A stretch of DNA of 64,000 nt from Cohaesibacter gelatinilyticus (GTDB lineage Bacteria > Pseudomonadota > Alphaproteobacteria > Rhizobiales > Cohaesibacteraceae), in the NCBI RefSeq assembly GCF_900215605.1, contig NZ_OBEL01000004.1, forward strand, positions 62,001-126,000. The letters run 5' to 3'. Below the pieces are notes generated by a model. It was given only the letters and a program-made list of their open reading frames with translations, did not search any database and was not told where the DNA came from. This document shows, one piece after another, positions 1 through 64,000 of this stretch; the stretch's first letter is position 1; each line of letters starts with the position of its first letter. A program made the translations under genes and the position numbers.

Positions 1-1
1 G

Positions 2-1333
2 GATCACTTCAATGAGCTCGATAAGAAGGGCTTGATGATGTATGGCCAGATGACCGCTGGTTCCTGGATCTATATCGGTTCTCAAGGCATTGTGCAGGGA
101 ACCTATGAAACCTTTGCCGAGGCGGGTCGTCAGCATTTTGATGGCGATCTGAAAGGCAAATGGATTCTGACTGGTGGTCTCGGTGGCATGGGTGGAGCAC
201 AGCCTTTGGCCGCCGTGATGGCTGGAGCTTGCTGTTTGGCCGTTGAATGCAATGAAGCTTCCATCGATTTTCGTCTTCGCACAAAATATGTCGATGAAAA
301 AGCTGACAACCTTGATGAAGCACTGGAAATGATTGATCGCTGGACCAAGGCAGGCGAAGCCAAGTCCGTGGGTCTTCTGGGCAATGCAGCGGATATCTTC
401 CCGGAACTTGTCAAGCGTGGTGTCCGTCCGGATATCGTCACCGACCAGACCTCAGCTCATGATCCAATCAATGGCTATCTGCCGCAGGGATGGACCATGG
501 GTGAGTGGATCGCCAAACGTGAAAGTGCGCCGAAGGACGTTGAAAAAGCTGCCCGTGCCTCGATGAAAGTGCATGTTCAGGCAATGGTTGATTTCTGGAA
601 TGCTGGTGTTCCAACGCTTGATTATGGCAACAACATTCGTCAGATGGCGTTGGAAGAAGGGCTGGAAGATGCATTTGCTTTCCCAGGTTTCGTCCCAGCC
701 TATATCCGTCCACTCTTCTGCAAGGGTGTCGGGCCATTCCGCTGGGCAGCTTTGTCCGGTGATCCGGAAGATATTTACAAGACCGATCAGAAGGTCAAGG
801 AAATCCTGCCAGATAACAAGCATCTGCATAATTGGCTGGACATGGCGCGAGAGCGTATTTCCTTCCAAGGCCTGCCTGCCCGTATTTGCTGGGTTGGCCT
901 TGGTGATCGTCATCGCCTTGGCCTGGCCTTCAACGAGATGGTCAAGAATGGTGAACTGAAGGCACCAATCGTGATTGGTCGTGACCATCTGGATTCAGGC
1001 TCGGTTGCTTCGCCAAACCGGGAAACGGAATCCATGAAGGATGGATCAGACGCGGTCTCCGACTGGCCATTGCTGAATGCCTTGGTCAATACCGCTTCTG
1101 GGGCAACTTGGGTGTCGCTTCATCACGGTGGTGGCGTTGGCATGGGGTTCTCGCAACATGCAGGTGTGGTCATTTGTGCAGATGGCACCGACGATGCCGC
1201 TGCTCGCCTTGAGCGAGTGCTATGGAATGATCCTGCCTCTGGCGTGTGGCGTCACGCTGATGCTGGCTATCAGGAAGCGATTGACTGTGCTCGCGAGAAG
1301 GGACTTCGCTTGCCAACGATCTTGGGGAATTAA
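2..1333 (+). CDS. hutU: Urocanate hydratase (urocanase), 5' end outside window
   Basis: Urocanate hydratase is a cytoplasmic enzyme of histidine degradation. It adds water to urocanate to give 4-imidazolone-5-propionate, using tightly bound NAD+ as an electrophile. About 443 residues are visible in an open frame running in from the window edge. The family is about 555 residues long, so roughly 110 N-terminal residues are missing. Recognisable stretches are [20 protein letters not shown], the glycine-rich NAD site [14 protein letters not shown], the Cys-containing [20 protein letters not shown], and the C-terminal [17 protein letters not shown]. The first ATG in view (32) lies inside the conserved core and is not the start. 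No other hut gene lies downstream, so any hut operon must extend to the left. The family call is very secure. Confidence 0.97.
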
Positions 1334-1376
1334 GGAACAGTACCAATAGGTTATTGCCTTAATTCTATGCAATTCA

Positions 1377-1415
1377 GCGCCTCTCGATGGTTGAAATATG
1401 TTCATTGAGGGGCGC
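1377..1415 (+). terminator. Stem-loop after hutU
   Basis: The arms 1377-1389 and 1403-1415 can form a 13-bp stem with two G-T wobbles around a 13-base loop, 44 bases after the hutU stop. There is no clear T-run after it, so it may be a weak or Rho-assisted terminator or a 3' stabilising hairpin. Confidence 0.45.
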
Positions 1416-1462
1416 GCCTCACAAGGGCGGGGAAGAACAGCATCTTATGCCGCTTCATCGCC

Positions 1463-1490
1463 TTGACAGAAAATTATGGACAGACATAAT
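1463..1490 (+). promoter_or_regulatory. Sigma-70-like promoter for the first TRAP operon
   Basis: TTGACA at 1463-1468 is a perfect -35 hexamer. CATAAT at 1485-1490 lies 16 bases downstream and matches the -10 consensus at five of six positions. The pair sits about 165 bases before the dctP start at 1657, in the non-coding gap after hutU, so it would leave a long 5' leader. No clear operator was seen next to it. Confidence 0.5.
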
Positions 1491-1656
1491 AAAATAATAA
1501 CAATCAATATATCCCTGCTGCCAATCTGTTCTGTTGCGGCTCGGGGCTCCTACGGCTTGGCGTGCTGCTCTCTTCTTCGCTCGCCATCTTTTCCAGATTT
1601 TCAGGTCAGTACCTGAAAACATGTTTCATATCTTCAATCCAGTTGGGGAGGTTTCC

Positions 1657-2748
1657 ATGGATAGACGTTCATTTCTAAAAGCCGGTCTTGCAGGTAGTGC
1701 AGCCACAGGCGCAGCTTTGGCGACACCTGCCTTGGCCAGCGGCAAAATCAAATGGAATATGGTCACTGCCTGGCCAAAGAACCTTCCTGGCCCCGGTGTT
1801 GCTGCGCAGATGCTGGCAGACCGTATTGGCATTCTCTCAGGTGGCCGCATTGAGGTGAAGCTTCATGCCGCAGGTGAGCTGGTTCCAGGCCGTGGTGTAT
1901 TCGACGCCGTCGGTGAAGGCACCGCTGAGCTTTATCACGCAGTGCCTGCTTATTGGGGTTCCAAATCCAAAGGTATTTTGCTGTTCGGTTCCCAGCCATT
2001 TGGACTTTTGGCGGATGAGCAATTTGGTTGGATGGCCCATGGTGGCGGTCAGGCACTCTATGACGAAATGTATGCGCGCTTTGACCTGAAACCTTTCCTT
2101 TGTGGTAACTCTGGTCCACAAATGGGTGGTTGGTTCCGTGAAGAAATCAAAAGCGCTGATGATCTCAAAGGTTTGAAATTCCGTACAACAGGCCTTGCAT
2201 CTGAGATGTGCTCAAAAATGGGTATGGCAGTTCAGGCCATGGGTGGCCGCGATATGTTCCAGGCTTTGCAGTCTGGTGCGCTGGATGCGGGTGAATTCAT
2301 TGGTCCATGGACTGACAGTGCTCTTGGCTTTTATCAGGTTGCGAAAAACTATTATTGGCCAGGTGTTGGCGAGCCATCTTCTGCTGAAGAATGTGGTGTG
2401 AATGCCAAGGTCTATAATGACCTGCCGGATGATCTGAAAAATGCCGTCTCCATGGCATGTGAGAGCCTTTATAACCCGGTCTGGACCGAGTATACCACCA
2501 AGCATGCTCTGGCACTGCAAAAACTGGTTGCCGAGCAAGGTGTTCAGCTGCGCGAGATGCCAGAAGATGTGATCATGGCCATGGGCAAAGCTGCAGGTGA
2601 AGTGATTGCGGAGTTGCGCGAAGACGAAGATGAGTTGGTCAAGCGCATCACCGAGAGCTTTGTTGCTTACCGTGATAGCGTTGGCGCATACAAGTCCAAG
2701 GCTGACAATGGTCAGATGAACGCACGTGCCAAGGTTCTTGGTCTTTAA
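1657..2748 (+). CDS. dctP: TRAP transporter substrate-binding protein, TakP-like
   Basis: This is the periplasmic solute receptor of a TRAP transporter, which delivers organic acids to the DctQ-DctM membrane unit. The 363-residue form starts at ATG 1657, which has GGGGAGG six bases upstream and begins MDRRSFLKAGLAG, a twin-arginine signal. An upstream in-frame start at 1534 lacks these features. MGGWFREEIKSADDLKGLKFRTTGLASEM and the GEFIGPWTDSALGFYQVA region resemble the dimeric TakP family, whose studied member binds 2-oxo acids. Binding of 2-oxo acids here is inferred. A stem-loop and then dctQM follow on the same strand. Confidence 0.9.
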   Translation: MDRRSFLKAGLAGSAATGAALATPALASGKIKWNMVTAWPKNLPGPGVAAQMLADRIGILSGGRIEVKLHAAGELVPGRGVFDAVGEGTAELYHAVPAYWGSKSKGILLFGSQPFGLLADEQFGWMAHGGGQALYDEMYARFDLKPFLCGNSGPQMGGWFREEIKSADDLKGLKFRTTGLASEMCSKMGMAVQAMGGRDMFQALQSGALDAGEFIGPWTDSALGFYQVAKNYYWPGVGEPSSAEECGVNAKVYNDLPDDLKNAVSMACESLYNPVWTEYTTKHALALQKLVAEQGVQLREMPEDVIMAMGKAAGEVIAELREDEDELVKRITESFVAYRDSVGAYKSKADNGQMNARAKVLGL

Positions 2749-2790
2749 GAACCGGGTCAACAAGAGATTGTGATCTCTTCATAAAATTTG

Positions 2791-2826
2791 CCATCCCGTA
2801 CAAGGATCAAATCTTGTGCGGGATGG
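2791..2826 (+). terminator. Intra-operon stem-loop between dctP and dctQ
   Basis: The arms 2791-2804 and 2813-2826 form a 14-bp stem with one G-T wobble and an 8-base loop, followed by only TCTTT. It lies between the binding-protein gene and its own permease genes. It therefore more likely protects the 3' end of the dctP message or causes partial termination than ends the operon. Confidence 0.7.
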
Positions 2827-2914
2827 TCTTTATCACCGGTGTGATCCAATCTAGGCTAAGATTGATAAGTCTCCCCCACATAGGCCCTTGGCCTAAGCTA
2901 GTCCGAGGGCTGTG

Positions 2915-3442
2915 ATGGAAAAATTTGCCTCATATCTCGACCAGATAAATCGCAGCGTCGGAATGACCGCGCGCTGGTTTGCGCTTGCCATGGTCCTGCT
3001 GCAATTTGGTGTGGTGCTGCTGCGCTATGTTTTTGGTTTTTCGTCCATCGCGCTGAATGAAAGTGTCTTGTATCTGCATTCAGCTCTCTTCATGCTCGGC
3101 GCTGGTTATACCCTTCTGATCGATGATCACGTGCGGGTGGATATCTTCTATTCCGGTCTTGGCCGTCCCGGAAAGGCGCGAATTGACGCTTTTGGCCATA
3201 GTCTGCTGTTGTTGCCTTCCATGGCGGCGTTGCTTTACTGGTCCTGGCCGTCGGTCCGCAACAGCTGGGCCATATGGGAGGGACCACTCTCCGTGGGTGG
3301 CATACCGGCTCTCTGGTTGATGAAAAGTCTGATCCCGGCCTTTTGTATCCTTCTCATCATTCAATCTCTGGCCTGCCTTTTGCGCCAGCTCATCACGTTA
3401 AAAGTATCTGACAATCATTCGGAAGAAGGCCCGGCAGTATGA
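2915..3442 (+). CDS. dctQ: TRAP transporter small permease subunit
   Basis: This is the small inner-membrane subunit of the TRAP system, about 175 residues with four predicted membrane helices (roughly residues 17-35, 52-70, 92-110 and 132-152). It bridges binding protein and large permease. ATG at 2915 is preferred because GAGGG lies five bases upstream; the adjacent GTG at 2912 would leave only two bases. The stop overlaps the start of the large subunit by four bases (ATGA), so the two are translationally coupled. Family assignment rests on size, topology and position between dctP and dctM. Confidence 0.85.
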   Translation: MEKFASYLDQINRSVGMTARWFALAMVLLQFGVVLLRYVFGFSSIALNESVLYLHSALFMLGAGYTLLIDDHVRVDIFYSGLGRPGKARIDAFGHSLLLLPSMAALLYWSWPSVRNSWAIWEGPLSVGGIPALWLMKSLIPAFCILLIIQSLACLLRQLITLKVSDNHSEEGPAV

Positions 3443-4989
3443 TTGAATATCTGGACCTCTTGATGTTTGCGGCCTTGATGGGCTGCATTCTGCTCGGCTT
3501 TCCTGTGTCCTTTTCCATTGCAGGCGTCGCCGTTGTCTTTGCCTATCTCGGCTGGGCTGCGGGCGAAATGAACATCGCCTTGTTGGGAGGCTTGGGACAA
3601 CGTGTCTTTGGCATTCTCACCAATGATGTCTTGATCGCTATTCCGCTTTTCGTGCTTATGGGCGTGGTGCTGGAGCGCTCGCGGATTGCTGAAGAGCTGC
3701 TCGATACCATGGGCCGCCTGTTTAATCAGGTGCGTGGTGGATTGGGTATTTCCGTTGTTCTGGTTGGTGCCTTGCTCGCTGCCTCCACCGGAATTGTCGG
3801 CGCAACAGTGATTGCCATGGGCATGATTGCGCTGCCGACCATGTTACGCACGGGATATAACACCTCCCTTGCTTCCGGTATCGTCTGTACCTCCGGCACC
3901 TTGGGGCAGATTATTCCTCCATCCACTTTGCTGATTATTCTCTCAGATGTGATGTCATCGGCCTATCAGCAGGCGCAATATGAGCAGGGTAAATTCACTA
4001 TCGAGACCATCTCGGTCGGGCAGATCTTTGCCGGAGCCCTGATGCCGGGTCTGACGTTGGTCGGGATTTATATTCTCTATATCCTCATTCGTGGCTTCTT
4101 TCGTCCGCAAGACATGCCGCCAGCTCCAGCCTTGGAAACCCCTCCGAGCCGGGCCGAGATTGCCGCCGCCATAGCTCCGCCAATCATGCTGATCATTGCT
4201 GTCCTCGGAGCTATCCTTGGCGGTATTGCGACCCCAACAGAAGCAGCTTCTGTTGGTGCTATTGGGGCCATTCTGCTAGCTGGTATCAAGCAAGGGGCAA
4301 GCAAAAAGCTGATGCTTGGCGGAATTTTCTCACTGCTGATTTTGGCTATTGCTGCGGGTGTTGCGCCCGTTCGTCTTCAGCGCAGCGATGTGACCATCGC
4401 AGACTATATGCTTGGGGGTGCTTATGTCACTCTGGCGCTCGTTGGGGGCTGGGCTATTCTACGTGCCCTGCTGTTATCCTACAAAAAAGAAGTGTTGGCT
4501 TCTGCTTTGACGTCGACCATGACGGTCACGGCAATGATCTTTGCCACGATCTTGACGGCTTCGATTTTCTCGCTGGTCTTTGTTGGCTTGGGAGGTGATG
4601 ATCGTGTGGCCGAAATTCTTCAGGCTATGCCAGGTGGCCCAATTGGCGCGCTGATCTTCTGTATGATCCTGATTTTCATCCTTGGCTTCTTTCTGGATTT
4701 TGTCGAGATCACGGTGATCCTGCTGCCACTGATCGCACCGGTTCTGATCATCATGGGACATGACCCGGTCTGGTTAGCGGTATTGATTGCAATCAATCTG
4801 CAAACAAGCTTCCTGACACCACCCTTTGGCTTTTCGCTCTTTTACTTGCGAGGTGCGGCGCCACCGGAAGTTACCACCATGCATATCTATAAAGGCGTGG
4901 CACCCTTCATCCTGCTGCAAATTGTGGCCGTGATCCTGATCTGGTTCATCCCCCAAATCGCCACCTGGTTACCTAAATTAGTGTTTTAA
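3439..4989 (+). CDS. dctM: TRAP transporter large permease subunit with an internal insertion
   Basis: This is the main membrane subunit, which carries out cation-coupled uptake of the ligand. At 516 residues it is about 80 longer than the usual 425-440. The family motifs are present: GILTNDVLIAIPLFVLMGVVLE near residue 55, GTLGQIIPPSTLLIIL near 155, PTEAASVGA near 265 and NLQTSFLTPPFGFSLFYLRG near 450. The extra material lies at about residues 275-345 and contains two additional hydrophobic segments joined by a polar stretch. Longer DctM proteins of this kind pair with TakP-like receptors, which fits the upstream gene. The gene ends at 4989 and faces manC, with about 110 bases between. Confidence 0.92.
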   Translation: MIEYLDLLMFAALMGCILLGFPVSFSIAGVAVVFAYLGWAAGEMNIALLGGLGQRVFGILTNDVLIAIPLFVLMGVVLERSRIAEELLDTMGRLFNQVRGGLGISVVLVGALLAASTGIVGATVIAMGMIALPTMLRTGYNTSLASGIVCTSGTLGQIIPPSTLLIILSDVMSSAYQQAQYEQGKFTIETISVGQIFAGALMPGLTLVGIYILYILIRGFFRPQDMPPAPALETPPSRAEIAAAIAPPIMLIIAVLGAILGGIATPTEAASVGAIGAILLAGIKQGASKKLMLGGIFSLLILAIAAGVAPVRLQRSDVTIADYMLGGAYVTLALVGGWAILRALLLSYKKEVLASALTSTMTVTAMIFATILTASIFSLVFVGLGGDDRVAEILQAMPGGPIGALIFCMILIFILGFFLDFVEITVILLPLIAPVLIIMGHDPVWLAVLIAINLQTSFLTPPFGFSLFYLRGAAPPEVTTMHIYKGVAPFILLQIVAVILIWFIPQIATWLPKLVF

Positions 4990-4998
4990 AGCAGGGCA

Positions 4999-5025
4999 GG
5001 TGCGAATTTTGATATATTTTGCACC
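4999..5025. terminator. Weak stem-loop between convergent dctM and manC
   Basis: GGTGCGAA at 4999-5006 can pair with TTTGCACC at 5018-5025, with one G-T wobble and an A/T-rich 11-base loop. It sits in the short gap between two converging genes and could act on the plus strand. The stem is short, so confidence is low. Confidence 0.3.
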
Positions 5026-5100
5026 CGGGATTGAATTGTGAATAATCGTGTAAACGGATTTCTGACCTTCGGGCAGTGCTCCATCACTGGAAGTTACACT

Positions 5101-6537
5101 TCATTTTCTTTCATAAACGTCCTTGTAACGAGTAATATCGTCTTCTCCAAGATAGGTGCCGGTCTGGATCTCTATCAAGACCATCGGTATTTTCCCTGGA
5201 TTTTCGAGCCGGTGAATTTCGCCCAACGGAATATAGACAGACTGATTTTCACTCACCAATTGCTCATTTTGGCCGATCGTGACTTTGGCTGTTCCTTCGA
5301 CCACAATCCAGTGTTCTGAGCGGTGAAAATGGCTTTGCAAACTCAATGAGCCACCGGGTTTTACCACGATGCGTTTGACCTGAAATCGATCAGCTAACAC
5401 GAGTGTCTCAAACCAGCCCCAAGGACGATGGTCGACCGGAAAAGTTTCTGCTTGTCGAATGGTTTTCTGTTTCAGGGTCTTAACTGCTGTTTTAACATCT
5501 TGCGCTTTGTCCTTATTCGCAATCAGAACTGCGTCAGGCATAGCAACAGCTATTAGATTTTCGAGACCTATCCCCACTAGGGTCAATCCCTCGTTTTCCG
5601 ATCGAAGCAATGTATCTTTGCAGTCAATGGCCGTTGTATTTCCAGACAATGCTACACGGTTTTCATCTTGTTCACTTTCTCGCCAGACCGCATCCCAACC
5701 ACCAAGGTCGGACCAGCCAGAAGAGAAAGGAACAACAGATAATTTATCTGCTTTTTCCATTACGGCATAATCAATTGAAATATCTTCAGCTTCCGCCCAG
5801 GCTGCCGGATCAAGCCGCAGAAAGCCAAGGTCTGGTTTTCCGTTCTGGATGGATTGCTCTACAGGGGTCAGAAGCTGCGGGCAAGACGTGCGGAATGCCT
5901 CGATGATTGTTTTCACCTTGAACAGGAATATGCCAGCATTCCAGAGAAAATTGCCAGATGCCAGCATCTTGTCTGCCGATTGTCGATCGGGCTTTTCAAT
6001 GAATCTTGATAAGGGAATTGTACGGCTGTATTCACTGTCAATTTTTTCTGACAATTCCAGATATCCATATCCGGTTTCCGGATAAGTGGGTGTAATGCCG
6101 AACGTAACCAGATGTCCGGCATTTGCAGCTTCAATACTCACTGAGATGGCTTTGTGAAATGCAGCTACATCTGGAACGATATGATCGCTTGGTGCAATCA
6201 GCATCAGTGCTTCAGGATCATCTTTTTGCAACCAGAGGGCAGCCGCCAGAATGGCTGGTGCCGTGTTGCGGCTCTCTGGTTCAATCAGGATGGCAGATGG
6301 ATCAATCCCGATTTCGGATAATTGTTCCGTCACTATAAATCTGAAATCGGAACTTGTCAGGATTACCGGCTTGCCAAACTGCTCGCCTGATAAGCGTTGA
6401 GCAGAGGATTGAAACATCGTTTCCTGACCCATAAGCCTCGCAAATTGTTTTGGATAGCTCTTGCGGGAAAGTGGCCAGAGGCGTGTTCCGGATCCACCAC
6501 ACAAAAGGATGGGTATAATCTTGTTTTCAACCGTCAT
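5101..6537 (-). CDS. manC: Mannose-1-phosphate guanylyltransferase / mannose-6-phosphate isomerase
   Basis: This bifunctional cytoplasmic enzyme makes GDP-mannose from mannose-1-phosphate and GTP, and may also isomerise fructose-6-phosphate. It is 478 residues, the usual length for ManC/AlgA. The N-terminal nucleotidyltransferase motif GGSGTRLWPLSRKSYPKQF is at about residues 14-32. The C-terminal type II isomerase cupin runs from about 365 to 475 (PWGWFETL, then QSHFHRSEHWIVVEGTA and IPLGEIHRLENPG). It diverges from the glycosyltransferase/gmd operon and supplies its precursor: GDP-mannose feeds Gmd. No phosphomannomutase (manB) is in the window. Confidence 0.96.
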   Translation of the reverse strand: MTVENKIIPILLCGGSGTRLWPLSRKSYPKQFARLMGQETMFQSSAQRLSGEQFGKPVILTSSDFRFIVTEQLSEIGIDPSAILIEPESRNTAPAILAAALWLQKDDPEALMLIAPSDHIVPDVAAFHKAISVSIEAANAGHLVTFGITPTYPETGYGYLELSEKIDSEYSRTIPLSRFIEKPDRQSADKMLASGNFLWNAGIFLFKVKTIIEAFRTSCPQLLTPVEQSIQNGKPDLGFLRLDPAAWAEAEDISIDYAVMEKADKLSVVPFSSGWSDLGGWDAVWRESEQDENRVALSGNTTAIDCKDTLLRSENEGLTLVGIGLENLIAVAMPDAVLIANKDKAQDVKTAVKTLKQKTIRQAETFPVDHRPWGWFETLVLADRFQVKRIVVKPGGSLSLQSHFHRSEHWIVVEGTAKVTIGQNEQLVSENQSVYIPLGEIHRLENPGKIPMVLIEIQTGTYLGEDDITRYKDVYERK

Positions 6538-6800
6538 AACAATAACTCAGCATCCCATGATGTGCATATGTCGCTTTCTCACATGGCCCATCGTGATGGC
6601 CTGACTGATTGGTCGTAAGACGCTCTGGCTGATATTTCAGATCGTCGGATGAGAAATCATACGGCCACAACTTTCACCAGAAAACCCGCCCCTTTACAAG
6701 ACAGAAGACCATTTTCTCCAAATTTGTTCTCCGTTGGTGATGAGGGCGGCTTGTCAACATTGATACGCAAGACATCTTTTGCAAGCACTGAAAAGCGCTC

Positions 6801-7940
6801 ATGACTCTTAAATCCAGTGTTGGTTTTGCAAGAATAGTTGCAGCTATTCTTGCAAAACTGGTTTATATAGTCCGTCGTTTTATGTGTGCAAAATATTCGA
6901 GATCCAGCCTTTTGACCAAGACAATCATACATCTGACAAGCAATAACGATCTAAAGAGCTTCATACGTCAGACCCCGGCCGGGGATGGCATATGGGATGA
7001 CTATCAGTTTGATTTTGTCAATGGCAGGCATGACGCAGACTGGCTGATTGCGTTCGATGAACCTCATCGAGAATGCCAGACCAATCTCCCGAAATCACGC
7101 CGTATCCTGTTTCGCACCGAGCCTCAAAGTATCAAATTTTATTCTGCTGATTTTTTGAATCAGTTCGGAACGATTGTTGCGATTGATGCCAACCCATCTT
7201 TTCACGGCACCACCATTCTCTCTCAAACGGCTCTTCCATGGATGTATGGTCTTGACTTTTCAAATCCCGGCAAGGCTCTTCAATGGGATGCGTTGAGGAC
7301 AAATCGGCCCCATACTGCCAAAGGAGAGATTTCTGTCGTTTGCTCAACCAAAAATATGAACATCAATCAGAGCCGCCGTATCCGGTTTTTGGGTCTATTG
7401 AAAGAAGCATTGGGCGAACGTCTGACAATTTATGGTCGGGGTTTTGAGCAGATTGCTGACAAGAAGGAAGCGATCGATGGATTTCGCTATCATCTTGTGC
7501 TGGAAAATAATCTTCTCACTGATGGCTGGACAGAGAAGCTGGCTGATCCCATTCTGGGGGGAGTATTCCCAATCAGTGCTGGGGCACCCAATCTGAACGA
7601 CTATTTCGACCCGCAGGGATTTGCCAGTATTGATATCACCAAGCCCAAACAGGCTGTGGCTCAGGTTCTGAACATTCTCGAACAGGATCGTGCCGCTCTG
7701 GCTGGCGCGGCAATGGCTGAGAATAGAAGGCGCCTCATGTTTGAATATAACATGTTCCCGCTCTGTTGTAAGATAATTGAACAACTTCAGCAGGAACAGG
7801 AAACAAGTATCTTGCGCCCGAGTGAAATATATTCGTTTCACCCGAACATCAAACCCGCATGGAAAAAACTGCTTGCCATTCCAAAGCCTTTGCGCCCAAT
7901 GGCGCGCAAGCTCTATCTTTCTCTGACAGAGACGCAATAA
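6801..7940 (+). CDS. Family GT10 glycosyltransferase, alpha-1,3/4-fucosyltransferase-like
   Basis: The 379-residue protein has a C-terminal region matching the GT10 fucosyltransferase signature. The key elements are YHLVLENNLLTDGWTEKL (acceptor/donor motif, residues about 231-248), GGVFPISAGAPNLNDYF and FASIDI. GT10 enzymes move L-fucose from GDP-fucose to the 3- or 4-OH of GlcNAc or glucose. A hydrophobic stretch near residues 9-24 could anchor it at the inner face of the membrane. No good ribosome site precedes the ATG at 6801, and ATG 6882 is an alternative start. It abuts a GT11 gene (TAATG) and is followed by gmd and fcl, which supports GDP-fucose or a related 6-deoxy sugar as donor. The acceptor is unknown. 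Confidence 0.75.
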   Translation: MTLKSSVGFARIVAAILAKLVYIVRRFMCAKYSRSSLLTKTIIHLTSNNDLKSFIRQTPAGDGIWDDYQFDFVNGRHDADWLIAFDEPHRECQTNLPKSRRILFRTEPQSIKFYSADFLNQFGTIVAIDANPSFHGTTILSQTALPWMYGLDFSNPGKALQWDALRTNRPHTAKGEISVVCSTKNMNINQSRRIRFLGLLKEALGERLTIYGRGFEQIADKKEAIDGFRYHLVLENNLLTDGWTEKLADPILGGVFPISAGAPNLNDYFDPQGFASIDITKPKQAVAQVLNILEQDRAALAGAAMAENRRRLMFEYNMFPLCCKIIEQLQQEQETSILRPSEIYSFHPNIKPAWKKLLAIPKPLRPMARKLYLSLTETQ

Positions 7941-8845
7941 TGAGTGATTATGCAATGGCTGAGCATCCAGACTATGACAAGATCATTGTCACCAAATTGC
8001 AAGGCGGTCTGGGGAATATCCTGTTTCAATATATTGCCGGTTTGTCATTGGCGCGTAAGCGTGATTGTGCGCTTTTTTGTGCACAGGATGGGGGCGTTAT
8101 TCATCAATCGGGTTTGGAGCTCGTTGGTATCAATCCCAACTACCTTGATTTGCCGGCGGACTTGATGCGGCGCGCAAGGCGTAAAAAAGATCGCAGACTG
8201 AGCGAGCATTTCAAAAGTCGCTTGAGCCTGTGGCCCCTAAAACCGGTGTCAGAACCACATTTTCACTATTGGCCAGGCTTTGAAGATTTGCCGACAGGTA
8301 TTCTGCTGTCCGGATATTGGCAGAGTTGCCGGTATTTTGATCTTTTTAAACACGAACTGAATGACATCATCAATCTGGAAGCGATTGTGCAGACATGTGA
8401 TCCGGCTCTACTAGATACAATAACATGCAACAACACAGTTTCGGTCCATATCCGCCGTGGCGATTTCAGCAAAGATCCAACAGCGCTTTCGGTTCATGGC
8501 ATTGTGGAAGAAGACTATTACGATTGCGCTCGAGCCTTGCTGGATCGAGAGGTCCAGCCCGATCTTTATTGTGTTTTTTCCGATGCTCCCGAGACGGCAA
8601 AGGAAATGTTGGCGCATTGGGATAAGACATTATTCATTGAAGGGAACAGTCAGCAGCAAGATCTGGCCTTGATGAGCTTGTGTCACCATAACATCATTGC
8701 GAATAGCAGTTTCAGCTGGTGGGGAGCCATGCTAAACAGACATTCGAAAAAGAATGTCTGTGCACCGAAGGCCTGGTTTACCCCTCATGCTCTGCAAACC
8801 CGTTCAACAGCAGATTTGTTTCCCGGGGACTGGAACGTAATCTGA
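7940..8845 (+). CDS. Family GT11 glycosyltransferase, alpha-1,2-fucosyltransferase-like
   Basis: This 301-residue protein carries the GT11 hallmarks: GGLGNILFQYIAG near the N-terminus, the donor-binding VSVHIRRGDF in the middle, YCVFSDAPE, and NSSFSWWGAMLN near the C-terminus. GT11 enzymes add L-fucose in alpha-1,2 linkage using GDP-fucose. The start at 7940 is chosen because the ATG overlaps the stop of the preceding GT10 gene (TAATG); an in-frame ATG at 7859 lies inside that gene. Its place just before gmd and fcl makes GDP-L-fucose the likely donor, though a related GDP-6-deoxyhexose cannot be excluded. Confidence 0.87.
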   Translation: MSDYAMAEHPDYDKIIVTKLQGGLGNILFQYIAGLSLARKRDCALFCAQDGGVIHQSGLELVGINPNYLDLPADLMRRARRKKDRRLSEHFKSRLSLWPLKPVSEPHFHYWPGFEDLPTGILLSGYWQSCRYFDLFKHELNDIINLEAIVQTCDPALLDTITCNNTVSVHIRRGDFSKDPTALSVHGIVEEDYYDCARALLDREVQPDLYCVFSDAPETAKEMLAHWDKTLFIEGNSQQQDLALMSLCHHNIIANSSFSWWGAMLNRHSKKNVCAPKAWFTPHALQTRSTADLFPGDWNVI

Positions 8846-8908
8846 AACCTCAGGATCATTGGCGCAGACAGAAGAAGAAATGCGAGCCTTTGCAAAGATA
8901 GGTAAAGT

Positions 8909-10033
8909 ATGAAGAAAGCACTGATTACCGGAATCACAGGGCAGGATGGATCTTATCTCGCCGAGTTTCTGCTTGATAAAGGATATGAAGTTCACGGTAT
9001 CAAACGGCGGGCGTCCAATTTTAACACCAGTCGTATTGATCATATCTTTCAGGATCCACATATTGAGGGCTCCCGTCTGAAATTGCATTACGGTGATTTG
9101 GCAGATACATCCAATCTGACCCGGATCATGGCCGAGGTGGAGCCGGACGAGGTTTACAATCTCGGGGCCCAGTCTCATGTGGCTGTAAGTTTTGAAAGTC
9201 CGGAATATACCGCGGATGTTGACGCGATCGGTACTTTGCGTCTATTGGAAGCCATTCGTTTTTTGGGTCTTTCCGACAGGACACGCTTCTATCAGGCTTC
9301 AACATCAGAGTTATATGGTCTGGTACAGGAAACTCCGCAAAGAGAAACCACGCCTTTCCATCCCCGCTCTCCTTACGCAGTGGCAAAGCTGTATGCCTAT
9401 TGGATTACGGTTAATTATCGTGAGGCTTATGGGCTCTATGCTTGCAATGGCATTCTCTTCAATCATGAAAGTCCGCGTCGTGGTGAAACCTTTGTGACCC
9501 GCAAAATTACACGTGGGCTGTCCAATATCGCCCAAGGTCTGGATAAATGCCTCTATATGGGCAATATCGACGCCTTGCGGGATTGGGGTCATGCCAAGGA
9601 TTATGTGCGCATGCAATGGATGATGTTGCAGCAGGATAAACCAGAGGATTATGTGATTGCCACAGGGCAGCAGTTCTCGGTGCGTGAATTCATCTATTGG
9701 AGTGCCGAGGCCCTGGGTATCAAATTGCGATTTGAGGGACAGGGATTGGATGAAGTGGCTATTGTAGAAGCAATCACGTCCGATAGAGCTCCAGCCTTGA
9801 CTGTTGGGGATGTTGTCCTACGTATCGATCCACGCTATTTCCGTCCGGCGGAGGTGGAAACCTTGCTTGGAGATCCGACCAAGGCGAAGGAACAATTGAA
9901 CTGGTTGCCAGACATCACCGCTCAGGATATGTGCCGGGAAATGGTTGAAGAAGATCTGAAAACTGCCCGCCGTCATGTGCTGCTCAAGGAGCATCAGCTT
10001 GATTTGCCGGTTCCGTCCGAAATTCAAGACTAA
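8909..10033 (+). CDS. gmd: GDP-mannose 4,6-dehydratase
   Basis: This cytoplasmic short-chain dehydrogenase-fold enzyme converts GDP-D-mannose to GDP-4-keto-6-deoxy-D-mannose, the first step to GDP-fucose, GDP-colitose or GDP-perosamine. At 374 residues it is normal length. The NADP-binding [19 protein letters not shown] is at residues 4-22, followed by [11 protein letters not shown], the catalytic region STSELYG, the [10 protein letters not shown] Tyr-Lys pair and [18 protein letters not shown]. It lies downstream of the two fucosyltransferase-like genes and 15 bases before the reductase gene, clearly in one operon. Confidence 0.97.
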
Positions 10034-10048
10034 TAGGGCAGAGGATCA

Positions 10049-10984
10049 ATGAGCAAGCAACGCACTATCATGCTAACTGGCGGCCGTGGTATGGTCGGCT
10101 CCAATGTCAGGGAAAGGCTGGCCGGGTCTGATTGGAACCTGCTTGCTCCCTCGCACAGTGATCTGGATTTGCTGGATGCAGAGGCGGTGCACGACTATCT
10201 TGCTGTCCACCGCCCGGACATTATCATTCATTCTGCGGGTCTTGTTGGTGGCATTCAGGCCAATATAGCCAATCCCGTTGCATTTCTGGACAAGAACCTT
10301 GTTATTGGTCGCAATGTGATAATGGCGGCCTATGAGGCGAACATCGAGCAATTGATCAATCTGGCGTCAACCTGCGTCTATCCACGTTCAGCCTTAAATC
10401 CACTCTCTGAGGATATGATCCTTACCGGAGAACTGGAGCCAACCAATGAGGGTTATGCGATCGCCAAGCTAATGGCGTTAAGGCTTTGCCAATATGTGAA
10501 TCGTGAACGGGGCAAGGCATGCTTCAAAACCATTATTCCTTGTAATCTTTATGGTAGGCATGACAAATTTGATCCTGCGCGCTCGCATCTGATACCTGCC
10601 ATCATCCATAAGGTGCATCATGCCAAGCTGAACGGTAGCAAAGTGGTTGACATCTGGGGTGATGGTACCGCCAGACGTGAGTTCATGTATGCAGGAGATT
10701 TGGCAGACTTCTTGTACAGGGCTCTGAACAATTTCGATACTTTGCCAGATCTGACGAATGTCGGACTCGGGCATGATTTTTCGATAAACGATTATTATGC
10801 TGCTGTTGCCGAAGTGGTTGGTTGGACAGGGGAGTTCAGTCATGATCTTTCCAAACCTGTTGGCATGAAACAGAAACTGGCGTCCGATGCCAAACAGGCT
10901 GCATGGGGTTGGGCTCCAAAAACCAGCCTTAAAGATGGCATTCAAAAAACCTATGATTTCTATTTGGAGACACTGAACAAATGA
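10049..10984 (+). CDS. fcl: GDP-L-fucose synthase-like epimerase/reductase
   Basis: This 311-residue SDR enzyme resembles Fcl/WcaG, which epimerises and reduces GDP-4-keto-6-deoxymannose to GDP-L-fucose. GGRGMVGSNVRERL at the N-terminus binds NADP. The catalytic Ser and Cys are in LASTCVYP, and Tyr and Lys in YAIAK. The His in ARSHLIPA matches the conserved catalytic His, and EFMYAGDLA follows. Because ColC (GDP-colitose synthase) is a close relative of Fcl and the next gene is ColD-like, this could instead finish GDP-colitose; sequence reading alone does not separate the two. GAGG lies six bases before the ATG, and the stop overlaps the next start by four bases. Confidence 0.88.
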   Translation: MSKQRTIMLTGGRGMVGSNVRERLAGSDWNLLAPSHSDLDLLDAEAVHDYLAVHRPDIIIHSAGLVGGIQANIANPVAFLDKNLVIGRNVIMAAYEANIEQLINLASTCVYPRSALNPLSEDMILTGELEPTNEGYAIAKLMALRLCQYVNRERGKACFKTIIPCNLYGRHDKFDPARSHLIPAIIHKVHHAKLNGSKVVDIWGDGTARREFMYAGDLADFLYRALNNFDTLPDLTNVGLGHDFSINDYYAAVAEVVGWTGEFSHDLSKPVGMKQKLASDAKQAAWGWAPKTSLKDGIQKTYDFYLETLNK

Positions 10985-12150
10985 GTGTTCGCTTTCCCCT
11001 TGCAACATCCACATGGGACGATGCTGAATATCAGGCATTACAGAATGTTATCGAGTCGGACCGGTTTTCCATGGGGCCGCAGGTTGCGCGCTTCGAGGAA
11101 GAGTTCAGCAAGGCATTTGGCAGCAGATACGCGATTATGGTAAATTCCGGGTCTTCTGCTAATCTTCTAATGGTGGCGGCGCTTTTTTTTAGCTCTAATC
11201 CGGATATCAAGCTTGAGCGGGGTGATGAAATCATCGTACCTGCAGTCTCTTGGAGCACAAGCTATTTTCCACTCTGCCAATATGGGTTGAAGGTAAAGTT
11301 CGTAGATGTTTCCTTGGAGACTTTGAATTTCGACCTTGGCGCCTTGAGCAGGGCGATCTCTGATAAGACACGCGCCATAATGGCCGTTAATCTCTTGGGA
11401 AACCCAAATGATTTTTCTGCCATTGGCGATCTGATAGAAGGTCGAAATATTGTATTATTGGAAGACAATTGTGAAAGCATGGGAGCCACATTCGAAGGGC
11501 GTCAAGCTGGTACATTTGGTTTGATGGGATCTTTTTCATCATTTTTCTCGCACCATATTTCCACTATGGAAGGTGGAGTGGTTGTCACCGATGACGAAGA
11601 GTTGCATCATATCATGTTGGCTTTGAGGGCTCATGGTTGGACGCGCAATCTGCCAAAGTTCAACAAGGTTACGGGTGAGAAAAGCGATGATCCATTTGAA
11701 GAAAGCTTCAAATTTGTTCTACCCGGTTATAATCTCAGACCATTGGAAATGTCGGGTGCTCTGGGTATCGAGCAGCTGAAGAAATTACCAGCGCTCATAG
11801 AAGGGCGCCGTAAAAATGGCGCTCTGTTCCAGGAGAAGATTGCTGATCATCCGCTATTTCTAATTCAGCAAGAAATCGGTCAGTCAAGCTGGTTTGGTTT
11901 TTCACTGATATTGCGCCCTGATACGTTACTATCTCGAAAAGATATTGTACGTCAGCTGGATGAGGCCGGATTTGAATGCCGTCCTATTGTTGCTGGAAAT
12001 TTTGCCAAGAATGATGTTCTGAAATACTTCGATTTTGAGATATTTGAAACACTCGATAATGCTGATTATGCCGATCAAAATGGGCTCTTTATCGGAAATC
12101 ACCACTATCCAATTCCTGATGCTTTTGATGTTTTGTCACGAATTCGATAA
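10981..12150 (+). CDS. DegT/DnrJ/EryC1-family PLP enzyme with catalytic His, ColD-like 3-dehydratase
   Basis: This 389-residue sugar-modifying PLP enzyme has the DegT fold, including NSGSSANL near residue 57 and LEDNCESMGATFEG near 160. The position of the usual Schiff-base lysine reads SFFSHHISTMEGGVVV, with His191-His192 and no lysine. In characterised ColD (GDP-4-keto-6-deoxymannose 3-dehydratase) and E1-type dehydratases a His replaces the Lys, and the enzyme removes the 3-OH instead of installing an amine. The RAHGWTRNLP stretch after it also fits ColD as I remember it. Its likely substrate is the Gmd product, leading to a 3,6-dideoxy sugar such as colitose. An aminotransferase of the perosamine type would need the lysine and is less likely. 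Confidence 0.8.
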   Translation: MSVRFPLATSTWDDAEYQALQNVIESDRFSMGPQVARFEEEFSKAFGSRYAIMVNSGSSANLLMVAALFFSSNPDIKLERGDEIIVPAVSWSTSYFPLCQYGLKVKFVDVSLETLNFDLGALSRAISDKTRAIMAVNLLGNPNDFSAIGDLIEGRNIVLLEDNCESMGATFEGRQAGTFGLMGSFSSFFSHHISTMEGGVVVTDDEELHHIMLALRAHGWTRNLPKFNKVTGEKSDDPFEESFKFVLPGYNLRPLEMSGALGIEQLKKLPALIEGRRKNGALFQEKIADHPLFLIQQEIGQSSWFGFSLILRPDTLLSRKDIVRQLDEAGFECRPIVAGNFAKNDVLKYFDFEIFETLDNADYADQNGLFIGNHHYPIPDAFDVLSRIR

Positions 12151-12196
12151 ATCGACATCTTGTTGGTTACGCGAGAGCGGGACAAACTTTGGGATG

Positions 12197-13270
12197 CTAA
12201 AATGGCTTGAATTTGTGGCGTAGTGCGCGCGATGGGTTGAGTTTGAAGGCAAAGACCATTGCTTTTCGGCGCAGCTCTTTCAACTCTCTTCGCTTTGCTT
12301 CCTGCACCAAATGATGTGACAGCAACTGTCTGGATTTGGCGCTGCTGAAAAATCTTGTATGGATCATAATATCAAGTAGGAATGAAAGATCGTCGGATGG
12401 GAGAGCGTCAATTGCTTCTTGGTTCAGGATTTGATCTATAATGGAATAGGTGCGAAATAGCGTAAGTATGTCATTCGGTGCATTGGAGAGCTCTGGTGAA
12501 TTGCTAGACCAGGAAAATTCAGGTGGTGTCGTCCAAGATTGAGAGGGATCAGGACGATCTGCCTCAATTTCGCGTGCAATCAGTATGATCATATCCTGAG
12601 AAAAGCGTTGGCGAACAAGATTGCGTTGGGTTACTTGCCCTGTATGTAGGCGATAATCTAGCAGCACATCCGAAAGGCCGACCAGTTTGGTTTTCTTGCT
12701 CATACGATACCATAGATCGAGGTCTTCAGCGCCTTTGAAGACTTCTCTATATCCTCCGGCGGCCAGCATTTCGGACTTGCGCGCCATGACGGTTGGATGA
12801 TGAGGTAAGCAATTGCCTTCTTTAAGTGCTTTTGCGATTTCTTCTGCTGAAAGAGGGGTATTTGTCACCTTTTGAACTGGTGCACCCTGATCGTCAATTT
12901 TCCGCATCTGGGTAAAGACAAGTCCCACATCAGGATTGTTTTCCAGAAAGCGCCGTTGAATGGAGAAGCGGTTTGAATAGGAAATATCATCCGCATCCAT
13001 TCGAGCAATGATATCAGCTTTTGCCTCTGCCAGCCCCCAGTTCAGGGCTGAAACCAGGCCAGCATTCTCTCGACTTAATATGCGGATACGATTGTCTTGG
13101 CGGGACATGCGTTCAAGAATTGCACCTGTGCCATCGATTGATCCGTCGTTTATTGCCAGAACTTCAAAGCTTCTAAAATCTTGTTCCAGTATACTAGCGA
13201 GAGCCTCTTCCAAATATTGCTCTCCATTATAAATCGGCAGAATAACGGAAATTTCAGGTAGGTTGGGCAT
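12197..13270 (-). CDS. Family GT2 glycosyltransferase
   Basis: This is a 357-residue GT-A fold glycosyltransferase. The N-terminus reads ISVILPIYNGEQYLEEAL, typical of GT2. The nucleotide-sugar motif is in ARMDADDISYSNRFSIQRRF near residue 92, and the acceptor region GAEDLDLWYRMSK is near 190. The C-terminal 120 residues are basic and match nothing I recognise. ATG 13270 is preferred (GGAA about 11 bases upstream); an in-frame ATG at 13291 lacks a ribosome site. It converges on the ColD-like gene and lies 33 bases after another GT2 gene on the same strand, so both probably build the same surface glycan. Donor and acceptor cannot be read from the sequence. Confidence 0.87.
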   Translation of the reverse strand: MPNLPEISVILPIYNGEQYLEEALASILEQDFRSFEVLAINDGSIDGTGAILERMSRQDNRIRILSRENAGLVSALNWGLAEAKADIIARMDADDISYSNRFSIQRRFLENNPDVGLVFTQMRKIDDQGAPVQKVTNTPLSAEEIAKALKEGNCLPHHPTVMARKSEMLAAGGYREVFKGAEDLDLWYRMSKKTKLVGLSDVLLDYRLHTGQVTQRNLVRQRFSQDMIILIAREIEADRPDPSQSWTTPPEFSWSSNSPELSNAPNDILTLFRTYSIIDQILNQEAIDALPSDDLSFLLDIMIHTRFFSSAKSRQLLSHHLVQEAKRRELKELRRKAMVFAFKLNPSRALRHKFKPF

Positions 13271-13303
13271 AGTATAGCAGGTTCCAATCAAATCTGTCTT
13301 TTA

Positions 13304-14104
13304 TCAATTTCTGGCTTTGGAAGCCTCGATCAGCTGGTGCTGATAGAATTTTGCGATGCGTATGAAACGTGAAAAGGCATAGTTAACCGACACCACAACA
13401 CCCCACCAGCCATAAAGAAAGGCTTTGCGGGCAAAGTAGCTTTTGAAAAAGGCGAGAGGGAATTCGGTCAGAAGACGCCAGGAAGAGACGCTTCTGCCGC
13501 GTTTAATCATGTCTGCGACCTGCATGTCCGAATAGCGATTGAGCTTCTCGACAGAGAATTGGATGGATCGCTGGGAATAGTGATCGACCCGACCGGATAG
13601 TTTGGCCAGTTTGACATCTTCCTTGGGCCTGACTGTGTCATGGACCGGCGACTCGGAGAAGCGCCCTTTTCCCTTGTTATAAAGACGATATTGCCAATAT
13701 CCAAAGGCCCAATCCTTGGCCGTTTTTTCATGCGGAAAGACATCGACGATATAAACTTTGTAAATATCATCCTCAGGTGCTGGAGTGAACAGAGAGATCA
13801 TCTCTTGCGCCAGCTTTGGCGTAACCGCTTCATCAGCATCAATATTCAGAAGCCAGTCATTGCGACACTGATCCTCTGCAAAGCGCTTCTGATTACCATA
13901 GCCGTCCCATTCGTTGAAAAATACGATTGCTCCTGCGCCTTTTGCGATTTCAACTGTGCGATCAGTCGAGCCAGAATCGACAACAATGACTTCATCTACC
14001 CAGTCTTTGACGCTATTGATTGCCTTGAGGATCCGATCTTCTTCATCTTTGGCAATTATGAAGGCTGAAACGGGTAGCTGAGTATCCAAGAGACTATCTC
14101 GCAA
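13304..14104 (-). CDS. Family GT2 glycosyltransferase of the WaaE/KdtX (LPS core) type
   Basis: This 266-residue protein begins with the typical WaaE/KdtX pattern: FIIAKDEEDRILKAINSVKD, VDEVIVVDSGSTDRTVEIAK, NEWDGYGNQKRFAEDQC and DWLLNIDADEAVTPKLAQEM. Characterised members add a hexose to the inner core of lipopolysaccharide, using a UDP sugar in the cytoplasm. The C-terminal part (PVHDTVRP, RVDHYSQRSI, then a hydrophobic stretch around residues 215-245) also fits the family. It is the first gene of a two-gene minus-strand unit with the other GT2 gene. This suggests the locus decorates LPS rather than a free exopolysaccharide. Confidence 0.85.
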   Translation of the reverse strand: MRDSLLDTQLPVSAFIIAKDEEDRILKAINSVKDWVDEVIVVDSGSTDRTVEIAKGAGAIVFFNEWDGYGNQKRFAEDQCRNDWLLNIDADEAVTPKLAQEMISLFTPAPEDDIYKVYIVDVFPHEKTAKDWAFGYWQYRLYNKGKGRFSESPVHDTVRPKEDVKLAKLSGRVDHYSQRSIQFSVEKLNRYSDMQVADMIKRGRSVSSWRLLTEFPLAFFKSYFARKAFLYGWWGVVVSVNYAFSRFIRIAKFYQHQLIEASKARN

Positions 14105-14181
14105 CTGAGGATGAATTCCAATTCGAGATATCGTATTGCCCTTGCTTTTGCAAGCTGCATCAACCGCGAGATTGAGTTGTA

Positions 14182-14859
14182 TCAGCGTGCCTGGTCAGGT
14201 ACGTAAAGTTCGGAAAAGGCCAGTTTTACGGCTGCTCGGACTTCTCCGCTTCGACGCTCGATATGGATGCGAATGGCACTGACCGTGTCATCCATATTGC
14301 GGGTTGCCAACGTATCCAGAATTTTGAGATGTTCTGCTGGGGTTCGCAAATGTTTGCTTTCCATATCGATGCTGCGCACAAACCGCATTCTTGCATTGAT
14401 ATTGGCAATCATACGCATCAGTTCATCACTTTGCGAAAGGGCAACAAGACTGGAGTGGAAGCTCTCATCCAGATCGACCATATCGGTAACAGAGGCATCC
14501 GCTTGATAGCCGGGTTCACTGTCGACAACTATTGTGCGAATTTTCGCGATGTCCTCATCCGTTGCGCGTAGGCAGGCAAGTCTTAAGGCTTCGCATTCCA
14601 CTGCAACACGCGCTTCATAGAGGGAGAGAACCTTGTCAGGATCAAGAGAGCGGCAGAAGAAACCTTTGCCAGCTTCAAAGCGAATGAAGCCTTCCGCGGC
14701 CAGACGGTTCAGCGCTTCGCGAACAGGTGTGCGGCTGGCACCCAATTGTTTGGCGAGGGCTTTTTCGTTGATTTTCTGATCGGGCAGAAATTCGAAATCG
14801 GTGGCCTTTTTGCGAACAATTTCATAAATTGCATGAACGCTATTGGATGTCTCATTCAT
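14182..14859 (-). CDS. GntR-family transcriptional regulator, FCD subfamily (copy 2)
   Basis: This is a 225-residue DNA-binding regulator. The winged-helix part has LAKQLGASRTPVREALNRLAAEGFI. The all-helical FCD ligand domain has LDESFHSSLVALS and AEHLKILDTLATRN, with the conserved Asp and His residues that usually bind a metal and a small acid. ATG 14859 is chosen because AGAGG lies nine bases upstream; an in-frame ATG at 14949 lacks this and would leave only two bases after the preceding gene. It is clearly paralogous to that gene: both keep RTPxREALNRL and end near LYVP. It is probably co-transcribed with it. The ligand is unknown. Confidence 0.9.
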   Translation of the reverse strand: MNETSNSVHAIYEIVRKKATDFEFLPDQKINEKALAKQLGASRTPVREALNRLAAEGFIRFEAGKGFFCRSLDPDKVLSLYEARVAVECEALRLACLRATDEDIAKIRTIVVDSEPGYQADASVTDMVDLDESFHSSLVALSQSDELMRMIANINARMRFVRSIDMESKHLRTPAEHLKILDTLATRNMDDTVSAIRIHIERRSGEVRAAVKLAFSELYVPDQAR

Positions 14860-14951
14860 TCTGTCACACCTCTGATTGCAAGTGACGCGTTTCTTTGCAG
14901 GGTTGATGTGACCACGGGCTGTGAAAGAGCTGGAGTGTGATTTGATCAATT

Positions 14952-15623
14952 TCAGATCGTTGGGACATAGAGCCGGGAATAAGCGCGACGGACCGCTTCA
15001 GCTGCTTCTTCTCTGCGTCGTTTGATATGTTCGCGTATTGCCTCATAGGCTCTGTTTGCATCGCGTTGTTCCAGTATTTCCAGAATTTTCAGATGATCAC
15101 TTCCTGCTAGATGCTTTCTCTCCTCCATATCAATCCAACGAATATATCGCAGTCGGGCATTGAGATTGGTGAGAATACGCTCCAGCTCCTGATTGTGGGA
15201 AAGGCGCAGAAGGCGCATGTGGAATTCCTCATCAAGAGCAACCAGAATATCCACCGGGGAGGCGCTGCAATAGGCTTCTTCACTCTTCTTGATAAAGGTC
15301 CGGATGGAGTGGAAGTCTGCGTCACTGGCGCGTAGCACAGCCAACTTCACCCCTTCACTTTCTATCGCCATGCGAGTTTCATAAAGATCGAGTACACTTT
15401 GAGGATCCAGCGGGCGGCAGGAAAATCCCTGTCCTTTTTTAAAGGCTAGAAAACCCTCGGCAACCAATCTGTTCAGGGCCTCACGCAAAGGTGTCCGGCT
15501 CGTTCCCAATTTGCGGGCCAGATTGCTTTCGTTAAGCGGTGCATCGGGTTTGAAGTCAAATCCGATAGCCATCTTGCGGACTTGTATGTATATGCGCTCA
15601 ACATTGCTGATTTCCGCAGTCAT
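14952..15623 (-). CDS. GntR-family transcriptional regulator, FCD subfamily (copy 1)
   Basis: This is a 223-residue FadR-type regulator. It has an N-terminal winged helix (LARKLGTSRTPLREALNRLVAEGF) and an FCD sensor domain (LDEEFHMRLLRLS, then SDHLKILEILEQRD). GAGG lies nine bases before the ATG at 15623. It is the promoter-proximal member of a tandem pair of regulators with roughly half their residues in common by eye. Neither sits beside an obvious structural gene: upstream is a 322-base gap and downstream a glycosyltransferase unit. A perfect CTGTATACAG palindrome about 165 bases upstream is a plausible autoregulatory site. Confidence 0.9.
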   Translation of the reverse strand: MTAEISNVERIYIQVRKMAIGFDFKPDAPLNESNLARKLGTSRTPLREALNRLVAEGFLAFKKGQGFSCRPLDPQSVLDLYETRMAIESEGVKLAVLRASDADFHSIRTFIKKSEEAYCSASPVDILVALDEEFHMRLLRLSHNQELERILTNLNARLRYIRWIDMEERKHLAGSDHLKILEILEQRDANRAYEAIREHIKRRREEAAEAVRRAYSRLYVPTI

Positions 15624-15786
15624 TTTGCATTCCTCACGCTTTGTGCCTCATCTCCTTGTGAGCGGAGACAGGAGGTCAGTCATGGAAGCTGTCGGGTCAA
15701 ACAACAAGATTTCAGAACAGAATGTCACCCCAGTGCATGACAATATATACAGGACGACAGATATGCACTTAGAGTATAATACATAT

Positions 15787-15796
15787 CTGTATACAG
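15787..15796. promoter_or_regulatory. GntR-type operator candidate CTGTATACAG
   Basis: This perfect 10-bp palindrome carries the TGTATAC core common in operators of FCD-type GntR regulators. Related half-sites lie nearby (ATATATACAG at 15744-15753). It lies upstream of the tandem gntR genes and is most simply an autoregulatory site. Confidence 0.5.
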
Positions 15797-15878
15797 AATG
15801 GAATGTTGATGGTCAACGTTGATCAGGATTTGTTTTATATGAGTTTTCGTCTCTTATCCGACTTGAGGCGGTCGTTAA

Positions 15879-15893
15879 TACCAAAAATTGGTA
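15879..15893. repeat. Inverted repeat TACCAA-AAA-TTGGTA
   Basis: Six-base arms with a 3-base centre lie between the gntR promoter region and the end of the phosphoesterase gene. It could be a second regulator site; it lacks the GC-rich stem and T-run of a terminator. Confidence 0.3.
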
Positions 15894-15945
15894 CATTCAA
15901 TGGCCACCTACGAGATATAGACGGCCTGGATTTTTATCTTCACCG

Positions 15946-16749
15946 TTATGGATAGAACGGGTGTGGGCCATCAAAACGGCCGACCGGGATGACGTGAGAG
16001 ACGAAACCATCGCGCCATTCATGCAGCATGAAAGCCCCGGGTTCCTTGGTCAGACAATTGGCGGCATCTTCACGCAAATCCATACTGACCGCGTGAGATG
16101 GTCCGGGGCAGGTCAGGCAAATACGGTTTGCAAACAGACTGGTGCTTGAGCGGTGCACATGGCCTGTTATCAGCCGAATGTCTCCCTCATATCGCTCTAG
16201 CAACTCGGTCAGGGCTTCTGTTTGCCAGAGATTATTCTGATCCATCACATGCAATCCGATGGTGACAGGGGGATGATGAAAACCGACAAGCAATGGTTTC
16301 CCGTCCGCAACATCCATCACATCTTCAAGATACTTTAGGTTCTGCCTGGATAATTCGCCATGGGATTTTCCCTGAACCAGACTGTCCAGACCGATGAGAA
16401 TGAAGTTTTCCAATTCCATATGCCAACAGATGGGACCGGATGCCGGCATCCAGCTCTCGCCAGCGAAAGCGAAGCGCATATTGTCCCGACTGTCATGGTT
16501 TCCCGGTAAGGCGAGATAAGGCAATTGGAGTGGAGCCATGATCGCCTTGAAACGCTCGTAATCCTCCCGACTGCCATAGTCGGTGAGATCGCCGGTGATT
16601 GCGACAGCATCCACCGGTCCGATCGCGTCCAATATCGAATTGATCGTCTCCACAGTTGCTTCCAGTGCGTGGGTGGTATCCACGCGTCCATAGGCCAGAT
16701 CGTTCGGCGGAACAATATGAGTATCGGTGATTTGCAGGATTTTTGACAT
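15946..16749 (-). CDS. Metallophosphoesterase (class III phosphodiesterase, CpdA/GpdQ-like)
   Basis: This 267-residue cytoplasmic calcineurin-like phosphoesterase has the complete two-metal motif set in order: ITDTH (residues 7-11), AITGDLTDYG, LPGNHDSRDN, VGFHHPPV and ITGHVHRSST. The family includes cAMP phosphodiesterase CpdA and glycerophosphodiesterase GpdQ. It is the last gene of an operon that starts with an ABC binding protein, 43 bases after the ATPase gene. Its position suggests it hydrolyses the imported compound, perhaps an organophosphate diester, rather than serving as a general cAMP enzyme. That substrate is inferred from context only. Confidence 0.88.
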   Translation of the reverse strand: MSKILQITDTHIVPPNDLAYGRVDTTHALEATVETINSILDAIGPVDAVAITGDLTDYGSREDYERFKAIMAPLQLPYLALPGNHDSRDNMRFAFAGESWMPASGPICWHMELENFILIGLDSLVQGKSHGELSRQNLKYLEDVMDVADGKPLLVGFHHPPVTIGLHVMDQNNLWQTEALTELLERYEGDIRLITGHVHRSSTSLFANRICLTCPGPSHAVSMDLREDAANCLTKEPGAFMLHEWRDGFVSHVIPVGRFDGPHPFYP

Positions 16750-16792
16750 GGCAATTCAGACTTCAGGAAGCTTCGAGTGTAAGTGTATTGAA

Positions 16793-17830
16793 TTAGGCAG
16801 GATCGAGCATCAATAGTGCTGATGGATCGATGGAGAGTGAGACTGTTTCGCCTATGGCGGGAGCCGTTTGGCCGCTATGCAGGCAGTACAGTGCGTCTTC
16901 CATGATGCCTGAGAGAGCGATTTTGTAATGAGTGCCAAGGAATGTGACGCTGTTGACCGTCCCTTCCAAACTGCCGGTTTGATCGAGTGTCACATCTTCT
17001 GCTCGCACATAGAGATCCGGTGTGGAGGATGTTTTTGACTGGGCCTGTACAGGAAGGGCAATTTCCCCACCTTGCATCTTGAATTTCTTGTCTTGAAAAT
17101 GACCGTCCAGCCGCATGGCATTTCCGACAAATTCTGCGACAAAGGCAGAAGATGGCTTGCGATAGAGAATTTCCGGGCTACCTACCTGGGCAATGACGCC
17201 GTCTTTCATCACCGCAACGCGATCGGCAATGGCAAGGGCCTCATCCTGATCATGGGTAACAAAAATGGCGGTGATGCCAAACATACGTAAAAGCAGGGCC
17301 AGCTCGTCGCGCAGTTCATCACGCAAGGCGGCATCAAGAGCAGAGAGTGGCTCATCCAGCAACAATATACGAGGGCGCGGGGCCACGGCGCGGGCCAAGG
17401 CGACACGTTGGCGCTGCCCGCCAGAAAGAGCATTGATGGAACGGTCTGCATAAGGTGTCAGATGGCAGAGTTCCAAAACATGGTCGACCCGTTCTGCAAT
17501 CTCGGAGGTCGATAGCTTCTGCATCTTCAACCCATAACCGATATTGCCGCGCACAGACATATTGGGAAAGAGTGCATAGCTTTGAAAGACCATGCCGATG
17601 GCGCGTTTTTCAACCGGAAGCGCGGTGACATTGTCTGTGTCGAAGAAAATGTCACCTCCCTTGTCCGGTGTTTCCAGACCCGCAATAAGCCTCAACAATG
17701 TTGTCTTGCCACAACCAGAAGGTCCTAGCAGCGAGAGGATTTCTCCCTGTTCAACCTCCAACTCGGTCGGAAGCAGGGCTTTGGTGCCATCAGGATAGGT
17801 TTTGGCGAAATTTGAAACTTTAAGTGTCAT
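16793..17830 (-). CDS. ABC transporter ATPase, PotA/UgpC/FbpC type
   Basis: This 345-residue ATPase energises import through the two permeases encoded upstream. It has Walker A GPSGCGKTT, the Q-loop VFQSYALFP, signature LSGGQRQRVALARA, Walker B ILLLDEPLSALD, the switch His in FVTHDQDEA, and a C-terminal TOBE-like domain from about residue 270. The start at 17830 overlaps the previous permease stop by four bases (ATGA) and has AAGGA nearby; an in-frame start at 17863 lies inside the permease gene. The operon order is binding protein, permease, permease, ATPase, phosphoesterase. Confidence 0.93.
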   Translation of the reverse strand: MTLKVSNFAKTYPDGTKALLPTELEVEQGEILSLLGPSGCGKTTLLRLIAGLETPDKGGDIFFDTDNVTALPVEKRAIGMVFQSYALFPNMSVRGNIGYGLKMQKLSTSEIAERVDHVLELCHLTPYADRSINALSGGQRQRVALARAVAPRPRILLLDEPLSALDAALRDELRDELALLLRMFGITAIFVTHDQDEALAIADRVAVMKDGVIAQVGSPEILYRKPSSAFVAEFVGNAMRLDGHFQDKKFKMQGGEIALPVQAQSKTSSTPDLYVRAEDVTLDQTGSLEGTVNSVTFLGTHYKIALSGIMEDALYCLHSGQTAPAIGETVSLSIDPSALLMLDPA

Positions 17831-18615
17831 GATGCAATCCTTTGTGCCCGGCTGGAGGCCCATTGCATGGCACTCAACAGCGGAACAATCAGAACAAAGA
17901 AAATCAGGGTATAAGCGGAGGCGATTTCAAGTCGCATGGATGCGTAGGAATCGGCCAATCCAACCGGCAGGGTCTTGAGATAAGGTGTATGCAACATCCA
18001 GGTAAGATTGAACTCGCCAATTGAAAGCGTGACCACCGTCAGTGATCCAGCCAGAATGCCAGGCATGGCATTCGGCACGATGACATCGCGAAAGCGTTGC
18101 CATGGCGAGGCACCAAGGCTGGCCGCTCCCTCTTCCAGACTTTTTAGATCCATGGCGGAGAGTACGGCCAGAACGGAGCGGATCATGAATGGTAAGGTAT
18201 AGAGAACATGTCCCACCAGAATGAATGTCCAGTTGGTACGAAACCCCTTCATGGAGCCATAAAGTTGCAATAGGGCGAGAGCCAAAGCCAATCCGGGAAT
18301 GGCAAGCGGCAAGGAGATGAATTCCTCCAAAAGGCGCGCCATACGGCCTTGATGTCGGGCCAGGCCATAGGCTGCCGGGACGCCAATGATCAGGGTCACT
18401 ATAAGACAGGTTAGTGCCAGCCACAGAGACAGCAGAACGCTATCGGCATATAGCCCCCAGACCTTGTCGACCCATTTCAATGTGAAGCCGGATGAGAGAC
18501 CGCGAAAGTAATTGACCGTAAGGCCTGCAAGAATGGACTGAATGGCGGGTACCAGCAAAAATGCACAGGTGAGCAGAGTGATGAAAATCTGAAAGGCGCG
18601 GATTTGAGTACGCAT
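17827..18615 (-). CDS. ABC transporter permease (second)
   Basis: This 262-residue inner-membrane permease has six hydrophobic segments. The EAA loop, EEGAASLGASPWQRFRDVIVP, is near residue 170 and docks on the ATPase. It belongs to the family serving iron(III), polyamine, thiamine and phosphonate importers. It starts three bases after the previous permease stop and overlaps the ATPase by four bases. Specificity comes from the binding protein and is not known. Confidence 0.9.
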   Translation of the reverse strand: MRTQIRAFQIFITLLTCAFLLVPAIQSILAGLTVNYFRGLSSGFTLKWVDKVWGLYADSVLLSLWLALTCLIVTLIIGVPAAYGLARHQGRMARLLEEFISLPLAIPGLALALALLQLYGSMKGFRTNWTFILVGHVLYTLPFMIRSVLAVLSAMDLKSLEEGAASLGASPWQRFRDVIVPNAMPGILAGSLTVVTLSIGEFNLTWMLHTPYLKTLPVGLADSYASMRLEIASAYTLIFFVLIVPLLSAMQWASSRAQRIAS

Positions 18616-18618
18616 GAT

Positions 18619-19422
18619 CTAACCTCCTGCCGCTGAAACGGTGCCCGAAAAGGATCGGGCGATAAGAAGCAGAATCCAGGTTACCAGACCGAGCAGTACG
18701 GACAGTGCGGATGCCATGGCGATATTCGCGGACAACGTAAATTCGGTGTAGATGACCATGGGTAATACATCGATGTCTGTTGCCAATGTGAAGGCAGTGC
18801 CAAAGGCGCCCATGGCGGTAGCAAAGGCGATGGCACCAGCTGCAATCAGTGAAGGAGCCAAACCAGGCAGGATCACATCCAGGACGACCCGGTAAGGAGG
18901 TGCGCCAAGAGAGCGGGCGGCTTCTTCCAGGGCCGGATCCAGCTTTTCTGTTGCAGCCATCACGGTGAGCAGGACGCGAGGAATGGAGAAATAGAGATAA
19001 CCAAGAAACAGTCCGAACATGGAGTAGGCAAAGACGACATGTCCTGGCGTCAGCTGATTGATCAGGCCTTGCCGACCGCCAAGCAGGATGATCAGAAAGC
19101 CAATGACAACGCCGGGAAAGGCAAGAGGAAGCGTCAGGATAGAGACGAGTATACCGCGACCCCAAAAATCATTGCGTGCCAGAAACAGTCCGACAATGGT
19201 CGAGATAACAAGAGCCGTAAAGGTAACGGCAAGTGAGACCAGAACTGTCTGGACCAGACTATCCAAATAGCGTTCATTGCCAAGAATTTCACGATAGATC
19301 TGCCAGCCATATTCGCCTTCTCCAGACGCCAGAAACAGCTTCGCAATTGGCAATGCCAAAAAGGCGAAAGAGAAGATCAAAAGAGGAAGCAGACAAAGAA
19401 AGATGAATGTTCGTGCTGTCAT
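18619..19422 (-). CDS. ABC transporter permease (first)
   Basis: This 267-residue inner-membrane permease has an EAA loop EEAARSLGAPPYRVVLDVILP near residue 165. ATG 19422 is chosen because it begins directly before the first hydrophobic segment (TFIFLCLLPLLIFSFAFLAL) and has GGAA upstream. The longer in-frame start at 19524 would add a polar leader and cover the stem-loop found after the binding-protein gene. It pairs with the following permease as a heterodimer. Confidence 0.88.
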   Translation of the reverse strand: MTARTFIFLCLLPLLIFSFAFLALPIAKLFLASGEGEYGWQIYREILGNERYLDSLVQTVLVSLAVTFTALVISTIVGLFLARNDFWGRGILVSILTLPLAFPGVVIGFLIILLGGRQGLINQLTPGHVVFAYSMFGLFLGYLYFSIPRVLLTVMAATEKLDPALEEAARSLGAPPYRVVLDVILPGLAPSLIAAGAIAFATAMGAFGTAFTLATDIDVLPMVIYTEFTLSANIAMASALSVLLGLVTWILLLIARSFSGTVSAAGG

Positions 19423-19480
19423 GCCAATTCCAGATGATATGAAAGACGGGCGGATTGCAGATCGCCCATTGCCGGTTGCA

Positions 19481-19518
19481 GGGTCCGGCGGACAGACCCA
19501 ATTCCCTCCGCCGAACCC
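19481..19518 (-). terminator. Intra-operon stem-loop after the binding-protein gene
   Basis: On the minus strand, 19518-19507 pairs with 19492-19481 as a 12-bp, GC-rich stem with one G-U wobble and a 14-base loop. It begins 18 bases after the binding-protein stop and ends before the permease start. No T-run follows, so 3' stabilisation or partial termination is more likely than full termination. Confidence 0.65.
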
Positions 19519-19535
19519 GTTCACTGTCCGAAGTT

Positions 19536-20531
19536 CTACTTCACTTCAGACAGATAGCGCTCGCCAAAGCCTTTCTGGGCTTTTTCCATGGCAGCATAAT
19601 CAACTGCCTTTGCACGGGCGTAATCGCTGGCTGGCAGGAATTTGGCGGCAACCTCTTTTGGTAGCTCGACAGGGCGAGCGGGCTGGAGATAGGCATTGGT
19701 CCAGATGGCCTGTCCCTCATCAGAGAGAATGAAATCCAGTACCTTCTTGCCTAGTTTTGGATTTGGACCATTGTTGACCAAGCTCATGACATAAGGCACA
19801 CGCACGGACCCTTCACATGGCAGCACGAATTCAAACTTGCCGTCTTCTTCATATTTGCCGCGGTAGGCGTTGAAGTCATAATCGAACAGGATTGGAATTT
19901 CGCCGGACACAACGCGTGCATAAGAAGTCTGTTTTGGCACGATCGGATCATTCTTGGCCAGATCCTTGAAATATTTGATGGCAGGATCAAAGTTGGTAAG
20001 ATCGCCACCAAAGGCCATATTGGCGGCAACGGCGCCGGCATAGCCAACAAAGGCGGAAGATGGATCCAGATAGCCAACCATGCCTTTGTAGGCTGGTTTC
20101 TTCAAATCGGCAAAGCATTGTGGCACAGGGGCATCGCCAAGGGCTTCGACATTCACGAAGAAGCCCAGTGTGCCATAATGGATGGCGAACCATTTGCCAT
20201 CGGCGTCTTTCAGGCCTTCCGGGATTTCATCGAAGCCTTTTGGCTTGTAAGCGGTTGCTACCCCTTGATTGCCGGCCTTGATGCCGGTCGTTACGCCATA
20301 ATAGGCGACATCGGCAACCGGATTATCTTTTTCCGCTAGCAGCTGACTAAGAGTCTGGCCCGAATTCTTGTTGTCATGTGGCATCTGCACATCGATTTTC
20401 TCATCAATGGCTTTCAACATGGAAGCCCAATCAGCCCATTGTGGGGGACAATTATAACAAATGGCATCTTCTGCCTGGGTTGGAGCTACCAGAGCGGTTG
20501 TCATCAGGACAGCGGTCAGGATATGTTTCAC
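19536..20531 (-). CDS. ABC transporter periplasmic substrate-binding protein, family 1 (AfuA/PotD-like)
   Basis: This 331-residue secreted receptor has a Sec signal ending near residue 20 (TALVAPTQA-ED). The mature protein opens with a close cysteine pair, AICYNCPPQWADW, which is unusual for the family and could form a disulfide. The body (VADVAYYGVTTGIKAG, WFAIHYGTLGFFVN, YARVVSGEIPILFDYDFNAY) resembles receptors for iron(III), polyamines, thiamine or organophosphates. A phosphoesterase in the operon and a LacI regulator upstream point to an organic phosphate or sugar phosphate ligand. This is inference; iron is less likely with a LacI regulator. Confidence 0.85.
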   Translation of the reverse strand: MKHILTAVLMTTALVAPTQAEDAICYNCPPQWADWASMLKAIDEKIDVQMPHDNKNSGQTLSQLLAEKDNPVADVAYYGVTTGIKAGNQGVATAYKPKGFDEIPEGLKDADGKWFAIHYGTLGFFVNVEALGDAPVPQCFADLKKPAYKGMVGYLDPSSAFVGYAGAVAANMAFGGDLTNFDPAIKYFKDLAKNDPIVPKQTSYARVVSGEIPILFDYDFNAYRGKYEEDGKFEFVLPCEGSVRVPYVMSLVNNGPNPKLGKKVLDFILSDEGQAIWTNAYLQPARPVELPKEVAAKFLPASDYARAKAVDYAAMEKAQKGFGERYLSEVK

Positions 20532-20549
20532 GGGTCGTTCTCCCTGAGG

Positions 20550-21671
20550 TTATGAAGAAATTGAGGGTGTGGGATGGCATGACGGTGAGGAAGTTGCAGC
20601 TTCTTCGCCGTCCGTTGTTTTCACTTCGGGCGGGGCAAGGCTTCCACCGGAGCGAAAATGGTAGGGAAGGCGCAAGGCCTTCTGATCGGGCTCTATCAAT
20701 TTGAGAGTATCCGATTTGGCGTCGTTGACGAGCCGGGCAAGGACATGCCGGGCAGCCATGCAGCCCATTTGACGAGCATTGGTTTCAATTGTCGCCAGAC
20801 TGGGGTCAACCATACGTCCGATCTCAATGCCGTCAAAACCGACAATTGATAGGTGCTGCGGCACCTGTCGGCCAAGGCTTTTGGCTTCACGAATAGCGGC
20901 AATCGCCAGAAAATCGTTGGAGGCAAATATACCAGTTAGGCCACCGTGGGCGGCCAACAATTCATGAAGCAACAGTGAGAGATCTCCGCTTTGCTCTTCG
21001 ATCTGAAGCAGAACTGGTTCCGCCATACCAAATGACTGACAACCTTTTTGAAATCCCATGAAACGCTCACGAGAGCGATCAGAACTCTGGAAATTCAAGG
21101 CCAAAAAGCCCGTATGGTGATGACCTTCGGCGTGAAGCGCTTGCGCCACCCTGTGAGCTGCGGCGAAGTTATCGATGCCGCTGGCCGGGAAATCCGAAAC
21201 TGAGCGGTTGAACATCAGACATGCGGGAATGCCGCGATCTCTGATCATGTCGAGTGCTTTGCTTGTCCCGGTGTCATTGACAGTTAAAATGATGCCATCC
21301 ACCTGTTTGGCAATCAAAAGCCGTGTTACATTCTGCTCTTCTTCTGCGTCATATTTGGAGCATGCCAAAAGCAGTTGATAGCCCTGTTTTTGCACTTCTT
21401 CCTGAATGCCCTGAACGGCATCGGCAAAAATCGGATTGGCCAGTGATGGGACAATGCATCCAATGGTGCGTGTGGTGCTGGATTGAAGCGAGCGACCAAT
21501 ATCGCTGAAAACAAAGCCAAGATCTTCAGCTGCAGCAAGGACCTTTTTGCGTGTTTTCTCACTGGTGGAGCCAGTCCCATTGAGTACTCGGCTGACGGTT
21601 GCAACACCGCATCCGGCTTTTTGAGCTACATCCTTTATGGTCACTTTGCTCTTCACAAATCTACCTGTCAC
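20550..21671 (-). CDS. LacI-family transcriptional regulator of the phosphoesterase ABC operon
   Basis: This 373-residue regulator has an N-terminal LacI helix-turn-helix and hinge (VTIKDVAQKAGCGVATVSRVLNGTGSTSEKT, then LQSSTTRTIGCIVPSLANPIFAD) and a periplasmic-binding-like effector domain. About 35 C-terminal residues rich in Ser, Pro and Thr extend beyond the usual family end. The binding-protein gene starts 18 bases downstream on the same strand, so the regulator heads the operon. A perfect TGGAAACGTTTCCA palindrome 41 bases upstream is its likely operator. The effector is unknown. Confidence 0.93.
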   Translation of the reverse strand: MTGRFVKSKVTIKDVAQKAGCGVATVSRVLNGTGSTSEKTRKKVLAAAEDLGFVFSDIGRSLQSSTTRTIGCIVPSLANPIFADAVQGIQEEVQKQGYQLLLACSKYDAEEEQNVTRLLIAKQVDGIILTVNDTGTSKALDMIRDRGIPACLMFNRSVSDFPASGIDNFAAAHRVAQALHAEGHHHTGFLALNFQSSDRSRERFMGFQKGCQSFGMAEPVLLQIEEQSGDLSLLLHELLAAHGGLTGIFASNDFLAIAAIREAKSLGRQVPQHLSIVGFDGIEIGRMVDPSLATIETNARQMGCMAARHVLARLVNDAKSDTLKLIEPDQKALRLPYHFRSGGSLAPPEVKTTDGEEAATSSPSCHPTPSISS

Positions 21672-21711
21672 TCTCGTATTAAATCAGCCAAGGAACAGCA
21701 TGATGATAATA

Positions 21712-21725
21712 TGGAAACGTTTCCA
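21712..21725. promoter_or_regulatory. LacI-family operator TGGAAACGTTTCCA
   Basis: This 14-bp perfect palindrome has the central CG and AAACGTTT core typical of LacI-family operators. It lies 41 bases upstream of the minus-strand lacI-type gene and probably controls that gene and the ABC/phosphoesterase operon behind it. Confidence 0.7.
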
Positions 21726-21820
21726 AAAGCAATAGCAAGAGTAAATGAAGGTTATGTGACGATCAGATTTCAGTCCAAAGACATCGAAAGAATAGTGTGA
21801 AAAATCTCCGCTTTGATACC

Positions 21821-21860
21821 AAAATCTGACCTGGATCGAGTGCTTTTCAGGTCAGGTTTT
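21821..21860. terminator. Stem-loop between two divergent promoter regions
   Basis: CTGACCTG at 21826-21833 pairs exactly with CAGGTCAG at 21848-21855. The stem extends through one wobble into AAAA and TTTT flanks. It looks like a bidirectional intrinsic terminator, yet no gene ends here: the left gene points away and rbsD lies downstream. It could insulate the two divergent units or end a short unrecognised transcript. Confidence 0.5.
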
Positions 21861-21957
21861 TCATAGAGAAGTCAAAGATATCAGCTGGTGATTTGATATT
21901 CTCAAACGCACTTTTGTTCTGGCGTGGTTGTTGCTTTTTAGAAATGTCGGAGCGCAA

Positions 21958-22001
21958 ATAATCTCATAAAAACGTTTGCGCAAACGTTTTTATGAGATTA
22001 T
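21958..22001. promoter_or_regulatory. 44-bp perfect palindrome before rbsD, probable RbsR operator
   Basis: The 22-base arms are exact reverse complements, centred between 21979 and 21980. The centre reads AACGTTTGCGCAAACGTT, which holds two overlapping LacI-like CG-centred cores (AAACGTTT twice) flanked by AT-rich arms ending in ATAATCTCAT. It ends 26 bases before rbsD. The most likely role is a double operator for RbsR, encoded inside the operon. As RNA it would form a very stable hairpin in the leader. Confidence 0.7.
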
Positions 22002-22027
22002 AACGGATTTCAGAGAACAGAACTGAG

Positions 22028-22456
22028 ATGGATGTCGTGAAGAAATCTGCTTTGTTAAATTCTGATATTACACGGGTCATTGGCACAATGGGTCATGGTG
22101 ATGGGTTGGCCATTGCTGATGCCGGATTGCCCATTCCATCTTCAGCCCAGCGTATTGATCTCGCCCTGACCCAAGGCGTTCCAGCTTTTTTGCCAACCTT
22201 GTCGGTTATTGGAACGGAATTGTTCGTCGAGAAGGTTTTGCTGGCAAACGAAGTGATCGATGTCAGTCCTGATTTTCATGCAGCGCTTCTTGTCCAAGTC
22301 AGGGATCTGTCCGAAAAGCAGGGCAGCGCGATTTCTATCGATTATCAGTCTCATGAAACCTTCAAGACGCGTTTGGCTGATTGCAAGGCCGTGGTCCGCA
22401 CTGGGGAATGTACCCCTTACGCCAATATCATTCTCTATTCCGGGGTGACCTTCTAG
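22028..22456 (+). CDS. rbsD: D-ribose pyranase
   Basis: This 142-residue enzyme interconverts the beta-pyranose and beta-furanose forms of ribose so that RbsK can use imported sugar. It follows E. coli RbsD closely: LNSDITRVIGTMGHGDGLAI holds the catalytic His (GHGD), then DAGLPIPSSAQRIDLALTQG, and the C-terminus GECTPYANIILYSGVTF is almost invariant. It is the first gene of the ribose operon, 24 bases before rbsA. Confidence 0.96.
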   Translation: MDVVKKSALLNSDITRVIGTMGHGDGLAIADAGLPIPSSAQRIDLALTQGVPAFLPTLSVIGTELFVEKVLLANEVIDVSPDFHAALLVQVRDLSEKQGSAISIDYQSHETFKTRLADCKAVVRTGECTPYANIILYSGVTF

Positions 22457-22480
22457 CGATTGGCGAATGGGAGAAAGACA

Positions 22481-23971
22481 ATGACGGCACTTCTGGAACT
22501 GGAACAGGTAAGTAAGTCTTTCTCGACGGTGTCTGTGCTCAAGCAGATTGATTTTCGCGTTGATGCAGGCCGGATTGTGGCGCTGGCTGGTGAGAATGGT
22601 GCCGGCAAATCCACCATGATGAAACTCATCACCGGCATTTATCCTCGTGATGAAGGTGTGATGAGGCTCGGTGACCGTGAGGTCAATTTCTCCTCTGCCC
22701 GACAGGCCATGGATGCCGGGATCGCGATGATCCATCAGGAACTCAATCTTCTACCAGAACTGAGCGTTGGTGAGAATATATTCCTTGGCCGCGAGCCGAC
22801 TGATGCATTTGGTCGTATCCTCTGGAGTGAGATTGAAAGTCAGTCCCGCCGTTGGTTGGAAGAATTGAAGCTGAGCATTGATCCAAAGGAAAAGCTCGCC
22901 AATCTCTCCATCGCGCAGCAGCAGATGGTGGAAATTGCCCGAGCGCTTTCCATGAATGCCGACATCATCATCATGGATGAGCCAACCGATGCACTGACCG
23001 ATATTGAGACCACGATCCTTTTTGAGATTATGGATCGCTTGCGCCAGAGCGGAAAAGGTTTGGTTTTTATCTCCCACCGCTTGGGAGAGATTTTTCAGAT
23101 TTGCGATGACATTGCTATTCTGCGTGACGGCCAGATGGTGCATCAGGGACCGGTTGCTGAGATCAGCGAAGATGATTTGATCCGCCATATGGTTGGGCGC
23201 GAACTGACGGACCAGTATCCTTACGAAGCATTGCAGCGCGGTGATGTGCGTCTTTCAGTCTCTAATCTGGTTGCCCATAATGTGAAGGGTGTTTCCTTTG
23301 AAGCTCATGCTGGTGAGGTTCTTGGCTTTGCCGGTCTGGTCGGAGCAGGGCGAACCGAACTAGCCAAGGCCATTTATGGTGCCAATTCAGTCAAATCCGG
23401 AAGCATAGAGATTAACGGCAAGTCCTGTCGTCTGAAATCTCCCCAAGACGGAGTAAAGGCGGGCATCGGCTATGTGACGGAAGATCGAAAGCATGAAGGC
23501 TTGATCCAGATGCATGCCCTAAGTGCCAACATGTCTCTGACCGGTCTTTCGCGATTTCTCAATCGCCTTGGTATTCTTGATAAGGCCAGTGAGCGAGAAC
23601 AGATTGAAAAATATATCAAGGCCTTCTCGGTGAAGACCCATGGCATGGATGCCCAAATTTCACAATTGTCCGGGGGTAATCAGCAAAAGGTCTCCATCGC
23701 CAAATCCCTGATGCCACGTCCGGATATTCTTATTCTTGATGAGCCGACACGAGGCGTGGATGTCGGTGCTCGTCGAGAAATCTATACCCTCATCAATACA
23801 CTCAAGAGTCAAGGTTTGTGCATTTTGCTGATGTCGTCCGACATGCCCGAATTGCTCGGTATGTCAGATCGCATCCTGGTGATGTCCGAAGGCAAGCTGA
23901 CCGGGGAATTTTCCCGTGACGAAGCCGATCAGGAAAGCATCATGCGCTGCACCGTTGCCGAACATGTCTAG
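22481..23971 (+). CDS. rbsA: Ribose ABC transporter ATPase (two fused ATPase domains)
   Basis: This 496-residue tandem ATPase powers ribose import. The N-terminal domain has GENGAGKST, LSIAQQQMVEIARA and the RbsA-type Walker B IIIMDEPTDALTD. The C-terminal domain has GLVGAGRTEL, the signature LSGGNQQKVSIAKSL and ILILDEPTRGVDVG. ATG 22481 is chosen, with GGGAGAAA just upstream; an in-frame TTG at 22460 lacks a ribosome site. The gene sits 12 bases before rbsC. The DQYP motif after the first domain is also seen in E. coli RbsA. Confidence 0.95.
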   Translation: MTALLELEQVSKSFSTVSVLKQIDFRVDAGRIVALAGENGAGKSTMMKLITGIYPRDEGVMRLGDREVNFSSARQAMDAGIAMIHQELNLLPELSVGENIFLGREPTDAFGRILWSEIESQSRRWLEELKLSIDPKEKLANLSIAQQQMVEIARALSMNADIIIMDEPTDALTDIETTILFEIMDRLRQSGKGLVFISHRLGEIFQICDDIAILRDGQMVHQGPVAEISEDDLIRHMVGRELTDQYPYEALQRGDVRLSVSNLVAHNVKGVSFEAHAGEVLGFAGLVGAGRTELAKAIYGANSVKSGSIEINGKSCRLKSPQDGVKAGIGYVTEDRKHEGLIQMHALSANMSLTGLSRFLNRLGILDKASEREQIEKYIKAFSVKTHGMDAQISQLSGGNQQKVSIAKSLMPRPDILILDEPTRGVDVGARREIYTLINTLKSQGLCILLMSSDMPELLGMSDRILVMSEGKLTGEFSRDEADQESIMRCTVAEHV

Positions 23972-23983
23972 GAACCGATTTCC

Positions 23984-24928
23984 ATGAACCTGAAATCCTT
24001 CTTTTTCAATAACATTCCGCTGTTCGGCCTGCTGGTGCTCATGGCATTGGTCGCCATGATCAGCCCCAGTTTCCTGACGGTTGACAATCTTCTGAACATT
24101 CTGCGGCAAACGTCCGTCAATGCGATCATCGCAGCTGGCATGACCTTCGTCATTCTGACAGCAGGGATTGATTTGTCCGTTGGCTCAATCTTGGCTTTTG
24201 CAGGCGCGATCTGTGCCTCCATGATTGCCATGGATATGCCAATCTTTGCAGCTTTCTCTGCAACCATTGCCATTGGTGCCGTGCTTGGAGCTACACAGGG
24301 CAGCATCATCAGCTATTTTGGCGTTCAGCCATTCATCGCAACCTTGGTGGGCATGACGATGTTCCGGGGGGCGACCTTGGTTTATACCAATGGTCGCCCA
24401 ATTTCGACCGGGGATTTTGATGTTGCCGAGACCTTCTATCAGTTGGGTGGTGGCTATATAGCGGGCATCCCGGTGCCGGTTGTTATGGCCTTTGTGGTTT
24501 TTGTGGGTTGCTGGTTCATTCTCAATCACACAGCTATCGGGCGCTATGTCTATGCCATCGGCGGCAATGAGCAAGTGGCCAAGTTGGCCGGTATCAATGT
24601 CAACCGCGTCAAGATCATTGTCTATGCATTGTCCGGTGCACTGGCGACTCTCGCCGGGTTGGTTTTGACCGCCCGCCTGGAATCCGCCCAACCAACGGCG
24701 GGTCTTGCCTATGAGCTGGATGCCATCGCAGCCGTTGTGCTTGGAGGAACGTCCCTCGCTGGCGGTAAAGGGCGCATCACGGGTACTTTGATCGGTGCGC
24801 TCATCATTGGCACGCTCAACAATGCGCTCAATATTCTCGACGTCTCATCCTATTACCAGATGATCGCCAAAGGCGGCGTCATTCTTCTTGCCGTGATGCT
24901 GGATCAGCGCGGCAAGGCGGACAGATAA
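23984..24928 (+). CDS. rbsC: Ribose ABC transporter permease
   Basis: This 314-residue inner-membrane permease of the ribose/xylose/galactose family probably works as a homodimer. Typical motifs are [54 protein letters not shown] and [20 protein letters not shown]. It follows rbsA by 12 bases and precedes rbsB by 49. A single permease gene matches the E. coli ribose system. Confidence 0.95.
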
Positions 24929-24977
24929 GCAGACCCAATACACTTTTATTCAGACACTATATACAGGGAGTGAAATC

Positions 24978-25859
24978 ATGAAAAAGTTTATCGGTATGGC
25001 ACTGGCAACCAGCCTGATGCTTGGCACCTCCGTTTCCGCCAAGGCTGAGGAAACACTGGCGCTGGTCATCTCCACCTTGAACAATCCGTTCTTCGTGACC
25101 CTCAAGGAAGGCGCTGAAAAGAAAGCGGCTGAGAAGGGTTATAAATTGTTGGTTCTGGATAGCCAGAATGATCCTGCGAAGGAACTGGCCAACGTTGAGG
25201 ATGTGCTGAACAAGAAGATCTCTCTTATGATGATCAATCCGACAGATTCTGACGCTGTGCGCAGTGCCATCAAGGCAGCGAACCGCAAGAATGTGCCGGT
25301 TGTGACCCTCGATCGTGGTGCCAATGGTGGTAAGGTTGCCTCCCATATTGCTTCTGATAATGTTCAGGGCGGCGAGATGGCAGGTAAACTCATCGTTGAT
25401 ATGCTGAAAGGTAAGGGTAAGGTCGTTGAACTACAGGGCGTGCCTGGCACTTCTGCTGCTCGTGATCGCGGCGAAGGTTTCAACAAGGCCGTTGCCATGG
25501 CATCTGGTATTGAAGTGGTTGCAAGCCAGGCCGCTGACTTTGACCGCACCAAAGGCCTGAATGTGATGGAAAACATCCTGCAGGCTCAGCCAGAGATCAA
25601 TGCGGTCTTTGCTCATAATGATGAGATGGCGCTGGGTGCAATCAAGGCGATTGAAGCTGCCAAACGTGACATTTTGGTCGTCGGTTTCGATGGCACCGAT
25701 GATGCCGTTTCTGCCGTGAATGAAGGTACTCTTCTGGCAACGGTTGCCCAGCAGGCTGCGAAAATCGGTTCCATGGGTGTGGATGTGGCAGAACAAATTC
25801 TCAAAGGTGAGAAAGTTGCCGACTATACTCCGGTAGCCTTGAAGGTTATCAAGAAATAA
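24978..25859 (+). CDS. rbsB: Ribose-binding periplasmic protein
   Basis: This 293-residue receptor has a Sec signal ending near residue 23 ([10 protein letters not shown]). The mature N-terminus [21 protein letters not shown], then ILDRGANGG-like [35 protein letters not shown] and [15 protein letters not shown] match RbsB, including residues that contact ribose (N in STLNNPFF, R in DRGANG, R in ARDRG). GGGAG lies before the ATG. A stem-loop after the stop separates it from rbsR. Confidence 0.96.
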
Positions 25860-25906
25860 AGGATAGTCCGGCTCCGCAACTTATGAGAGCTGGATTCTTG
25901 AATCTG

Positions 25907-25932
25907 GATCCGGTGCCGATAAGCGCCGGATC
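25907..25932 (+). terminator. Intra-operon stem-loop after rbsB
   Basis: A 10-bp stem (25907-25916 with 25923-25932, one G-T wobble) closes a 6-base loop in the gap between rbsB and rbsR. No T-run follows. It could reduce read-through into the regulator and kinase or protect the rbsB message. Confidence 0.6.
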
Positions 25933-25958
25933 ATCAACCTCGATCACTGTGGGTGGAC

Positions 25959-26963
25959 ATGATAAGTATCAAAGATGTGGCGCGAGCCGCCGGAGTCTCT
26001 CCCTCCACCGTGTCTCACGTCATCAACAAGACCCGATTTGTCGCGCCTGAAACCAAGGTAAAGGTTGAAAAGGCCATCGACGAGCTGGGCTACCAGCCAA
26101 GCTCTCTGGCCCGTGCTTTGAAGATCAAGAGCACCCGTACAATCGGCATGCTTGTCACCTCCAGTACCAACCCCTTCTTTGCCGAAGTTCTTCGTGGTGT
26201 GGAAGAGGGCTGCTACCACAATGATTACAGCCTCATCCTTTGCAATTCCGGCGATCAACATGAGCGTCACATCAGCTATCTCAAGGCTCTGATCCAAAAG
26301 CGTATCGACGCGCTCATCGTCATGACGACGTTGGCCGATGAGATTTTTTACGAAAAGCTCGCGGCATTGGACAGTCTGCCAAAGGTTGTTCTGGATTCCG
26401 AGCAAACCGGTTTTGCCTGCACCATTGGTGACGATTCCGTTCATGGCGGTGAATTGGCAACCGAGTTTTTGCTCAAGCGCGGCTTTAAGCAGATTGCCTG
26501 TTTGACCGGGCCTGCGGGCCATCCTCGTTCGCGCGATCGTCTTCGTGGTTTTCATCGCGCCATGAACGAAGCCAAGGTTGAAGTGAATTCGAGCCTGATT
26601 ATTGAAAGTGAATTGACCGCTCCTGGTGGTTATGAGGCCATGAGTAAGCTGTTGCAATCAGGTCAGCAGGTTGAAGCTGTCTTTGCTTTCAACGACATGA
26701 TGGCAATTGGTGCCTATAAAGCTGCGCAGGAACGTGGTTTGGCAATCGGCAAGCATATCTCGATCATAGGCTATGATAATCTCGAATTGTCCAAATATAT
26801 CACCCCAACGCTGACCACGGTAAACCAGCCAAGCTATGAATTGGGGCTGAAAGCGGCAGGTCTGCTGATCGACCATCTGGAGAATAAAAGCGAGCTCCCA
26901 AAAGTCATTGAGATGGAGCCAAGCTTGATTGTTCGTCAGTCTGTTGCAGATAAATTCGAATAA
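25959..26963 (+). CDS. rbsR: Ribose operon repressor, LacI family
   Basis: This 334-residue LacI-type repressor has a helix-turn-helix ISIKDVARAAGVSPSTVSHVIN at the start, a hinge ending LARALKIKSTRTIGMLV, and a ribose-binding-protein-like effector domain (TSSTNPFFAEVLRG, FAFNDMMAIGAYKA). ATG 25959 is preferred to the GTG at 25953. It lies between rbsB and rbsK, whereas E. coli has rbsK before rbsR. Its likely operator is the long palindrome before rbsD, making the operon self-regulated. Confidence 0.93.
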   Translation: MISIKDVARAAGVSPSTVSHVINKTRFVAPETKVKVEKAIDELGYQPSSLARALKIKSTRTIGMLVTSSTNPFFAEVLRGVEEGCYHNDYSLILCNSGDQHERHISYLKALIQKRIDALIVMTTLADEIFYEKLAALDSLPKVVLDSEQTGFACTIGDDSVHGGELATEFLLKRGFKQIACLTGPAGHPRSRDRLRGFHRAMNEAKVEVNSSLIIESELTAPGGYEAMSKLLQSGQQVEAVFAFNDMMAIGAYKAAQERGLAIGKHISIIGYDNLELSKYITPTLTTVNQPSYELGLKAAGLLIDHLENKSELPKVIEMEPSLIVRQSVADKFE

Positions 26964-26996
26964 AACCCGATACTCTTACAAATCCAAGGAAGCCTC

Positions 26997-27929
26997 ATGT
27001 CCATTTCAGTGTTTGGCAGCATCAATATCGATCTGACTACCTATGCTCAGACACTTCCGGCTCCCGGTGAGACTTTGCTGGCGGACCGTTATGTCCTCGG
27101 TCTTGGTGGTAAGGGCTGCAATCAAGCGGCGGCTGTTGCCAAATTGGGCGCTGATCCTGTTCTGGTTGGGCGTGTGGGTGTCGATAGTTTCGGTAAAAGC
27201 GCTCTGGAAGAAATTGGCAAGCTTGGCTTGTCCACCTCTCATGTTCATATTGATCAAGACAATAATAGCGGTTTGGCCGTGATCGGCGTTGATGCCAAGG
27301 CGGAGAACTCCATTTCCGTGATTGGCGGAGCCAATATGGCGATTGATCAAAGTGATGTCGCTCGAGCCGACGATGTATTCAAGGCTGTCAACATTCTGCT
27401 TTTGCAAATGGAAATTCCACTGAAGGCCGCAATGCAGGCTGCTGAGAAGGTACGTACCAATGGCGGATTGGTCGTACTGGATCCAGCTCCAGCCCCAAAG
27501 GTTGGATTGTCGGAAGATATTCTCGGACACATCGATATCATCACACCGAATGAGACGGAAACAGAAATCCTGACCGGAATTCGCCCAAGGAATCGTGAAG
27601 AAGCGGCGCAAGCCGCTCGCCTGTTGCGAGAGAGAGGCGTTTCAATTGCTATCATCAAGCTGGGTGCAAAGGGGGTCTATTTCCAAAGTAGCCATGAAGA
27701 AGCTTTCGTGGAGCCGTTCAAGGTCAGCAGTATCGATAGCGTTGCTGCGGGAGATTGCTTCAATGGCGGTTTGGCCTTCGCGTTGGATGAAGGCATGCCA
27801 TTGGTTGAGGCTGTTACCTTTGCTTCAGCCTGTGGGGCGCTTTCCACCACAAAGAAAGGGGCATCCGCTTCTGCCCCAACCAGAGAAGAGGTTGAAACAC
27901 TTCTTAGGTCTTGCATGTTCAATCCGTGA
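26997..27929 (+). CDS. rbsK: Ribokinase
   Basis: This 310-residue PfkB-family kinase phosphorylates D-ribose to ribose-5-phosphate in the cytoplasm. Family marks are FGSINIDLTTYAQTLPAPGETL at the start, GGKGCNQAAAVAKLG (residues about 37-51), ITPNETETEILTG, and the anion hole/catalytic Asp region DSVAAGDCFNGGLAFAL, where GAGD is replaced by AAGD and the catalytic Asp is kept. GGAAG precedes the ATG. It is the last gene of the ribose operon, followed by a very long hairpin. Confidence 0.94.
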   Translation: MSISVFGSINIDLTTYAQTLPAPGETLLADRYVLGLGGKGCNQAAAVAKLGADPVLVGRVGVDSFGKSALEEIGKLGLSTSHVHIDQDNNSGLAVIGVDAKAENSISVIGGANMAIDQSDVARADDVFKAVNILLLQMEIPLKAAMQAAEKVRTNGGLVVLDPAPAPKVGLSEDILGHIDIITPNETETEILTGIRPRNREEAAQAARLLRERGVSIAIIKLGAKGVYFQSSHEEAFVEPFKVSSIDSVAAGDCFNGGLAFALDEGMPLVEAVTFASACGALSTTKKGASASAPTREEVETLLRSCMFNP

Positions 27930-27955
27930 GGTCATCAGGTATAGGATATAGTAGT

Positions 27956-28009
27956 GCATCACCATTCTTATAATTTTACCTTTTGATAAAATTATAAGAA
28001 TGGTGATGC
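27956..28009 (+). terminator. 23-bp perfect stem-loop at the end of the ribose operon
   Basis: The arms 27956-27978 and 27987-28009 are exact reverse complements with an 8-base loop (CCTTTTGA). The stem is AT-rich in its upper part and GC-richer at its base. It lies 27 bases after rbsK. No T-run follows directly, although A-runs appear from 28020. It probably ends or protects the rbs transcript; its length is well above a usual terminator stem. Confidence 0.65.
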
Positions 28010-28393
28010 TATTGGTAATTAAAAAATTAGTTGTAATATCTGATTGTGCTCTTTTGGGGTTGTTATGGCGAATAAGGATTTTAGCTAAGATTTTTATGAT
28101 GTAGAGAAATTTTTCTAAATATTATTTTTCAAAATAAGAATATATGAAAAGTATCTCCTAAAATTGATATGATAGGCTCATTCAATCGGCTTGTGTTGAA
28201 AATTTGTCCAGCCATATCAAATATCTATTCTGAAGATTATTATTATTATTTTTTTACCAATTGATAAATTTAATTTATCCACTAGAATATCCAAAACCAA
28301 GATTGGTATCCTGAAAAGAATAGCGGCCCTGTGGCTGCTTTTTTGCGGTCGCGAACAGCCCGACTTCAGAAGTATCAAGGGGAGGCGCCTGAT
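28010..28393. other. Strongly AT-rich gene-free segment
   Basis: About 380 bases between the rbs hairpin and the amidohydrolase gene are visibly far richer in A and T than their surroundings, with runs such as ATTATTATTATTTTTTT near 28240. No open frame of plausible size or composition was found. It may hold the promoter of the downstream operon and a curved or nucleoid-protein-bound region. Composition was judged by eye, not counted. Confidence 0.55.
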
Positions 28394-29683
28394 ATGGTAT
28401 TTGATCTGATCATTCGAAATGCATCCTTACCGGATGGGCGCACAGGTGTCGATATAGCTTGCGACAAGGGATATATCGCATGTTTGGAACCCAATATCAG
28501 TGCCGAGGCGGTAGAGGTAATTGACGCCCACTCCATGCTGGTTTCACCGCCCTTTGTGGATTCCCATTTCCATCTGGATGCCACTTTGTCTCTTGGACGA
28601 CCCAGACTGAACAGATCGGGCACCTTGTTGGAAGGTATCGCTCTTTGGGGTGAGTTGAAACCACTTCAGAGTGTTGAGGAAATTGTGGCAAGGGCGCTTC
28701 GCTATTGTGATTTGGCTGTAAGTCAGGGGTTGTTGGCCATTCGCACTCATGTGGATGTGAGCGATCAGGACCTGAAAACCGTCGAAGCCCTGTTGCAGGT
28801 TCGTGACAAGGTGAAAGATTATATCGATTTGCAATTGGTGGCCTTTCCCCAGGATGGAGTGTTTCGCGCCAAAGGGGCTGATGAGCATCTTTTGCGAGCA
28901 TTGGATATGGGGGTGGATGTCGTGGGAGGCATCCCGCATTACGAACGTACCATGGCGGATGGAGCCCGGTCGGTGCGTTGGTTATGCGAAGTGGCTGCGG
29001 AGCGCGGGTTGCAGGTCGACATGCATTGCGACGAGTCTGACGATCCGCTGTCACGACATATTGAAACTCTGGCCTATGAGACCCAGCGTTTGGGTTTGCA
29101 TGGACGGGTTGCGGGTTCGCATCTGACATCCATGCATTCGATGGACAATTATTTTGTTTCCAAACTGATGTCATTGATGGCGGAGGCGGGCGTGCAGGCA
29201 ATCGCCAATCCGCTGATCAATATCATGCTGCAGGGGCGTCATGACACCTATCCCAAAAGACGGGGGCAGACACGGGTGCGTGAATTGCGCGATGCGGGCA
29301 TTTCTGTGGCCTTCGGGTCTGATTGTGTCATGGATCCCTGGTATTCATTAGGATCGGCAGACATGTTGGAGGTCGCTTCCATGGGGCTGCATGTGGGGCA
29401 ATTGTCGTCACGAGAAGACATGCGTTGGTGCTTTGATGCGGTGACGGAAATTCCGGCACGGATCATGGGGTTGGAGGGATATGGCCTGAAAAAGGGCAAA
29501 AAGGCCGATATGGTTTTGTTGCAGGCCCATGATCCGATTGAGGCCATCCGCATGAAGCCCAACCGGCTGGCGGTGATCCGTGCAGGCAAGGTCATTTCCC
29601 AAATGGAGAGGCGCGTTGCGCATCTGGCATTGAGTGATCGGCCTGCATTACTTGATCCGACAGATTATCGCCCTCAAGAATAG
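28394..29683 (+). CDS. Cytosine deaminase-like amidohydrolase
   Basis: This 429-residue metal-dependent amidohydrolase follows the CodA pattern: metal ligands in FVDSHFHLD, substrate-binding VAFPQDG, the His and catalytic Glu in VDMHCDESDD, SHLTSMHSMD, then NPLINIMLQGRHDTYPKRRG and DPWYSLGSADML. CodA removes the amino group of cytosine to give uracil. The motif that reads FGHDDVFDPWY in E. coli CodA is FGSDCVMDPWY here. The metal-binding Asp310 is kept, but the following substrate-contacting Asp is Cys311, so specificity may differ (isocytosine, creatinine or another ring amine). GGGGAGG precedes ATG 28394. It heads a BMP-type ABC operon. Confidence 0.85.
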   Translation: MVFDLIIRNASLPDGRTGVDIACDKGYIACLEPNISAEAVEVIDAHSMLVSPPFVDSHFHLDATLSLGRPRLNRSGTLLEGIALWGELKPLQSVEEIVARALRYCDLAVSQGLLAIRTHVDVSDQDLKTVEALLQVRDKVKDYIDLQLVAFPQDGVFRAKGADEHLLRALDMGVDVVGGIPHYERTMADGARSVRWLCEVAAERGLQVDMHCDESDDPLSRHIETLAYETQRLGLHGRVAGSHLTSMHSMDNYFVSKLMSLMAEAGVQAIANPLINIMLQGRHDTYPKRRGQTRVRELRDAGISVAFGSDCVMDPWYSLGSADMLEVASMGLHVGQLSSREDMRWCFDAVTEIPARIMGLEGYGLKKGKKADMVLLQAHDPIEAIRMKPNRLAVIRAGKVISQMERRVAHLALSDRPALLDPTDYRPQE

Positions 29684-29805
29684 CAATGCCTCTGTTCTGT
29701 CCGGAGGTATTTATTTGGCAGGCAGAGTTTCAAATCATAGAGCAAGGCCAAGACAATCAAAAACCCATAAATCGAACATTCCAGAATCTTGAACGGAGGT
29801 TGATC

Positions 29806-30795
29806 ATGAAGAAATATCATATCAATAGAAGACGCTTTCTTAAAACCGGGGCGACCTTGGGCGCTGTTTCATTGCTTCCAGCGCCGGTGGTGTTGGCACA
29901 ATCGCCTGTTAAGGTTGCTGGAATTCACTCTTCTCCGGTAGAGAATGCTTGGAATTCTCGCTTGCATGTTGCAATGCTGGAAGCGGCAAAACGTGGCGAA
30001 ATCGATTATGTCTTTTCCGAAGGGATTGCCGGAACCGATTATTCCCGTGCGATGCGCGAATATGCAGAGCAAGGTGTCGAGGTGATTGTCGGGGAGGCCT
30101 ATGCGGTCGAACGTGAAGCAAGGCAGGTGGCGGGTGATTATCCCGATACGACCTTCCTCATGGGCTCAAGTGGCAAACCTCATGGTGATAATTTTGCAAC
30201 CTTTGGAACCTGGAATCATGAAGCGGCCTATCTGTGTGGCATGCTGGCAGGAAAGATGAGCAAGTCCGGAATTTTCGGTTCGGTCGGGGCTATTCCCATT
30301 CCTGAAGTGAACATGCTCATCCATGGTTTTCGTCAGGGTGTGAATGCGGTGCGTCCGGATGCAAAACATCTGATCAATTTCATTGGAACGTTTTTTGATC
30401 CTCCCAAGGCACGGGAGGCCGGTTTGGCACAGATTGATTCCGGTGCGGATATTCTATTTGGGGAGCGTATTGGTACTGCCGATGCTGCCAAGGAGCGTGG
30501 CATCAAGGCCATTGGATCGCTCACTGATTATTCTGCTCGCTATCCGGAAACAGTCTTTTCCAATGCCATCTGGAATTTCGGGGCCATTCTTGCAGCGGCT
30601 CTGGCGGATCGCAAGGCGGGCAAATCCAATGGTCAGGAATATACCCGTTTTGGCCTCATGAAAGAGGGCGGCAATGATATCAGCTATGTGAAATCCATGG
30701 TGCCTGCCGATGCCATCGAGCCGATGGAAAAGGTAAGAGCCGCCATCAAGGCAGGTGAGTTTGAGGTGAAGATCGATTTCAGCGAACCAACTTGA
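29806..30795 (+). CDS. BMP-family (PnrA-like) substrate-binding protein with a Tat signal
   Basis: This 329-residue receptor of the basic membrane protein/PnrA family binds purine nucleosides or related bases. ATG 29806 has CGGAGG upstream and opens with MKKYHINRRRFLKTGATLG, a twin-arginine signal rather than the lipobox usual in this family. The body has VEVIVGEAYAVEREARQVA, GMLAGKMSKSGIFGSVGAIP and GADILFGERIGTADAAKERG. The fold is secure; the ligand is inferred to be a pyrimidine or purine from the deaminase next door. Confidence 0.87.
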   Translation: MKKYHINRRRFLKTGATLGAVSLLPAPVVLAQSPVKVAGIHSSPVENAWNSRLHVAMLEAAKRGEIDYVFSEGIAGTDYSRAMREYAEQGVEVIVGEAYAVEREARQVAGDYPDTTFLMGSSGKPHGDNFATFGTWNHEAAYLCGMLAGKMSKSGIFGSVGAIPIPEVNMLIHGFRQGVNAVRPDAKHLINFIGTFFDPPKAREAGLAQIDSGADILFGERIGTADAAKERGIKAIGSLTDYSARYPETVFSNAIWNFGAILAAALADRKAGKSNGQEYTRFGLMKEGGNDISYVKSMVPADAIEPMEKVRAAIKAGEFEVKIDFSEPT

Positions 30796-30811
30796 TCCTC
30801 TGTTCATTGAT

Positions 30812-30840
30812 GGTTGGCGTGAGACAGTCCCACGCCAACC
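30812..30840 (+). terminator. Intra-operon stem-loop after the BMP gene
   Basis: A perfect 10-bp GC-rich stem (30812-30821 with 30831-30840) closes a 9-base loop 16 bases after the BMP stop and 24 bases before the ATPase start. Only CTTTG follows. It probably sets the binding-protein message above the permease genes. Confidence 0.65.
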
Positions 30841-30864
30841 CTTTGTCATATCTCTGAAGGAGGC

Positions 30865-32388
30865 ATGGACATGGCTGAACCTGTCGTGCTGCATTTGGAT
30901 TCGATTACCAAGCGTTTTGGATCTTTTGCCGCCAATGATGCCATTTCGATCGAACTGCGTCGCGGCGAAGTGATTGCCCTTCTGGGGGAGAATGGCGCAG
31001 GCAAGACGACCTTGATGAACATACTGTTCGGGCATTATGTGCCAGATGAAGGAGAGGTCTATATCGAGGGCAGAAAAATTCCCCATGGGAAACCCAAAGA
31101 GGCCATAGCTGCAGGAGTGGGTATGGTGCATCAACACTTTTCGCTGGCCAAGAATTTAAGCGTGCTTGAAAATGTTATGACCGGGACCGAACCCCTGAGC
31201 AGCTGGAGATCGGAAACGGCAAAGGGTAAGCGCAAGCTTAAAAGTCTTGAAGAGAAGTTTGGCCTGCTTGTCGATACAGATGCCCGGGTGGGGGATTTAT
31301 CGGTTGGGGAGCAGCAGAGGGTGGAGATTCTCAAGGCTCTTTACAATAATGCGCGCATTCTGATTTTGGATGAGCCAACGGGCGTCCTCACCCAACAGGA
31401 GGCTGAGGGACTTTTCAAGACCTTGCGAGCCATGGCAAAGGATGGCTTGTCCATCATTTTTATCTCGCACAAATTGCATGAGGTTATGAGTGGGGCCGAC
31501 AAGGTGGTCGTGTTGCGCGCAGGCAAGGTGATTGCGGAGCGAAATACAGATGCAACCAGTAAGGAAGAATTGGCGGAACTAATGGTTGGCCGTCAGGTGG
31601 AACGTCCGGTACGCGAAGCTTCCAAGCCCGGAGACGTGGTTGTCCAGGCGCGTGATGTAGCCTTGCATGCTGGTTCTACGGCGCGCCTTACAGATATCAC
31701 TTTTGATATTAGGGCAGGTGAAGCCCTTGGAATTGTTGGTGTTTCGGGTAATGGTCAGGCTGCACTTTGTGACCTGGTTGCCGGTGTGGCACATGCCGAT
31801 CACGGAACCTTTGAGATCAATGGCCGCGAAGTCAGTCACATGACACCTCGTGACCTCAGTTCGATGGATGTTGGACGTACGCCGGAAGATCGTAACAGTC
31901 AAGGTGCTGTCGGAGAGTTGACGCTCTGGGAAAATGCTGTTCTGGAGCGGATCAATGATAGACGTTTTTCCAAACATGGTTTTTTGAACAAGCGCGAAGG
32001 GCGATCCTATTGTCAGGATCTGATTGATCGTTTTGATGTGCGCGGTGGTACGCCCAACAGCCGGATCAGTCTCTTGTCGGGTGGTAATATGCAGAAATTA
32101 ATCCTTGGAAGAAGTCTGTCCAAGCACCCTGTCTTTCTTCTGGCCGCGCAACCGACCCGAGGGCTTGATGAAGGTGCCATAGCGGCTATTCATCAGGATA
32201 TTCTTGAGGCCCGAAAAAATGGCACTGCAATTTTGCTGGTTTCGGAAGATCTGGATGAAGTGGTGTCACTGTCTGACCGGATCATGGCGATCCATGGGGG
32301 TCGGTTGTCACCGGCGGTGGATGCAAAAGAGGTGGACTCGCGTCAACTGGGTTTGATGATGGCAGGTGAATGGGGAGGCCTGGGCTGA
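30865..32388 (+). CDS. Nucleobase/nucleoside ABC transporter ATPase (tandem domains)
   Basis: This 507-residue double ATPase belongs to the YufO/NupO type that partners BMP receptors. The first domain has GENGAGKTTL, MVHQHFSLAKNLSV, LSVGEQQRVEILKA and LILDEPTGVLT. The second has GVSGNGQAAL, RTPEDRNSQG, LSGGNMQKLILGRSL and LLAAQPTRGLDEG, in which AAQP replaces LDEP, as is normal for the second domain of this subfamily. AAGGAGG precedes the ATG. The stop overlaps the next start (TGATG). Confidence 0.92.
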   Translation: MDMAEPVVLHLDSITKRFGSFAANDAISIELRRGEVIALLGENGAGKTTLMNILFGHYVPDEGEVYIEGRKIPHGKPKEAIAAGVGMVHQHFSLAKNLSVLENVMTGTEPLSSWRSETAKGKRKLKSLEEKFGLLVDTDARVGDLSVGEQQRVEILKALYNNARILILDEPTGVLTQQEAEGLFKTLRAMAKDGLSIIFISHKLHEVMSGADKVVVLRAGKVIAERNTDATSKEELAELMVGRQVERPVREASKPGDVVVQARDVALHAGSTARLTDITFDIRAGEALGIVGVSGNGQAALCDLVAGVAHADHGTFEINGREVSHMTPRDLSSMDVGRTPEDRNSQGAVGELTLWENAVLERINDRRFSKHGFLNKREGRSYCQDLIDRFDVRGGTPNSRISLLSGGNMQKLILGRSLSKHPVFLLAAQPTRGLDEGAIAAIHQDILEARKNGTAILLVSEDLDEVVSLSDRIMAIHGGRLSPAVDAKEVDSRQLGLMMAGEWGGLG

Positions 32389-33437
32389 TGCGTATAGAGC
32401 GACGGGAAACACAATCGCGATCCTTGATGTTTATCGTGCCCTTGTTGGCAGTGGTGGCTTCGCTGGGCTTGGCGGGTATTCTGATTGCCTTGGCGGGGGC
32501 GCCTGTCTTTTCTGCCTATAAAGCTCTGTTTTTGGGAGCATTTGGGTCGAAGTTTGCCATAACGGAGACACTGACCCGGGCTACGCCCTTGATTGTTACC
32601 GGATTGGCGGCGGCGGTCGCCTTTCGCGCCCGGATCTGGAATATCGGGGCGGAGGGGCAGTTTTATATGGGCGCGTTGCTGGCAACGTTGCTTGGCTTCC
32701 AGAACTTTCTTGATCTTCCGAGCTTTGCTCTGATTCCCTTGCTGATTCTGGCCGGAGCTGTTGCCGGAATGGTGATGCTTGTTATTCCTCTTGGTTTGCG
32801 GTTGCGTTTTGGTGTCGATGAAGTGGTGACAACCTTGTTGCTCAACTTTGTTGTGTTGTTGTTTGTTTCCATGATGCTGGATGGTCCGATGAAAGATCCA
32901 TTGGCTTTTGGCTGGCCGCAATCGGTGCCCGTGGTTGATGAAGGATTGTTGCCCAAGATTGTTGAACGTTCGCGTCTGCATCTTGGTCTGATCATAGCGA
33001 TTGGTGCGGCTCTGCTCGTCTATGTTCTGAACTCCTACACGGTGTTTGGCATGGAATCCAAAGCCGCTGGCTTCAATCCCATGGCTGCGAGATTTGCAGG
33101 GGTGCCATTTGAGAAAACGCTGATCAAGGTTGCATGCCTGTCCGGTGGCCTGGCCGGGCTTGCGGGTGCAGTGGAAGTCTTGGGGGTCAAGGGTCAGGTT
33201 TCCAATGATCTTTCCGCTTCTTTTGGTTATGCGGGAATTGTTGTGGCCATGCTTGCAAGCCTCAATCCCATAGGAGTTATTTTTGCCGCGATCTTTACTG
33301 CCACGATGTTTGTTGGCTCTGAAAGCATGAGCCGGACATTTGGCATTCCCAGCTTTATTGCCGATGTGGTGGTCTCGCTTTCCCTGATCACCATGCTGGT
33401 TGCCATCTTTCTCTCCAACTACAGGATCCGCCGATGA
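32388..33437 (+). CDS. ABC transporter permease, nucleoside type (YufP/NupP-like)
   Basis: This 349-residue inner-membrane permease has about nine hydrophobic segments. Motifs are ETLTRATPLIVTGLAAAVAF, WNIGAEGQFYMGAL, FGVDEVVTTLLLNF and FNPMAARFAGVPFEK. ATG 32388 is preferred because its A is the last base of the ATPase stop and GGGGAGG precedes it; an in-frame ATG at 32370 lies inside the ATPase gene. It overlaps the second permease by four bases. Confidence 0.92.
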   Translation: MRIERRETQSRSLMFIVPLLAVVASLGLAGILIALAGAPVFSAYKALFLGAFGSKFAITETLTRATPLIVTGLAAAVAFRARIWNIGAEGQFYMGALLATLLGFQNFLDLPSFALIPLLILAGAVAGMVMLVIPLGLRLRFGVDEVVTTLLLNFVVLLFVSMMLDGPMKDPLAFGWPQSVPVVDEGLLPKIVERSRLHLGLIIAIGAALLVYVLNSYTVFGMESKAAGFNPMAARFAGVPFEKTLIKVACLSGGLAGLAGAVEVLGVKGQVSNDLSASFGYAGIVVAMLASLNPIGVIFAAIFTATMFVGSESMSRTFGIPSFIADVVVSLSLITMLVAIFLSNYRIRR

Positions 33438-34378
33438 CCGATATTATCGATATTCTCTTTACGGTTGGGTTATGGTCCTCTGTTTTGCGTATTGCCACAC
33501 CGCTTATTTTCGGGACGCTTGGAGCCCTGTTGTGCGAACGGGCCGGAGTGCTCAATCTGGGTATTGAAGGAATCATGACCTTTGGTGCAATGATTGGATG
33601 GTTGGCCGTTTTTCAAGGGGCAGATCTTTGGACAGGGTTGCTGGTTGCAGCTCTGTGCGGTGCTCTGTTTGGCTTGCTGCATGCCAGTCTGACGGTAACC
33701 CTTGGCCTGTCTCAGCATGTGACAGGTCTGGGAATCACGCTCTTTGCATCCAGTTTCAGTTATTATATTTTCCGTATTGCTATTCCGGCCCAGAATACAC
33801 CACCCACAGTGGAGCCATTCCAATCTCTTGATATACCATTTTTATCTGACCTTGCTTTTGTCGGCCCAGCTCTGTTCACTCAAACTGCCCCAACCTATCT
33901 GGCTATTTTCGTGGCCTTGATCATGGCTTATCTGCTAGCCAGAACCCCTCTTGGACTGGCCATTCGCATTACGGGGGAGAACCCGCATGCAGCAGAAGCG
34001 CAAGGCGTTGACCCCATTCGCGTGCGTTATGGTTCAGTCATCGTGGGCAGTGCATTGATGGCAGTGGGTGGGGCATTCTTGACGCTTTCCGCTTTCAATT
34101 CCTTCTTTCCTACCATGATGCAGGGGCGAGGCTGGATCTGTATTGCGCTGGTGGTCTTTTCTACCTGGAAACCAAGCAGAGCGATTTTGGGAGCAGTTTT
34201 ATTTGCCTTGTTTGATGCCTATCAGCTGCGTCTTCAAAATGTGCTGGGTCAGGCCGTGCCTTATCAGATCTTTTTGATGATGCCTTATTTGCTTTCCATT
34301 CTGGCGCTGGTCATCATGTCTCGCAGTGCTCGTGTTCCTCAAGCCTTGATGCAGCCTTATCGCAAGGGAGAACGATAG
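33434..34378 (+). CDS. ABC transporter permease, nucleoside type (YufQ/NupQ-like)
   Basis: This 314-residue permease is the partner of the preceding one. It shows IATPLIFGTLGALLCERAGVLNLGIEGIM, typical of the NupQ branch, then RTPLGLAIRITGENPHAAEAQGV and GRGWICIALVVFSTW. It starts by ATGA overlap with the first permease and ends the operon. About 70 bases separate it from the convergent rpiR gene. Confidence 0.92.
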   Translation: MTDIIDILFTVGLWSSVLRIATPLIFGTLGALLCERAGVLNLGIEGIMTFGAMIGWLAVFQGADLWTGLLVAALCGALFGLLHASLTVTLGLSQHVTGLGITLFASSFSYYIFRIAIPAQNTPPTVEPFQSLDIPFLSDLAFVGPALFTQTAPTYLAIFVALIMAYLLARTPLGLAIRITGENPHAAEAQGVDPIRVRYGSVIVGSALMAVGGAFLTLSAFNSFFPTMMQGRGWICIALVVFSTWKPSRAILGAVLFALFDAYQLRLQNVLGQAVPYQIFLMMPYLLSILALVIMSRSARVPQALMQPYRKGER

Positions 34379-34447
34379 AAGAGTTTTCGCGCATCGTGAA
34401 ACAGGATTTGAGAATGAGCAAAGACAGGATGATTTGTCAGAAAGCAG

Positions 34448-35383
34448 TTAATCGCCAAGTGGTTGAGGGCCTGTGCGGCCATGATAGGCCGTCAAAGATG
34501 CTCGGATGCGGCGCAGATTTTCGTTGGTTCTGTCCGATAAAGTCTGTGCCACTGCCAAGGCAAGTGCATCAATGAGTATCAGATGTGCATATCGTGATGC
34601 AGTGGGCTTATGAATGTCCGGATCTTCCGGCAGGTTCGCTACAATGGCGATATCCGCCAGATTGGCGAGGGAAGTATTTGGCTTGGTGATGCAGATAACC
34701 TTGGCGCCATAGCCCGATGCAATTTCAGCTGCACTCAGAATTTCCCGCGCCTCGCCGCTATTGGAAACCAGCAAAAGAGTATCCTGTGTTTCCAGCGTCG
34801 CTGCTCGCATTTGCAGCATATAGCTATCATTCACTGCAATTGATGGAATGCCGAGCCTGAAAAAACGATTGGCTGCTTCATGAGCCACCATGGCTGAACC
34901 CCCACCGATGCCAGCCAAGAGCAATTGTCTGGTTTGGATTAATTGTTCTTTTGCTGCATCCAGAATTCCCGGATCTATCTGTTGGCGCATCACATTGGCA
35001 GTTGCATAAAGCGCGCCCAGAATGTGATCGACCGCAGTTTCGCTATTAACCGGGCTGGTTGTGGTGCCTGGATCCAGATATTGCAGACTTACAGCCAGAT
35101 TTTGTGCCAAGCGCAGTTTGAAATCGCGAAAGCCATCACATCCCAGAGATCGGCAAAAGCGGATCACGGTCGGGGTACTCACCGCGCATGCTTGTGCCAG
35201 TTGCGCAATCGTCATCGATGAGATGCTCTCGAGATTGACGCTTACATAATTGGCGACCTTCTGCTCTCGTGCTGCAAGTTGACCATTTTTCTGCCGGATG
35301 GCCGAAATCAGATCGATTGCTGGCTTATCCAGCATCTCAGCCTTACCTGTGCCACCATCCGTCTGATCACTTCTCTCACTCAT
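34448..35383 (-). CDS. RpiR/MurR-family transcriptional regulator
   Basis: This 311-residue regulator has an N-terminal HTH_6 domain (LAAREQKVANYVSVN, MTIAQLAQACAVSTPTVIRFCRSLGCDGF) and a C-terminal SIS phosphosugar-binding fold (LLLAGIGGGSAMVAHEAANRF, DTLLLVSNSGEAREILSAAEIA). RpiR proteins sense sugar phosphates or amino-acid-related metabolites. It diverges from the TRAP operon at 35578. Two TGTACTT-based inverted repeats lie between the two genes, so it probably controls that operon and itself. Confidence 0.92.
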   Translation of the reverse strand: MSERSDQTDGGTGKAEMLDKPAIDLISAIRQKNGQLAAREQKVANYVSVNLESISSMTIAQLAQACAVSTPTVIRFCRSLGCDGFRDFKLRLAQNLAVSLQYLDPGTTTSPVNSETAVDHILGALYATANVMRQQIDPGILDAAKEQLIQTRQLLLAGIGGGSAMVAHEAANRFFRLGIPSIAVNDSYMLQMRAATLETQDTLLLVSNSGEAREILSAAEIASGYGAKVICITKPNTSLANLADIAIVANLPEDPDIHKPTASRYAHLILIDALALAVAQTLSDRTNENLRRIRASLTAYHGRTGPQPLGD

Positions 35384-35426
35384 GGTTTGCTTTCGTGTGT
35401 CTTATCCGACTCATTACCAGTGCTTT

Positions 35427-35441
35427 TGTACTTTAAGTACA
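35427..35441. promoter_or_regulatory. RpiR operator candidate 1, TGTACTTTAAGTACA
   Basis: This 15-bp palindrome has perfect 7-base arms about a single central T, 44 bases upstream of the rpiR start. It has the same arm sequence as the second site at 35489. Repeated, regulator-adjacent and palindromic, it is a good candidate operator. Confidence 0.6.
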
Positions 35442-35488
35442 TTTATTATTCAAATTTATGACCTTTAGATCTCAAAATGTATCAAAAA

Positions 35489-35503
35489 TGTACTTAAAGA
35501 ACA
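35489..35503. promoter_or_regulatory. RpiR operator candidate 2, TGTACTTAAAGAACA
   Basis: This is a one-mismatch copy of the palindrome at 35427, 62 bases further on (about six helical turns). It lies directly before TTGACA at 35512-35517, a perfect -35 hexamer for the TRAP operon, although the matching -10 is weak. Binding here would overlap or abut the promoter. Confidence 0.55.
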
Positions 35504-35577
35504 AATTTTCATTGACAATATCGGATTTTGCCATCATTTTTCTATCTTAATTACAAAATTGTCTCTGGGAGGAGAGA

Positions 35578-36111
35578 ATGAAAGATTGGACAGGGCATCT
35601 AAGCCGACGCACCAATCAAGCCGTGGAGGCCATCGTAGCAATATTGATGGCGGCACTGGTTCTTGATGTTTGGCTTGGCGTGGTGGATCGATATTTCTTT
35701 CACTGGCAGCTGCCTTGGCCTGAGGTTCTGGCAAGATATCTGATGATCTGGGCTGCCATGCTCGCTGTATCCTGCGGCATAGCCCATAGAGAACATATCG
35801 GCCTGACAACTTTTGTCTTCATGATGCCACTAAAGCTACGTCGCCTGGTTCTGATCATCATGGACCTGTTGGCACTTGCTCTCTTCGCCTATCTCTTTTG
35901 GTTCGGGCTTGGATTTGCCCAAAGCGGTGCCAACCGATTTGCGATGATATTTGGTGCGAGCCTTCGCCCATTCTATGCCGCTATTCCAGTCGCAGCCGCT
36001 CTCGCATGTTTTCAGTTGATGCTCGTTCTCATTCGAGATCTTGGAGAGCAACTGGAGCTGGACCCCGATCAGGATGACCCGCAAGCACAAACCACCGGAC
36101 CTGCACAATGA
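35578..36111 (+). CDS. dctQ: TRAP transporter small permease subunit
   Basis: This is a 177-residue four-helix membrane subunit with LARYLMIWAAMLAVSCGIAHREHIGL in the middle, the DctQ signature region. GGGAGGAGAGA precedes the ATG. It overlaps the large-subunit gene by four bases. The gene order is Q-M-P here, unlike the P-Q-M order of the other two TRAP operons in the window. Confidence 0.9.
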   Translation: MKDWTGHLSRRTNQAVEAIVAILMAALVLDVWLGVVDRYFFHWQLPWPEVLARYLMIWAAMLAVSCGIAHREHIGLTTFVFMMPLKLRRLVLIIMDLLALALFAYLFWFGLGFAQSGANRFAMIFGASLRPFYAAIPVAAALACFQLMLVLIRDLGEQLELDPDQDDPQAQTTGPAQ

Positions 36112-37391
36112 TTGTTGGATTGACCTTTGTTGGCTTGATCATTCTGGGTATGCCCATCGGCTTTGCGATTGGTTTGGCCGGGCTTGTCGGTCTCATCGAT
36201 ATGGGCGGCAGTCAGTTCCTGGCCGTAGGACCTGGTAAGGTTTTCAATGGCTTGAACATATTTCCCTTCCTAGCCATGCCATTCTTCATCCTGGCCGGCG
36301 AGATCATGAACCATATCGGGATTACGGATCGGTTGGTAAAGCTGGCGCAGGTTCTGGTTGGCCATTTCAGAGGCGGGCTCGCGCACACGAATATGCTGGC
36401 CTCCGTTTTCTTTGCAGGCTTGACCGGGTCTGCGACTGCGGATGCCGCCGCTTTTGGTCGAACCCTTGTTCCAGCGATGGTCAAGCAGGGCTACAAACGG
36501 GACTATGCCTGTGCGGTCACTGCAGCGGGCTCAATCATCGGGCCGACCATTCCACCGTCTGGATTGATGGTGGTCTATGGATCTTTGATGGGAGTTTCCA
36601 TCGGTGGCCTGTTTGCAGCAGGTATTCTGCCCGGATTGGTCATTTGCGGAATTTGCATGATGGTCATTGCGCTTGGGGCCAAACGCAACAAGCTGCCAAA
36701 GTCCGAGGAAAGTGCAGGTTTCAAAGAAATCATCGACACTTTCATCTCATCTTTCACGGCTCTGATGATGCCAATCATCATTCTGGGCGGCATTCTGGGT
36801 GGGATCGTCACCCCAACTGAAGCTGCATCCATTGCCGTTGCTTATGCTCTTTTCATTGGCACCTTTGTCTATCGCACGCTGAGCTTTGGTGCGCTCTATC
36901 GCATGCTGGTCAGCACTGCTCGTATTACCGGCGTGATCTTTGTGATCATTGCTTTTGCCGGAATTTTGGGATGGTGGATGAGTTTCGAGCGTATACCTCA
37001 GGCAATCGCGGAATCCATTCTGGTTATCTCCGACAATCGCTATGCGGTCATCGCAATTATCATTGGCACATTGCTGGTGGTCGGCATGGTCATGGATATC
37101 ACCGCCATCCTGATCATTCTTGCCCCTGTTCTGGTGCCGTTGACTGAGCAAATCGGGCTTGATCCCATTCATGCGGGTATCGTTTTCGTTGTGGCGCTCA
37201 ATATTTCTTTGATGACGCCGCCGGTAGGAGCCTGTCTCTTCGTGCTCTCCTCAGTTACCGGCGAAAAGCTGGAACGCATAGCCGTCAAGCTGATGCCATT
37301 CCTGCTGGCAGAGGTCGCCATACTCTTCATCTTCGCATTCTGGTCGGACGCAGCGCTCTTCCTGCCGCGCCTGTTCGGGTTTGCCAGCTAA
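36108..37391 (+). CDS. dctM: TRAP transporter large permease subunit
   Basis: This 427-residue cation-coupled permease is of standard length. Its motifs include FNGLNIFPFLAMPFFILAGEIM, GLTGSATADAAAFGRTLVPAM, AAGSIIGPTIPPSGLMVVYG, GGIVTPTEAASIAVAYAL and NISLMTPPVGACLFVLSSV. It is coupled to dctQ by ATGA and followed after 62 bases by its receptor gene. Confidence 0.95.
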   Translation: MIVGLTFVGLIILGMPIGFAIGLAGLVGLIDMGGSQFLAVGPGKVFNGLNIFPFLAMPFFILAGEIMNHIGITDRLVKLAQVLVGHFRGGLAHTNMLASVFFAGLTGSATADAAAFGRTLVPAMVKQGYKRDYACAVTAAGSIIGPTIPPSGLMVVYGSLMGVSIGGLFAAGILPGLVICGICMMVIALGAKRNKLPKSEESAGFKEIIDTFISSFTALMMPIIILGGILGGIVTPTEAASIAVAYALFIGTFVYRTLSFGALYRMLVSTARITGVIFVIIAFAGILGWWMSFERIPQAIAESILVISDNRYAVIAIIIGTLLVVGMVMDITAILIILAPVLVPLTEQIGLDPIHAGIVFVVALNISLMTPPVGACLFVLSSVTGEKLERIAVKLMPFLLAEVAILFIFAFWSDAALFLPRLFGFAS

Positions 37392-37453
37392 ATCAAAGGT
37401 CGAAAGACCATCAATTCACCAATACCTGTCTCAATCTAGTGGAGGATTAAAGA

Positions 37454-38500
37454 ATGAAAAAGGTATTCAAGGGACTGGCCGTTAGTCTTGTTGCACTTTG
37501 TGCCGCAACAAGCGCCATGGCAGACGGCAAAGTTCTGAAGTTTGGCCATGACAACAAAGCTGATCCGTTTGAGAATCCGGCCCATGCTTGTACTGCTGTC
37601 TTTTCCAATATTGTCGGTGCAGACACGAATGGTAAGGTCAAGGTTGAAGTGTTTCCATCCAACCAGCTGGGCTCAGCAGCCGAGCATGTCCAAATGGTTC
37701 GAGATGGTGTCATTCAGGCCACGTTGACCTCAACCGGTGCCTTGGCCAGCTACTATCCGCGCATCGATGTACTTAACTTGCCATTTGCATTTGGCAGCAA
37801 TGCCGCCACCTATAATGTGTTTGATGGTGAATTTGGCAAGACACTGGCCGACGATATTGAAGCAAGCCTTGGTGATGTCGTGGTGCTTGGTTTCCCAGAT
37901 ACTGGTGGCTTCTTTGCCGTTACCAACTCCAAGCGCAAGATTGCTGATCTGAAAGACTTTGACGGTGTGCGCATTCGTACGATGACCCTGCCATCTCATC
38001 AGGCCATCATCAACGCTTTGGGGGCTGAAGCTTATCCGCTGAGCTGGGGTGAAGTTTATTCCGGTCTTCAGACTGGTGTGATCGATGGGCAGATGAACCC
38101 GGTTCCGATTATCTCCTTCGCCAAATTTTCTGAAGTACAGAAATATATGACGCTGACCAACCACCTGTTCTCGCCTTACACCTTCATGGTCAATCGTGCT
38201 TTCTATGAGGGCTTGAGCGATCAGCAACAGGCAACCTTGCGCTATGCGGCACAAAGCTGTGTTGCTGCGAGCCGTGGTTTGTCTCGTATCATCGAAGCGT
38301 CTGATCGTGGTTTGGCTGGTTTGATGGACAAGATTGAAGTGACTGCATTGTCAGATGATCAGCGCAAAGCCATGGCCGGTGCAACACAGCCTGCCTTTGA
38401 GAAACACATCAAGGAAAATCAGGATGCAAAAGCTGGCGAACTGCTGACGCTGTTCAAATCTGAAGTCAAAAAGGCCAATGACGCGAGCTATATCGACTAG
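37454..38500 (+). CDS. dctP: TRAP transporter substrate-binding protein
   Basis: This 348-residue receptor has a Sec signal ending near residue 23 (CAATSAMADG). DctP features are VFPSNQLGSAAEHVQMVRDG, LKDFDGVRIRTMTLPSHQAI with the carboxylate-binding Arg, GEVYSGLQTGVIDGQMNPVPII and NHLFSPYTFMVNRAFYEGLS. A carboxylate ligand is expected from the Arg. The two enzyme genes downstream suggest a compound that M81 and D-amino-acid-type PLP enzymes can process. Confidence 0.92.
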   Translation: MKKVFKGLAVSLVALCAATSAMADGKVLKFGHDNKADPFENPAHACTAVFSNIVGADTNGKVKVEVFPSNQLGSAAEHVQMVRDGVIQATLTSTGALASYYPRIDVLNLPFAFGSNAATYNVFDGEFGKTLADDIEASLGDVVVLGFPDTGGFFAVTNSKRKIADLKDFDGVRIRTMTLPSHQAIINALGAEAYPLSWGEVYSGLQTGVIDGQMNPVPIISFAKFSEVQKYMTLTNHLFSPYTFMVNRAFYEGLSDQQQATLRYAAQSCVAASRGLSRIIEASDRGLAGLMDKIEVTALSDDQRKAMAGATQPAFEKHIKENQDAKAGELLTLFKSEVKKANDASYID

Positions 38501-38509
38501 TTCACAAGC

Positions 38510-38539
38510 GGGCAGGTCATTGTACTGAATGACCTGCCC
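38510..38539 (+). terminator. Stem-loop directly after dctP
   Basis: A perfect 12-bp stem (GGGCAGGTCATT at 38510-38521 with 38528-38539) closes a 6-base loop, nine bases after the dctP stop. CCTGAG follows rather than a T-run. It may protect the dctP message or allow partial read-through into the enzyme genes. Confidence 0.7.
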
Positions 38540-38584
38540 CTGAGTGGAGTGTCAAAGCCCCACTTCTCACGACACATATGTCAT

Positions 38585-38619
38585 GGCAGGCCGCTATGAG
38601 TGAAGCCCTACGGCCTGCC
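38585..38619 (+). terminator. Second stem-loop before the M81 peptidase gene
   Basis: GGCAGGCCG at 38585-38593 pairs exactly with CGGCCTGCC at 38611-38619 across a 17-base loop. It lies in the 195-base gap between dctP and the M81 gene. Two strong hairpins in a row suggest the transporter and enzyme genes are expressed at different levels. Confidence 0.5.
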
Positions 38620-38695
38620 GCATTACTTTATCAGACAATGAGGGATGGAACAGCCGAACTTTTTATCTGGTCTGTCAAATCCCAAGGATTTTCGA

Positions 38696-40189
38696 ATGCG
38701 GGTTTTTTGCGCCTCTATCGCAACCGAGACCAATACCTTTTCGCCGTTGCGCACGGATCTGAGTGATTTCACCCAGAGTTTCTACGCGCCTCCGGGAAGC
38801 CATCCGGAAACTCCTACTCTCTGCACCGGAATTTTCCCTGAATTGCGTCGGCGTGCTCGTGGCGGGGAAATCGAGTTGATTGAGGGCACCGCAACCTGGG
38901 CGGAACCTGGTGGCTTGGTGAATGCCAAGACATGGCATCATCTTCGCGATGAAGTTCTTGGCCAATTGCGCGCAGCCTTGCCGGTGGATGCAGTTCTTCT
39001 GGGACTGCACGGTGCCATGATTGCTGATGGATGCCTTGATTGCGAAGGAGAACTCCTCAAAGCGGTGCGAGAGATTGTTGGGCCAAATACCAAGATCGGC
39101 GCCAGTTTTGACCCCCATAGCCATTTGAGCGAAAAGCGGGTGATGAATGCTGATGTCATCACCGTGTTCAAGGAATTTCCCCATACCGATTTTGTCGAAG
39201 CCGGGGAGGCCTGTGTGGATCTCACCTTGCGGGCTGCCCGCGGTGAGATCTCACCTCATATCTCGGTGTTTGATGTACGCATGATGGATGTCTTGCCGAC
39301 CAGTCAGGACCCTATGCGAGGTTTCGTTGATAAAATGAAAGCGTTTGAAGCAGCCGGCGAAGCTTTGTCCATATCGACTATTCACGGCTTCATGGCAGGC
39401 GACTCTCCTGATCTGGGTGCAAAGATCATTGTCATTACTGATAGCGATGCTGCCCATGGGGATGACTTGGCACAGGCGCTGGGCCATGAATTGTTCAGCT
39501 TCCGAGGGCGTGCGCGACCAGAATTCCTGGAACCGCTTGATGCTCTGAACAAAGCTCAGGCATTGTGCGGGAGCTCGAACAAACCTGTCGTGATCGCAGA
39601 TGTTTGGGACAATCCAGGTGGCGGTGTCGCTGGAGATTCGACCATTCTGGCAAGGGCTGTACTGGAACAAGGACTGCAGAATGTTGCGCTTGGCACCATC
39701 TGGGATCCCATGGCTGTTCGTCTTTGTCAGGCCGCAGGCGAGGGCGCGAGTTTGGAGCTTAGATTTGGTGGAAAGACGTCAGCCCGCGCTGGCAATCCTA
39801 TCGATGCCACCGTCGAAGTTTTGAAAATCGTGCCCGATGCAGTGCAGTCATTCGGGGCGTCCATTGTTCCGCTGGGGGATAGTGCGGCCATTCGAGTGGA
39901 TGGTTTGGAAGTTGTCCTGAATTCCAATCGTTCGCAGGCATTTTCGCCTGATCTTTTCACCAATATGGGGATTGATATTGATGAAAAGGATCTTCTGATC
40001 GTGAAGAGCACCAACCATTTTCATGGTGCCTTTGCTCCCATTGCGTCCCATATTTTGTATGCAGCGGTAGATGGGCCTTACCCGAATGATCCACGGATCA
40101 ACGGATACCGGTCACTGAAGCGGGCTATCTGGCCGCTGGTCGAAAACCCACATGAGATTGTCTCATCTGAACAACAAATAAGACTGTGA
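38696..40189 (+). CDS. M81-family metallopeptidase (MlrC-like)
   Basis: This 497-residue protein of the MlrC family is named for microcystinase C, which cleaves the linear microcystin degradation product. Motifs are ASIATETNTFSPLRTDL at the start, LGLHGAMIADGCLDCEGELL (residues about 100-119), a metal-binding region SFDPHSHLSEK, FKEFPHTDFVEAG, and the C-terminal ADVWDNPGGGVAGDSTILAR. ATG 38696 has AAGGA upstream and starts exactly at the conserved N-terminus; an in-frame ATG at 38645 adds 17 unconserved residues. It follows the TRAP genes and precedes a D-amino-acid-type enzyme. The true substrate is probably a small peptide- or amide-like compound, not microcystin. Confidence 0.88.
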   Translation: MRVFCASIATETNTFSPLRTDLSDFTQSFYAPPGSHPETPTLCTGIFPELRRRARGGEIELIEGTATWAEPGGLVNAKTWHHLRDEVLGQLRAALPVDAVLLGLHGAMIADGCLDCEGELLKAVREIVGPNTKIGASFDPHSHLSEKRVMNADVITVFKEFPHTDFVEAGEACVDLTLRAARGEISPHISVFDVRMMDVLPTSQDPMRGFVDKMKAFEAAGEALSISTIHGFMAGDSPDLGAKIIVITDSDAAHGDDLAQALGHELFSFRGRARPEFLEPLDALNKAQALCGSSNKPVVIADVWDNPGGGVAGDSTILARAVLEQGLQNVALGTIWDPMAVRLCQAAGEGASLELRFGGKTSARAGNPIDATVEVLKIVPDAVQSFGASIVPLGDSAAIRVDGLEVVLNSNRSQAFSPDLFTNMGIDIDEKDLLIVKSTNHFHGAFAPIASHILYAAVDGPYPNDPRINGYRSLKRAIWPLVENPHEIVSSEQQIRL

Positions 40190-40197
40190 TTGCGTTG

Positions 40198-40236
40198 CTT
40201 GTCTCTACCCGTATACAAGATTGGGTAAGAGACAGG
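40198..40236 (+). promoter_or_regulatory. Hairpin overlapping the ribosome site of the PLP-enzyme gene
   Basis: GTCTCTACCC at 40201-40210 pairs with GGGTAAGAGAC at 40223-40233 with one bulged A. Three more pairs extend the stem into the first bases of the AGGAGG ribosome site (40234-40239), which lies five bases before ATG 40245. The loop contains GTATAC. Partial masking of the ribosome site could couple translation of this gene to upstream translation or to a ligand. Confidence 0.4.
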
Positions 40237-40244
40237 AGGAATGG

Positions 40245-41555
40245 ATGTCACAGTCGCTGGATTTGGAAAAGATTGCTGTCAGTGCTCTATCGGGGCTTTC
40301 AAAAGGCATGCGCGGTTCGCAATCTGATTTGGCAGTCTCGAATGTTGCCAAACAAGGCTGGAACATTCTGAACGAGGATCTGCCTTTTCCTCTTCCTGTC
40401 ATCAAGCTCTCAGCATTGGAGAAGAACCGCGCCTATATGCGTGCTTTTTTGAAGCAAACAGGGGCTTGGATTGCACCACATGGCAAGACATCCATGGCGC
40501 CTCAGTTGTTCCAGATGCAATTGGATGATGGAGCGTGGGCGATTACAGTTGCCACTGCGCACCAGATGGCAGTTTGCAGAGAGTTCGGTGTCTCGCGCAT
40601 TTTCATGGCCAACCAGCTGGTTGGGAAGCAGAATGTCGATTATGTCATCAATGCCTTGAAGGATGACCCGAATCTGGATTTCTATTGTCTGATCGATTCC
40701 GAGGCTGGAGCGCGCCTTCTGGCCAATGCTGTGAAACAGCATGGCTTGTCTCGTCCCCTCAATGTCCTGATCGAGATGGGGATGGAAGGTTATCGCACCG
40801 GATTTCGGTCTGTATCAAATGCTCTTGAACTGGCCCGAACAATCAAGCTCGAACTTCCTGAACTCAGCCTTCGTGGTGTGGAGGGATATGAAGGTGTCTT
40901 TTCCGATTGCTGCGTGAAGGGCAAGGAGGACAAGGCACAAGAGTTGTTCGCCAAGATGCGCGCTCTCGCCAAACGTGCAGATGATGAGAAACTGTTTGCT
41001 GATGGGCCGATCATACTGACAGCCGGGGGCAGTGACTTCTATGACTTTGCTGCCAGAGACCTTGCCATCGATATGGAGACGCTGAATATCCAGATCGTCA
41101 TTCGCTCTGGTTGCTATCTCACCCATGACGATCTCTTTTATGAGCGCGCCCAGCAGCGCTTGAAGGAACGCTCTCCAGAATTTGCCAACATCGATCCCGG
41201 TCTGACCCCAGCGATCGAAGTTTGGGGTTGTGTTCAATCAAAACCTGAAGAGAGACTAGCTTTTGCCTCCTTGGGCAAGCGCGATATTTCATTTGATTTT
41301 GAGCTACCAACCCCGACAGGACACATGAAGTCAGGTAAGCCGGACAGTCATTGCTCCTTGTCAGAGGAATATTCAGTGTTACGCCTCAATGATCAGCATT
41401 GTTATGTGCAATTGCCAGCGGACAATGACATTGAGGTCGGCGATCTGATGAGTTTCGGAGTGGCACATGTCTGCACCACCTTCGATAAATGGCAGTATCT
41501 GATGCTTGTCGACGATGACTATAATGTCGTAGGGGCTATCCGCACCTATTTTTAG
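40245..41555 (+). CDS. D-threonine aldolase/D-serine dehydratase-like PLP enzyme (alanine-racemase fold)
   Basis: This 436-residue fold-type III PLP enzyme has its Schiff-base lysine in WIAPHGKTSMAPQLFQ (residues about 73-88), GMEGYRTGFRS, ILTAGGSDFYDF and a C-terminal GVAHVCTTFDKWQYL. That last motif holds the His and Cys that bind zinc in D-serine dehydratase (DSD1) and divalent metal in D-threonine aldolase. It should cleave or deaminate a D-configured 3-hydroxy amino acid. ATG 40245 is preferred over the start at 40221 because AGGAGG lies five bases upstream. It ends the TRAP/M81 unit and converges on haaO. Confidence 0.85.
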   Translation: MSQSLDLEKIAVSALSGLSKGMRGSQSDLAVSNVAKQGWNILNEDLPFPLPVIKLSALEKNRAYMRAFLKQTGAWIAPHGKTSMAPQLFQMQLDDGAWAITVATAHQMAVCREFGVSRIFMANQLVGKQNVDYVINALKDDPNLDFYCLIDSEAGARLLANAVKQHGLSRPLNVLIEMGMEGYRTGFRSVSNALELARTIKLELPELSLRGVEGYEGVFSDCCVKGKEDKAQELFAKMRALAKRADDEKLFADGPIILTAGGSDFYDFAARDLAIDMETLNIQIVIRSGCYLTHDDLFYERAQQRLKERSPEFANIDPGLTPAIEVWGCVQSKPEERLAFASLGKRDISFDFELPTPTGHMKSGKPDSHCSLSEEYSVLRLNDQHCYVQLPADNDIEVGDLMSFGVAHVCTTFDKWQYLMLVDDDYNVVGAIRTYF

Positions 41556-41650
41556 ATCTGATGTAATGAAGTGTGCCGCTGATCAAGGGAACAAAGTGAC
41601 CAGCGACATGGTTGTATCAAAGGCGATGCATTGAACATCGGAACAAAAGA

Positions 41651-42214
41651 TCAAAGCTGTACCCAGCCTTCTGGTGGCTTGCCTTTTCCGGGATGGACGC
41701 TGCCGCATTTCTTGCAGGTCCGAGCTTCGACATTGGCATGGAATGCGTCGTAGATCTTTGGAAGTGCGCTGACGATCCCCTCAATGCCATCGAGCGTCAC
41801 CTCTTCACGATGCAAAAGAGCCTCACATTCAAAGCAATACCATTCAAAGCCTTCTTTCATGCCTGGTACACGCGGCGCTTCGACAACAATGCCGAGCGAG
41901 CCTTCCTGAGGGCGCTGCGGTGCGTGGCGGACATGAGGTGGCAACATGAAGACTTCTCCTTCACGAATTGGAAGGTCATAGATCTTGCCGCCATCGGCAA
42001 TCTTGATCATCATGTCGCCCTTGATCTGGTAGAACCATTCTTCAACGGGATCATCGTGAAAATCACAGCGTGCAGTGGGCCCACCAACCACCATGACAAT
42101 CATGTCACCTTCTTTGTGTAGCAATTGATTGCCGACAGGAGGCTTCAGTTTGTCAGCATTCTCTTCGACCCATTTTTGAAAATTGAAGGCTTTGAGTTTT
42201 GGATGGTGTGCCAT
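41651..42214 (-). CDS. haaO: 3-Hydroxyanthranilate 3,4-dioxygenase
   Basis: This 187-residue non-haem iron(II) cupin opens the ring of 3-hydroxyanthranilate to 2-amino-3-carboxymuconate semialdehyde. Iron ligands are visible in RCDFHDDPVEEWFYQIKGDM (His and Glu) and LPPHVRHAPQRP (His). The bacterial rubredoxin-like second metal site is present as CFEC and CKKC near the C-terminus. It lies 44 bases after the aldehyde dehydrogenase gene in a two-gene minus-strand unit near kynU. It may serve tryptophan breakdown or NAD synthesis via quinolinate. Confidence 0.95.
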   Translation of the reverse strand: MAHHPKLKAFNFQKWVEENADKLKPPVGNQLLHKEGDMIVMVVGGPTARCDFHDDPVEEWFYQIKGDMMIKIADGGKIYDLPIREGEVFMLPPHVRHAPQRPQEGSLGIVVEAPRVPGMKEGFEWYCFECEALLHREEVTLDGIEGIVSALPKIYDAFHANVEARTCKKCGSVHPGKGKPPEGWVQL

Positions 42215-42258
42215 ATGCGTTTCCTCTCTATGCGAGATCCAGGCTTATTCTTTGGATT

Positions 42259-43689
42259 TTAAACAATCTTGCGCGTGTGCCAGACATTCTTGACTGTCAA
42301 ATAGCTTTCCAGTCCCTCTGTGCCGCCTTCTCGGCCATAGCCACTGGATTTGACACCACCAAATGGCGTCTCCGGTAGAGAGGCTTCGAGGGTATTGATC
42401 GAGAAATTGCCAACCTCCACTTCATCGATCATCTGATCGATATAGTCGGCACGGTTGGTGAAGGCATAGCCGGCAAGTCCGTAAGGAACGGCATTTGCTT
42501 GGGCAATTGCCTCATCAAGATTGGCAACAGGATTGAGAACTGCGATCGGACCGAACGGTTCTTCTTGCATGATTTGGGCGGAGTGAGGGACGTTGGTTAA
42601 AACAGTTGGTTGGAAGAAGTAGCCAATGTCACCATGACGACCACCACCAGTCAAGAGTTCGGCCCCTTTGGCAACCGCGTCCTCAACCAGTTTGGTCAAA
42701 ACAGGAATACGACGCTCATTGGCTGTTGGACCCATCTCAACCCCTTGATTGATGCCGTTGCCAACTATTGTGGCTGCGGCGCGTTCAACAAAATGGGCTT
42801 TGAACTCCTCAAAGATGCTTTCATGGATGAAATAACGCGTTGGTGAGGTGCAAACTTGCCCTGCATTGCGCATCTTGCGAATAGCTCCGCTGATCGCGGC
42901 TTTTTTGACATCGGCATCTTCGCAGACAATGACCGGAGCGTGACCGCCAAGTTCCATCAGGACCCGAGTGTCATATTGGGCGGCTATGCTTGTCAGATGA
43001 CGACCCACTATTGTGGAACCGGTGAGCGCCACCAGTTTGATGTCAGGTTGAGGGATGAGAAATTCCGAGATTTCGGAAGGAACCCCAAATACGAGATTGA
43101 GAACTCCAGCCGGAAGGCCTGCATCTTCAAAGGCCCGAACGATATGAACAGCTCCACCCGGTGTTTCTTCAGCTGCTTTCAAGATAATGGAGCAACCGGA
43201 AGCCAGGGCACCAGCGATCTTGCGAGCGGGTTGGCTCATCGGAAAGTTCCAAGGGGAGAAGGCTGCGACCACACCGATTGGATGATGATGGACAGAGAGT
43301 TTGGAGCCATGTGCTGCCGGGATCACACGTCCATAGGTGCGCATGGCTTCGCCCGCATCCCATTCAAAGAATTCAGCCCCCCGAATGACTTCCAGACGCG
43401 CTTGAGCAAGAGGTTTGCCATGCTCGGCCGTAATCGTTTGCGCAATCTCTTCCTGTCTCTCGCGCATCAGGCTTGCTGCTTTGAGGATGATATCTGCGCG
43501 TTTGCGAGGAGAGGTTTCTCTCCAGATCTTGAATCCTTTTCTGGCAGCGCTCAGAGCATCCTCCAGATCATCGATATCAGCACAGGGAAGGCGCCCCAGC
43601 TCTTCTTCCGTAGCTGGATTGACGACGGGGACGTCGCGTTTGGCTTTGCGCCATTTGCCATCAATGAACAGATGTAAATCGGGATACAT
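42259..43689 (-). CDS. NAD(P)-dependent aldehyde dehydrogenase (semialdehyde type)
   Basis: This 476-residue ALDH-superfamily enzyme has VAAFSPWNFPMSQPARKIAGA, the cofactor motif TGSTIVGRHL, the general base Glu in LMELGGHAPVIV and the nucleophile Cys in NAGQVCTSPTRYF. PFGGVKSSGYGREGG closes the family pattern. The sequence looks like the succinate-semialdehyde dehydrogenase branch. Its partner haaO makes 2-aminomuconate semialdehyde a reasonable substrate, but that would need a decarboxylase not found here. It has no overlap with haaO but lies close enough for co-transcription. Confidence 0.9.
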   Translation of the reverse strand: MYPDLHLFIDGKWRKAKRDVPVVNPATEEELGRLPCADIDDLEDALSAARKGFKIWRETSPRKRADIILKAASLMRERQEEIAQTITAEHGKPLAQARLEVIRGAEFFEWDAGEAMRTYGRVIPAAHGSKLSVHHHPIGVVAAFSPWNFPMSQPARKIAGALASGCSIILKAAEETPGGAVHIVRAFEDAGLPAGVLNLVFGVPSEISEFLIPQPDIKLVALTGSTIVGRHLTSIAAQYDTRVLMELGGHAPVIVCEDADVKKAAISGAIRKMRNAGQVCTSPTRYFIHESIFEEFKAHFVERAAATIVGNGINQGVEMGPTANERRIPVLTKLVEDAVAKGAELLTGGGRHGDIGYFFQPTVLTNVPHSAQIMQEEPFGPIAVLNPVANLDEAIAQANAVPYGLAGYAFTNRADYIDQMIDEVEVGNFSINTLEASLPETPFGGVKSSGYGREGGTEGLESYLTVKNVWHTRKIV

Positions 43690-43821
43690 AAACGAGCGCC
43701 TCCTTGAAAGTTCCTTCCAATTCGCGCAGATTTGCTATCCGTTTCAATCTAATCCAAAGAATTCAGATATCGGATTTTTGAATATCAAAGATGCCGATCT
43801 GGTTCAGATGCCTCAATTCGA

Positions 43822-44535
43822 TCAATCGTTCTTGCCTTCGACCTCGTCGAAAAATTCACGGGTAAAGCCGACATGCTCGATTAGCAATGCCTTTGCCTTG
43901 GCTTCGTCACGTTCAATAACCGCATTCATCAGCAGGGTATGATGCTCGATGCCCAGAAAGCTGCGGCTCTTGCTCAAAAGACCATCATCTCCGAGATATT
44001 TGTCGCGATGGCTGCCGGTGAACATACTGAAGAAATGACGGTCCAGATGGTTCGAGATCTGATCATAAAAGAGCTTCAGCCAAGGTGAGTTAGCTGCACT
44101 GAGGATGCATTTGTGAAACTCTCTGTGACGCTCGCTCCATGTTCTCAGGGCTTCGAAGTCCGTCACCTCTGTGGGGTTGGGTGCTTTGCTCAGCAAATGA
44201 TGGGCTGACAGAATGCTCCCTTCCCACCTGTCATCGCCATGTTTCATGGCCTCCACCATAAGAGCTGTTTCGACCACAAGGCGGCATTTTTCCAGATCTG
44301 CAAGCTCGGTTTGAGTGACCGGTGCGGCGCGAAACCCACGATTATTCTCCATAATCACAAATTTCTCGCTCTCTAACTGGCGAAGCGCTTCACGAATTGG
44401 CGTTGCACCCAGTCCGCTTTCTTTTCCAAGGGGTTGGATGCGTATTGGAGCGTTTGGAGGGATCTTGGCTTCGACAATTTGTTTGAGCAAAAACTGGTAG
44501 GCCAGCTCCGATTTTGAGCTGTTGGAAGCGTCCAT
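43822..44535 (-). CDS. GntR-family regulator (FCD type) of the kynurenine genes
   Basis: This 237-residue regulator has a winged helix LGKESGLGATPIREALRQLESEKF and an FCD-like sensor (ERHREFHKCILSAANSPWL, then IEHHTLLMNAVIERDEAKAKALL). ATG 44535 has CGGAGT about eight bases upstream; an in-frame ATG at 44559 lacks a ribosome site. It diverges from kynU and is on the same strand as the aldehyde dehydrogenase/haaO unit, 132 bases ahead of it. It probably controls both sides; kynurenine or an anthranilate would be a natural effector, but this is inference. Confidence 0.88.
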   Translation of the reverse strand: MDASNSSKSELAYQFLLKQIVEAKIPPNAPIRIQPLGKESGLGATPIREALRQLESEKFVIMENNRGFRAAPVTQTELADLEKCRLVVETALMVEAMKHGDDRWEGSILSAHHLLSKAPNPTEVTDFEALRTWSERHREFHKCILSAANSPWLKLFYDQISNHLDRHFFSMFTGSHRDKYLGDDGLLSKSRSFLGIEHHTLLMNAVIERDEAKAKALLIEHVGFTREFFDEVEGKND

Positions 44536-44553
44536 GGATTGACTCCGATTAAG

Positions 44554-44581
44554 AATCATATACGATTTATAAAATCATATA
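44554..44581. promoter_or_regulatory. Repeated AATCATATA sites between gntR and kynU
   Basis: AATCATATA occurs at 44554-44562 and again at 44573-44581, 19 bases apart (nearly two helical turns), within a very AT-rich divergent promoter region. Each copy sits in an imperfect inverted repeat. They are plausible binding sites for the adjacent GntR regulator. Confidence 0.4.
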
Positions 44582-44639
44582 TAATTTGATCTATTCAGGT
44601 GAATTACCTGTCGCACATATAGTTTGAGAAGGAAAGTCG

Positions 44640-45890
44640 ATGTCTCTTCATATCAGCCGTGAGCATGCAGAAATGTTGGATAAGAAAGATCCAATAGCCT
44701 GCAAGCGCGATGAATTCTTTATTGAGGAAGGCACGATTTATCTGGATGGCAACTCCCTCGGGCCAGCACCAAAATCTGTTTTTGACAGCATTGATGTGAC
44801 CATGCGTGAGGAATGGGCCAAAGGCCTGATCCGCAGTCACAATACGGCGGGCTGGTTCATGCTGACTGATACCTTGGGAGATAAGATCGCAAGGTTGCTT
44901 GGTGCAGGGCAGGGTGAGATTGTTGTGTGCGATACGACGTCCCTGAATATTTACAAAACACTGCATGCTGCCCTGTCCATGCAGCCGAACCGAAAGAGGA
45001 TAGTGGCGGAAGCTACATCTTTCCCAACCAATCTCTATATGGCGGAAGGTGTTGCTTCAACGTGCAGGGATGTGAGTATTGCCCTGGAGGGGAGCGACGG
45101 TGACGCGATTGAAGATCTGATCGATGAAGACACCGCAATCGTGATGCTCAACCATGTTGATTATCGCTCTGGTGTCATTCGTGACGTGAAAGCCATCACG
45201 GAACTGGCCCATTCAATGGGGGCGATGGTGATGGTGGATTTGTGTCATTCCGCTGGCGTGATCCCCGTTGATTTGCGTGATCTGAATGTCGATTTTGCTG
45301 TCGGCTGTACCTACAAATATCTCAATGGTGGCCCAGGTTCTCCTGCCTATGCTTATGCCGCGAAGCGTCATCATGGCAAATTCACCCAGCCATTGTCCGG
45401 ATGGCACGGCCATGCCGCTCCTTTCAAGTTCGAACAATCCTATCGTCAAGGTGAAGGCGCGCGCGCCCTACTGTGCGGCACCCAGCACACTCTGTCCATG
45501 CGTGCCTTGCAATCGGGGCTCGCCATTTTTGACGATGTGAGCGTCAGTGAGTTGTATGAGAAGGGCAAAGCCCTATCCGATTTCTTTGTTTCCCTGGTCG
45601 ATGGATTTGCCGATGAGCTTGGCGTTGGGTTTTACAGCCCAAAAGATGTGAACCTGCGCAATGGCCAGGTGTCTCTTACCCATGAAACCGGTGGCTATGC
45701 CATCGTTCAGGCCCTGATTGAGCGTGGCGTGATTGGCGACTTCCGTCAGCCCAATGTGATGCGGTTTGGTTTTGCACCGCTCTACTTGCGCTATGTCGAT
45801 ATTTGGGATGCGGCCAATCATTTGCATGATGTGCTCAAAAGCAAAGAGTGGACCCATGAACGTTTCAATGTCGTGGCGACAGTTACCTGA
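44640..45890 (+). CDS. kynU: Kynureninase
   Basis: This 416-residue PLP enzyme (fold type I) splits kynurenine or 3-hydroxykynurenine into anthranilate or 3-hydroxyanthranilate plus alanine. Motifs are IYLDGNSLGPAPKSVFD, MLNHVDYRSGVIRD, VDLCHSAGVIPVDLRDLNVDF, the Schiff-base lysine in GCTYKYLNGGPGSPAYAY, and LSGWHGHAAPF. GAAGGAAAG precedes the ATG. It supplies the substrate for haaO. No tryptophan dioxygenase, kynurenine monooxygenase or formamidase gene is in the window. Confidence 0.97.
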   Translation: MSLHISREHAEMLDKKDPIACKRDEFFIEEGTIYLDGNSLGPAPKSVFDSIDVTMREEWAKGLIRSHNTAGWFMLTDTLGDKIARLLGAGQGEIVVCDTTSLNIYKTLHAALSMQPNRKRIVAEATSFPTNLYMAEGVASTCRDVSIALEGSDGDAIEDLIDEDTAIVMLNHVDYRSGVIRDVKAITELAHSMGAMVMVDLCHSAGVIPVDLRDLNVDFAVGCTYKYLNGGPGSPAYAYAAKRHHGKFTQPLSGWHGHAAPFKFEQSYRQGEGARALLCGTQHTLSMRALQSGLAIFDDVSVSELYEKGKALSDFFVSLVDGFADELGVGFYSPKDVNLRNGQVSLTHETGGYAIVQALIERGVIGDFRQPNVMRFGFAPLYLRYVDIWDAANHLHDVLKSKEWTHERFNVVATVT

Positions 45891-45910
45891 TCATCTGGTG
45901 TCAAGGGAGC

Positions 45911-46750
45911 ATGAACGGGATGGCAATCAAAAACATTCTTGTCGCTTACAATGGTGGTGCTGCATCAGATGCAGCCCTTCACCTGGGTGTGCAGATGGCT
46001 CGCAAATATGATGCGCATCTGACTGGCATCATGGCACACGGGATTTCATCAACGACCAGGCATATGCCTGCTTGGCTGTCGGCTCATATTCGCCAAAGCA
46101 TAGAAGAGACATTTGAAGGGCATGGGGCGGATGTTCGACGCCGCTTCCATGAACAGGTTACGGCAAATCTGACGGCTGATCGAACGCATTGGTTGGAAGT
46201 TGAGGATGATCCGGACCGCAGTGTCGCAACATTTGCGCGCGTGTTCGATATCACGCTGGTTGGGCAATATGAAAATTTGTCGGAACAGGATGCAATGCTG
46301 CTCCATCCCGATCGCATTGCTTACGATGCCGCGCGCCCGGTGATCATCGCTCCCAAGAGCTATAAGGCAGAAAGGCTCAATGAAAGGGCGGTCATTGCTT
46401 GGGACGGTGGAAAGACGGCCGCGCGCGCAATGATGGATGCGATGCATGTTCTGGAGACCAAGGAATTTGTCTCGGTTGTGACAATTGGAGAGGATTGTTT
46501 CAATCGCATCCCGAAAAGACTTGATATCTGCGCGCTTCTTGCTCGTCACGGCATCCGAGCCGAGCATCAGATATTGCCGCTCAAACGAGAGGGAGCGGCC
46601 GCGACACTGCTTGATTATTGTGACACATCTGACTTCGGCTTGCTTGTCATGGGGGCTTATGAACGCGCCAAATTTGCCGAGGATTTGACCGGTGGCTTCA
46701 CCGAAAGGGTTCTTCGCAACATCACACTGCCGACCTTCGTTTCGCACTGA
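45911..46750 (+). CDS. Universal stress protein (UspA family)
   Basis: This 279-residue cytoplasmic protein has a start IKNILVAYNGGAASDAALHLG and an end FGLLVMGAYERAKFAEDLTGGFTERVLRN that match the two ends of the UspA fold. The middle (ERAVIAWDGGKTAARAMMDAM) begins a second Usp domain, so it is a tandem form, although the nucleotide loop usually seen as GxxGxGG is altered. It lies 20 bases after kynU and 49 before tctC, so it is probably co-transcribed with both. Its role there is unknown. Confidence 0.85.
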   Translation: MNGMAIKNILVAYNGGAASDAALHLGVQMARKYDAHLTGIMAHGISSTTRHMPAWLSAHIRQSIEETFEGHGADVRRRFHEQVTANLTADRTHWLEVEDDPDRSVATFARVFDITLVGQYENLSEQDAMLLHPDRIAYDAARPVIIAPKSYKAERLNERAVIAWDGGKTAARAMMDAMHVLETKEFVSVVTIGEDCFNRIPKRLDICALLARHGIRAEHQILPLKREGAAATLLDYCDTSDFGLLVMGAYERAKFAEDLTGGFTERVLRNITLPTFVSH

Positions 46751-46799
46751 CGAACGTAAAATATTGTCGAAAAAACCAGTTTCAGAATGGGAGGAAACC

Positions 46800-47756
46800 A
46801 TGAAACTTGCAAACTTTGTAAAAGCCACCGCCATTGCGGCCATGGCGTCAATCACAGCCCTGGCAAGCCCTGTTGTCGCTGCCGGTTGGGCTCCTGATGA
46901 GCCGATTGTGCTACGCGTCGGGTTTGGTGCAGGCGGCGAAACCGACACGATGGGGCGTGTGTTGGCTGCGACAATCGAAAAACAGACCGGTTGGGATGTG
47001 GTTGTAGAAAACCGTCCAGGCGGCGGCGGTGTCGCCATGTTAAGCGGTCTGGTTTCGGAAAAACCAAATGGTCTTGTTCTTGGTATGGCCGTGAATATTC
47101 CGCCGCTCATGATGCTGAATGAACGGCCGGACACTCTACCCTTCAAAATCGATAGCTTTGATTATATCGGCACCATTGCACTGGCTGAAACATCGCTGAT
47201 TTCCAGCTCAAAGGCCAAGTTCAACTCTGTTGAGGAGTTGGTTGCCTATGCAAAGGAAAAAGGCTCTGCCTCCATTGCTTGGGATGCTCCGGATCTGAAA
47301 GCTGTGATGCAAAAAGTAGGGGCAGATGAGGGTGTGAAGTTCCGCATGGTGAAAGCCGAAAGCGGAGCGGAAATGATTAAGCTCTTGTTGGGCGGGCAAG
47401 TCGATGCGGCATTTGGCACGGGCGCTCACCTGCCATTTGTCGAGGATGGACAGGTCAAGATTCTCTCCAGTCTTTCAGACAAGCGCTTGAGTTATGCGCC
47501 TGAAATCCCGACCCTGATCGAAGCAGGTCACAATTTTTACATCGCACCTTACTTCTATGTGGCCGCACCGGGAAACCTTCCTGCTGATGCCAAGGAAGCT
47601 CTAGCAAAGGCGATGGAGAATGCGGTCGCTCATGAAGACGTAAAGACTGTTGTCCAGAATACCGTGCGTGCGCCTGCAAATAATCTGGGACCGGACGGCA
47701 CACGCAAGATGATGCATGATGCCTTTGGTCCAATCGGCAAGCTTTTTGCCAAATAA
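46800..47756 (+). CDS. tctC: Tripartite tricarboxylate transporter binding protein (Bug/TctC family)
   Basis: This 318-residue periplasmic receptor has a Sec signal ending near residue 28 (ALASPVVAAG). Bug-family motifs include LRVGFGAGGETDTMGRVLA and VVENRPGGGGVAMLSGLV. ATG 46800 has GGGAGG upstream and defines a proper signal; an in-frame start at 46692 lies inside the usp gene. Bug receptors bind carboxylates such as citrate, aromatic acids or nicotinate. Next to kynurenine genes, an anthranilate-like or tryptophan-derived acid is a reasonable guess. Confidence 0.92.
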   Translation: MKLANFVKATAIAAMASITALASPVVAAGWAPDEPIVLRVGFGAGGETDTMGRVLAATIEKQTGWDVVVENRPGGGGVAMLSGLVSEKPNGLVLGMAVNIPPLMMLNERPDTLPFKIDSFDYIGTIALAETSLISSSKAKFNSVEELVAYAKEKGSASIAWDAPDLKAVMQKVGADEGVKFRMVKAESGAEMIKLLLGGQVDAAFGTGAHLPFVEDGQVKILSSLSDKRLSYAPEIPTLIEAGHNFYIAPYFYVAAPGNLPADAKEALAKAMENAVAHEDVKTVVQNTVRAPANNLGPDGTRKMMHDAFGPIGKLFAK

Positions 47757-47764
47757 TTGACAAC

Positions 47765-47793
47765 GCCTTAGCCAGATCTTTGCTGGCTAGGGC
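47765..47793 (+). terminator. Intra-operon stem-loop after tctC
   Basis: An 11-bp stem (47765-47775 with 47783-47793, one wobble) closes a 7-base loop, then ATTTTGCG. It begins nine bases after the tctC stop and ends 20 bases before tctB. It probably sets receptor above membrane subunits. Confidence 0.65.
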
Positions 47794-47812
47794 ATTTTGC
47801 GTTGGGGGACCC

Positions 47813-48235
47813 ATGTCGCTTCACCGTGCCTCTGGCATTTTTTTTCTGATATTTGCAGCTGCAATGTATTGGGTGGTTATTCCGGCACAAACCCATGTTG
47901 TTTATCCGGATGGATCTATTCCGCCCGCTGTTCTGCCGACATTCTATTCCCTTCTGATTGGAGCCTTTGCGTCGATTGTCGCTCTGCAATCAGATGGTGA
48001 GACCGACTTCGATATGGTGCAAATGGCAAAGGTAGCTGCCTTTTTCCTGCTCACCACAGCGGGTGTCTGGTCAATGAAGCGTCTTGGATTTGAATATGTG
48101 GCACCCGTCATGGCTGGACTGTTGCTTCGGGTCGTTGGAGAGCGTCGGCCTCCTTGGATCATCCTTGGCGCATTTGTCTCTCCGCTGCTCATCTGGGCAT
48201 TTTTCGAAATCGCTCTTGGTCGTTTGCTTCCATAA
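47813..48235 (+). CDS. tctB: Tripartite tricarboxylate transporter small membrane subunit
   Basis: This 140-residue membrane protein has four hydrophobic segments (about residues 7-25, 41-58, 73-92 and 111-133), the TctB layout. ATG 47813 has TTGGGGGA upstream; an in-frame start at 47780 lies inside the stem-loop region. TctB proteins are poorly conserved, so the call relies on length, topology and place between tctC and tctA. Confidence 0.85.
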   Translation: MSLHRASGIFFLIFAAAMYWVVIPAQTHVVYPDGSIPPAVLPTFYSLLIGAFASIVALQSDGETDFDMVQMAKVAAFFLLTTAGVWSMKRLGFEYVAPVMAGLLLRVVGERRPPWIILGAFVSPLLIWAFFEIALGRLLP

Positions 48236-48247
48236 GGAAAGTTAGAG

Positions 48248-49765
48248 ATGGTACCTTTCGATGTGATTATGGCGGGCTTGTCCGGTAGCTTTGCACCTAT
48301 GGTTCTGCTCTATATTTTTGCCGGTGTGGTCATCGGACAGTTTGTCGGGGCGGTGCCGGGCATTGGGCCGATCATGGCCATAGCCATTGCTATTCCATTC
48401 ACCTTCGTCATGGACCCGTTGGTCGGAATTGCATTTCTTGTGGGCATAGGAAAGGGTGGCCTTGTCGGTGGGGCGGTGCCCGCTGTTCTCATCAATACAC
48501 CTGGCACTCCAGATGCGGCAGCTACGGCGCTTGATGGCTTTCCACTTGCAAGGCAGGGGAAGCCGTTGAAAGCGATGCGGATGGCGCTCTATTCTTCCGT
48601 GACTGGCGATACGGTCAGTGACATCGTTCTCATCACAATCTCGGCGCCACTTGCAATCGTTGCTTTGCAACTTGGTCCTGTAGAAATTCTCTTTCTGTTG
48701 TTGTTTGCCTTTACTGTCATTGTATGTCTGGTCGGTGGTTCTGTCACAAAAGGTGCCATAGCGCTGTTGCTCGGATTGCTTTTTGCGACTATTGGCCTTG
48801 ATCCGGAATATGCGACCCCGCGTCTGGTTTTCGGCTTCACCCAGCTTTATGACGGTGTGCCGCTGGAGGCGATTGCTCTTGGTATTCTTGTGATGCCAGA
48901 GGTTCTGCGCCGCCTTGCTGATGGAATAGGCATTGCTCGCCCTGCAGTGGTTATTCCGGATGATCAACCAAAAGCCGACAAACAGATCTCATGGGTCGAA
49001 TATTGGGAATGTCGTTTCGCCATGATGCGTGGCGCTTCCATCGGGACATTGCTTGGTGCATTACCCGGGATCGGTTCAACCGCAGCAGCTTTTATTTCCT
49101 ATGCTTCGACCAAGGAAAGTTCGGATGATCCCAAATCCTTTGGTCGTGGGAACATAGCTGGCATTGCCGCGGCAGAATCCGCCAATTCAGCTGTGGTTGG
49201 GGCCAATTTGATCCCGCTTCTCACCCTCGGAATTCCCGGAAGCGTCGGCGCAGCTCTGTTGATCGGTGCCTTCAAAATCCATGGCATTCAGCCAGGGCCG
49301 CTATTGTTCAAACAGCAAGCCGAACTCATTTATGGATTATTTGGTGCCATGATCATCGCCAACTTCTTCAATTTCTGGGTTGGGCAAGTCGGAATGCGCG
49401 TTTGGGCAACAGTCGTGAAGGCGCCTGAGGCTTTCATTTTCTCGATTGCATTGCTGCTCTGTATTGTTGGCGTTTATCTGGGAGCTGGGGGCATGTTCGG
49501 CATCTATGTGATGCTGATTTGTACCGTGATCGGATTGGCTCTCACCGCTGCTGGTTATTCCGTTATTGTCTTCATCATCGCTTTTTTCCTCGGAAGCCGT
49601 TTTGAAACGACCATTTCCCAAGCTTACTCTCTGACAGAAGGCCATCCCGCAGAATTGTTGAACTATCCGGTTGCTGTCGCACTGCTGGCGGTCAATCTAT
49701 GTTTCCTGTTTCTCTTTGCGCGCAAGCGTTTTAGAGAGGGCAAAAATGCAAGAGAGCGGGCGTGA
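48248..49765 (+). CDS. tctA: Tripartite tricarboxylate transporter large membrane subunit
   Basis: This 505-residue transporter subunit has about 11-12 membrane segments. TctA motifs are GAVPGIGPIMAIAIAIPFTF, VGGAVPAVLINTPGTPDAAATALDGFPLARQ, TLLGALPGIGSTAAAFISYA and LIPLLTLGIPGSVGAALLIGA. It follows tctB by 12 bases and ends the TTT unit. A new ribosome site and TRAP receptor start 147 bases on. Confidence 0.95.
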   Translation: MVPFDVIMAGLSGSFAPMVLLYIFAGVVIGQFVGAVPGIGPIMAIAIAIPFTFVMDPLVGIAFLVGIGKGGLVGGAVPAVLINTPGTPDAAATALDGFPLARQGKPLKAMRMALYSSVTGDTVSDIVLITISAPLAIVALQLGPVEILFLLLFAFTVIVCLVGGSVTKGAIALLLGLLFATIGLDPEYATPRLVFGFTQLYDGVPLEAIALGILVMPEVLRRLADGIGIARPAVVIPDDQPKADKQISWVEYWECRFAMMRGASIGTLLGALPGIGSTAAAFISYASTKESSDDPKSFGRGNIAGIAAAESANSAVVGANLIPLLTLGIPGSVGAALLIGAFKIHGIQPGPLLFKQQAELIYGLFGAMIIANFFNFWVGQVGMRVWATVVKAPEAFIFSIALLLCIVGVYLGAGGMFGIYVMLICTVIGLALTAAGYSVIVFIIAFFLGSRFETTISQAYSLTEGHPAELLNYPVAVALLAVNLCFLFLFARKRFREGKNARERA

Positions 49766-50896
<1,131 letters not shown>

Positions 50897-50903
50897 TCAA
50901 TGC

Positions 50904-50935
50904 TATAAGGCGCAAGTGGGGGCTTGCGCCTTATA
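50904..50935 (+). terminator. Intra-operon stem-loop after dctP
   Basis: A perfect 13-bp stem (50904-50916 with 50923-50935) closes a 6-base G-rich loop, seven bases after the dctP stop, then TTTTGTAATTTT. This is the most terminator-like hairpin found inside an operon here, yet dctQM follow on the same strand only 38 bases later. Confidence 0.75.
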
Positions 50936-50973
50936 TTTTGTAATTTTCCCTTTCTGGGCAAAGTGAGGTCTGG

Positions 50974-51519
50974 ATGATCAGGCGATTTTCGACATTTTGG
51001 GCCGAGCTGGAACTCAAATGCGCTGCATTGCTGGCTGCTGGTATTACTCTTCTCATTCTATTGAATGTGATCACCCGCACCATTGGCATTGCCCTGTTCT
51101 GGGTGGATGAACTGGCAATCTATCTCATGATCTGGATGACCTTTTTTGCGGCATCTGCTGCTATTCATCACAAGAATTCAGTAGCGGTGACACTTCTGGC
51201 GGATGCCTTGGATTACAAGCAGCGCCGTCTATTGATGAGATGTGTTGATGTTATTCTGTTCGCCATGGCTCTGGGTATGATCTATTTCTGCTGGCGCTGG
51301 TTTCTGCCTTTGGATTTGCTCCAGGCAGGATTGGACATCGAAGTATTTCAGGGTGAAACCTTCAATTTCATCTATTCCGAGATCACCAATACTCTGCCGA
51401 TCCGAAAGGTCTGGGTCTGGCTCATCATGTGGTTCTTTGCCTTTGGCCTGTTTCTGCACAGCCTGAACAATCTGCTACATCCTGCCGATCAACATGCTGA
51501 CCAATCTGGAACATCCTGA
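50974..51519 (+). CDS. dctQ: TRAP transporter small permease subunit
   Basis: This 181-residue membrane subunit has four hydrophobic segments and the DctQ core VDELAIYLMIWMTFFAASAAIHHKNSVAV. Its stop and the start of dctM share one base (TGATG at 51517-51521), so translation is coupled. The DctQ family diverges fast; context secures the call. Confidence 0.88.
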   Translation: MIRRFSTFWAELELKCAALLAAGITLLILLNVITRTIGIALFWVDELAIYLMIWMTFFAASAAIHHKNSVAVTLLADALDYKQRRLLMRCVDVILFAMALGMIYFCWRWFLPLDLLQAGLDIEVFQGETFNFIYSEITNTLPIRKVWVWLIMWFFAFGLFLHSLNNLLHPADQHADQSGTS

Positions 51520-52778
51520 TGACTGCTATCGTTTTTGCGCTTGGCCTGTTGATGGCCGTTCCTGTTGCATTTGTGCTGATCCTGACAGCCATCTGGTATG
51601 TGTTTGAAAGCGGTAATACCGTTCTGTACGATAGTTTTGCCCAGCAGCTTTTCTCAGGTCTTGAGAATTATGGCCTGCTTGCTATTCCGCTTTTCATGAT
51701 TACTGGCGAATTGATGAATGAAAGCGGCATGACAACGCGTCTGGTGAACGCAGCGCGTGTCTTTGTCGGTGGCTTTCGTGGTGGCCTTGCTTATATCAAC
51801 CTTCTCGCCAACATGTTCATGGCGGCCATCATCGGCTCTGCAGCCAGTCAGATTGCAGTCATGAGCCGGGCCATGGTGCCAGCCATGGAGAAGGACGGTT
51901 ATAGCCGTGGTTTTGCGGCTGCAACGACGGCGGCAGGAGGATTGTTGGCTCCCGTCATCCCACCATCCATGTTGTTCGTGATTTATGGTGTATTGGCTCA
52001 GTTGCCCATCGGCGACATGTTCATTGCTGGCATCATTCCCGGGCTGTTATTGTCCCTTGCCTTTGCCGTGGTGGTGACTATCATCGGCTTGGTTCAGGGA
52101 TTTCCCAAAGGGGAGTGGATGGTGCGATCCGAGGCAATATCTGCCCTTATCTCTTGCCTTCCTGCCAGTTTGATCCCACTGACGATCATCGGAGGCATTC
52201 TGTTTGGCATTGCCACACCAACGGAATCTGCTGCTGTTGCGTCCTTCGTGGCCTTCCTGATGGCGCGCTTCTCATCCGAGAAGCTCTCCTTGTCGCGCCT
52301 TTTCACCTTGTTGCGCCGAACGGCTGTCAATTCTGGCATGGTGATTTTCATGATTGCGGCGGCGAATGTCTTTGGCTGGGTGGTAATCTATGAGGCATTG
52401 CCGCAGAAACTGGCCAGCTTGATCACAACCATCACGTCCGATCCGTTCATGTTCCTGTTGATCGTGAATGCAGTGCTGCTGATTGTTGGCATGCTGATTG
52501 ATGGCATTGCAGCAGTTATTCTGGTCACGCCGATCCTGCTGCCTATCGCGACGGGTTCTTACGATATCGATCCGTTCCAGTTTGGCGTGGTCATTTGCAT
52601 CAATCTGGTGCTGGGTCTGCTGACGCCTCCGGTCGGAGTGGGGCTGTTCATTGCCTCCACAGCCAGTGGAGCACGCATAGGCGAGATCTTGGCTTCGCTC
52701 TGGCCATTCCTTCTGGCCGTGGCGGTGATCCTGATCATGCTGTGTTATTGGCCGTCCTTATCGACGATGCTGCTTTGA
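51519..52778 (+). CDS. dctM: TRAP transporter large permease subunit
   Basis: This 419-residue permease is of standard length. Motifs are GLENYGLLAIPLFMITGELM, GSAASQIAVMSRAMVPAMEKDG, AAGGLLAPVIPPSMLFVIYGV, GIATPTESAAVASFVAFL and NLVLGLLTPPVGVGLFIAS. Its 3' end overlaps the convergent lysR gene by 34 bases, so the final codons of both genes are read from the same DNA. Confidence 0.95.
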   Translation: MTAIVFALGLLMAVPVAFVLILTAIWYVFESGNTVLYDSFAQQLFSGLENYGLLAIPLFMITGELMNESGMTTRLVNAARVFVGGFRGGLAYINLLANMFMAAIIGSAASQIAVMSRAMVPAMEKDGYSRGFAAATTAAGGLLAPVIPPSMLFVIYGVLAQLPIGDMFIAGIIPGLLLSLAFAVVVTIIGLVQGFPKGEWMVRSEAISALISCLPASLIPLTIIGGILFGIATPTESAAVASFVAFLMARFSSEKLSLSRLFTLLRRTAVNSGMVIFMIAAANVFGWVVIYEALPQKLASLITTITSDPFMFLLIVNAVLLIVGMLIDGIAAVILVTPILLPIATGSYDIDPFQFGVVICINLVLGLLTPPVGVGLFIASTASGARIGEILASLWPFLLAVAVILIMLCYWPSLSTMLL

Positions 52779-53719
52779 GCATCGACAGCGATATCTTGCA
52801 AGGCGCGCAACAAAGCCTGCGCAGCAGGAGAGAGGCGCGCCTTTGCATTATAGGACACCCCCACCGGACCGGAGCCAAAGGGAACTTCCCAATCCAGAAT
52901 GGCGAGATTGCCCTGAGCCACATCCTGTTCAGGCACATGGCTCGGCATTAAGGAAATCAGGGGTTGGGTCTGCAAAAGTGCGCGATTGGCCAGATAGGAT
53001 ACTGACTCTAGCGATACAGCAGGTGAAGCCACATCTTGTGAGATGAAAAAGCCATCCACCCGGCGGCGCAAACTGGTTTCAGGTGGTGGCAGGATCCAGC
53101 CGTAATCCTTAAGCTGCTCGAAACTAAGATCTTTGGTTTCTGCCAGAGGATGATGGCTCCCTACTACGGCAACAATGCTTTCATCAAACAGTTTTTGCTG
53201 AGCAGTGCCATCGCGATGGCGGCTGACGGGCAAACGTCCGACAACCATGTCAATCTCGCCGGTACGCAAGGCTGGCATCAGGGCATCATTGGTGCCTTCG
53301 ACCACTTTGATCATCACGTTGGGACGCTCTGCCAACAGGCGTTCAATGGCTTTGGGCAGAATCCAGGGGGAAGCGGCAAGGAGTGAGCCAACCACGACCC
53401 GGCCGGAGCTGCCATCATTGAGGTCGTCCAGTTCCTGCGCGGCATTGGCAACCTGCGCCAAGATCAATTGTCCATGGCGGATCAGAGCTTTGCCAAATTC
53501 TGTAGGAATGACACCGCGATTGGTGCGATCGAACAGCTGCACTTCAAAATCCAGCTCCATGTCCTGGATCATCTTGGTCGCAGCGGGTTGTGAGACATTC
53601 AGATCTCGCGCAGCACTTTGAATATTGTTGTGTCGCCCTACGGCGACAAGCAATCGCAATTGTCTGAATTTAAGACGGGTTTGAACCTTCTCGACAATTC
53701 GTGTGTGCCGACTGACCAA
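52745..53719 (-). CDS. LysR-family transcriptional regulator
   Basis: This 324-residue regulator has an N-terminal winged helix (LKFRQLRLLVAVGRHNNIQSAARDLNVSQPAATKMIQDME, residues about 16-55) and a type 2 periplasmic-binding effector domain. The QPAATKMIQ pattern resembles the GbpR/PcaQ-like branch that controls aromatic- and sugar-acid genes. It follows the nadX-like gene by nine bases on the same strand, so the two are co-transcribed. It may control nadX, the divergent DHDPS-like gene and the TRAP operon; a T-N11-A box lies upstream of nadX. Confidence 0.92.
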   Translation of the reverse strand: MVSRHTRIVEKVQTRLKFRQLRLLVAVGRHNNIQSAARDLNVSQPAATKMIQDMELDFEVQLFDRTNRGVIPTEFGKALIRHGQLILAQVANAAQELDDLNDGSSGRVVVGSLLAASPWILPKAIERLLAERPNVMIKVVEGTNDALMPALRTGEIDMVVGRLPVSRHRDGTAQQKLFDESIVAVVGSHHPLAETKDLSFEQLKDYGWILPPPETSLRRRVDGFFISQDVASPAVSLESVSYLANRALLQTQPLISLMPSHVPEQDVAQGNLAILDWEVPFGSGPVGVSYNAKARLSPAAQALLRALQDIAVDAQSSIVDKDGQ

Positions 53720-53728
53720 TGGATGCTC

Positions 53729-54523
53729 CTAGAATTTTAGCCGTTCTGCATATTGGGTTATGTTAGCGATTACACTCATGGCTGCAAGAGCAGAGGTGCG
53801 GGGATTGGAAGGCATAGGATTGCATTCGATTTCGAATTTGCATTTTCCAAAAGCGCCTTCGGCTTCAATCTCATGAATGTTGCGTTCAATGGAAGGGTCG
53901 GCGACCAGCTCCACCATGGTTTCGTCAAAACCGATACCGGAGAGTGCAACAGCGGCTGCAACGTTGGCATTCTTTGGATATTGAAGAGCGGCTTCTCGTG
54001 CTGTGCCTCGGAAATGCTGTTGTGGTCCTTCAAACTCGCCGTCCAAATCCAAAACATTCTCAGCCGGGGAACCTTTCCAACTTTTGGGTGGTTTACGGCC
54101 TTTATAGCAGACAGATTTCAGTGTTCCGGTTCGTGCGGATCGCAGGATATCAAGTGCGCCAATGGCCCCAGATGCAAGAATGATATTGCTATCGCCTTCG
54201 TTGGCGGCCTGATAAAGCCTGTCATGAACGCTTTGATCTGCAAATGCACCAATGGAAACAGTGAGCAGATCATGGCCAGCTCTTAAAATGTCTTCGCCAT
54301 GAGCCATCAAGCCTCCATGTCCGGCGCAATCGACAAACAAATCGATTGTGCCTTCGATATCGGCAAATGCTCTGGCAAATTGCAGATCTTGGGGGAGCCT
54401 ATCGCCATCAGGTGCCTTGAACGATGGAGATGCGATGACTGCGGCCACCTGATGCTCTGAATTTGCCAGTTGCTCAATTACATAATTTGCAATGGTGCCA
54501 TAGCCGATAAGGGCAAGTTTCAT
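53729..54523 (-). CDS. nadX: L-aspartate dehydrogenase-like protein (NadX family)
   Basis: This 264-residue NAD(P)-binding protein starts with a Rossmann motif, MKLALIGYGTIANYVIEQL. It has ASGAIGALDILRSA, the family motif YPKNANVAAAVALSGIGFD, and NIHEIEAEGAFG. AspDH oxidises L-aspartate to iminoaspartate, which can feed quinolinate and NAD synthesis, or run the other way to make aspartate. In proteobacteria such genes often sit in catabolic operons, and here the partner is a LysR gene. The family is fairly secure; the in vivo substrate is not. Confidence 0.85.
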   Translation of the reverse strand: MKLALIGYGTIANYVIEQLANSEHQVAAVIASPSFKAPDGDRLPQDLQFARAFADIEGTIDLFVDCAGHGGLMAHGEDILRAGHDLLTVSIGAFADQSVHDRLYQAANEGDSNIILASGAIGALDILRSARTGTLKSVCYKGRKPPKSWKGSPAENVLDLDGEFEGPQQHFRGTAREAALQYPKNANVAAAVALSGIGFDETMVELVADPSIERNIHEIEAEGAFGKCKFEIECNPMPSNPRTSALAAMSVIANITQYAERLKF

Positions 54524-54546
54524 GGAGCAGTCCTTTCAATGTTGCT

Positions 54547-54563
54547 AATTCAATAGCTGAATT
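54547..54563. promoter_or_regulatory. LysR-type operator candidate, AATTCA-N5-TGAATT
   Basis: Perfect 6-base arms with a 5-base centre include a T-N11-A LysR box (TTCAATAGCTGAA). It lies 24 bases upstream of the nadX-lysR unit in the 252-base gap between divergent genes. Confidence 0.5.
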
Positions 54564-54775
54564 GAAAGGCTTCTGATAACGGTTTTTGTTATATCAAGAT
54601 ATTTTCTTTCGATTTGTCTTTCCAAACGCAAAGACCATACTCGCCACGAACAACCTACATAACCGGGTGTGCTCTCGCACCTTGGTGTTTTTGGTGCCGA
54701 TGGATGATCGGTTACAGCGGTTCCCGAAAAGTTATTCGGCTTTTCGGATAAGAGCTCGCTTTAAGGAAGCTGGTG

Positions 54776-55729
54776 ATGAAATATTCCAAACATGATGCAA
54801 AAGATTATGCCCGTGCCAATATGAAGGGCATCTGGGCCGCAGCACTGAACCCGTTCAATAATGACATGTCTTTGGATGAGGCTGGTCTTCGCTCAAACAT
54901 TCGTCACTGGGTTGATGATCTGGATATTCAAGGCCTTTTCATTGCGGGAAAGCAGGGCGAATTCTTTTCCATGAGCCTGGAAGAGCGCAAGCGCAATTTT
55001 GAAATTGCGGTCGATGAATGCGGTGATAAAGCGGGCACGATCATGTCGGTCTCGGACCAGAATTTCAATACGGTTCTGGAACTGGCCCAGCATGCCCAAG
55101 ATTATGGTGCGGACTATATTGTGGTTCATGCGCCAGTTCTGAGCTTCGTGCAGGATCGAGGCGAGGTGCTTTATCAATATTATAAGGCGCTTTGCGACAA
55201 GCTTGATATTGGAATTGCCATGTGGAGCCATCCGGACAGCGGCTATCTGATGAAACCGGAAGAATGCGCCCGTATTGCAGATTTGCCCAATATTGTGGCC
55301 ATCAAATATTCTGTTCCGCGCGATATGTATGTGAAACTTACCGGAATGGTTGGCGACAAGATTCACGTCTCCACGGCAGCGGAACACGAATGGATGGACA
55401 ATATCGAGGAGCTGAATTGGAAACTCTATCTCTGCTCCTCTCCGCCTTATCACTTGCAGACCAAAAATGACAAACGCATGCATGACTATACACAGCTTGC
55501 ATTCGAGGGGAAATTTGCCGAAGCTCGCAAGGTTTGCGACAGCCTGAACCCGGTAAGGGATGCCATGGCTCGATCTCGTCCTGCGGACAAACCGCAAGCC
55601 TTTGGCAAATATTGGCAAGAGCTTTTGGGGCAAGTCGGCGGCCGCGTGCGCCATCCTATGCTGGAGCTGACCGAGAATGAAAAAGCGGTCATTCGTGAAG
55701 CTTTTGAGGGATGTGGGCTGAAGCTCTAA
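54776..55729 (+). CDS. Dihydrodipicolinate synthase-family protein with altered active site
   Basis: This 317-residue DapA-superfamily TIM barrel forms Schiff bases through Lys177 (VAIKYSVPRD). Two other hallmarks are changed. The usual GTTGE loop reads GKQGE (Lys59, Gln60), and the usual PYY motif holding the catalytic Tyr reads HAPVL (118-122). It is therefore not a normal DHDPS and probably carries out a different lyase or aldolase reaction on a 2-oxo acid-like compound. ATG 54776 directly follows an in-frame GTG; AAGGAAG lies just upstream. It is divergent from nadX and co-directional with a DMT permease. Confidence 0.82.
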   Translation: MKYSKHDAKDYARANMKGIWAAALNPFNNDMSLDEAGLRSNIRHWVDDLDIQGLFIAGKQGEFFSMSLEERKRNFEIAVDECGDKAGTIMSVSDQNFNTVLELAQHAQDYGADYIVVHAPVLSFVQDRGEVLYQYYKALCDKLDIGIAMWSHPDSGYLMKPEECARIADLPNIVAIKYSVPRDMYVKLTGMVGDKIHVSTAAEHEWMDNIEELNWKLYLCSSPPYHLQTKNDKRMHDYTQLAFEGKFAEARKVCDSLNPVRDAMARSRPADKPQAFGKYWQELLGQVGGRVRHPMLELTENEKAVIREAFEGCGLKL

Positions 55730-55769
55730 AACCCGACTATATGATCTCATCCAATTGTGGAGACTGACA

Positions 55770-56639
55770 GTGGGTGAGCTACTCGCAATCCTGTCTGCCG
55801 CCTTTTACGGTCTGGCGGGTGTGACAATCGCCAAGGGACGCCACGATTCCAAAGGGGATAATGGCGTCTTTCTATCTGTTGTGGTGACGGCTCTTCTCAG
55901 CTTCTTTCTGTGGAAAGGGAGTGAAGCCACTCAACAGAACGTAATAGCGCAGGAAATCTGGATTGTGGCAGTTATGCTGTTTGCAGCTGCCGGGCTTTTC
56001 TCAACAGTGCTTGGCCGTATCACCATGTATCGCTCGACCGAGTTGATTGGCTCGGTCGGGGCAAGCATGACGCGGCGCTTGATCCCGATTTTTGCAATCC
56101 CTATCAGTATCTTGCTGATCAGAGAATGGCCTGTATCCAATGATCTTGTTGGGGGACTTCTGATCTTTTTTGGAGTTTTCGTCTTCTGTGCGAGGAGAGG
56201 GCAGCTTGAGCTGTCAAAAGGATTGCTTCTGGGGATAGCTTCTGCCGCCTGCTACGCGTTGTCCTATGTCTTGCGCAGAGCTGGGTTAGAAGACTTGGCT
56301 GATCCCGCATTTGCGACTTTCATTGGAGCTGCAACCGGACTGCTTGTCTTTTTAGGATTGGCTCTCGTAGCGAATAATCCTAGAGAGAAACTGCACTATA
56401 TGACGATTGATCGAGGGATTTGGCCGCTCTGCACCGCGACATCACTGGCGATTGGTCAAACTCTGCAACTCTATGCCTTGCAAACCGCGTCAGTTGCCAT
56501 TGTTGCCTTCATCGGTTCCATCGACATTCTTTTCACCACACTCTTCGCCGCTCTCCTGATGGGAGACAAAAATATTCGCAGTTTACGCTTTTTGCTCGCA
56601 ATTCTGTTTGTTCTTGCTGGTTCGGCATTTCTGGTGTGA
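55770..56639 (+). CDS. EamA-type DMT-superfamily permease
   Basis: This 289-residue inner-membrane protein has about ten hydrophobic segments in two EamA halves (ELLAILSAAFYGLAGVTIAKG at the start; LSKGLLLGIASAACYALSYVLRRAG near residue 145). Such permeases export or import metabolites such as amino acids or nucleobases. GTG 55770 is preferred with GGAG upstream; an in-frame TTG at 55755 is the alternative. It follows the DHDPS-like gene by about 40 bases and probably moves a related compound. Confidence 0.85.
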   Translation: MGELLAILSAAFYGLAGVTIAKGRHDSKGDNGVFLSVVVTALLSFFLWKGSEATQQNVIAQEIWIVAVMLFAAAGLFSTVLGRITMYRSTELIGSVGASMTRRLIPIFAIPISILLIREWPVSNDLVGGLLIFFGVFVFCARRGQLELSKGLLLGIASAACYALSYVLRRAGLEDLADPAFATFIGAATGLLVFLGLALVANNPREKLHYMTIDRGIWPLCTATSLAIGQTLQLYALQTASVAIVAFIGSIDILFTTLFAALLMGDKNIRSLRFLLAILFVLAGSAFLV

Positions 56640-56649
56640 TTGATAAATC

Positions 56650-57678
56650 TTAGGTTTGGATTTTCCGAACGCTTTGACGCTGAATGAGGCTGAATTCCAG
56701 ATTGGAATGCTCTTGCGTGATTGCCTCGCCATTCAATATTTTCAGCAACTTATGCATTGCTAGCTTGCCAATTTCGCTGCGTGGCTGGTGAATGGTGCTG
56801 ATTGGTGGAATGAAAGTACGGGCGAACTGAATATCGTCAAAGCCCATCAGGGATAAATCATCTGGCACTTTTAGCCCGGCTTGGGTGAGACCAAAGGCTG
56901 CCCCCATCGCCATTTCATCATTGGCGCAGAAGAGAGCGGTCGGTCGTGCAGGTTTGTCGAGCAATTGCGCTATGACATCAATGCCGCTTTGAATAGAGAA
57001 ATCACCGGGAAGAATAGAAATATGGTCGCCGAGGCCAGCCTCACGCATCGCAGTTTCATAACCTTTGATACGCAGTTGGGTCAGAATATTGCTTTCGGGG
57101 CCGGATAAGTGGGCGATTTTCTGGTGACCCTGCGTAATCAGATGGTCAACGGCTGCTTTGGCTGCCGCTTTATTATCTATGCCAACATGGGCAATATTGG
57201 CTTCGGGAACAGCCTCACAAACCGAAATGACAGGAATGTTGCCGCCATCGCTGGTTGGCAAACTGCTGATCACTTGGTCAGGTAGATAGCCATTGAGTAG
57301 AAGAGCACCATCAGCTTTGCCATTTCGCAGAAAATCCATCAACCCTTCTGTGCGGCTGCCATCCTTGGAAGCATCCCCTATCAGGATGGTGTAGCCTGCC
57401 TCAGAGGCAATTTGTTCAATCCCGAGCAATATTTCAGAAAAAAATGTATTGCCGATATCAGGGACAATTACCAAGACAGATCCAGCTCGATTCCGACGTA
57501 GATTCTGAGCTGCAGAATTGATGCGATAGCCAGTTTTTCGGACAGCGTCCTGAACAGCTATCCTCGTCTTTTCTCTCACCAATTCCGGTTTCTGCAAAGT
57601 GCGGCTGACGGTTGCGGTCGAGACGCCAGCAATCTGTGCAACATCCTGAATCGTGGGCCGTGTGTCATGCTTCTCCAT
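56650..57678 (-). CDS. LacI-family regulator of the sugar ABC operon
   Basis: This 342-residue LacI-type regulator has a helix-turn-helix TIQDVAQIAGVSTATVSRTLQKPELV, a hinge NSAAQNLRRNRAGSVLVIV and a sugar-sensing domain (PDIGNTFFSEILLGIEQIA, LFCANDEMAMGAAFGLTQAG). It diverges from the epimerase/ABC operon with 128 bases between. Two LacI-type inverted repeats lie in that gap, so it probably represses both directions until the sugar is present. Confidence 0.94.
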   Translation of the reverse strand: MEKHDTRPTIQDVAQIAGVSTATVSRTLQKPELVREKTRIAVQDAVRKTGYRINSAAQNLRRNRAGSVLVIVPDIGNTFFSEILLGIEQIASEAGYTILIGDASKDGSRTEGLMDFLRNGKADGALLLNGYLPDQVISSLPTSDGGNIPVISVCEAVPEANIAHVGIDNKAAAKAAVDHLITQGHQKIAHLSGPESNILTQLRIKGYETAMREAGLGDHISILPGDFSIQSGIDVIAQLLDKPARPTALFCANDEMAMGAAFGLTQAGLKVPDDLSLMGFDDIQFARTFIPPISTIHQPRSEIGKLAMHKLLKILNGEAITQEHSNLEFSLIQRQSVRKIQT

Positions 57679-57713
57679 GGGTCTCTTTCATAACGATCTT
57701 GGCAATCAGGTCA

Positions 57714-57731
57714 AATGTAATCCTTTACAAA
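57714..57731. promoter_or_regulatory. LacI-type operator candidate 1 (imperfect)
   Basis: AATGTAATCCTTTACAAA resembles the perfect site that begins 22 bases later, with two mismatched arm positions. It lies 36 bases upstream of the lacI-type start. Confidence 0.5.
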
Positions 57732-57735
57732 TAAT

Positions 57736-57753
57736 AATGTAATGGATTACATT
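57736..57753. promoter_or_regulatory. LacI-type operator candidate 2 (perfect arms)
   Basis: AATGTAAT and ATTACATT are exact 8-base arms around GG. With the copy at 57714 the spacing is 22 bases, so both sites face the same side of the helix and could be bound together. Confidence 0.6.
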
Positions 57754-57806
57754 TCATGGCAAGCAGGAAAATAACCGGGAAAAACCGGACTGTTTGGGAG
57801 GTCTGA

Positions 57807-58667
57807 ATGCGGCTGAGTGTCAATCTGCTTTGTGCGACGGGATTCGTTGCGAGCGATGATTTATATCTGATCGATCTGGCGCAGCAGTGCGGATATGACG
57901 GAGTGGAAATTCCGCTGCTATCCGGTGATGTGGATCATTATCAATGGTTGGGTGGCGAGTTGGACAAGAGAGGCATTGCTCGCACCTGTACAGCCATTTG
58001 TCCCGACGCAGAAACGGATCCAACCAGCGCAGATAGCGAGGTCCGGTCGAAAGGTGTGTCTCATCTGGATTGGATTGTTGATTGCGCCTCGGCCATGGGA
58101 GCAGAAGTGATTGGTGGACCTTTCCATGCCCCTATCGGCCATTTTACCGGATCCGGCCCTACATCCGATGAATGGAAGCGGGGAGCAGAAGCGCATCACA
58201 GAATGGCTGAACGTGCGACGAAACTTGGAATGAAGTTGGCGCTGGAACCGTTGAACCGTTTTGAGAGCCATTATCTCAATACATCTGAGCAAGCCAAGCG
58301 CTATGCCGGGATGGTTGATCATCCCGCCTTCGGCATCATGTATGATACCTTCCATGCCCATATCGAGGAGAAGTCTCAAACAGAGGCGATCCATGAGCTT
58401 GGCTCGGTCATGAATGTTCTGCATGTATCCGAAAATGATCGCGGTATTCCGGGAACTGGTCAAATCGACTTTGCGGGCATATTCGCAGCAGCTCAAGACC
58501 AAAAATTTGATGGCTGGGTAGTACTGGAAGCGTTTGGTTCCGGATTGCCGGAGCTGGCTGCAGCCACACGCATCTGGCGGCCCATGTTCAAGGATCACGA
58601 AACCCTGTTTCAAGAGGGGGGTGATTTCATTCGCTCATGCTGGAGCCAGGTGGAGGTGCAAGTGTGA
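57807..58667 (+). CDS. Sugar isomerase/epimerase, AP endonuclease 2-like TIM barrel
   Basis: This 286-residue protein resembles D-tagatose/D-psicose 3-epimerase and hydroxypyruvate isomerase-type enzymes. Metal-site residues of the family are seen in LALEPLNRFESHYLN (Glu), MYDTFHAHIEE (Asp, His), LHVSENDRGIPGTGQID (His/Glu region) and WVVLEAFG (Glu). It should interconvert a ketose or its derivative using Mn or a similar metal. GGGAGG precedes the ATG. It is the first gene of a ribose-type ABC operon, so it probably acts on the imported sugar. Confidence 0.87.
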   Translation: MRLSVNLLCATGFVASDDLYLIDLAQQCGYDGVEIPLLSGDVDHYQWLGGELDKRGIARTCTAICPDAETDPTSADSEVRSKGVSHLDWIVDCASAMGAEVIGGPFHAPIGHFTGSGPTSDEWKRGAEAHHRMAERATKLGMKLALEPLNRFESHYLNTSEQAKRYAGMVDHPAFGIMYDTFHAHIEEKSQTEAIHELGSVMNVLHVSENDRGIPGTGQIDFAGIFAAAQDQKFDGWVVLEAFGSGLPELAAATRIWRPMFKDHETLFQEGGDFIRSCWSQVEVQV

Positions 58668-60247
58668 GTGAGATGGAAACAGGCCATTCGGTTTTTGAGT
58701 TGCGCGGTATCACCAAGAGCTTTCCCGGCATCAAGGCACTGGATGATGTGAGCTTTGATTGCAGAGCAGGAGAGGTTCATGCACTAGCCGGGGAGAATGG
58801 TGCAGGCAAATCCACGCTGATCAAGACCTTGTCCGGCGTCTATCAGGCGGATGAAGGCTCGGTTCATTTGTTGGGGGAGGAGGTGCGTTTCACCCATCCT
58901 CTGCAGTCCATTGAAGCTGGCATCAGCGTTATCTATCAGGAATTCTCTCTACTGCCGGATCGTAGTATTGCCGAGAATATCTTTCTGGGCCGAGAGCCGG
59001 TGCGTTGGGGAATTATCGATCATGCGCGTATGCGTGAGGAAACCAATGAAATCCTGACCATGTTTGGTGATCAGCACCAGCTCCATGCGGATAAATTGGT
59101 AGGAGAGTTGGCTGTTGCTGAGCAGCAGATGGTGGAGATTGCCAAAGCCATCTCATTGGATGCACGCGTGATTGTCATGGATGAGCCAACTGCGGCATTG
59201 AATGAGCAGGAATGTGAAATTCTATTTGCACTGGTTGAGACGCTTCGCGAGCAGGGACGTTCCATCGTCTATATCACTCATCGTATGCGCGAGATTCAAC
59301 GGCTTGCCAATCGTGTGACTGTCCTCAAGGACGGTAGTGTTGCCGCCCGGTTTGATCATGTGCCCGAGGCTGACAAAATCGTCCATGCGATGGTTGGCAG
59401 GGATATCGGAAACTTCTATCCGGATCCTGCAAAAGCGCATGAAATCGGCGAAGTGGTTCTTTCCGTTGAAGAGGGAGGAAATGCGAGCTTATCTCAAATT
59501 TCTCTTGGCTTGCGAGAAGGCGAGATCACCGGATTTGCCGGGGTGCAAGGCGCTGGGCGCAATGCTTTGGCGCAAGCCTTGTTCGGGATAACCCCGTTTA
59601 CAGAAGGGTCAGTCCATATCAATGGAAAGCGAGTGAGCTTTACCAGCCCACGCGATGCTATCCGATCAGGTCTTGTCATGCTGCCCGGAGATCGAAAATC
59701 TGAAGGTCTCGCTTTGATGCAATCGGTCGAGGACAACGGCATGATTTCGCCACGGGCTTTCTCGTCAATGTTTGGGTATCCGAAGCAAACAGCTCATGGC
59801 GATGTGAAAGACATGACAGTGGCCTTCAATGCGCTGGATCTGCGCGCTGCCCATTATGGCGTTGAAATCCAATCGTTATCTGGTGGTAATCAGCAAAAGG
59901 CCATTGTGGCTCGCTGGCTGGCGCTAGCACCCAAAATTCTGATCTTTGTCGAACCAACCCGCGGTATTGATGTCAATACCAAAGCAGGCATCTACCACCG
60001 CATGCGAGAGTTGGCGAGAGAGGGAGCAGCCATCATGGTGATCTCGTCTGATCTGCCGGAAGTGTTGGGTGTTTCCGATCGGATTTTGGTGATGAATGCA
60101 GGCAGGATTGTTGCCGAATTTGGTCGCGATGCAAGCGAGCAGGAAGTCATGCATGCTGCAACCGACGATGATCTGCTCAACACCCCAGCTCTTGGCACTG
60201 TAGGGCAATCTCCCGAAGTCACCTCTAGTGAGGGAGCGTTGCAATGA
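58664..60247 (+). CDS. Sugar ABC transporter ATPase with altered second Walker B
   Basis: This 527-residue tandem ATPase of the RbsA/XylG/MglA type has a first domain GENGAGKSTL, LAVAEQQMVEIAKA, VIVMDEPTAALN. Its second domain has GVQGAGRNAL and signature LSGGNQQKAIVARWL, but ILIFVEPTRGIDV: Val429 replaces the usual Asp of Walker B (codon at 59948). The adjacent catalytic Glu is kept. GTG 58664 is chosen because GGAGG lies six bases upstream and it overlaps the epimerase stop (GTGA); ATG 58673 is the alternative. It is coupled to the permease by ATGA. Confidence 0.92.
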   Translation: MSEMETGHSVFELRGITKSFPGIKALDDVSFDCRAGEVHALAGENGAGKSTLIKTLSGVYQADEGSVHLLGEEVRFTHPLQSIEAGISVIYQEFSLLPDRSIAENIFLGREPVRWGIIDHARMREETNEILTMFGDQHQLHADKLVGELAVAEQQMVEIAKAISLDARVIVMDEPTAALNEQECEILFALVETLREQGRSIVYITHRMREIQRLANRVTVLKDGSVAARFDHVPEADKIVHAMVGRDIGNFYPDPAKAHEIGEVVLSVEEGGNASLSQISLGLREGEITGFAGVQGAGRNALAQALFGITPFTEGSVHINGKRVSFTSPRDAIRSGLVMLPGDRKSEGLALMQSVEDNGMISPRAFSSMFGYPKQTAHGDVKDMTVAFNALDLRAAHYGVEIQSLSGGNQQKAIVARWLALAPKILIFVEPTRGIDVNTKAGIYHRMRELAREGAAIMVISSDLPEVLGVSDRILVMNAGRIVAEFGRDASEQEVMHAATDDDLLNTPALGTVGQSPEVTSSEGALQ

Positions 60248-61209
60248 TCGCATCAAAAAGCCAACGTTTGTCCCGTTTTGTGCCGGTATTCTTGTTACTG
60301 GCAGCTTTCGCAATCTACATTGCTATCGCTCTGGCTACCGGACAAGCGCAATATCTGACACTGGGCAATCTGGAAGGTTTGCTCGGACGCTCCATTGCGC
60401 TCGGTATAACGGCCATTGGTCAGACCTTTGCCATCCTGATCGCTTCGATTGATTTAAGCGTAGCCAACCTGATTTCAGTTTCTGCCGTCCTGGCTTCCTT
60501 CATCATGTCCGGGGACCCTGGCATGATCATTCCGGCAGTTTTGGTCGTCCTCTTGGTCGGCACTGTGGTTGGGGTGGCAAATGGATTGATCATCACACAA
60601 TTGGAGGTCAATCCGCTGATTGCGACCCTTGGTATGGCTTTGCTTCTGCAAGGCCTGCTCTCAGCCTCTTTCAATAATTTTGCAGGGGCTGTACCTGAGG
60701 AGTTTCAGGCTTTTGCCTATGGCGAGGTTGCTGGTCTCTCCGTCAGTCTGGCCTTCTTGCTGCTGCTCACCCTGGCGGCATGGCTGGTGCTTCGCTTCAC
60801 TCGTTTTGGCTCCAATATCTACTCGGTCGGTGGCAATGCAGATGCTGCGCGTCTGGCTGGAGTGAAGACCAAGCGCACAATCATCTTTGCTCATGTCATT
60901 TGCAGTCTTTGTGCCTCTGTGGCCGGGCTTTATCTCGCCAGTCGCTTGCGTTCTGGCGCACCATGGATCGGCCGAGATGGAGTCTATGATCTTGAATCCA
61001 TTGCAGTTGTCGTGATTGGCGGTACGGCTCTCGCCGGAGGGCGAGGGGGTGTCTGGGGCACACTGGTGGGGGTGATGATCTTCTCGCTCATCGATTCCAT
61101 TTTCAATCTTTCAGGCGTTGATGCCTTTGCCAAACAGATATTGCGCGGTGTCGTGATCGTGGCTGCCGTTGCGCTTTATGCCGCCAGAAGCAAGAGGATC
61201 GAGGCATGA
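60244..61209 (+). CDS. Sugar ABC transporter permease (first)
   Basis: This 321-residue ribose-family inner-membrane permease has GLLGRSIALGITAIGQTFAIL, ASIDLSVANLISVSA, RFGSNIYSVGGNADAARLAGV and VIGGTALAGGRGGVWGTLVG. It overlaps the ATPase by four bases and the second permease by four bases. Two different permease genes imply a heterodimeric channel, unlike the single RbsC of the ribose operon. Confidence 0.93.
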   Translation: MIASKSQRLSRFVPVFLLLAAFAIYIAIALATGQAQYLTLGNLEGLLGRSIALGITAIGQTFAILIASIDLSVANLISVSAVLASFIMSGDPGMIIPAVLVVLLVGTVVGVANGLIITQLEVNPLIATLGMALLLQGLLSASFNNFAGAVPEEFQAFAYGEVAGLSVSLAFLLLLTLAAWLVLRFTRFGSNIYSVGGNADAARLAGVKTKRTIIFAHVICSLCASVAGLYLASRLRSGAPWIGRDGVYDLESIAVVVIGGTALAGGRGGVWGTLVGVMIFSLIDSIFNLSGVDAFAKQILRGVVIVAAVALYAARSKRIEA

Positions 61210-62204
61210 GTGAGAGAACTGAAATCCAACCAATATCAGGATTGTCGCGCATGTGGGATCGTCTGAAGCAGATCAATCCGGTCTTTCTGGTGCTGCTGGC
61301 TCTGATCATTGTCATTGCAATCATTAGCCCGCATTTTCTGGCTCCGACCGGCTATATGAATTTCCTGAAACGAGCGGCACCCATCGCCATTCTGGCAGCA
61401 GGGCAATTGTTTGTGATTACATCCGGTGGCTTCGATCTCTCATCTGGTGCCTTGGTCACTCTGACGGTGATTGGAAGCTCAATCCTGCTCAATGGAGACC
61501 CCAATGCCACATGGTGGGTGATCTCTGTCATGCTGGGTGTCGGTGTGTGTGTTGGTGTCATCAATGCTCTGGTTGTCGCCTATCTGCGGGTACCGTCCAT
61601 CATCGCCACACTGGGCATGATGATCACATTGGGTGGGATCGCCTTGACATGGTCAGGTGGTGCACCGCGTGGATATCTGCCCGATACGTTCCGTTTCTTT
61701 GGCCGAACGCTGATCAAGGATGTGCCACTGATCAAGATCCTGCCAGTTTCAGTCATCGTAATGGTGGTGATCTGCGGGCTCCTCTGGTGGCTCATGCACC
61801 GCACCAATTATGGCAAGATGCTGCATAGCCTTGGCGATAATCCGAAGGCAGCTGCTTTTGCTGGCGTGCCGACCGTTCCTGTGCGGATGCTCGCCTTCGT
61901 GCTCTCATCCTTATCCGCTGTGATTGCAGGTATTCTGCTTGGCGGTTTTGCGGGGGTTTCGACCGATGTGGGCACAGGGTTAGAACTTCAGGCGATCACC
62001 GCCGCTGTGATCGGTGGTGCGCAATTGTTGGGCGGACGCGGTGCCGTTGGCGCGACTGTTGCGGGGGCGTTGGTTCTACAGGCCATTTTCACACTTCTCA
62101 ATATGCTCGGATTTCCCAAACCATTGCGCGATGTGGTGCAGGGATTGATCCTGATTTCCGCCGTTGCTTTGGCAACATATCGAAGACGTAAATCCGCCGG
62201 GTGA
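61206..62204 (+). CDS. Sugar ABC transporter permease (second)
   Basis: This 332-residue permease is paralogous to the first: KRAAPIAILAAGQLFVITSGGFDLSSGALV, RVPSIIATLGMMITLGGIAL, RTNYGKMLHSLGDNPKAAAFAGVPT and GGAQLLGGRGAVGATVAGALV. It starts by ATGA overlap with the first permease. The receptor gene follows after about 40 bases with its own GGGAGG ribosome site. Confidence 0.93.
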   Translation: MSERTEIQPISGLSRMWDRLKQINPVFLVLLALIIVIAIISPHFLAPTGYMNFLKRAAPIAILAAGQLFVITSGGFDLSSGALVTLTVIGSSILLNGDPNATWWVISVMLGVGVCVGVINALVVAYLRVPSIIATLGMMITLGGIALTWSGGAPRGYLPDTFRFFGRTLIKDVPLIKILPVSVIVMVVICGLLWWLMHRTNYGKMLHSLGDNPKAAAFAGVPTVPVRMLAFVLSSLSAVIAGILLGGFAGVSTDVGTGLELQAITAAVIGGAQLLGGRGAVGATVAGALVLQAIFTLLNMLGFPKPLRDVVQGLILISAVALATYRRRKSAG

Positions 62205-62244
62205 TGCCGACCGGTAACAAGAACACGGCACAAGGGAGGAACAT

Positions 62245-63375
62245 ATGAATTTACTAAAACTCACCACAGCTCTGGTAGGCCTGTCCTTCATTGCAGGGGC
62301 CGCTCAGGCGCAAAATTATGATGATCCAAAGGAGTTTGCCAAACAAAAGGCCATGCTATCGGCCAAGGCCAATGGTCCGGCTGATAAGCCTTGGGAGCAG
62401 TATTTTGGCGATGTCACGGCTGATACGGCCAAATACAAGAAGGATGGCAAGGCCACCATCTGTTTTTCCAATGCAGGCGTGAACAATCCATGGCGCGTGG
62501 TTGGTTGGAACACCATGCAGGCCGAGGTCGATCTGCATAAGGATGAGATCGCGGACTTCGTCGTGACTGATGCAGAAGGGTCCGACGACAAGCAGATTGC
62601 CGATATCGATGATCTGTTGGCTGGCGGTAAATGTGACGTTTTGATCGTCTCACCCAACACGACCGCTGCTTTGACACCGGCGGTTGAAAAGGCCTGCGAG
62701 AAAGTGCCGGTCGTAGTCTTCGACCGTGGTGTGAACACCACTTGCCCGGTCAGCTTTATCAAGCCAGTCGGTGGTTATGGTTTCGGTATCCAGTCCGGTG
62801 ACTATATCGCTCAGAATGCCCCAAAAGGTGGCTCGGTTCTGATGCTGCGTATCCTGCCCGGCGTGGATGTTCTGGAGACCCGTTATTCCGCTGCCAAACG
62901 CGTCATGGAAGAAGCTGGCATGAAGATTGTCGGTGCCGAATTCACCGATGGTGATCGTGCCAAGACCAAATCCATCGTCGAGGACTATCTGCAACGCGAA
63001 GGCAAACTGGATGCGGTCTGGATGGATGCGGGGGCGACTTCTGTTGCCGCAATCGAAGCCTTTGAAGATATGGGCATGGATGTTCCGATTGTCACTGGTG
63101 AAGATCAGCAGGATTTCTTGCAAAAGTGGCAGGCACTGGGTCTGAAAACCATCGCTCCGACCTATCCAACCTACCAGTGGCGCACGCCAATCATCGCATC
63201 CCTGAAGATCCTGAAAGGCGAAGCCATTCCGGGACCTGAATGGAACTTGCCGCAACCTGCTATCACAGCAGACAATCTGGCCGATTTTGTCAATCCAGAT
63301 ATGCCACCTCTGCATTATGCAGCCTGCGGCTGCGAAGGCATGCCGGATTATCCAAAGCGCTGGGGTGGCAAATAA
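62245..63375 (+). CDS. Sugar ABC transporter substrate-binding protein
   Basis: This 376-residue receptor has a signal ending near residue 22 (AGAAQAQNYDD). It belongs to the ribose-binding-like peripla_BP_4 group (ICFSNAGVNNPWRVVGWNTM, VVVFDRGVNTTCPVSFIKPVGGYGFG, VWMDAGATSVAAIEAFEDMG). It is about 80 residues longer than RbsB. The extra lies in an N-terminal stretch before the first strand and a C-terminal tail with close cysteines (YAACGCEGMPDYPKRWGG). The ligand is presumably the sugar used by the flanking epimerases. Confidence 0.9.
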   Translation: MNLLKLTTALVGLSFIAGAAQAQNYDDPKEFAKQKAMLSAKANGPADKPWEQYFGDVTADTAKYKKDGKATICFSNAGVNNPWRVVGWNTMQAEVDLHKDEIADFVVTDAEGSDDKQIADIDDLLAGGKCDVLIVSPNTTAALTPAVEKACEKVPVVVFDRGVNTTCPVSFIKPVGGYGFGIQSGDYIAQNAPKGGSVLMLRILPGVDVLETRYSAAKRVMEEAGMKIVGAEFTDGDRAKTKSIVEDYLQREGKLDAVWMDAGATSVAAIEAFEDMGMDVPIVTGEDQQDFLQKWQALGLKTIAPTYPTYQWRTPIIASLKILKGEAIPGPEWNLPQPAITADNLADFVNPDMPPLHYAACGCEGMPDYPKRWGGK

Positions 63376-63450
63376 GCCCCGGATTTCGCTTTAAAACCCA
63401 AGCCCTGACTTCGACGCCATAACCCCACCACCCATGTTGTCGAGGTCAAA

Positions 63451-63478
63451 CCGGGCGGATCATGTTTGGTCCGTCCGG
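63451..63478 (+). terminator. Stem-loop after the sugar receptor gene
   Basis: A 9-bp GC-rich stem (63451-63459 with 63470-63478, one wobble) closes a 10-base loop, 75 bases after the receptor stop and 42 before the next gene. There is no T-run. It is weaker and further away than the other receptor-linked hairpins in the window. Confidence 0.45.
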
Positions 63479-63520
63479 AACCAATATGTTTCAAGATATT
63501 GATTTCAAGGATCTTTCGCC

Positions 63521-64000
63521 ATGCCGGGAACCATCAAAGGACCAGCAATCTTTCTGGCGCAATTTGCGTCCGACGAAGCACCGTTCAACTCCTTGCCTTC
63601 CATTGCAAAATGGGTGGGAAAGCTTGGCTATAAAGGGGTGCAGGTTCCGGCTTGGGATACGCGCTTTATTGACCTCGATAAGGCGGCGATCAGCAAGGGC
63701 TATTGTGATGAACTGAAAGGCCAATGCGCGGAGCATGGGGTCGAGATTACTGAGCTGGCCTCTCACCTGCTCGGGCAATTGGTTGCCGTGCATCCGGTCT
63801 ATGATGCGCAATTTGATGCGTTTGCTCCATCGCATGTTCATGGAAATCCGCAAGCCCGGCGAGAATGGGCAGAAGATGCTTTGATCAAAACTGCCAAGGC
63901 TTCACGCAATTTCGGGCTCGATGTCAGTGCCTCCTTCACCGGTGCTCTGGCTTTTCCTTTTCTCTATCCTTGGCCACAACGTCCTGAAGGGCTGATTGAA
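63521..64000 (+). CDS. Sugar phosphate isomerase/epimerase-like TIM barrel, 3' end outside window
   Basis: Open from ATG 63521 to the window edge, 160 residues are visible with no stop. AAGGATC lies about nine bases upstream. The start MPGTIKGPAIFLAQFASDEAPFN and the stretches LGYKGVQVPAWDTRFIDL, CAEHGVEITELASHLLGQLVAVHP and ASRNFGLDVSASFTGALAFPFLYPWPQRPEGLIE match the IolE/YcjR-type isomerase group. It continues the sugar ABC operon, the second such enzyme after the one at 57807. It may take the sugar at a later step. Confidence 0.85.
   Translation, partial: MPGTIKGPAIFLAQFASDEAPFNSLPSIAKWVGKLGYKGVQVPAWDTRFIDLDKAAISKGYCDELKGQCAEHGVEITELASHLLGQLVAVHPVYDAQFDAFAPSHVHGNPQARREWAEDALIKTAKASRNFGLDVSASFTGALAFPFLYPWPQRPEGLIE

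What the first reader, a model, noticed from the sequence alone, without database searches (positions are those of the whole stretch)
2748..63478. All eight receptor genes are followed by a stable stem-loop without a long T-run
Eight substrate-binding-protein genes of four unrelated kinds (three DctP, TctC, RbsB, BMP, an AfuA/PotD-like receptor and a sugar receptor) are each followed by a stem-loop, usually within about 50 bases. They lie at 2791-2826, 19481-19518 (minus strand), 25907-25932, 30812-30840, 38510-38539, 47765-47793, 50904-50935 and 63451-63478. Seven sit inside operons before genes that need the same transcript. Known cases such as malE-malF show 3' hairpins raising receptor mRNA above permease mRNA. 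Eight of eight in one window, with different stem sequences, points to convergent selection for receptor excess.
Basis: partly seen in the sequence, partly recalled or inferred. Interest (0 to 1): 0.7.

Follow-up and report, generated by a model that had tools for sequence, protein, structure and literature searches.

The report
Hairpins that follow nutrient-receptor genes
In this marine bacterium the genes for nutrient-catching receptor proteins are usually followed by a tight RNA hairpin, which probably keeps the receptor's message more abundant than the message for its membrane pump; the trick is known from other bacteria but here it covers several unrelated transporter classes.

Summary
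All eight receptor genes found in the window have a hairpin of 10-14 uninterrupted base pairs soon after the stop codon, at the stated coordinates. It is neither chance nor local. In 1.09 Mb of the genome (window included), strong hairpins follow 48 of 71 receptor genes in same-strand gaps of 25-200 nt, against 44 of 234 other genes; outside the window 42/64 vs 43/218, p=1.6e-11. In 80 DctP orthologs a hairpin (E<=-15) lies within 60 nt of the receptor stop in 72, against 6/78 and 23/78 after the next two genes, and pairing is kept while the stem sequence changes. Best explanation: a 3' barrier, in some cases also a leaky terminator, that raises receptor mRNA over translocator mRNA, as for malE and puf. 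No RNA data were available, so the effect is inferred. Published work already shows this for ABC importers in E. coli and Clostridia; new here are TRAP, TTT and BMP receptors and the breadth in one genome. A phylum-wide DctP sample shows it only in about half, with a weak contrast to the next gene.

The parts
1621..2748 (+). DctP receptor gene (TRAP), first of DctP-Q-M
   Evidence: PF03480 E 1.1e-39; start from gene caller
2791..2826 (+). hairpin after DctP1, 14-bp perfect stem, before DctQ
   Evidence: -24.7 kcal/mol; gap z -6.6
19536..20531 (-). SBP_bac_6 receptor gene (ABC)
   Evidence: PF13343 E 3.2e-39
19481..19518 (-). hairpin after SBP6, before two permease genes and the ATPase gene
   Evidence: -28.9; z -3.5
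24978..25859 (+). RbsB-like receptor gene, last of RbsD-A-C-B
   Evidence: PF13407 E 8.1e-63
25907..25932 (+). hairpin after RbsB, before a LacI gene and a PfkB kinase gene
   Evidence: -17.8; z only -1.2
29806..30795 (+). BMP (PnrA-like) receptor gene
   Evidence: PF02608 E 7.4e-35
30812..30840 (+). hairpin after BMP, before ATPase and two permease genes
   Evidence: -18.1; z -2.7; hairpins also in BMP homologs
37454..38500 (+). DctP receptor gene, last of DctQ-M-P
   Evidence: PF03480 E 4.8e-68
38510..38539 (+). hairpin after DctP2, 12-bp perfect stem, before an M81 peptidase-family gene
   Evidence: -22.3; z -4.6
46800..47756 (+). TctC receptor gene (TTT), first of TctC-B-A
   Evidence: PF03401 E 3.3e-26
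47765..47793 (+). hairpin after TctC, before TctB
   Evidence: -19.0; z -2.4
49931..50896 (+). DctP receptor gene, first of DctP-Q-M
   Evidence: PF03480 E 2.9e-53
50904..50935 (+). hairpin after DctP3, 14-bp perfect stem, before DctQ
   Evidence: -21.8; z -3.4; conserved in orthologs
62245..63375 (+). Peripla_BP_4 sugar receptor gene, last of ATPase-permease-permease-receptor
   Evidence: PF13407 E 3.1e-33
63451..63478 (+). hairpin after the sugar receptor, 12-bp perfect stem
   Evidence: -21.7; not scored by z
63521..64000 (+). start of a xylose-isomerase-like TIM-barrel gene downstream of the eighth hairpin; runs past the window end
   Evidence: L252:3522-4577

Best explanation
Each hairpin is a 3' boundary element of the receptor's mRNA segment. 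The operon is transcribed through it; the permease or ATPase part is cut and degraded (RNase E first, then 3'-5' exonucleases); the exonucleases stop at the stem; the receptor segment therefore outlives the rest, and receptor exceeds translocator. Where the stem is followed by a few Us, some polymerases may also stop there, with the same outcome. Shown here: the stems, their receptor preference, their positional conservation and compensatory change. Inferred: RNase cutting, exonuclease blocking, leaky termination, receptor excess.
For: Same-strand gaps of 25-200 nt: strong hairpin (E<=-14 and z<=-2) after 48/71 receptors, 44/234 other genes, 0/4 LacI. By gap length: 51-80 nt 12/17 vs 5/39; 81-120 nt 15/20 vs 13/61; 121-200 nt 20/27 vs 25/77. 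Stricter stem criterion, all gene ends: 57/103 receptors, 118/957 others, 0/13 LacI. DctP with E<=-15 within 120 nt: 36/37. Receptors followed by a membrane or ATPase gene (judged by hydropathy and motif): 58/70 on a loose measure on which other genes score 372/957, so many of these are not operon ends. DctP3 orthologs: E<=-15 within 60 nt in 72/80 after DctP, 6/78 after the next ORF, 23/78 after the one after that, 11/80 and 12/78 in coding controls; z<=-2 in 53/80, 1/78, 6/78, 2/80, 3/78. Covariation on 45 of the 80: score 0.255 vs shuffled 0.160 (0/500 reach it) and 0.079-0.142 when slid; 34 cells changed on both sides vs 13-26 when slid. BMP homologs: E<=-15 within 60 nt in 27/29, against 19, 10, 11 and 6 of 29 in control windows. 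Published analogues: malE and four further E. coli ABC systems, puf in Rhodobacter.
Against: No transcript data. 44/234 non-receptor gaps also carry such hairpins, and 23 of 71 receptor gaps do not pass. In gaps of 25-50 nt the enrichment is not significant (1/7 vs 1/57). Exported non-receptor proteins are intermediate (11/22 vs 72/212 non-exported, loose measure), so part of the signal may follow export or high expression. In more distant or GC-rich relatives the contrast is weaker: 23 distant DctP homologs have E<=-18 within 120 nt in 21 but their next-gene control has it in 8/23; in a phylum-wide DctP sample 16/30 reach E<=-15 against 13/27 after the next gene, and z<=-2 in 9/30 against 4/27. 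One of 13 LacI genes reaches E<=-15 on the loose measure (C2:681245). Thresholds were chosen by me after seeing the window.
Confidence: 0.66

Rival explanations
1. Internal leaky intrinsic terminators: RNA polymerase stops at the hairpin in a fraction of rounds, so fewer transcripts reach the translocator genes. The outcome, receptor excess, is the same.
For: Wu et al. (PMC9045158) measured 20.7-96.1% termination over all four types of SBP-downstream stem-loops, the U-rich type above 90% and six others below 50%. 15 of 80 same-strand receptor hairpins here have 5 or more T in the next 8 nt, and T is 35-41% at positions 2-6. Several DctP3 orthologs end in CCCTTTT with a paired A-tract.
Against: Four of eight in the window have 1-2 T in 8. 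T content at receptor hairpins is only slightly above that at other hairpins of the genome (23-34% at the other two sets). A strong hairpin is rarer within 60 nt of the third TRAP-operon gene, where an operon end is likely, than after the first (23/78 vs 72/80).
Confidence: 0.2
2. General 3' stabiliser of any highly expressed gene. Receptors are enriched only because they are highly expressed; there is no tuning of receptor:translocator ratio as such.
For: 44/234 non-receptor gaps also carry strong hairpins; by N-terminal sequence (recalled, not searched) they include ribosomal protein S16, a cold-shock protein and malate dehydrogenase. Exported non-receptors are intermediate.
Against: Inference only: a hairpin at the receptor/translocator junction would give differential expression whatever the original cause. 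Expression level, measured or codon-based, was not tested.
Confidence: 0.1
3. Chance or composition: GC-rich gaps fold stably by accident, and receptor gaps are merely longer.
For: E alone is inflated in GC-rich relatives (BMP control window +150..210 nt: 19/29 at E<=-15; next-gene control 13/27).
Against: Dinucleotide shuffles, gap-length bins, LacI and coding controls, and covariation speak against it for the set.
Confidence: 0.02
4. Dispersed palindromic repeats (REP-like) or a protein-binding operator inserted after these genes.
For: malE-malF contains REP elements (recalled).
Against: 0 similar pairs among 83 receptor hairpins at E<=0.01, plus strand; no Rfam family in the window at gathering score.
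Confidence: 0.02

Closest known systems
malE-malF intercistronic structure and other E. coli differential-decay operons (Dar and Sorek 2018, PMC5927463)
   Same: Stable hairpin without U-tract at the 3' border of the stabilised gene; the substrate-binding gene is invariably the stabilised one in five ABC systems, whatever its place in the operon; structure often inside the next gene's coding sequence (17/26), as in several BMP homologs here.
   Different: ABC importers in E. coli with measured decay; here TRAP, TTT and BMP as well, in an alphaproteobacterium, without RNA data.
Internal terminators after SBP genes in cellulolytic Clostridia (Wu et al. 2022, PMC9045158)
   Same: Stem-loops downstream of SBP genes, long GC stems, low U.
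   Different: Clostridia and ABC importers; termination measured. Here other transporter classes are included and termination is untested.
pufBA-pufLMX intercistronic hairpin of Rhodobacter capsulatus
   Same: Alphaproteobacterial stem-loop that stabilises part of an operon mRNA and sets stoichiometry (seen only as described or cited in PMC5927463 and PMC6238624).
   Different: Photosynthesis operon, not transport.
Selective RNA processing and stabilization operons, SLOFE predictions (PMC8219983)
   Same: Genome-wide prediction of stoichiometry from 3' stem-loop energy; includes ABC transporter families (passages).
   Different: Clostridium and Bacillus; the word TRAP does not occur in its main text.

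Membership tests
Intercistronic 3' protective hairpin (malE/puf type) | Stable hairpin soon after the stop codon of the gene needed in excess | tested here: met
   8/8 in the window; 48/71 vs 44/234; 72/80 orthologs
Intercistronic 3' protective hairpin (malE/puf type) | No uridine tract that would make it an intrinsic terminator | tested here: inconclusive
   Longest T-run 1-4, but 4 of 8 have 4-5 T in 8; 15/80 in the genome set have 5 or more T in 8
Intercistronic 3' protective hairpin (malE/puf type) | Upstream mRNA segment more stable than downstream; 3' ends map to the hairpin | not testable with these tools
   no RNA data available
Intercistronic 3' protective hairpin (malE/puf type) | Structure conserved between relatives | tested here: met
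   position 72/80; covariation score above 500/500 shuffles and all slid versions. The count of pairs changed on both sides (9/10) is not discriminating, as slid versions give 6-10
Low-U internal terminators after SBP genes (Wu et al.) | Stem-loop of -38.3 to -10.1 kcal/mol downstream of the SBP | tested here: met
   -17.8 to -28.9
Low-U internal terminators after SBP genes (Wu et al.) | Fewer than 5 U in the 3' tail (their Type II) | tested here: inconclusive
   6 of 8 have fewer than 5 T in the first 8 nt, two have 5
Low-U internal terminators after SBP genes (Wu et al.) | Measured partial termination | not testable with these tools
   none
Canonical Rho-independent terminator | GC stem directly followed by a run of about 5-8 T | tested here: not met
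   0 of 8 in the window; single cases elsewhere in the genome do have such runs, e.g. C9:59966
REP/BIME-type dispersed palindromes | Shared repeat sequence | tested here: not met
   0 similar pairs among 83 hairpins

The most novel reading that the evidence does not exclude
In some proteobacterial lineages a 3' hairpin is a near-obligatory part of any receptor gene, whatever the transporter class (ABC, TRAP, TTT, BMP) and whatever the gene's place in the operon. It is held at a near-fixed distance from the stop while its sequence is continually replaced, so receptor:translocator ratio is set by a freely evolving physical barrier that could be read from genome sequence alone.
Probability: 0.45. 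Interest if true: 0.58.

Novelty: new member of a known kind. Interest (0 to 1): 0.42.

Why it matters
Receptors must outnumber their membrane pumps, yet both often sit in one operon. This genome offers about 100 parallel cases in unrelated transporter classes, where the junction hairpin is predictable from sequence and testable with one RNA-seq and 3'-end experiment. If right, genomes alone would tell which gene of a transport operon is made in excess, also for TRAP and TTT systems, for which the searches listed no such report.

Tried and rejected
Composition or gap-length artefact: rejected for the set by shuffles, gap bins, LacI and coding controls. Repeat family: rejected. Known Rfam element: none at gathering score. 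Operon-end terminators: rejected as the general reading, because 58 of 70 receptors followed by a membrane or ATPase gene still have the hairpin (other genes 372/957 on that measure) and hairpins are rarer after the third TRAP gene. A simple T-run test to separate terminators from stabilisers gave no clear split. RNAalifold on the whole MAFFT alignment returned no consensus (0 pairs), and my first named structure was one column out of register; the register used was taken from its slide control, so the structure was fitted to this alignment. RbsB relatives: 3 of 199 genomes, our own included, at E<=1e-80, too few to use. TRAP junction hairpins in print: searches gave capped listings in which no title points to it (none opened), one search gave no paper; a 1997 dctPQM paper that I recall as relevant is not held. 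Codon-adaptation control not done. Rows dropped or changed: of 1086 called genes 13 near stretch edges or duplicated; 4 regulators moved from receptor to LacI by eye, one of which reached E<=-15 (energies); one sensor-like hit (C8:1059) dropped from then on. Receptor families searched were PF03480, PF00496, PF00497, PF01547, PF13407 and PF13458 plus the window's Bmp and TctC (SBP6 came in through PF01547); receptors of other families remain among 'other', which makes the contrast conservative. Export, membrane and ATPase labels are my own heuristics, not Pfam.
Full report
WHAT IS THERE. Pfam gives three DctP, one SBP_bac_6, two Peripla_BP_4, one Bmp and one TctC receptor; no ninth appears among the 60 ORFs scanned. 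Five hairpins precede the cognate translocator genes; three follow the last gene of the transporter and precede same-strand regulatory or catabolic genes. The eighth is followed, across the window end, by a xylose-isomerase-like gene and a Gfo/Idh/MocA gene.

WHERE IT COMES FROM. The window is G000:C4:62001-126000 of a 5.2 Mb genome with 38 DctP matches in 37 genes. A genome classed as same family (G019) carries a locus identical to a record titled Cohaesibacteraceae bacterium NORP264 (all 3902 31-mers shared), so the organism is probably a member of Cohaesibacteraceae (Hyphomicrobiales). This is an inference.

IS IT MORE THAN CHANCE. I fetched 87 stretches around receptor-family hits and 13 random stretches, called 1086 genes with a codon model trained on this DNA and the window, and took for each the most stable single hairpin within 120 nt of the stop. 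DctP genes have E<=-15 in 36 of 37. That measure is loose: 219 of 573 other genes with a same-strand neighbour pass it too. So I restricted it to the actual gap and to 60 dinucleotide shuffles. In gaps of 25-200 nt, E<=-14 with z<=-2 holds for 48/71 receptors, 44/234 others and 0/4 LacI regulators; outside the window 42/64 vs 43/218, p=1.6e-11. By gap length: 12/17 vs 5/39 (51-80 nt), 15/20 vs 13/61 (81-120), 20/27 vs 25/77 (121-200); 1/7 vs 1/57 for 25-50 is not significant. With a strict stem rule (at least 9 bp, loop up to 10, at most 2 unpaired, E<=-14) it is 57/103 receptors, 118/957 others and 0/13 LacI; on E<=-15 alone one of those 13 LacI genes passes (C2:681245). LacI regulators are a useful control because they carry the same periplasmic-binding fold without export; most were recognised by an N-terminal motif or by eye. 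Exported non-receptor genes are intermediate: 11/22 against 72/212 for non-exported and 58/71 for receptors, on the looser measure and with a home-made signal-peptide rule. The 83 receptor hairpins share no sequence similarity at E<=0.01.

CONSERVATION. 80 orthologs of DctP3 (63-78% identity, best 80 of 152; by record title mostly Rhodobacteraceae-type, also Hyphomicrobiales, other Alphaproteobacteria and Gammaproteobacteria) have E<=-15 within 120 nt in 79 of 80; in 7 the best stem starts 60 nt or more out, two of these still in the gap. Within 60 nt the numbers are 72/80 after DctP, 6/78 after the next ORF (DctQ-sized), 23/78 after the one after that (DctM-sized; neither checked by Pfam), 11/80 and 12/78 in coding controls; for z<=-2, 53/80, 1/78, 6/78, 2/80 and 3/78. 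Among 73 stems there are 54 distinct 8-nt cores. On an alignment of 45 of them (43 distinct) the covariation score is 0.255 against 0.160 shuffled (0 of 500 reach it) and 0.079-0.142 when slid; 34 cells change on both sides against 13-26 when slid. The number of pairs changed on both sides (9 of 10) is no argument, as slid versions give 6-10. The register was corrected, and RNAalifold alone found no consensus. 23 more distant DctP homologs have E<=-18 within 120 nt in 21, but their next-gene control has it in 8 of 23. BMP homologs (29, same order) have E<=-15 within 60 nt of the stop in 27, z<=-2 in 11; the control windows have 19, 10, 11 and 6 at E<=-15 and 4, 1, 1 and 1 at z<=-2. Where the next ORF overlaps the BMP stop, the hairpin often lies inside its first codons (L235, L238, L239, L243, L245, L249, L251), which argues against mere gap filling; these were not tested one by one.

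LIMITS. A phylum-wide DctP sample has E<=-18 in 16/30 (coding control 1/30, next-gene control 7/27), E<=-15 in 16/30 (7/30 and 13/27) and z<=-2 in 9/30 (1/30 and 4/27); several loci with short gaps lack it. So it is lineage- or operon-dependent, and in that sample the contrast with the next gene is weak. Non-receptor genes also use such hairpins (44/234), and 23 of 71 receptor gaps do not pass.

MECHANISM. Tails are T-poor but not T-free. The hairpin is seen at the internal junction more than after the TRAP operon's third gene, which fits a decay barrier better than an ordinary terminator. I give 0.66 to the 3' barrier (with leaky termination at some), 0.20 to leaky termination as the main cause. 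Both predict receptor excess; sequence cannot separate them.

PRIOR ART. Dar and Sorek (PMC5927463; passages, one section) report that in E. coli malEFG and four more ABC systems the stabilised gene is invariably the substrate-binding one, and that protective hairpins lack U-tracts. Wu et al. (PMC9045158; abstract and three sections) report stem-loops after SBP genes in Clostridia and at least 15 in E. coli as low-U internal terminators. The puf hairpin of Rhodobacter is described or cited in PMC5927463 and PMC6238624 (passages). Searches aimed at TRAP junction hairpins listed nothing of the kind (listings only), in a library that lacks most subscription papers. The kind is therefore known; the breadth over transporter classes, the high frequency in one genome and the turnover of stems are the additions.

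Noticed in passing
window 27961-28004: A perfect AT-rich 18-bp stem with an 8-nt loop follows the PfkB gene in a gap of about 400 nt before the amidohydrolase gene; terminator or operator unknown.
   Followed up: no
window 40198-40236: Of the 17 non-receptor gaps scored in the window the only one with a strong hairpin follows the M81/MlrC-type gene (-18.2 kcal/mol, z -3.5).
   Followed up: no
L235, L238, L239, L243, L245, L249, L251: In BMP loci whose next ORF overlaps the receptor stop, the hairpin sits inside the first codons of that ORF, so one stretch appears to serve protein and structure.
   Followed up: partly
window 5101-12150: A cluster with a GDP-mannose pyrophosphorylase-like gene, GDP-mannose dehydratase, an epimerase, two fucosyltransferase-like genes (families 10 and 11) and an aminotransferase-family gene.
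   Followed up: no
window 41651-52778: 3-hydroxyanthranilate dioxygenase, aldehyde dehydrogenase and kynureninase genes lie next to the TctCBA and DctPQM operons; these transporters may carry tryptophan or kynurenine breakdown products.
   Followed up: no
L105, L104, L044 (G000 stretches): Non-receptor genes with strong 3' hairpins include, by eye from their N-termini, ribosomal protein S16, malate dehydrogenase, a succinyl-CoA synthetase subunit and a cold-shock protein, which hints at a general high-expression rule.
   Followed up: no
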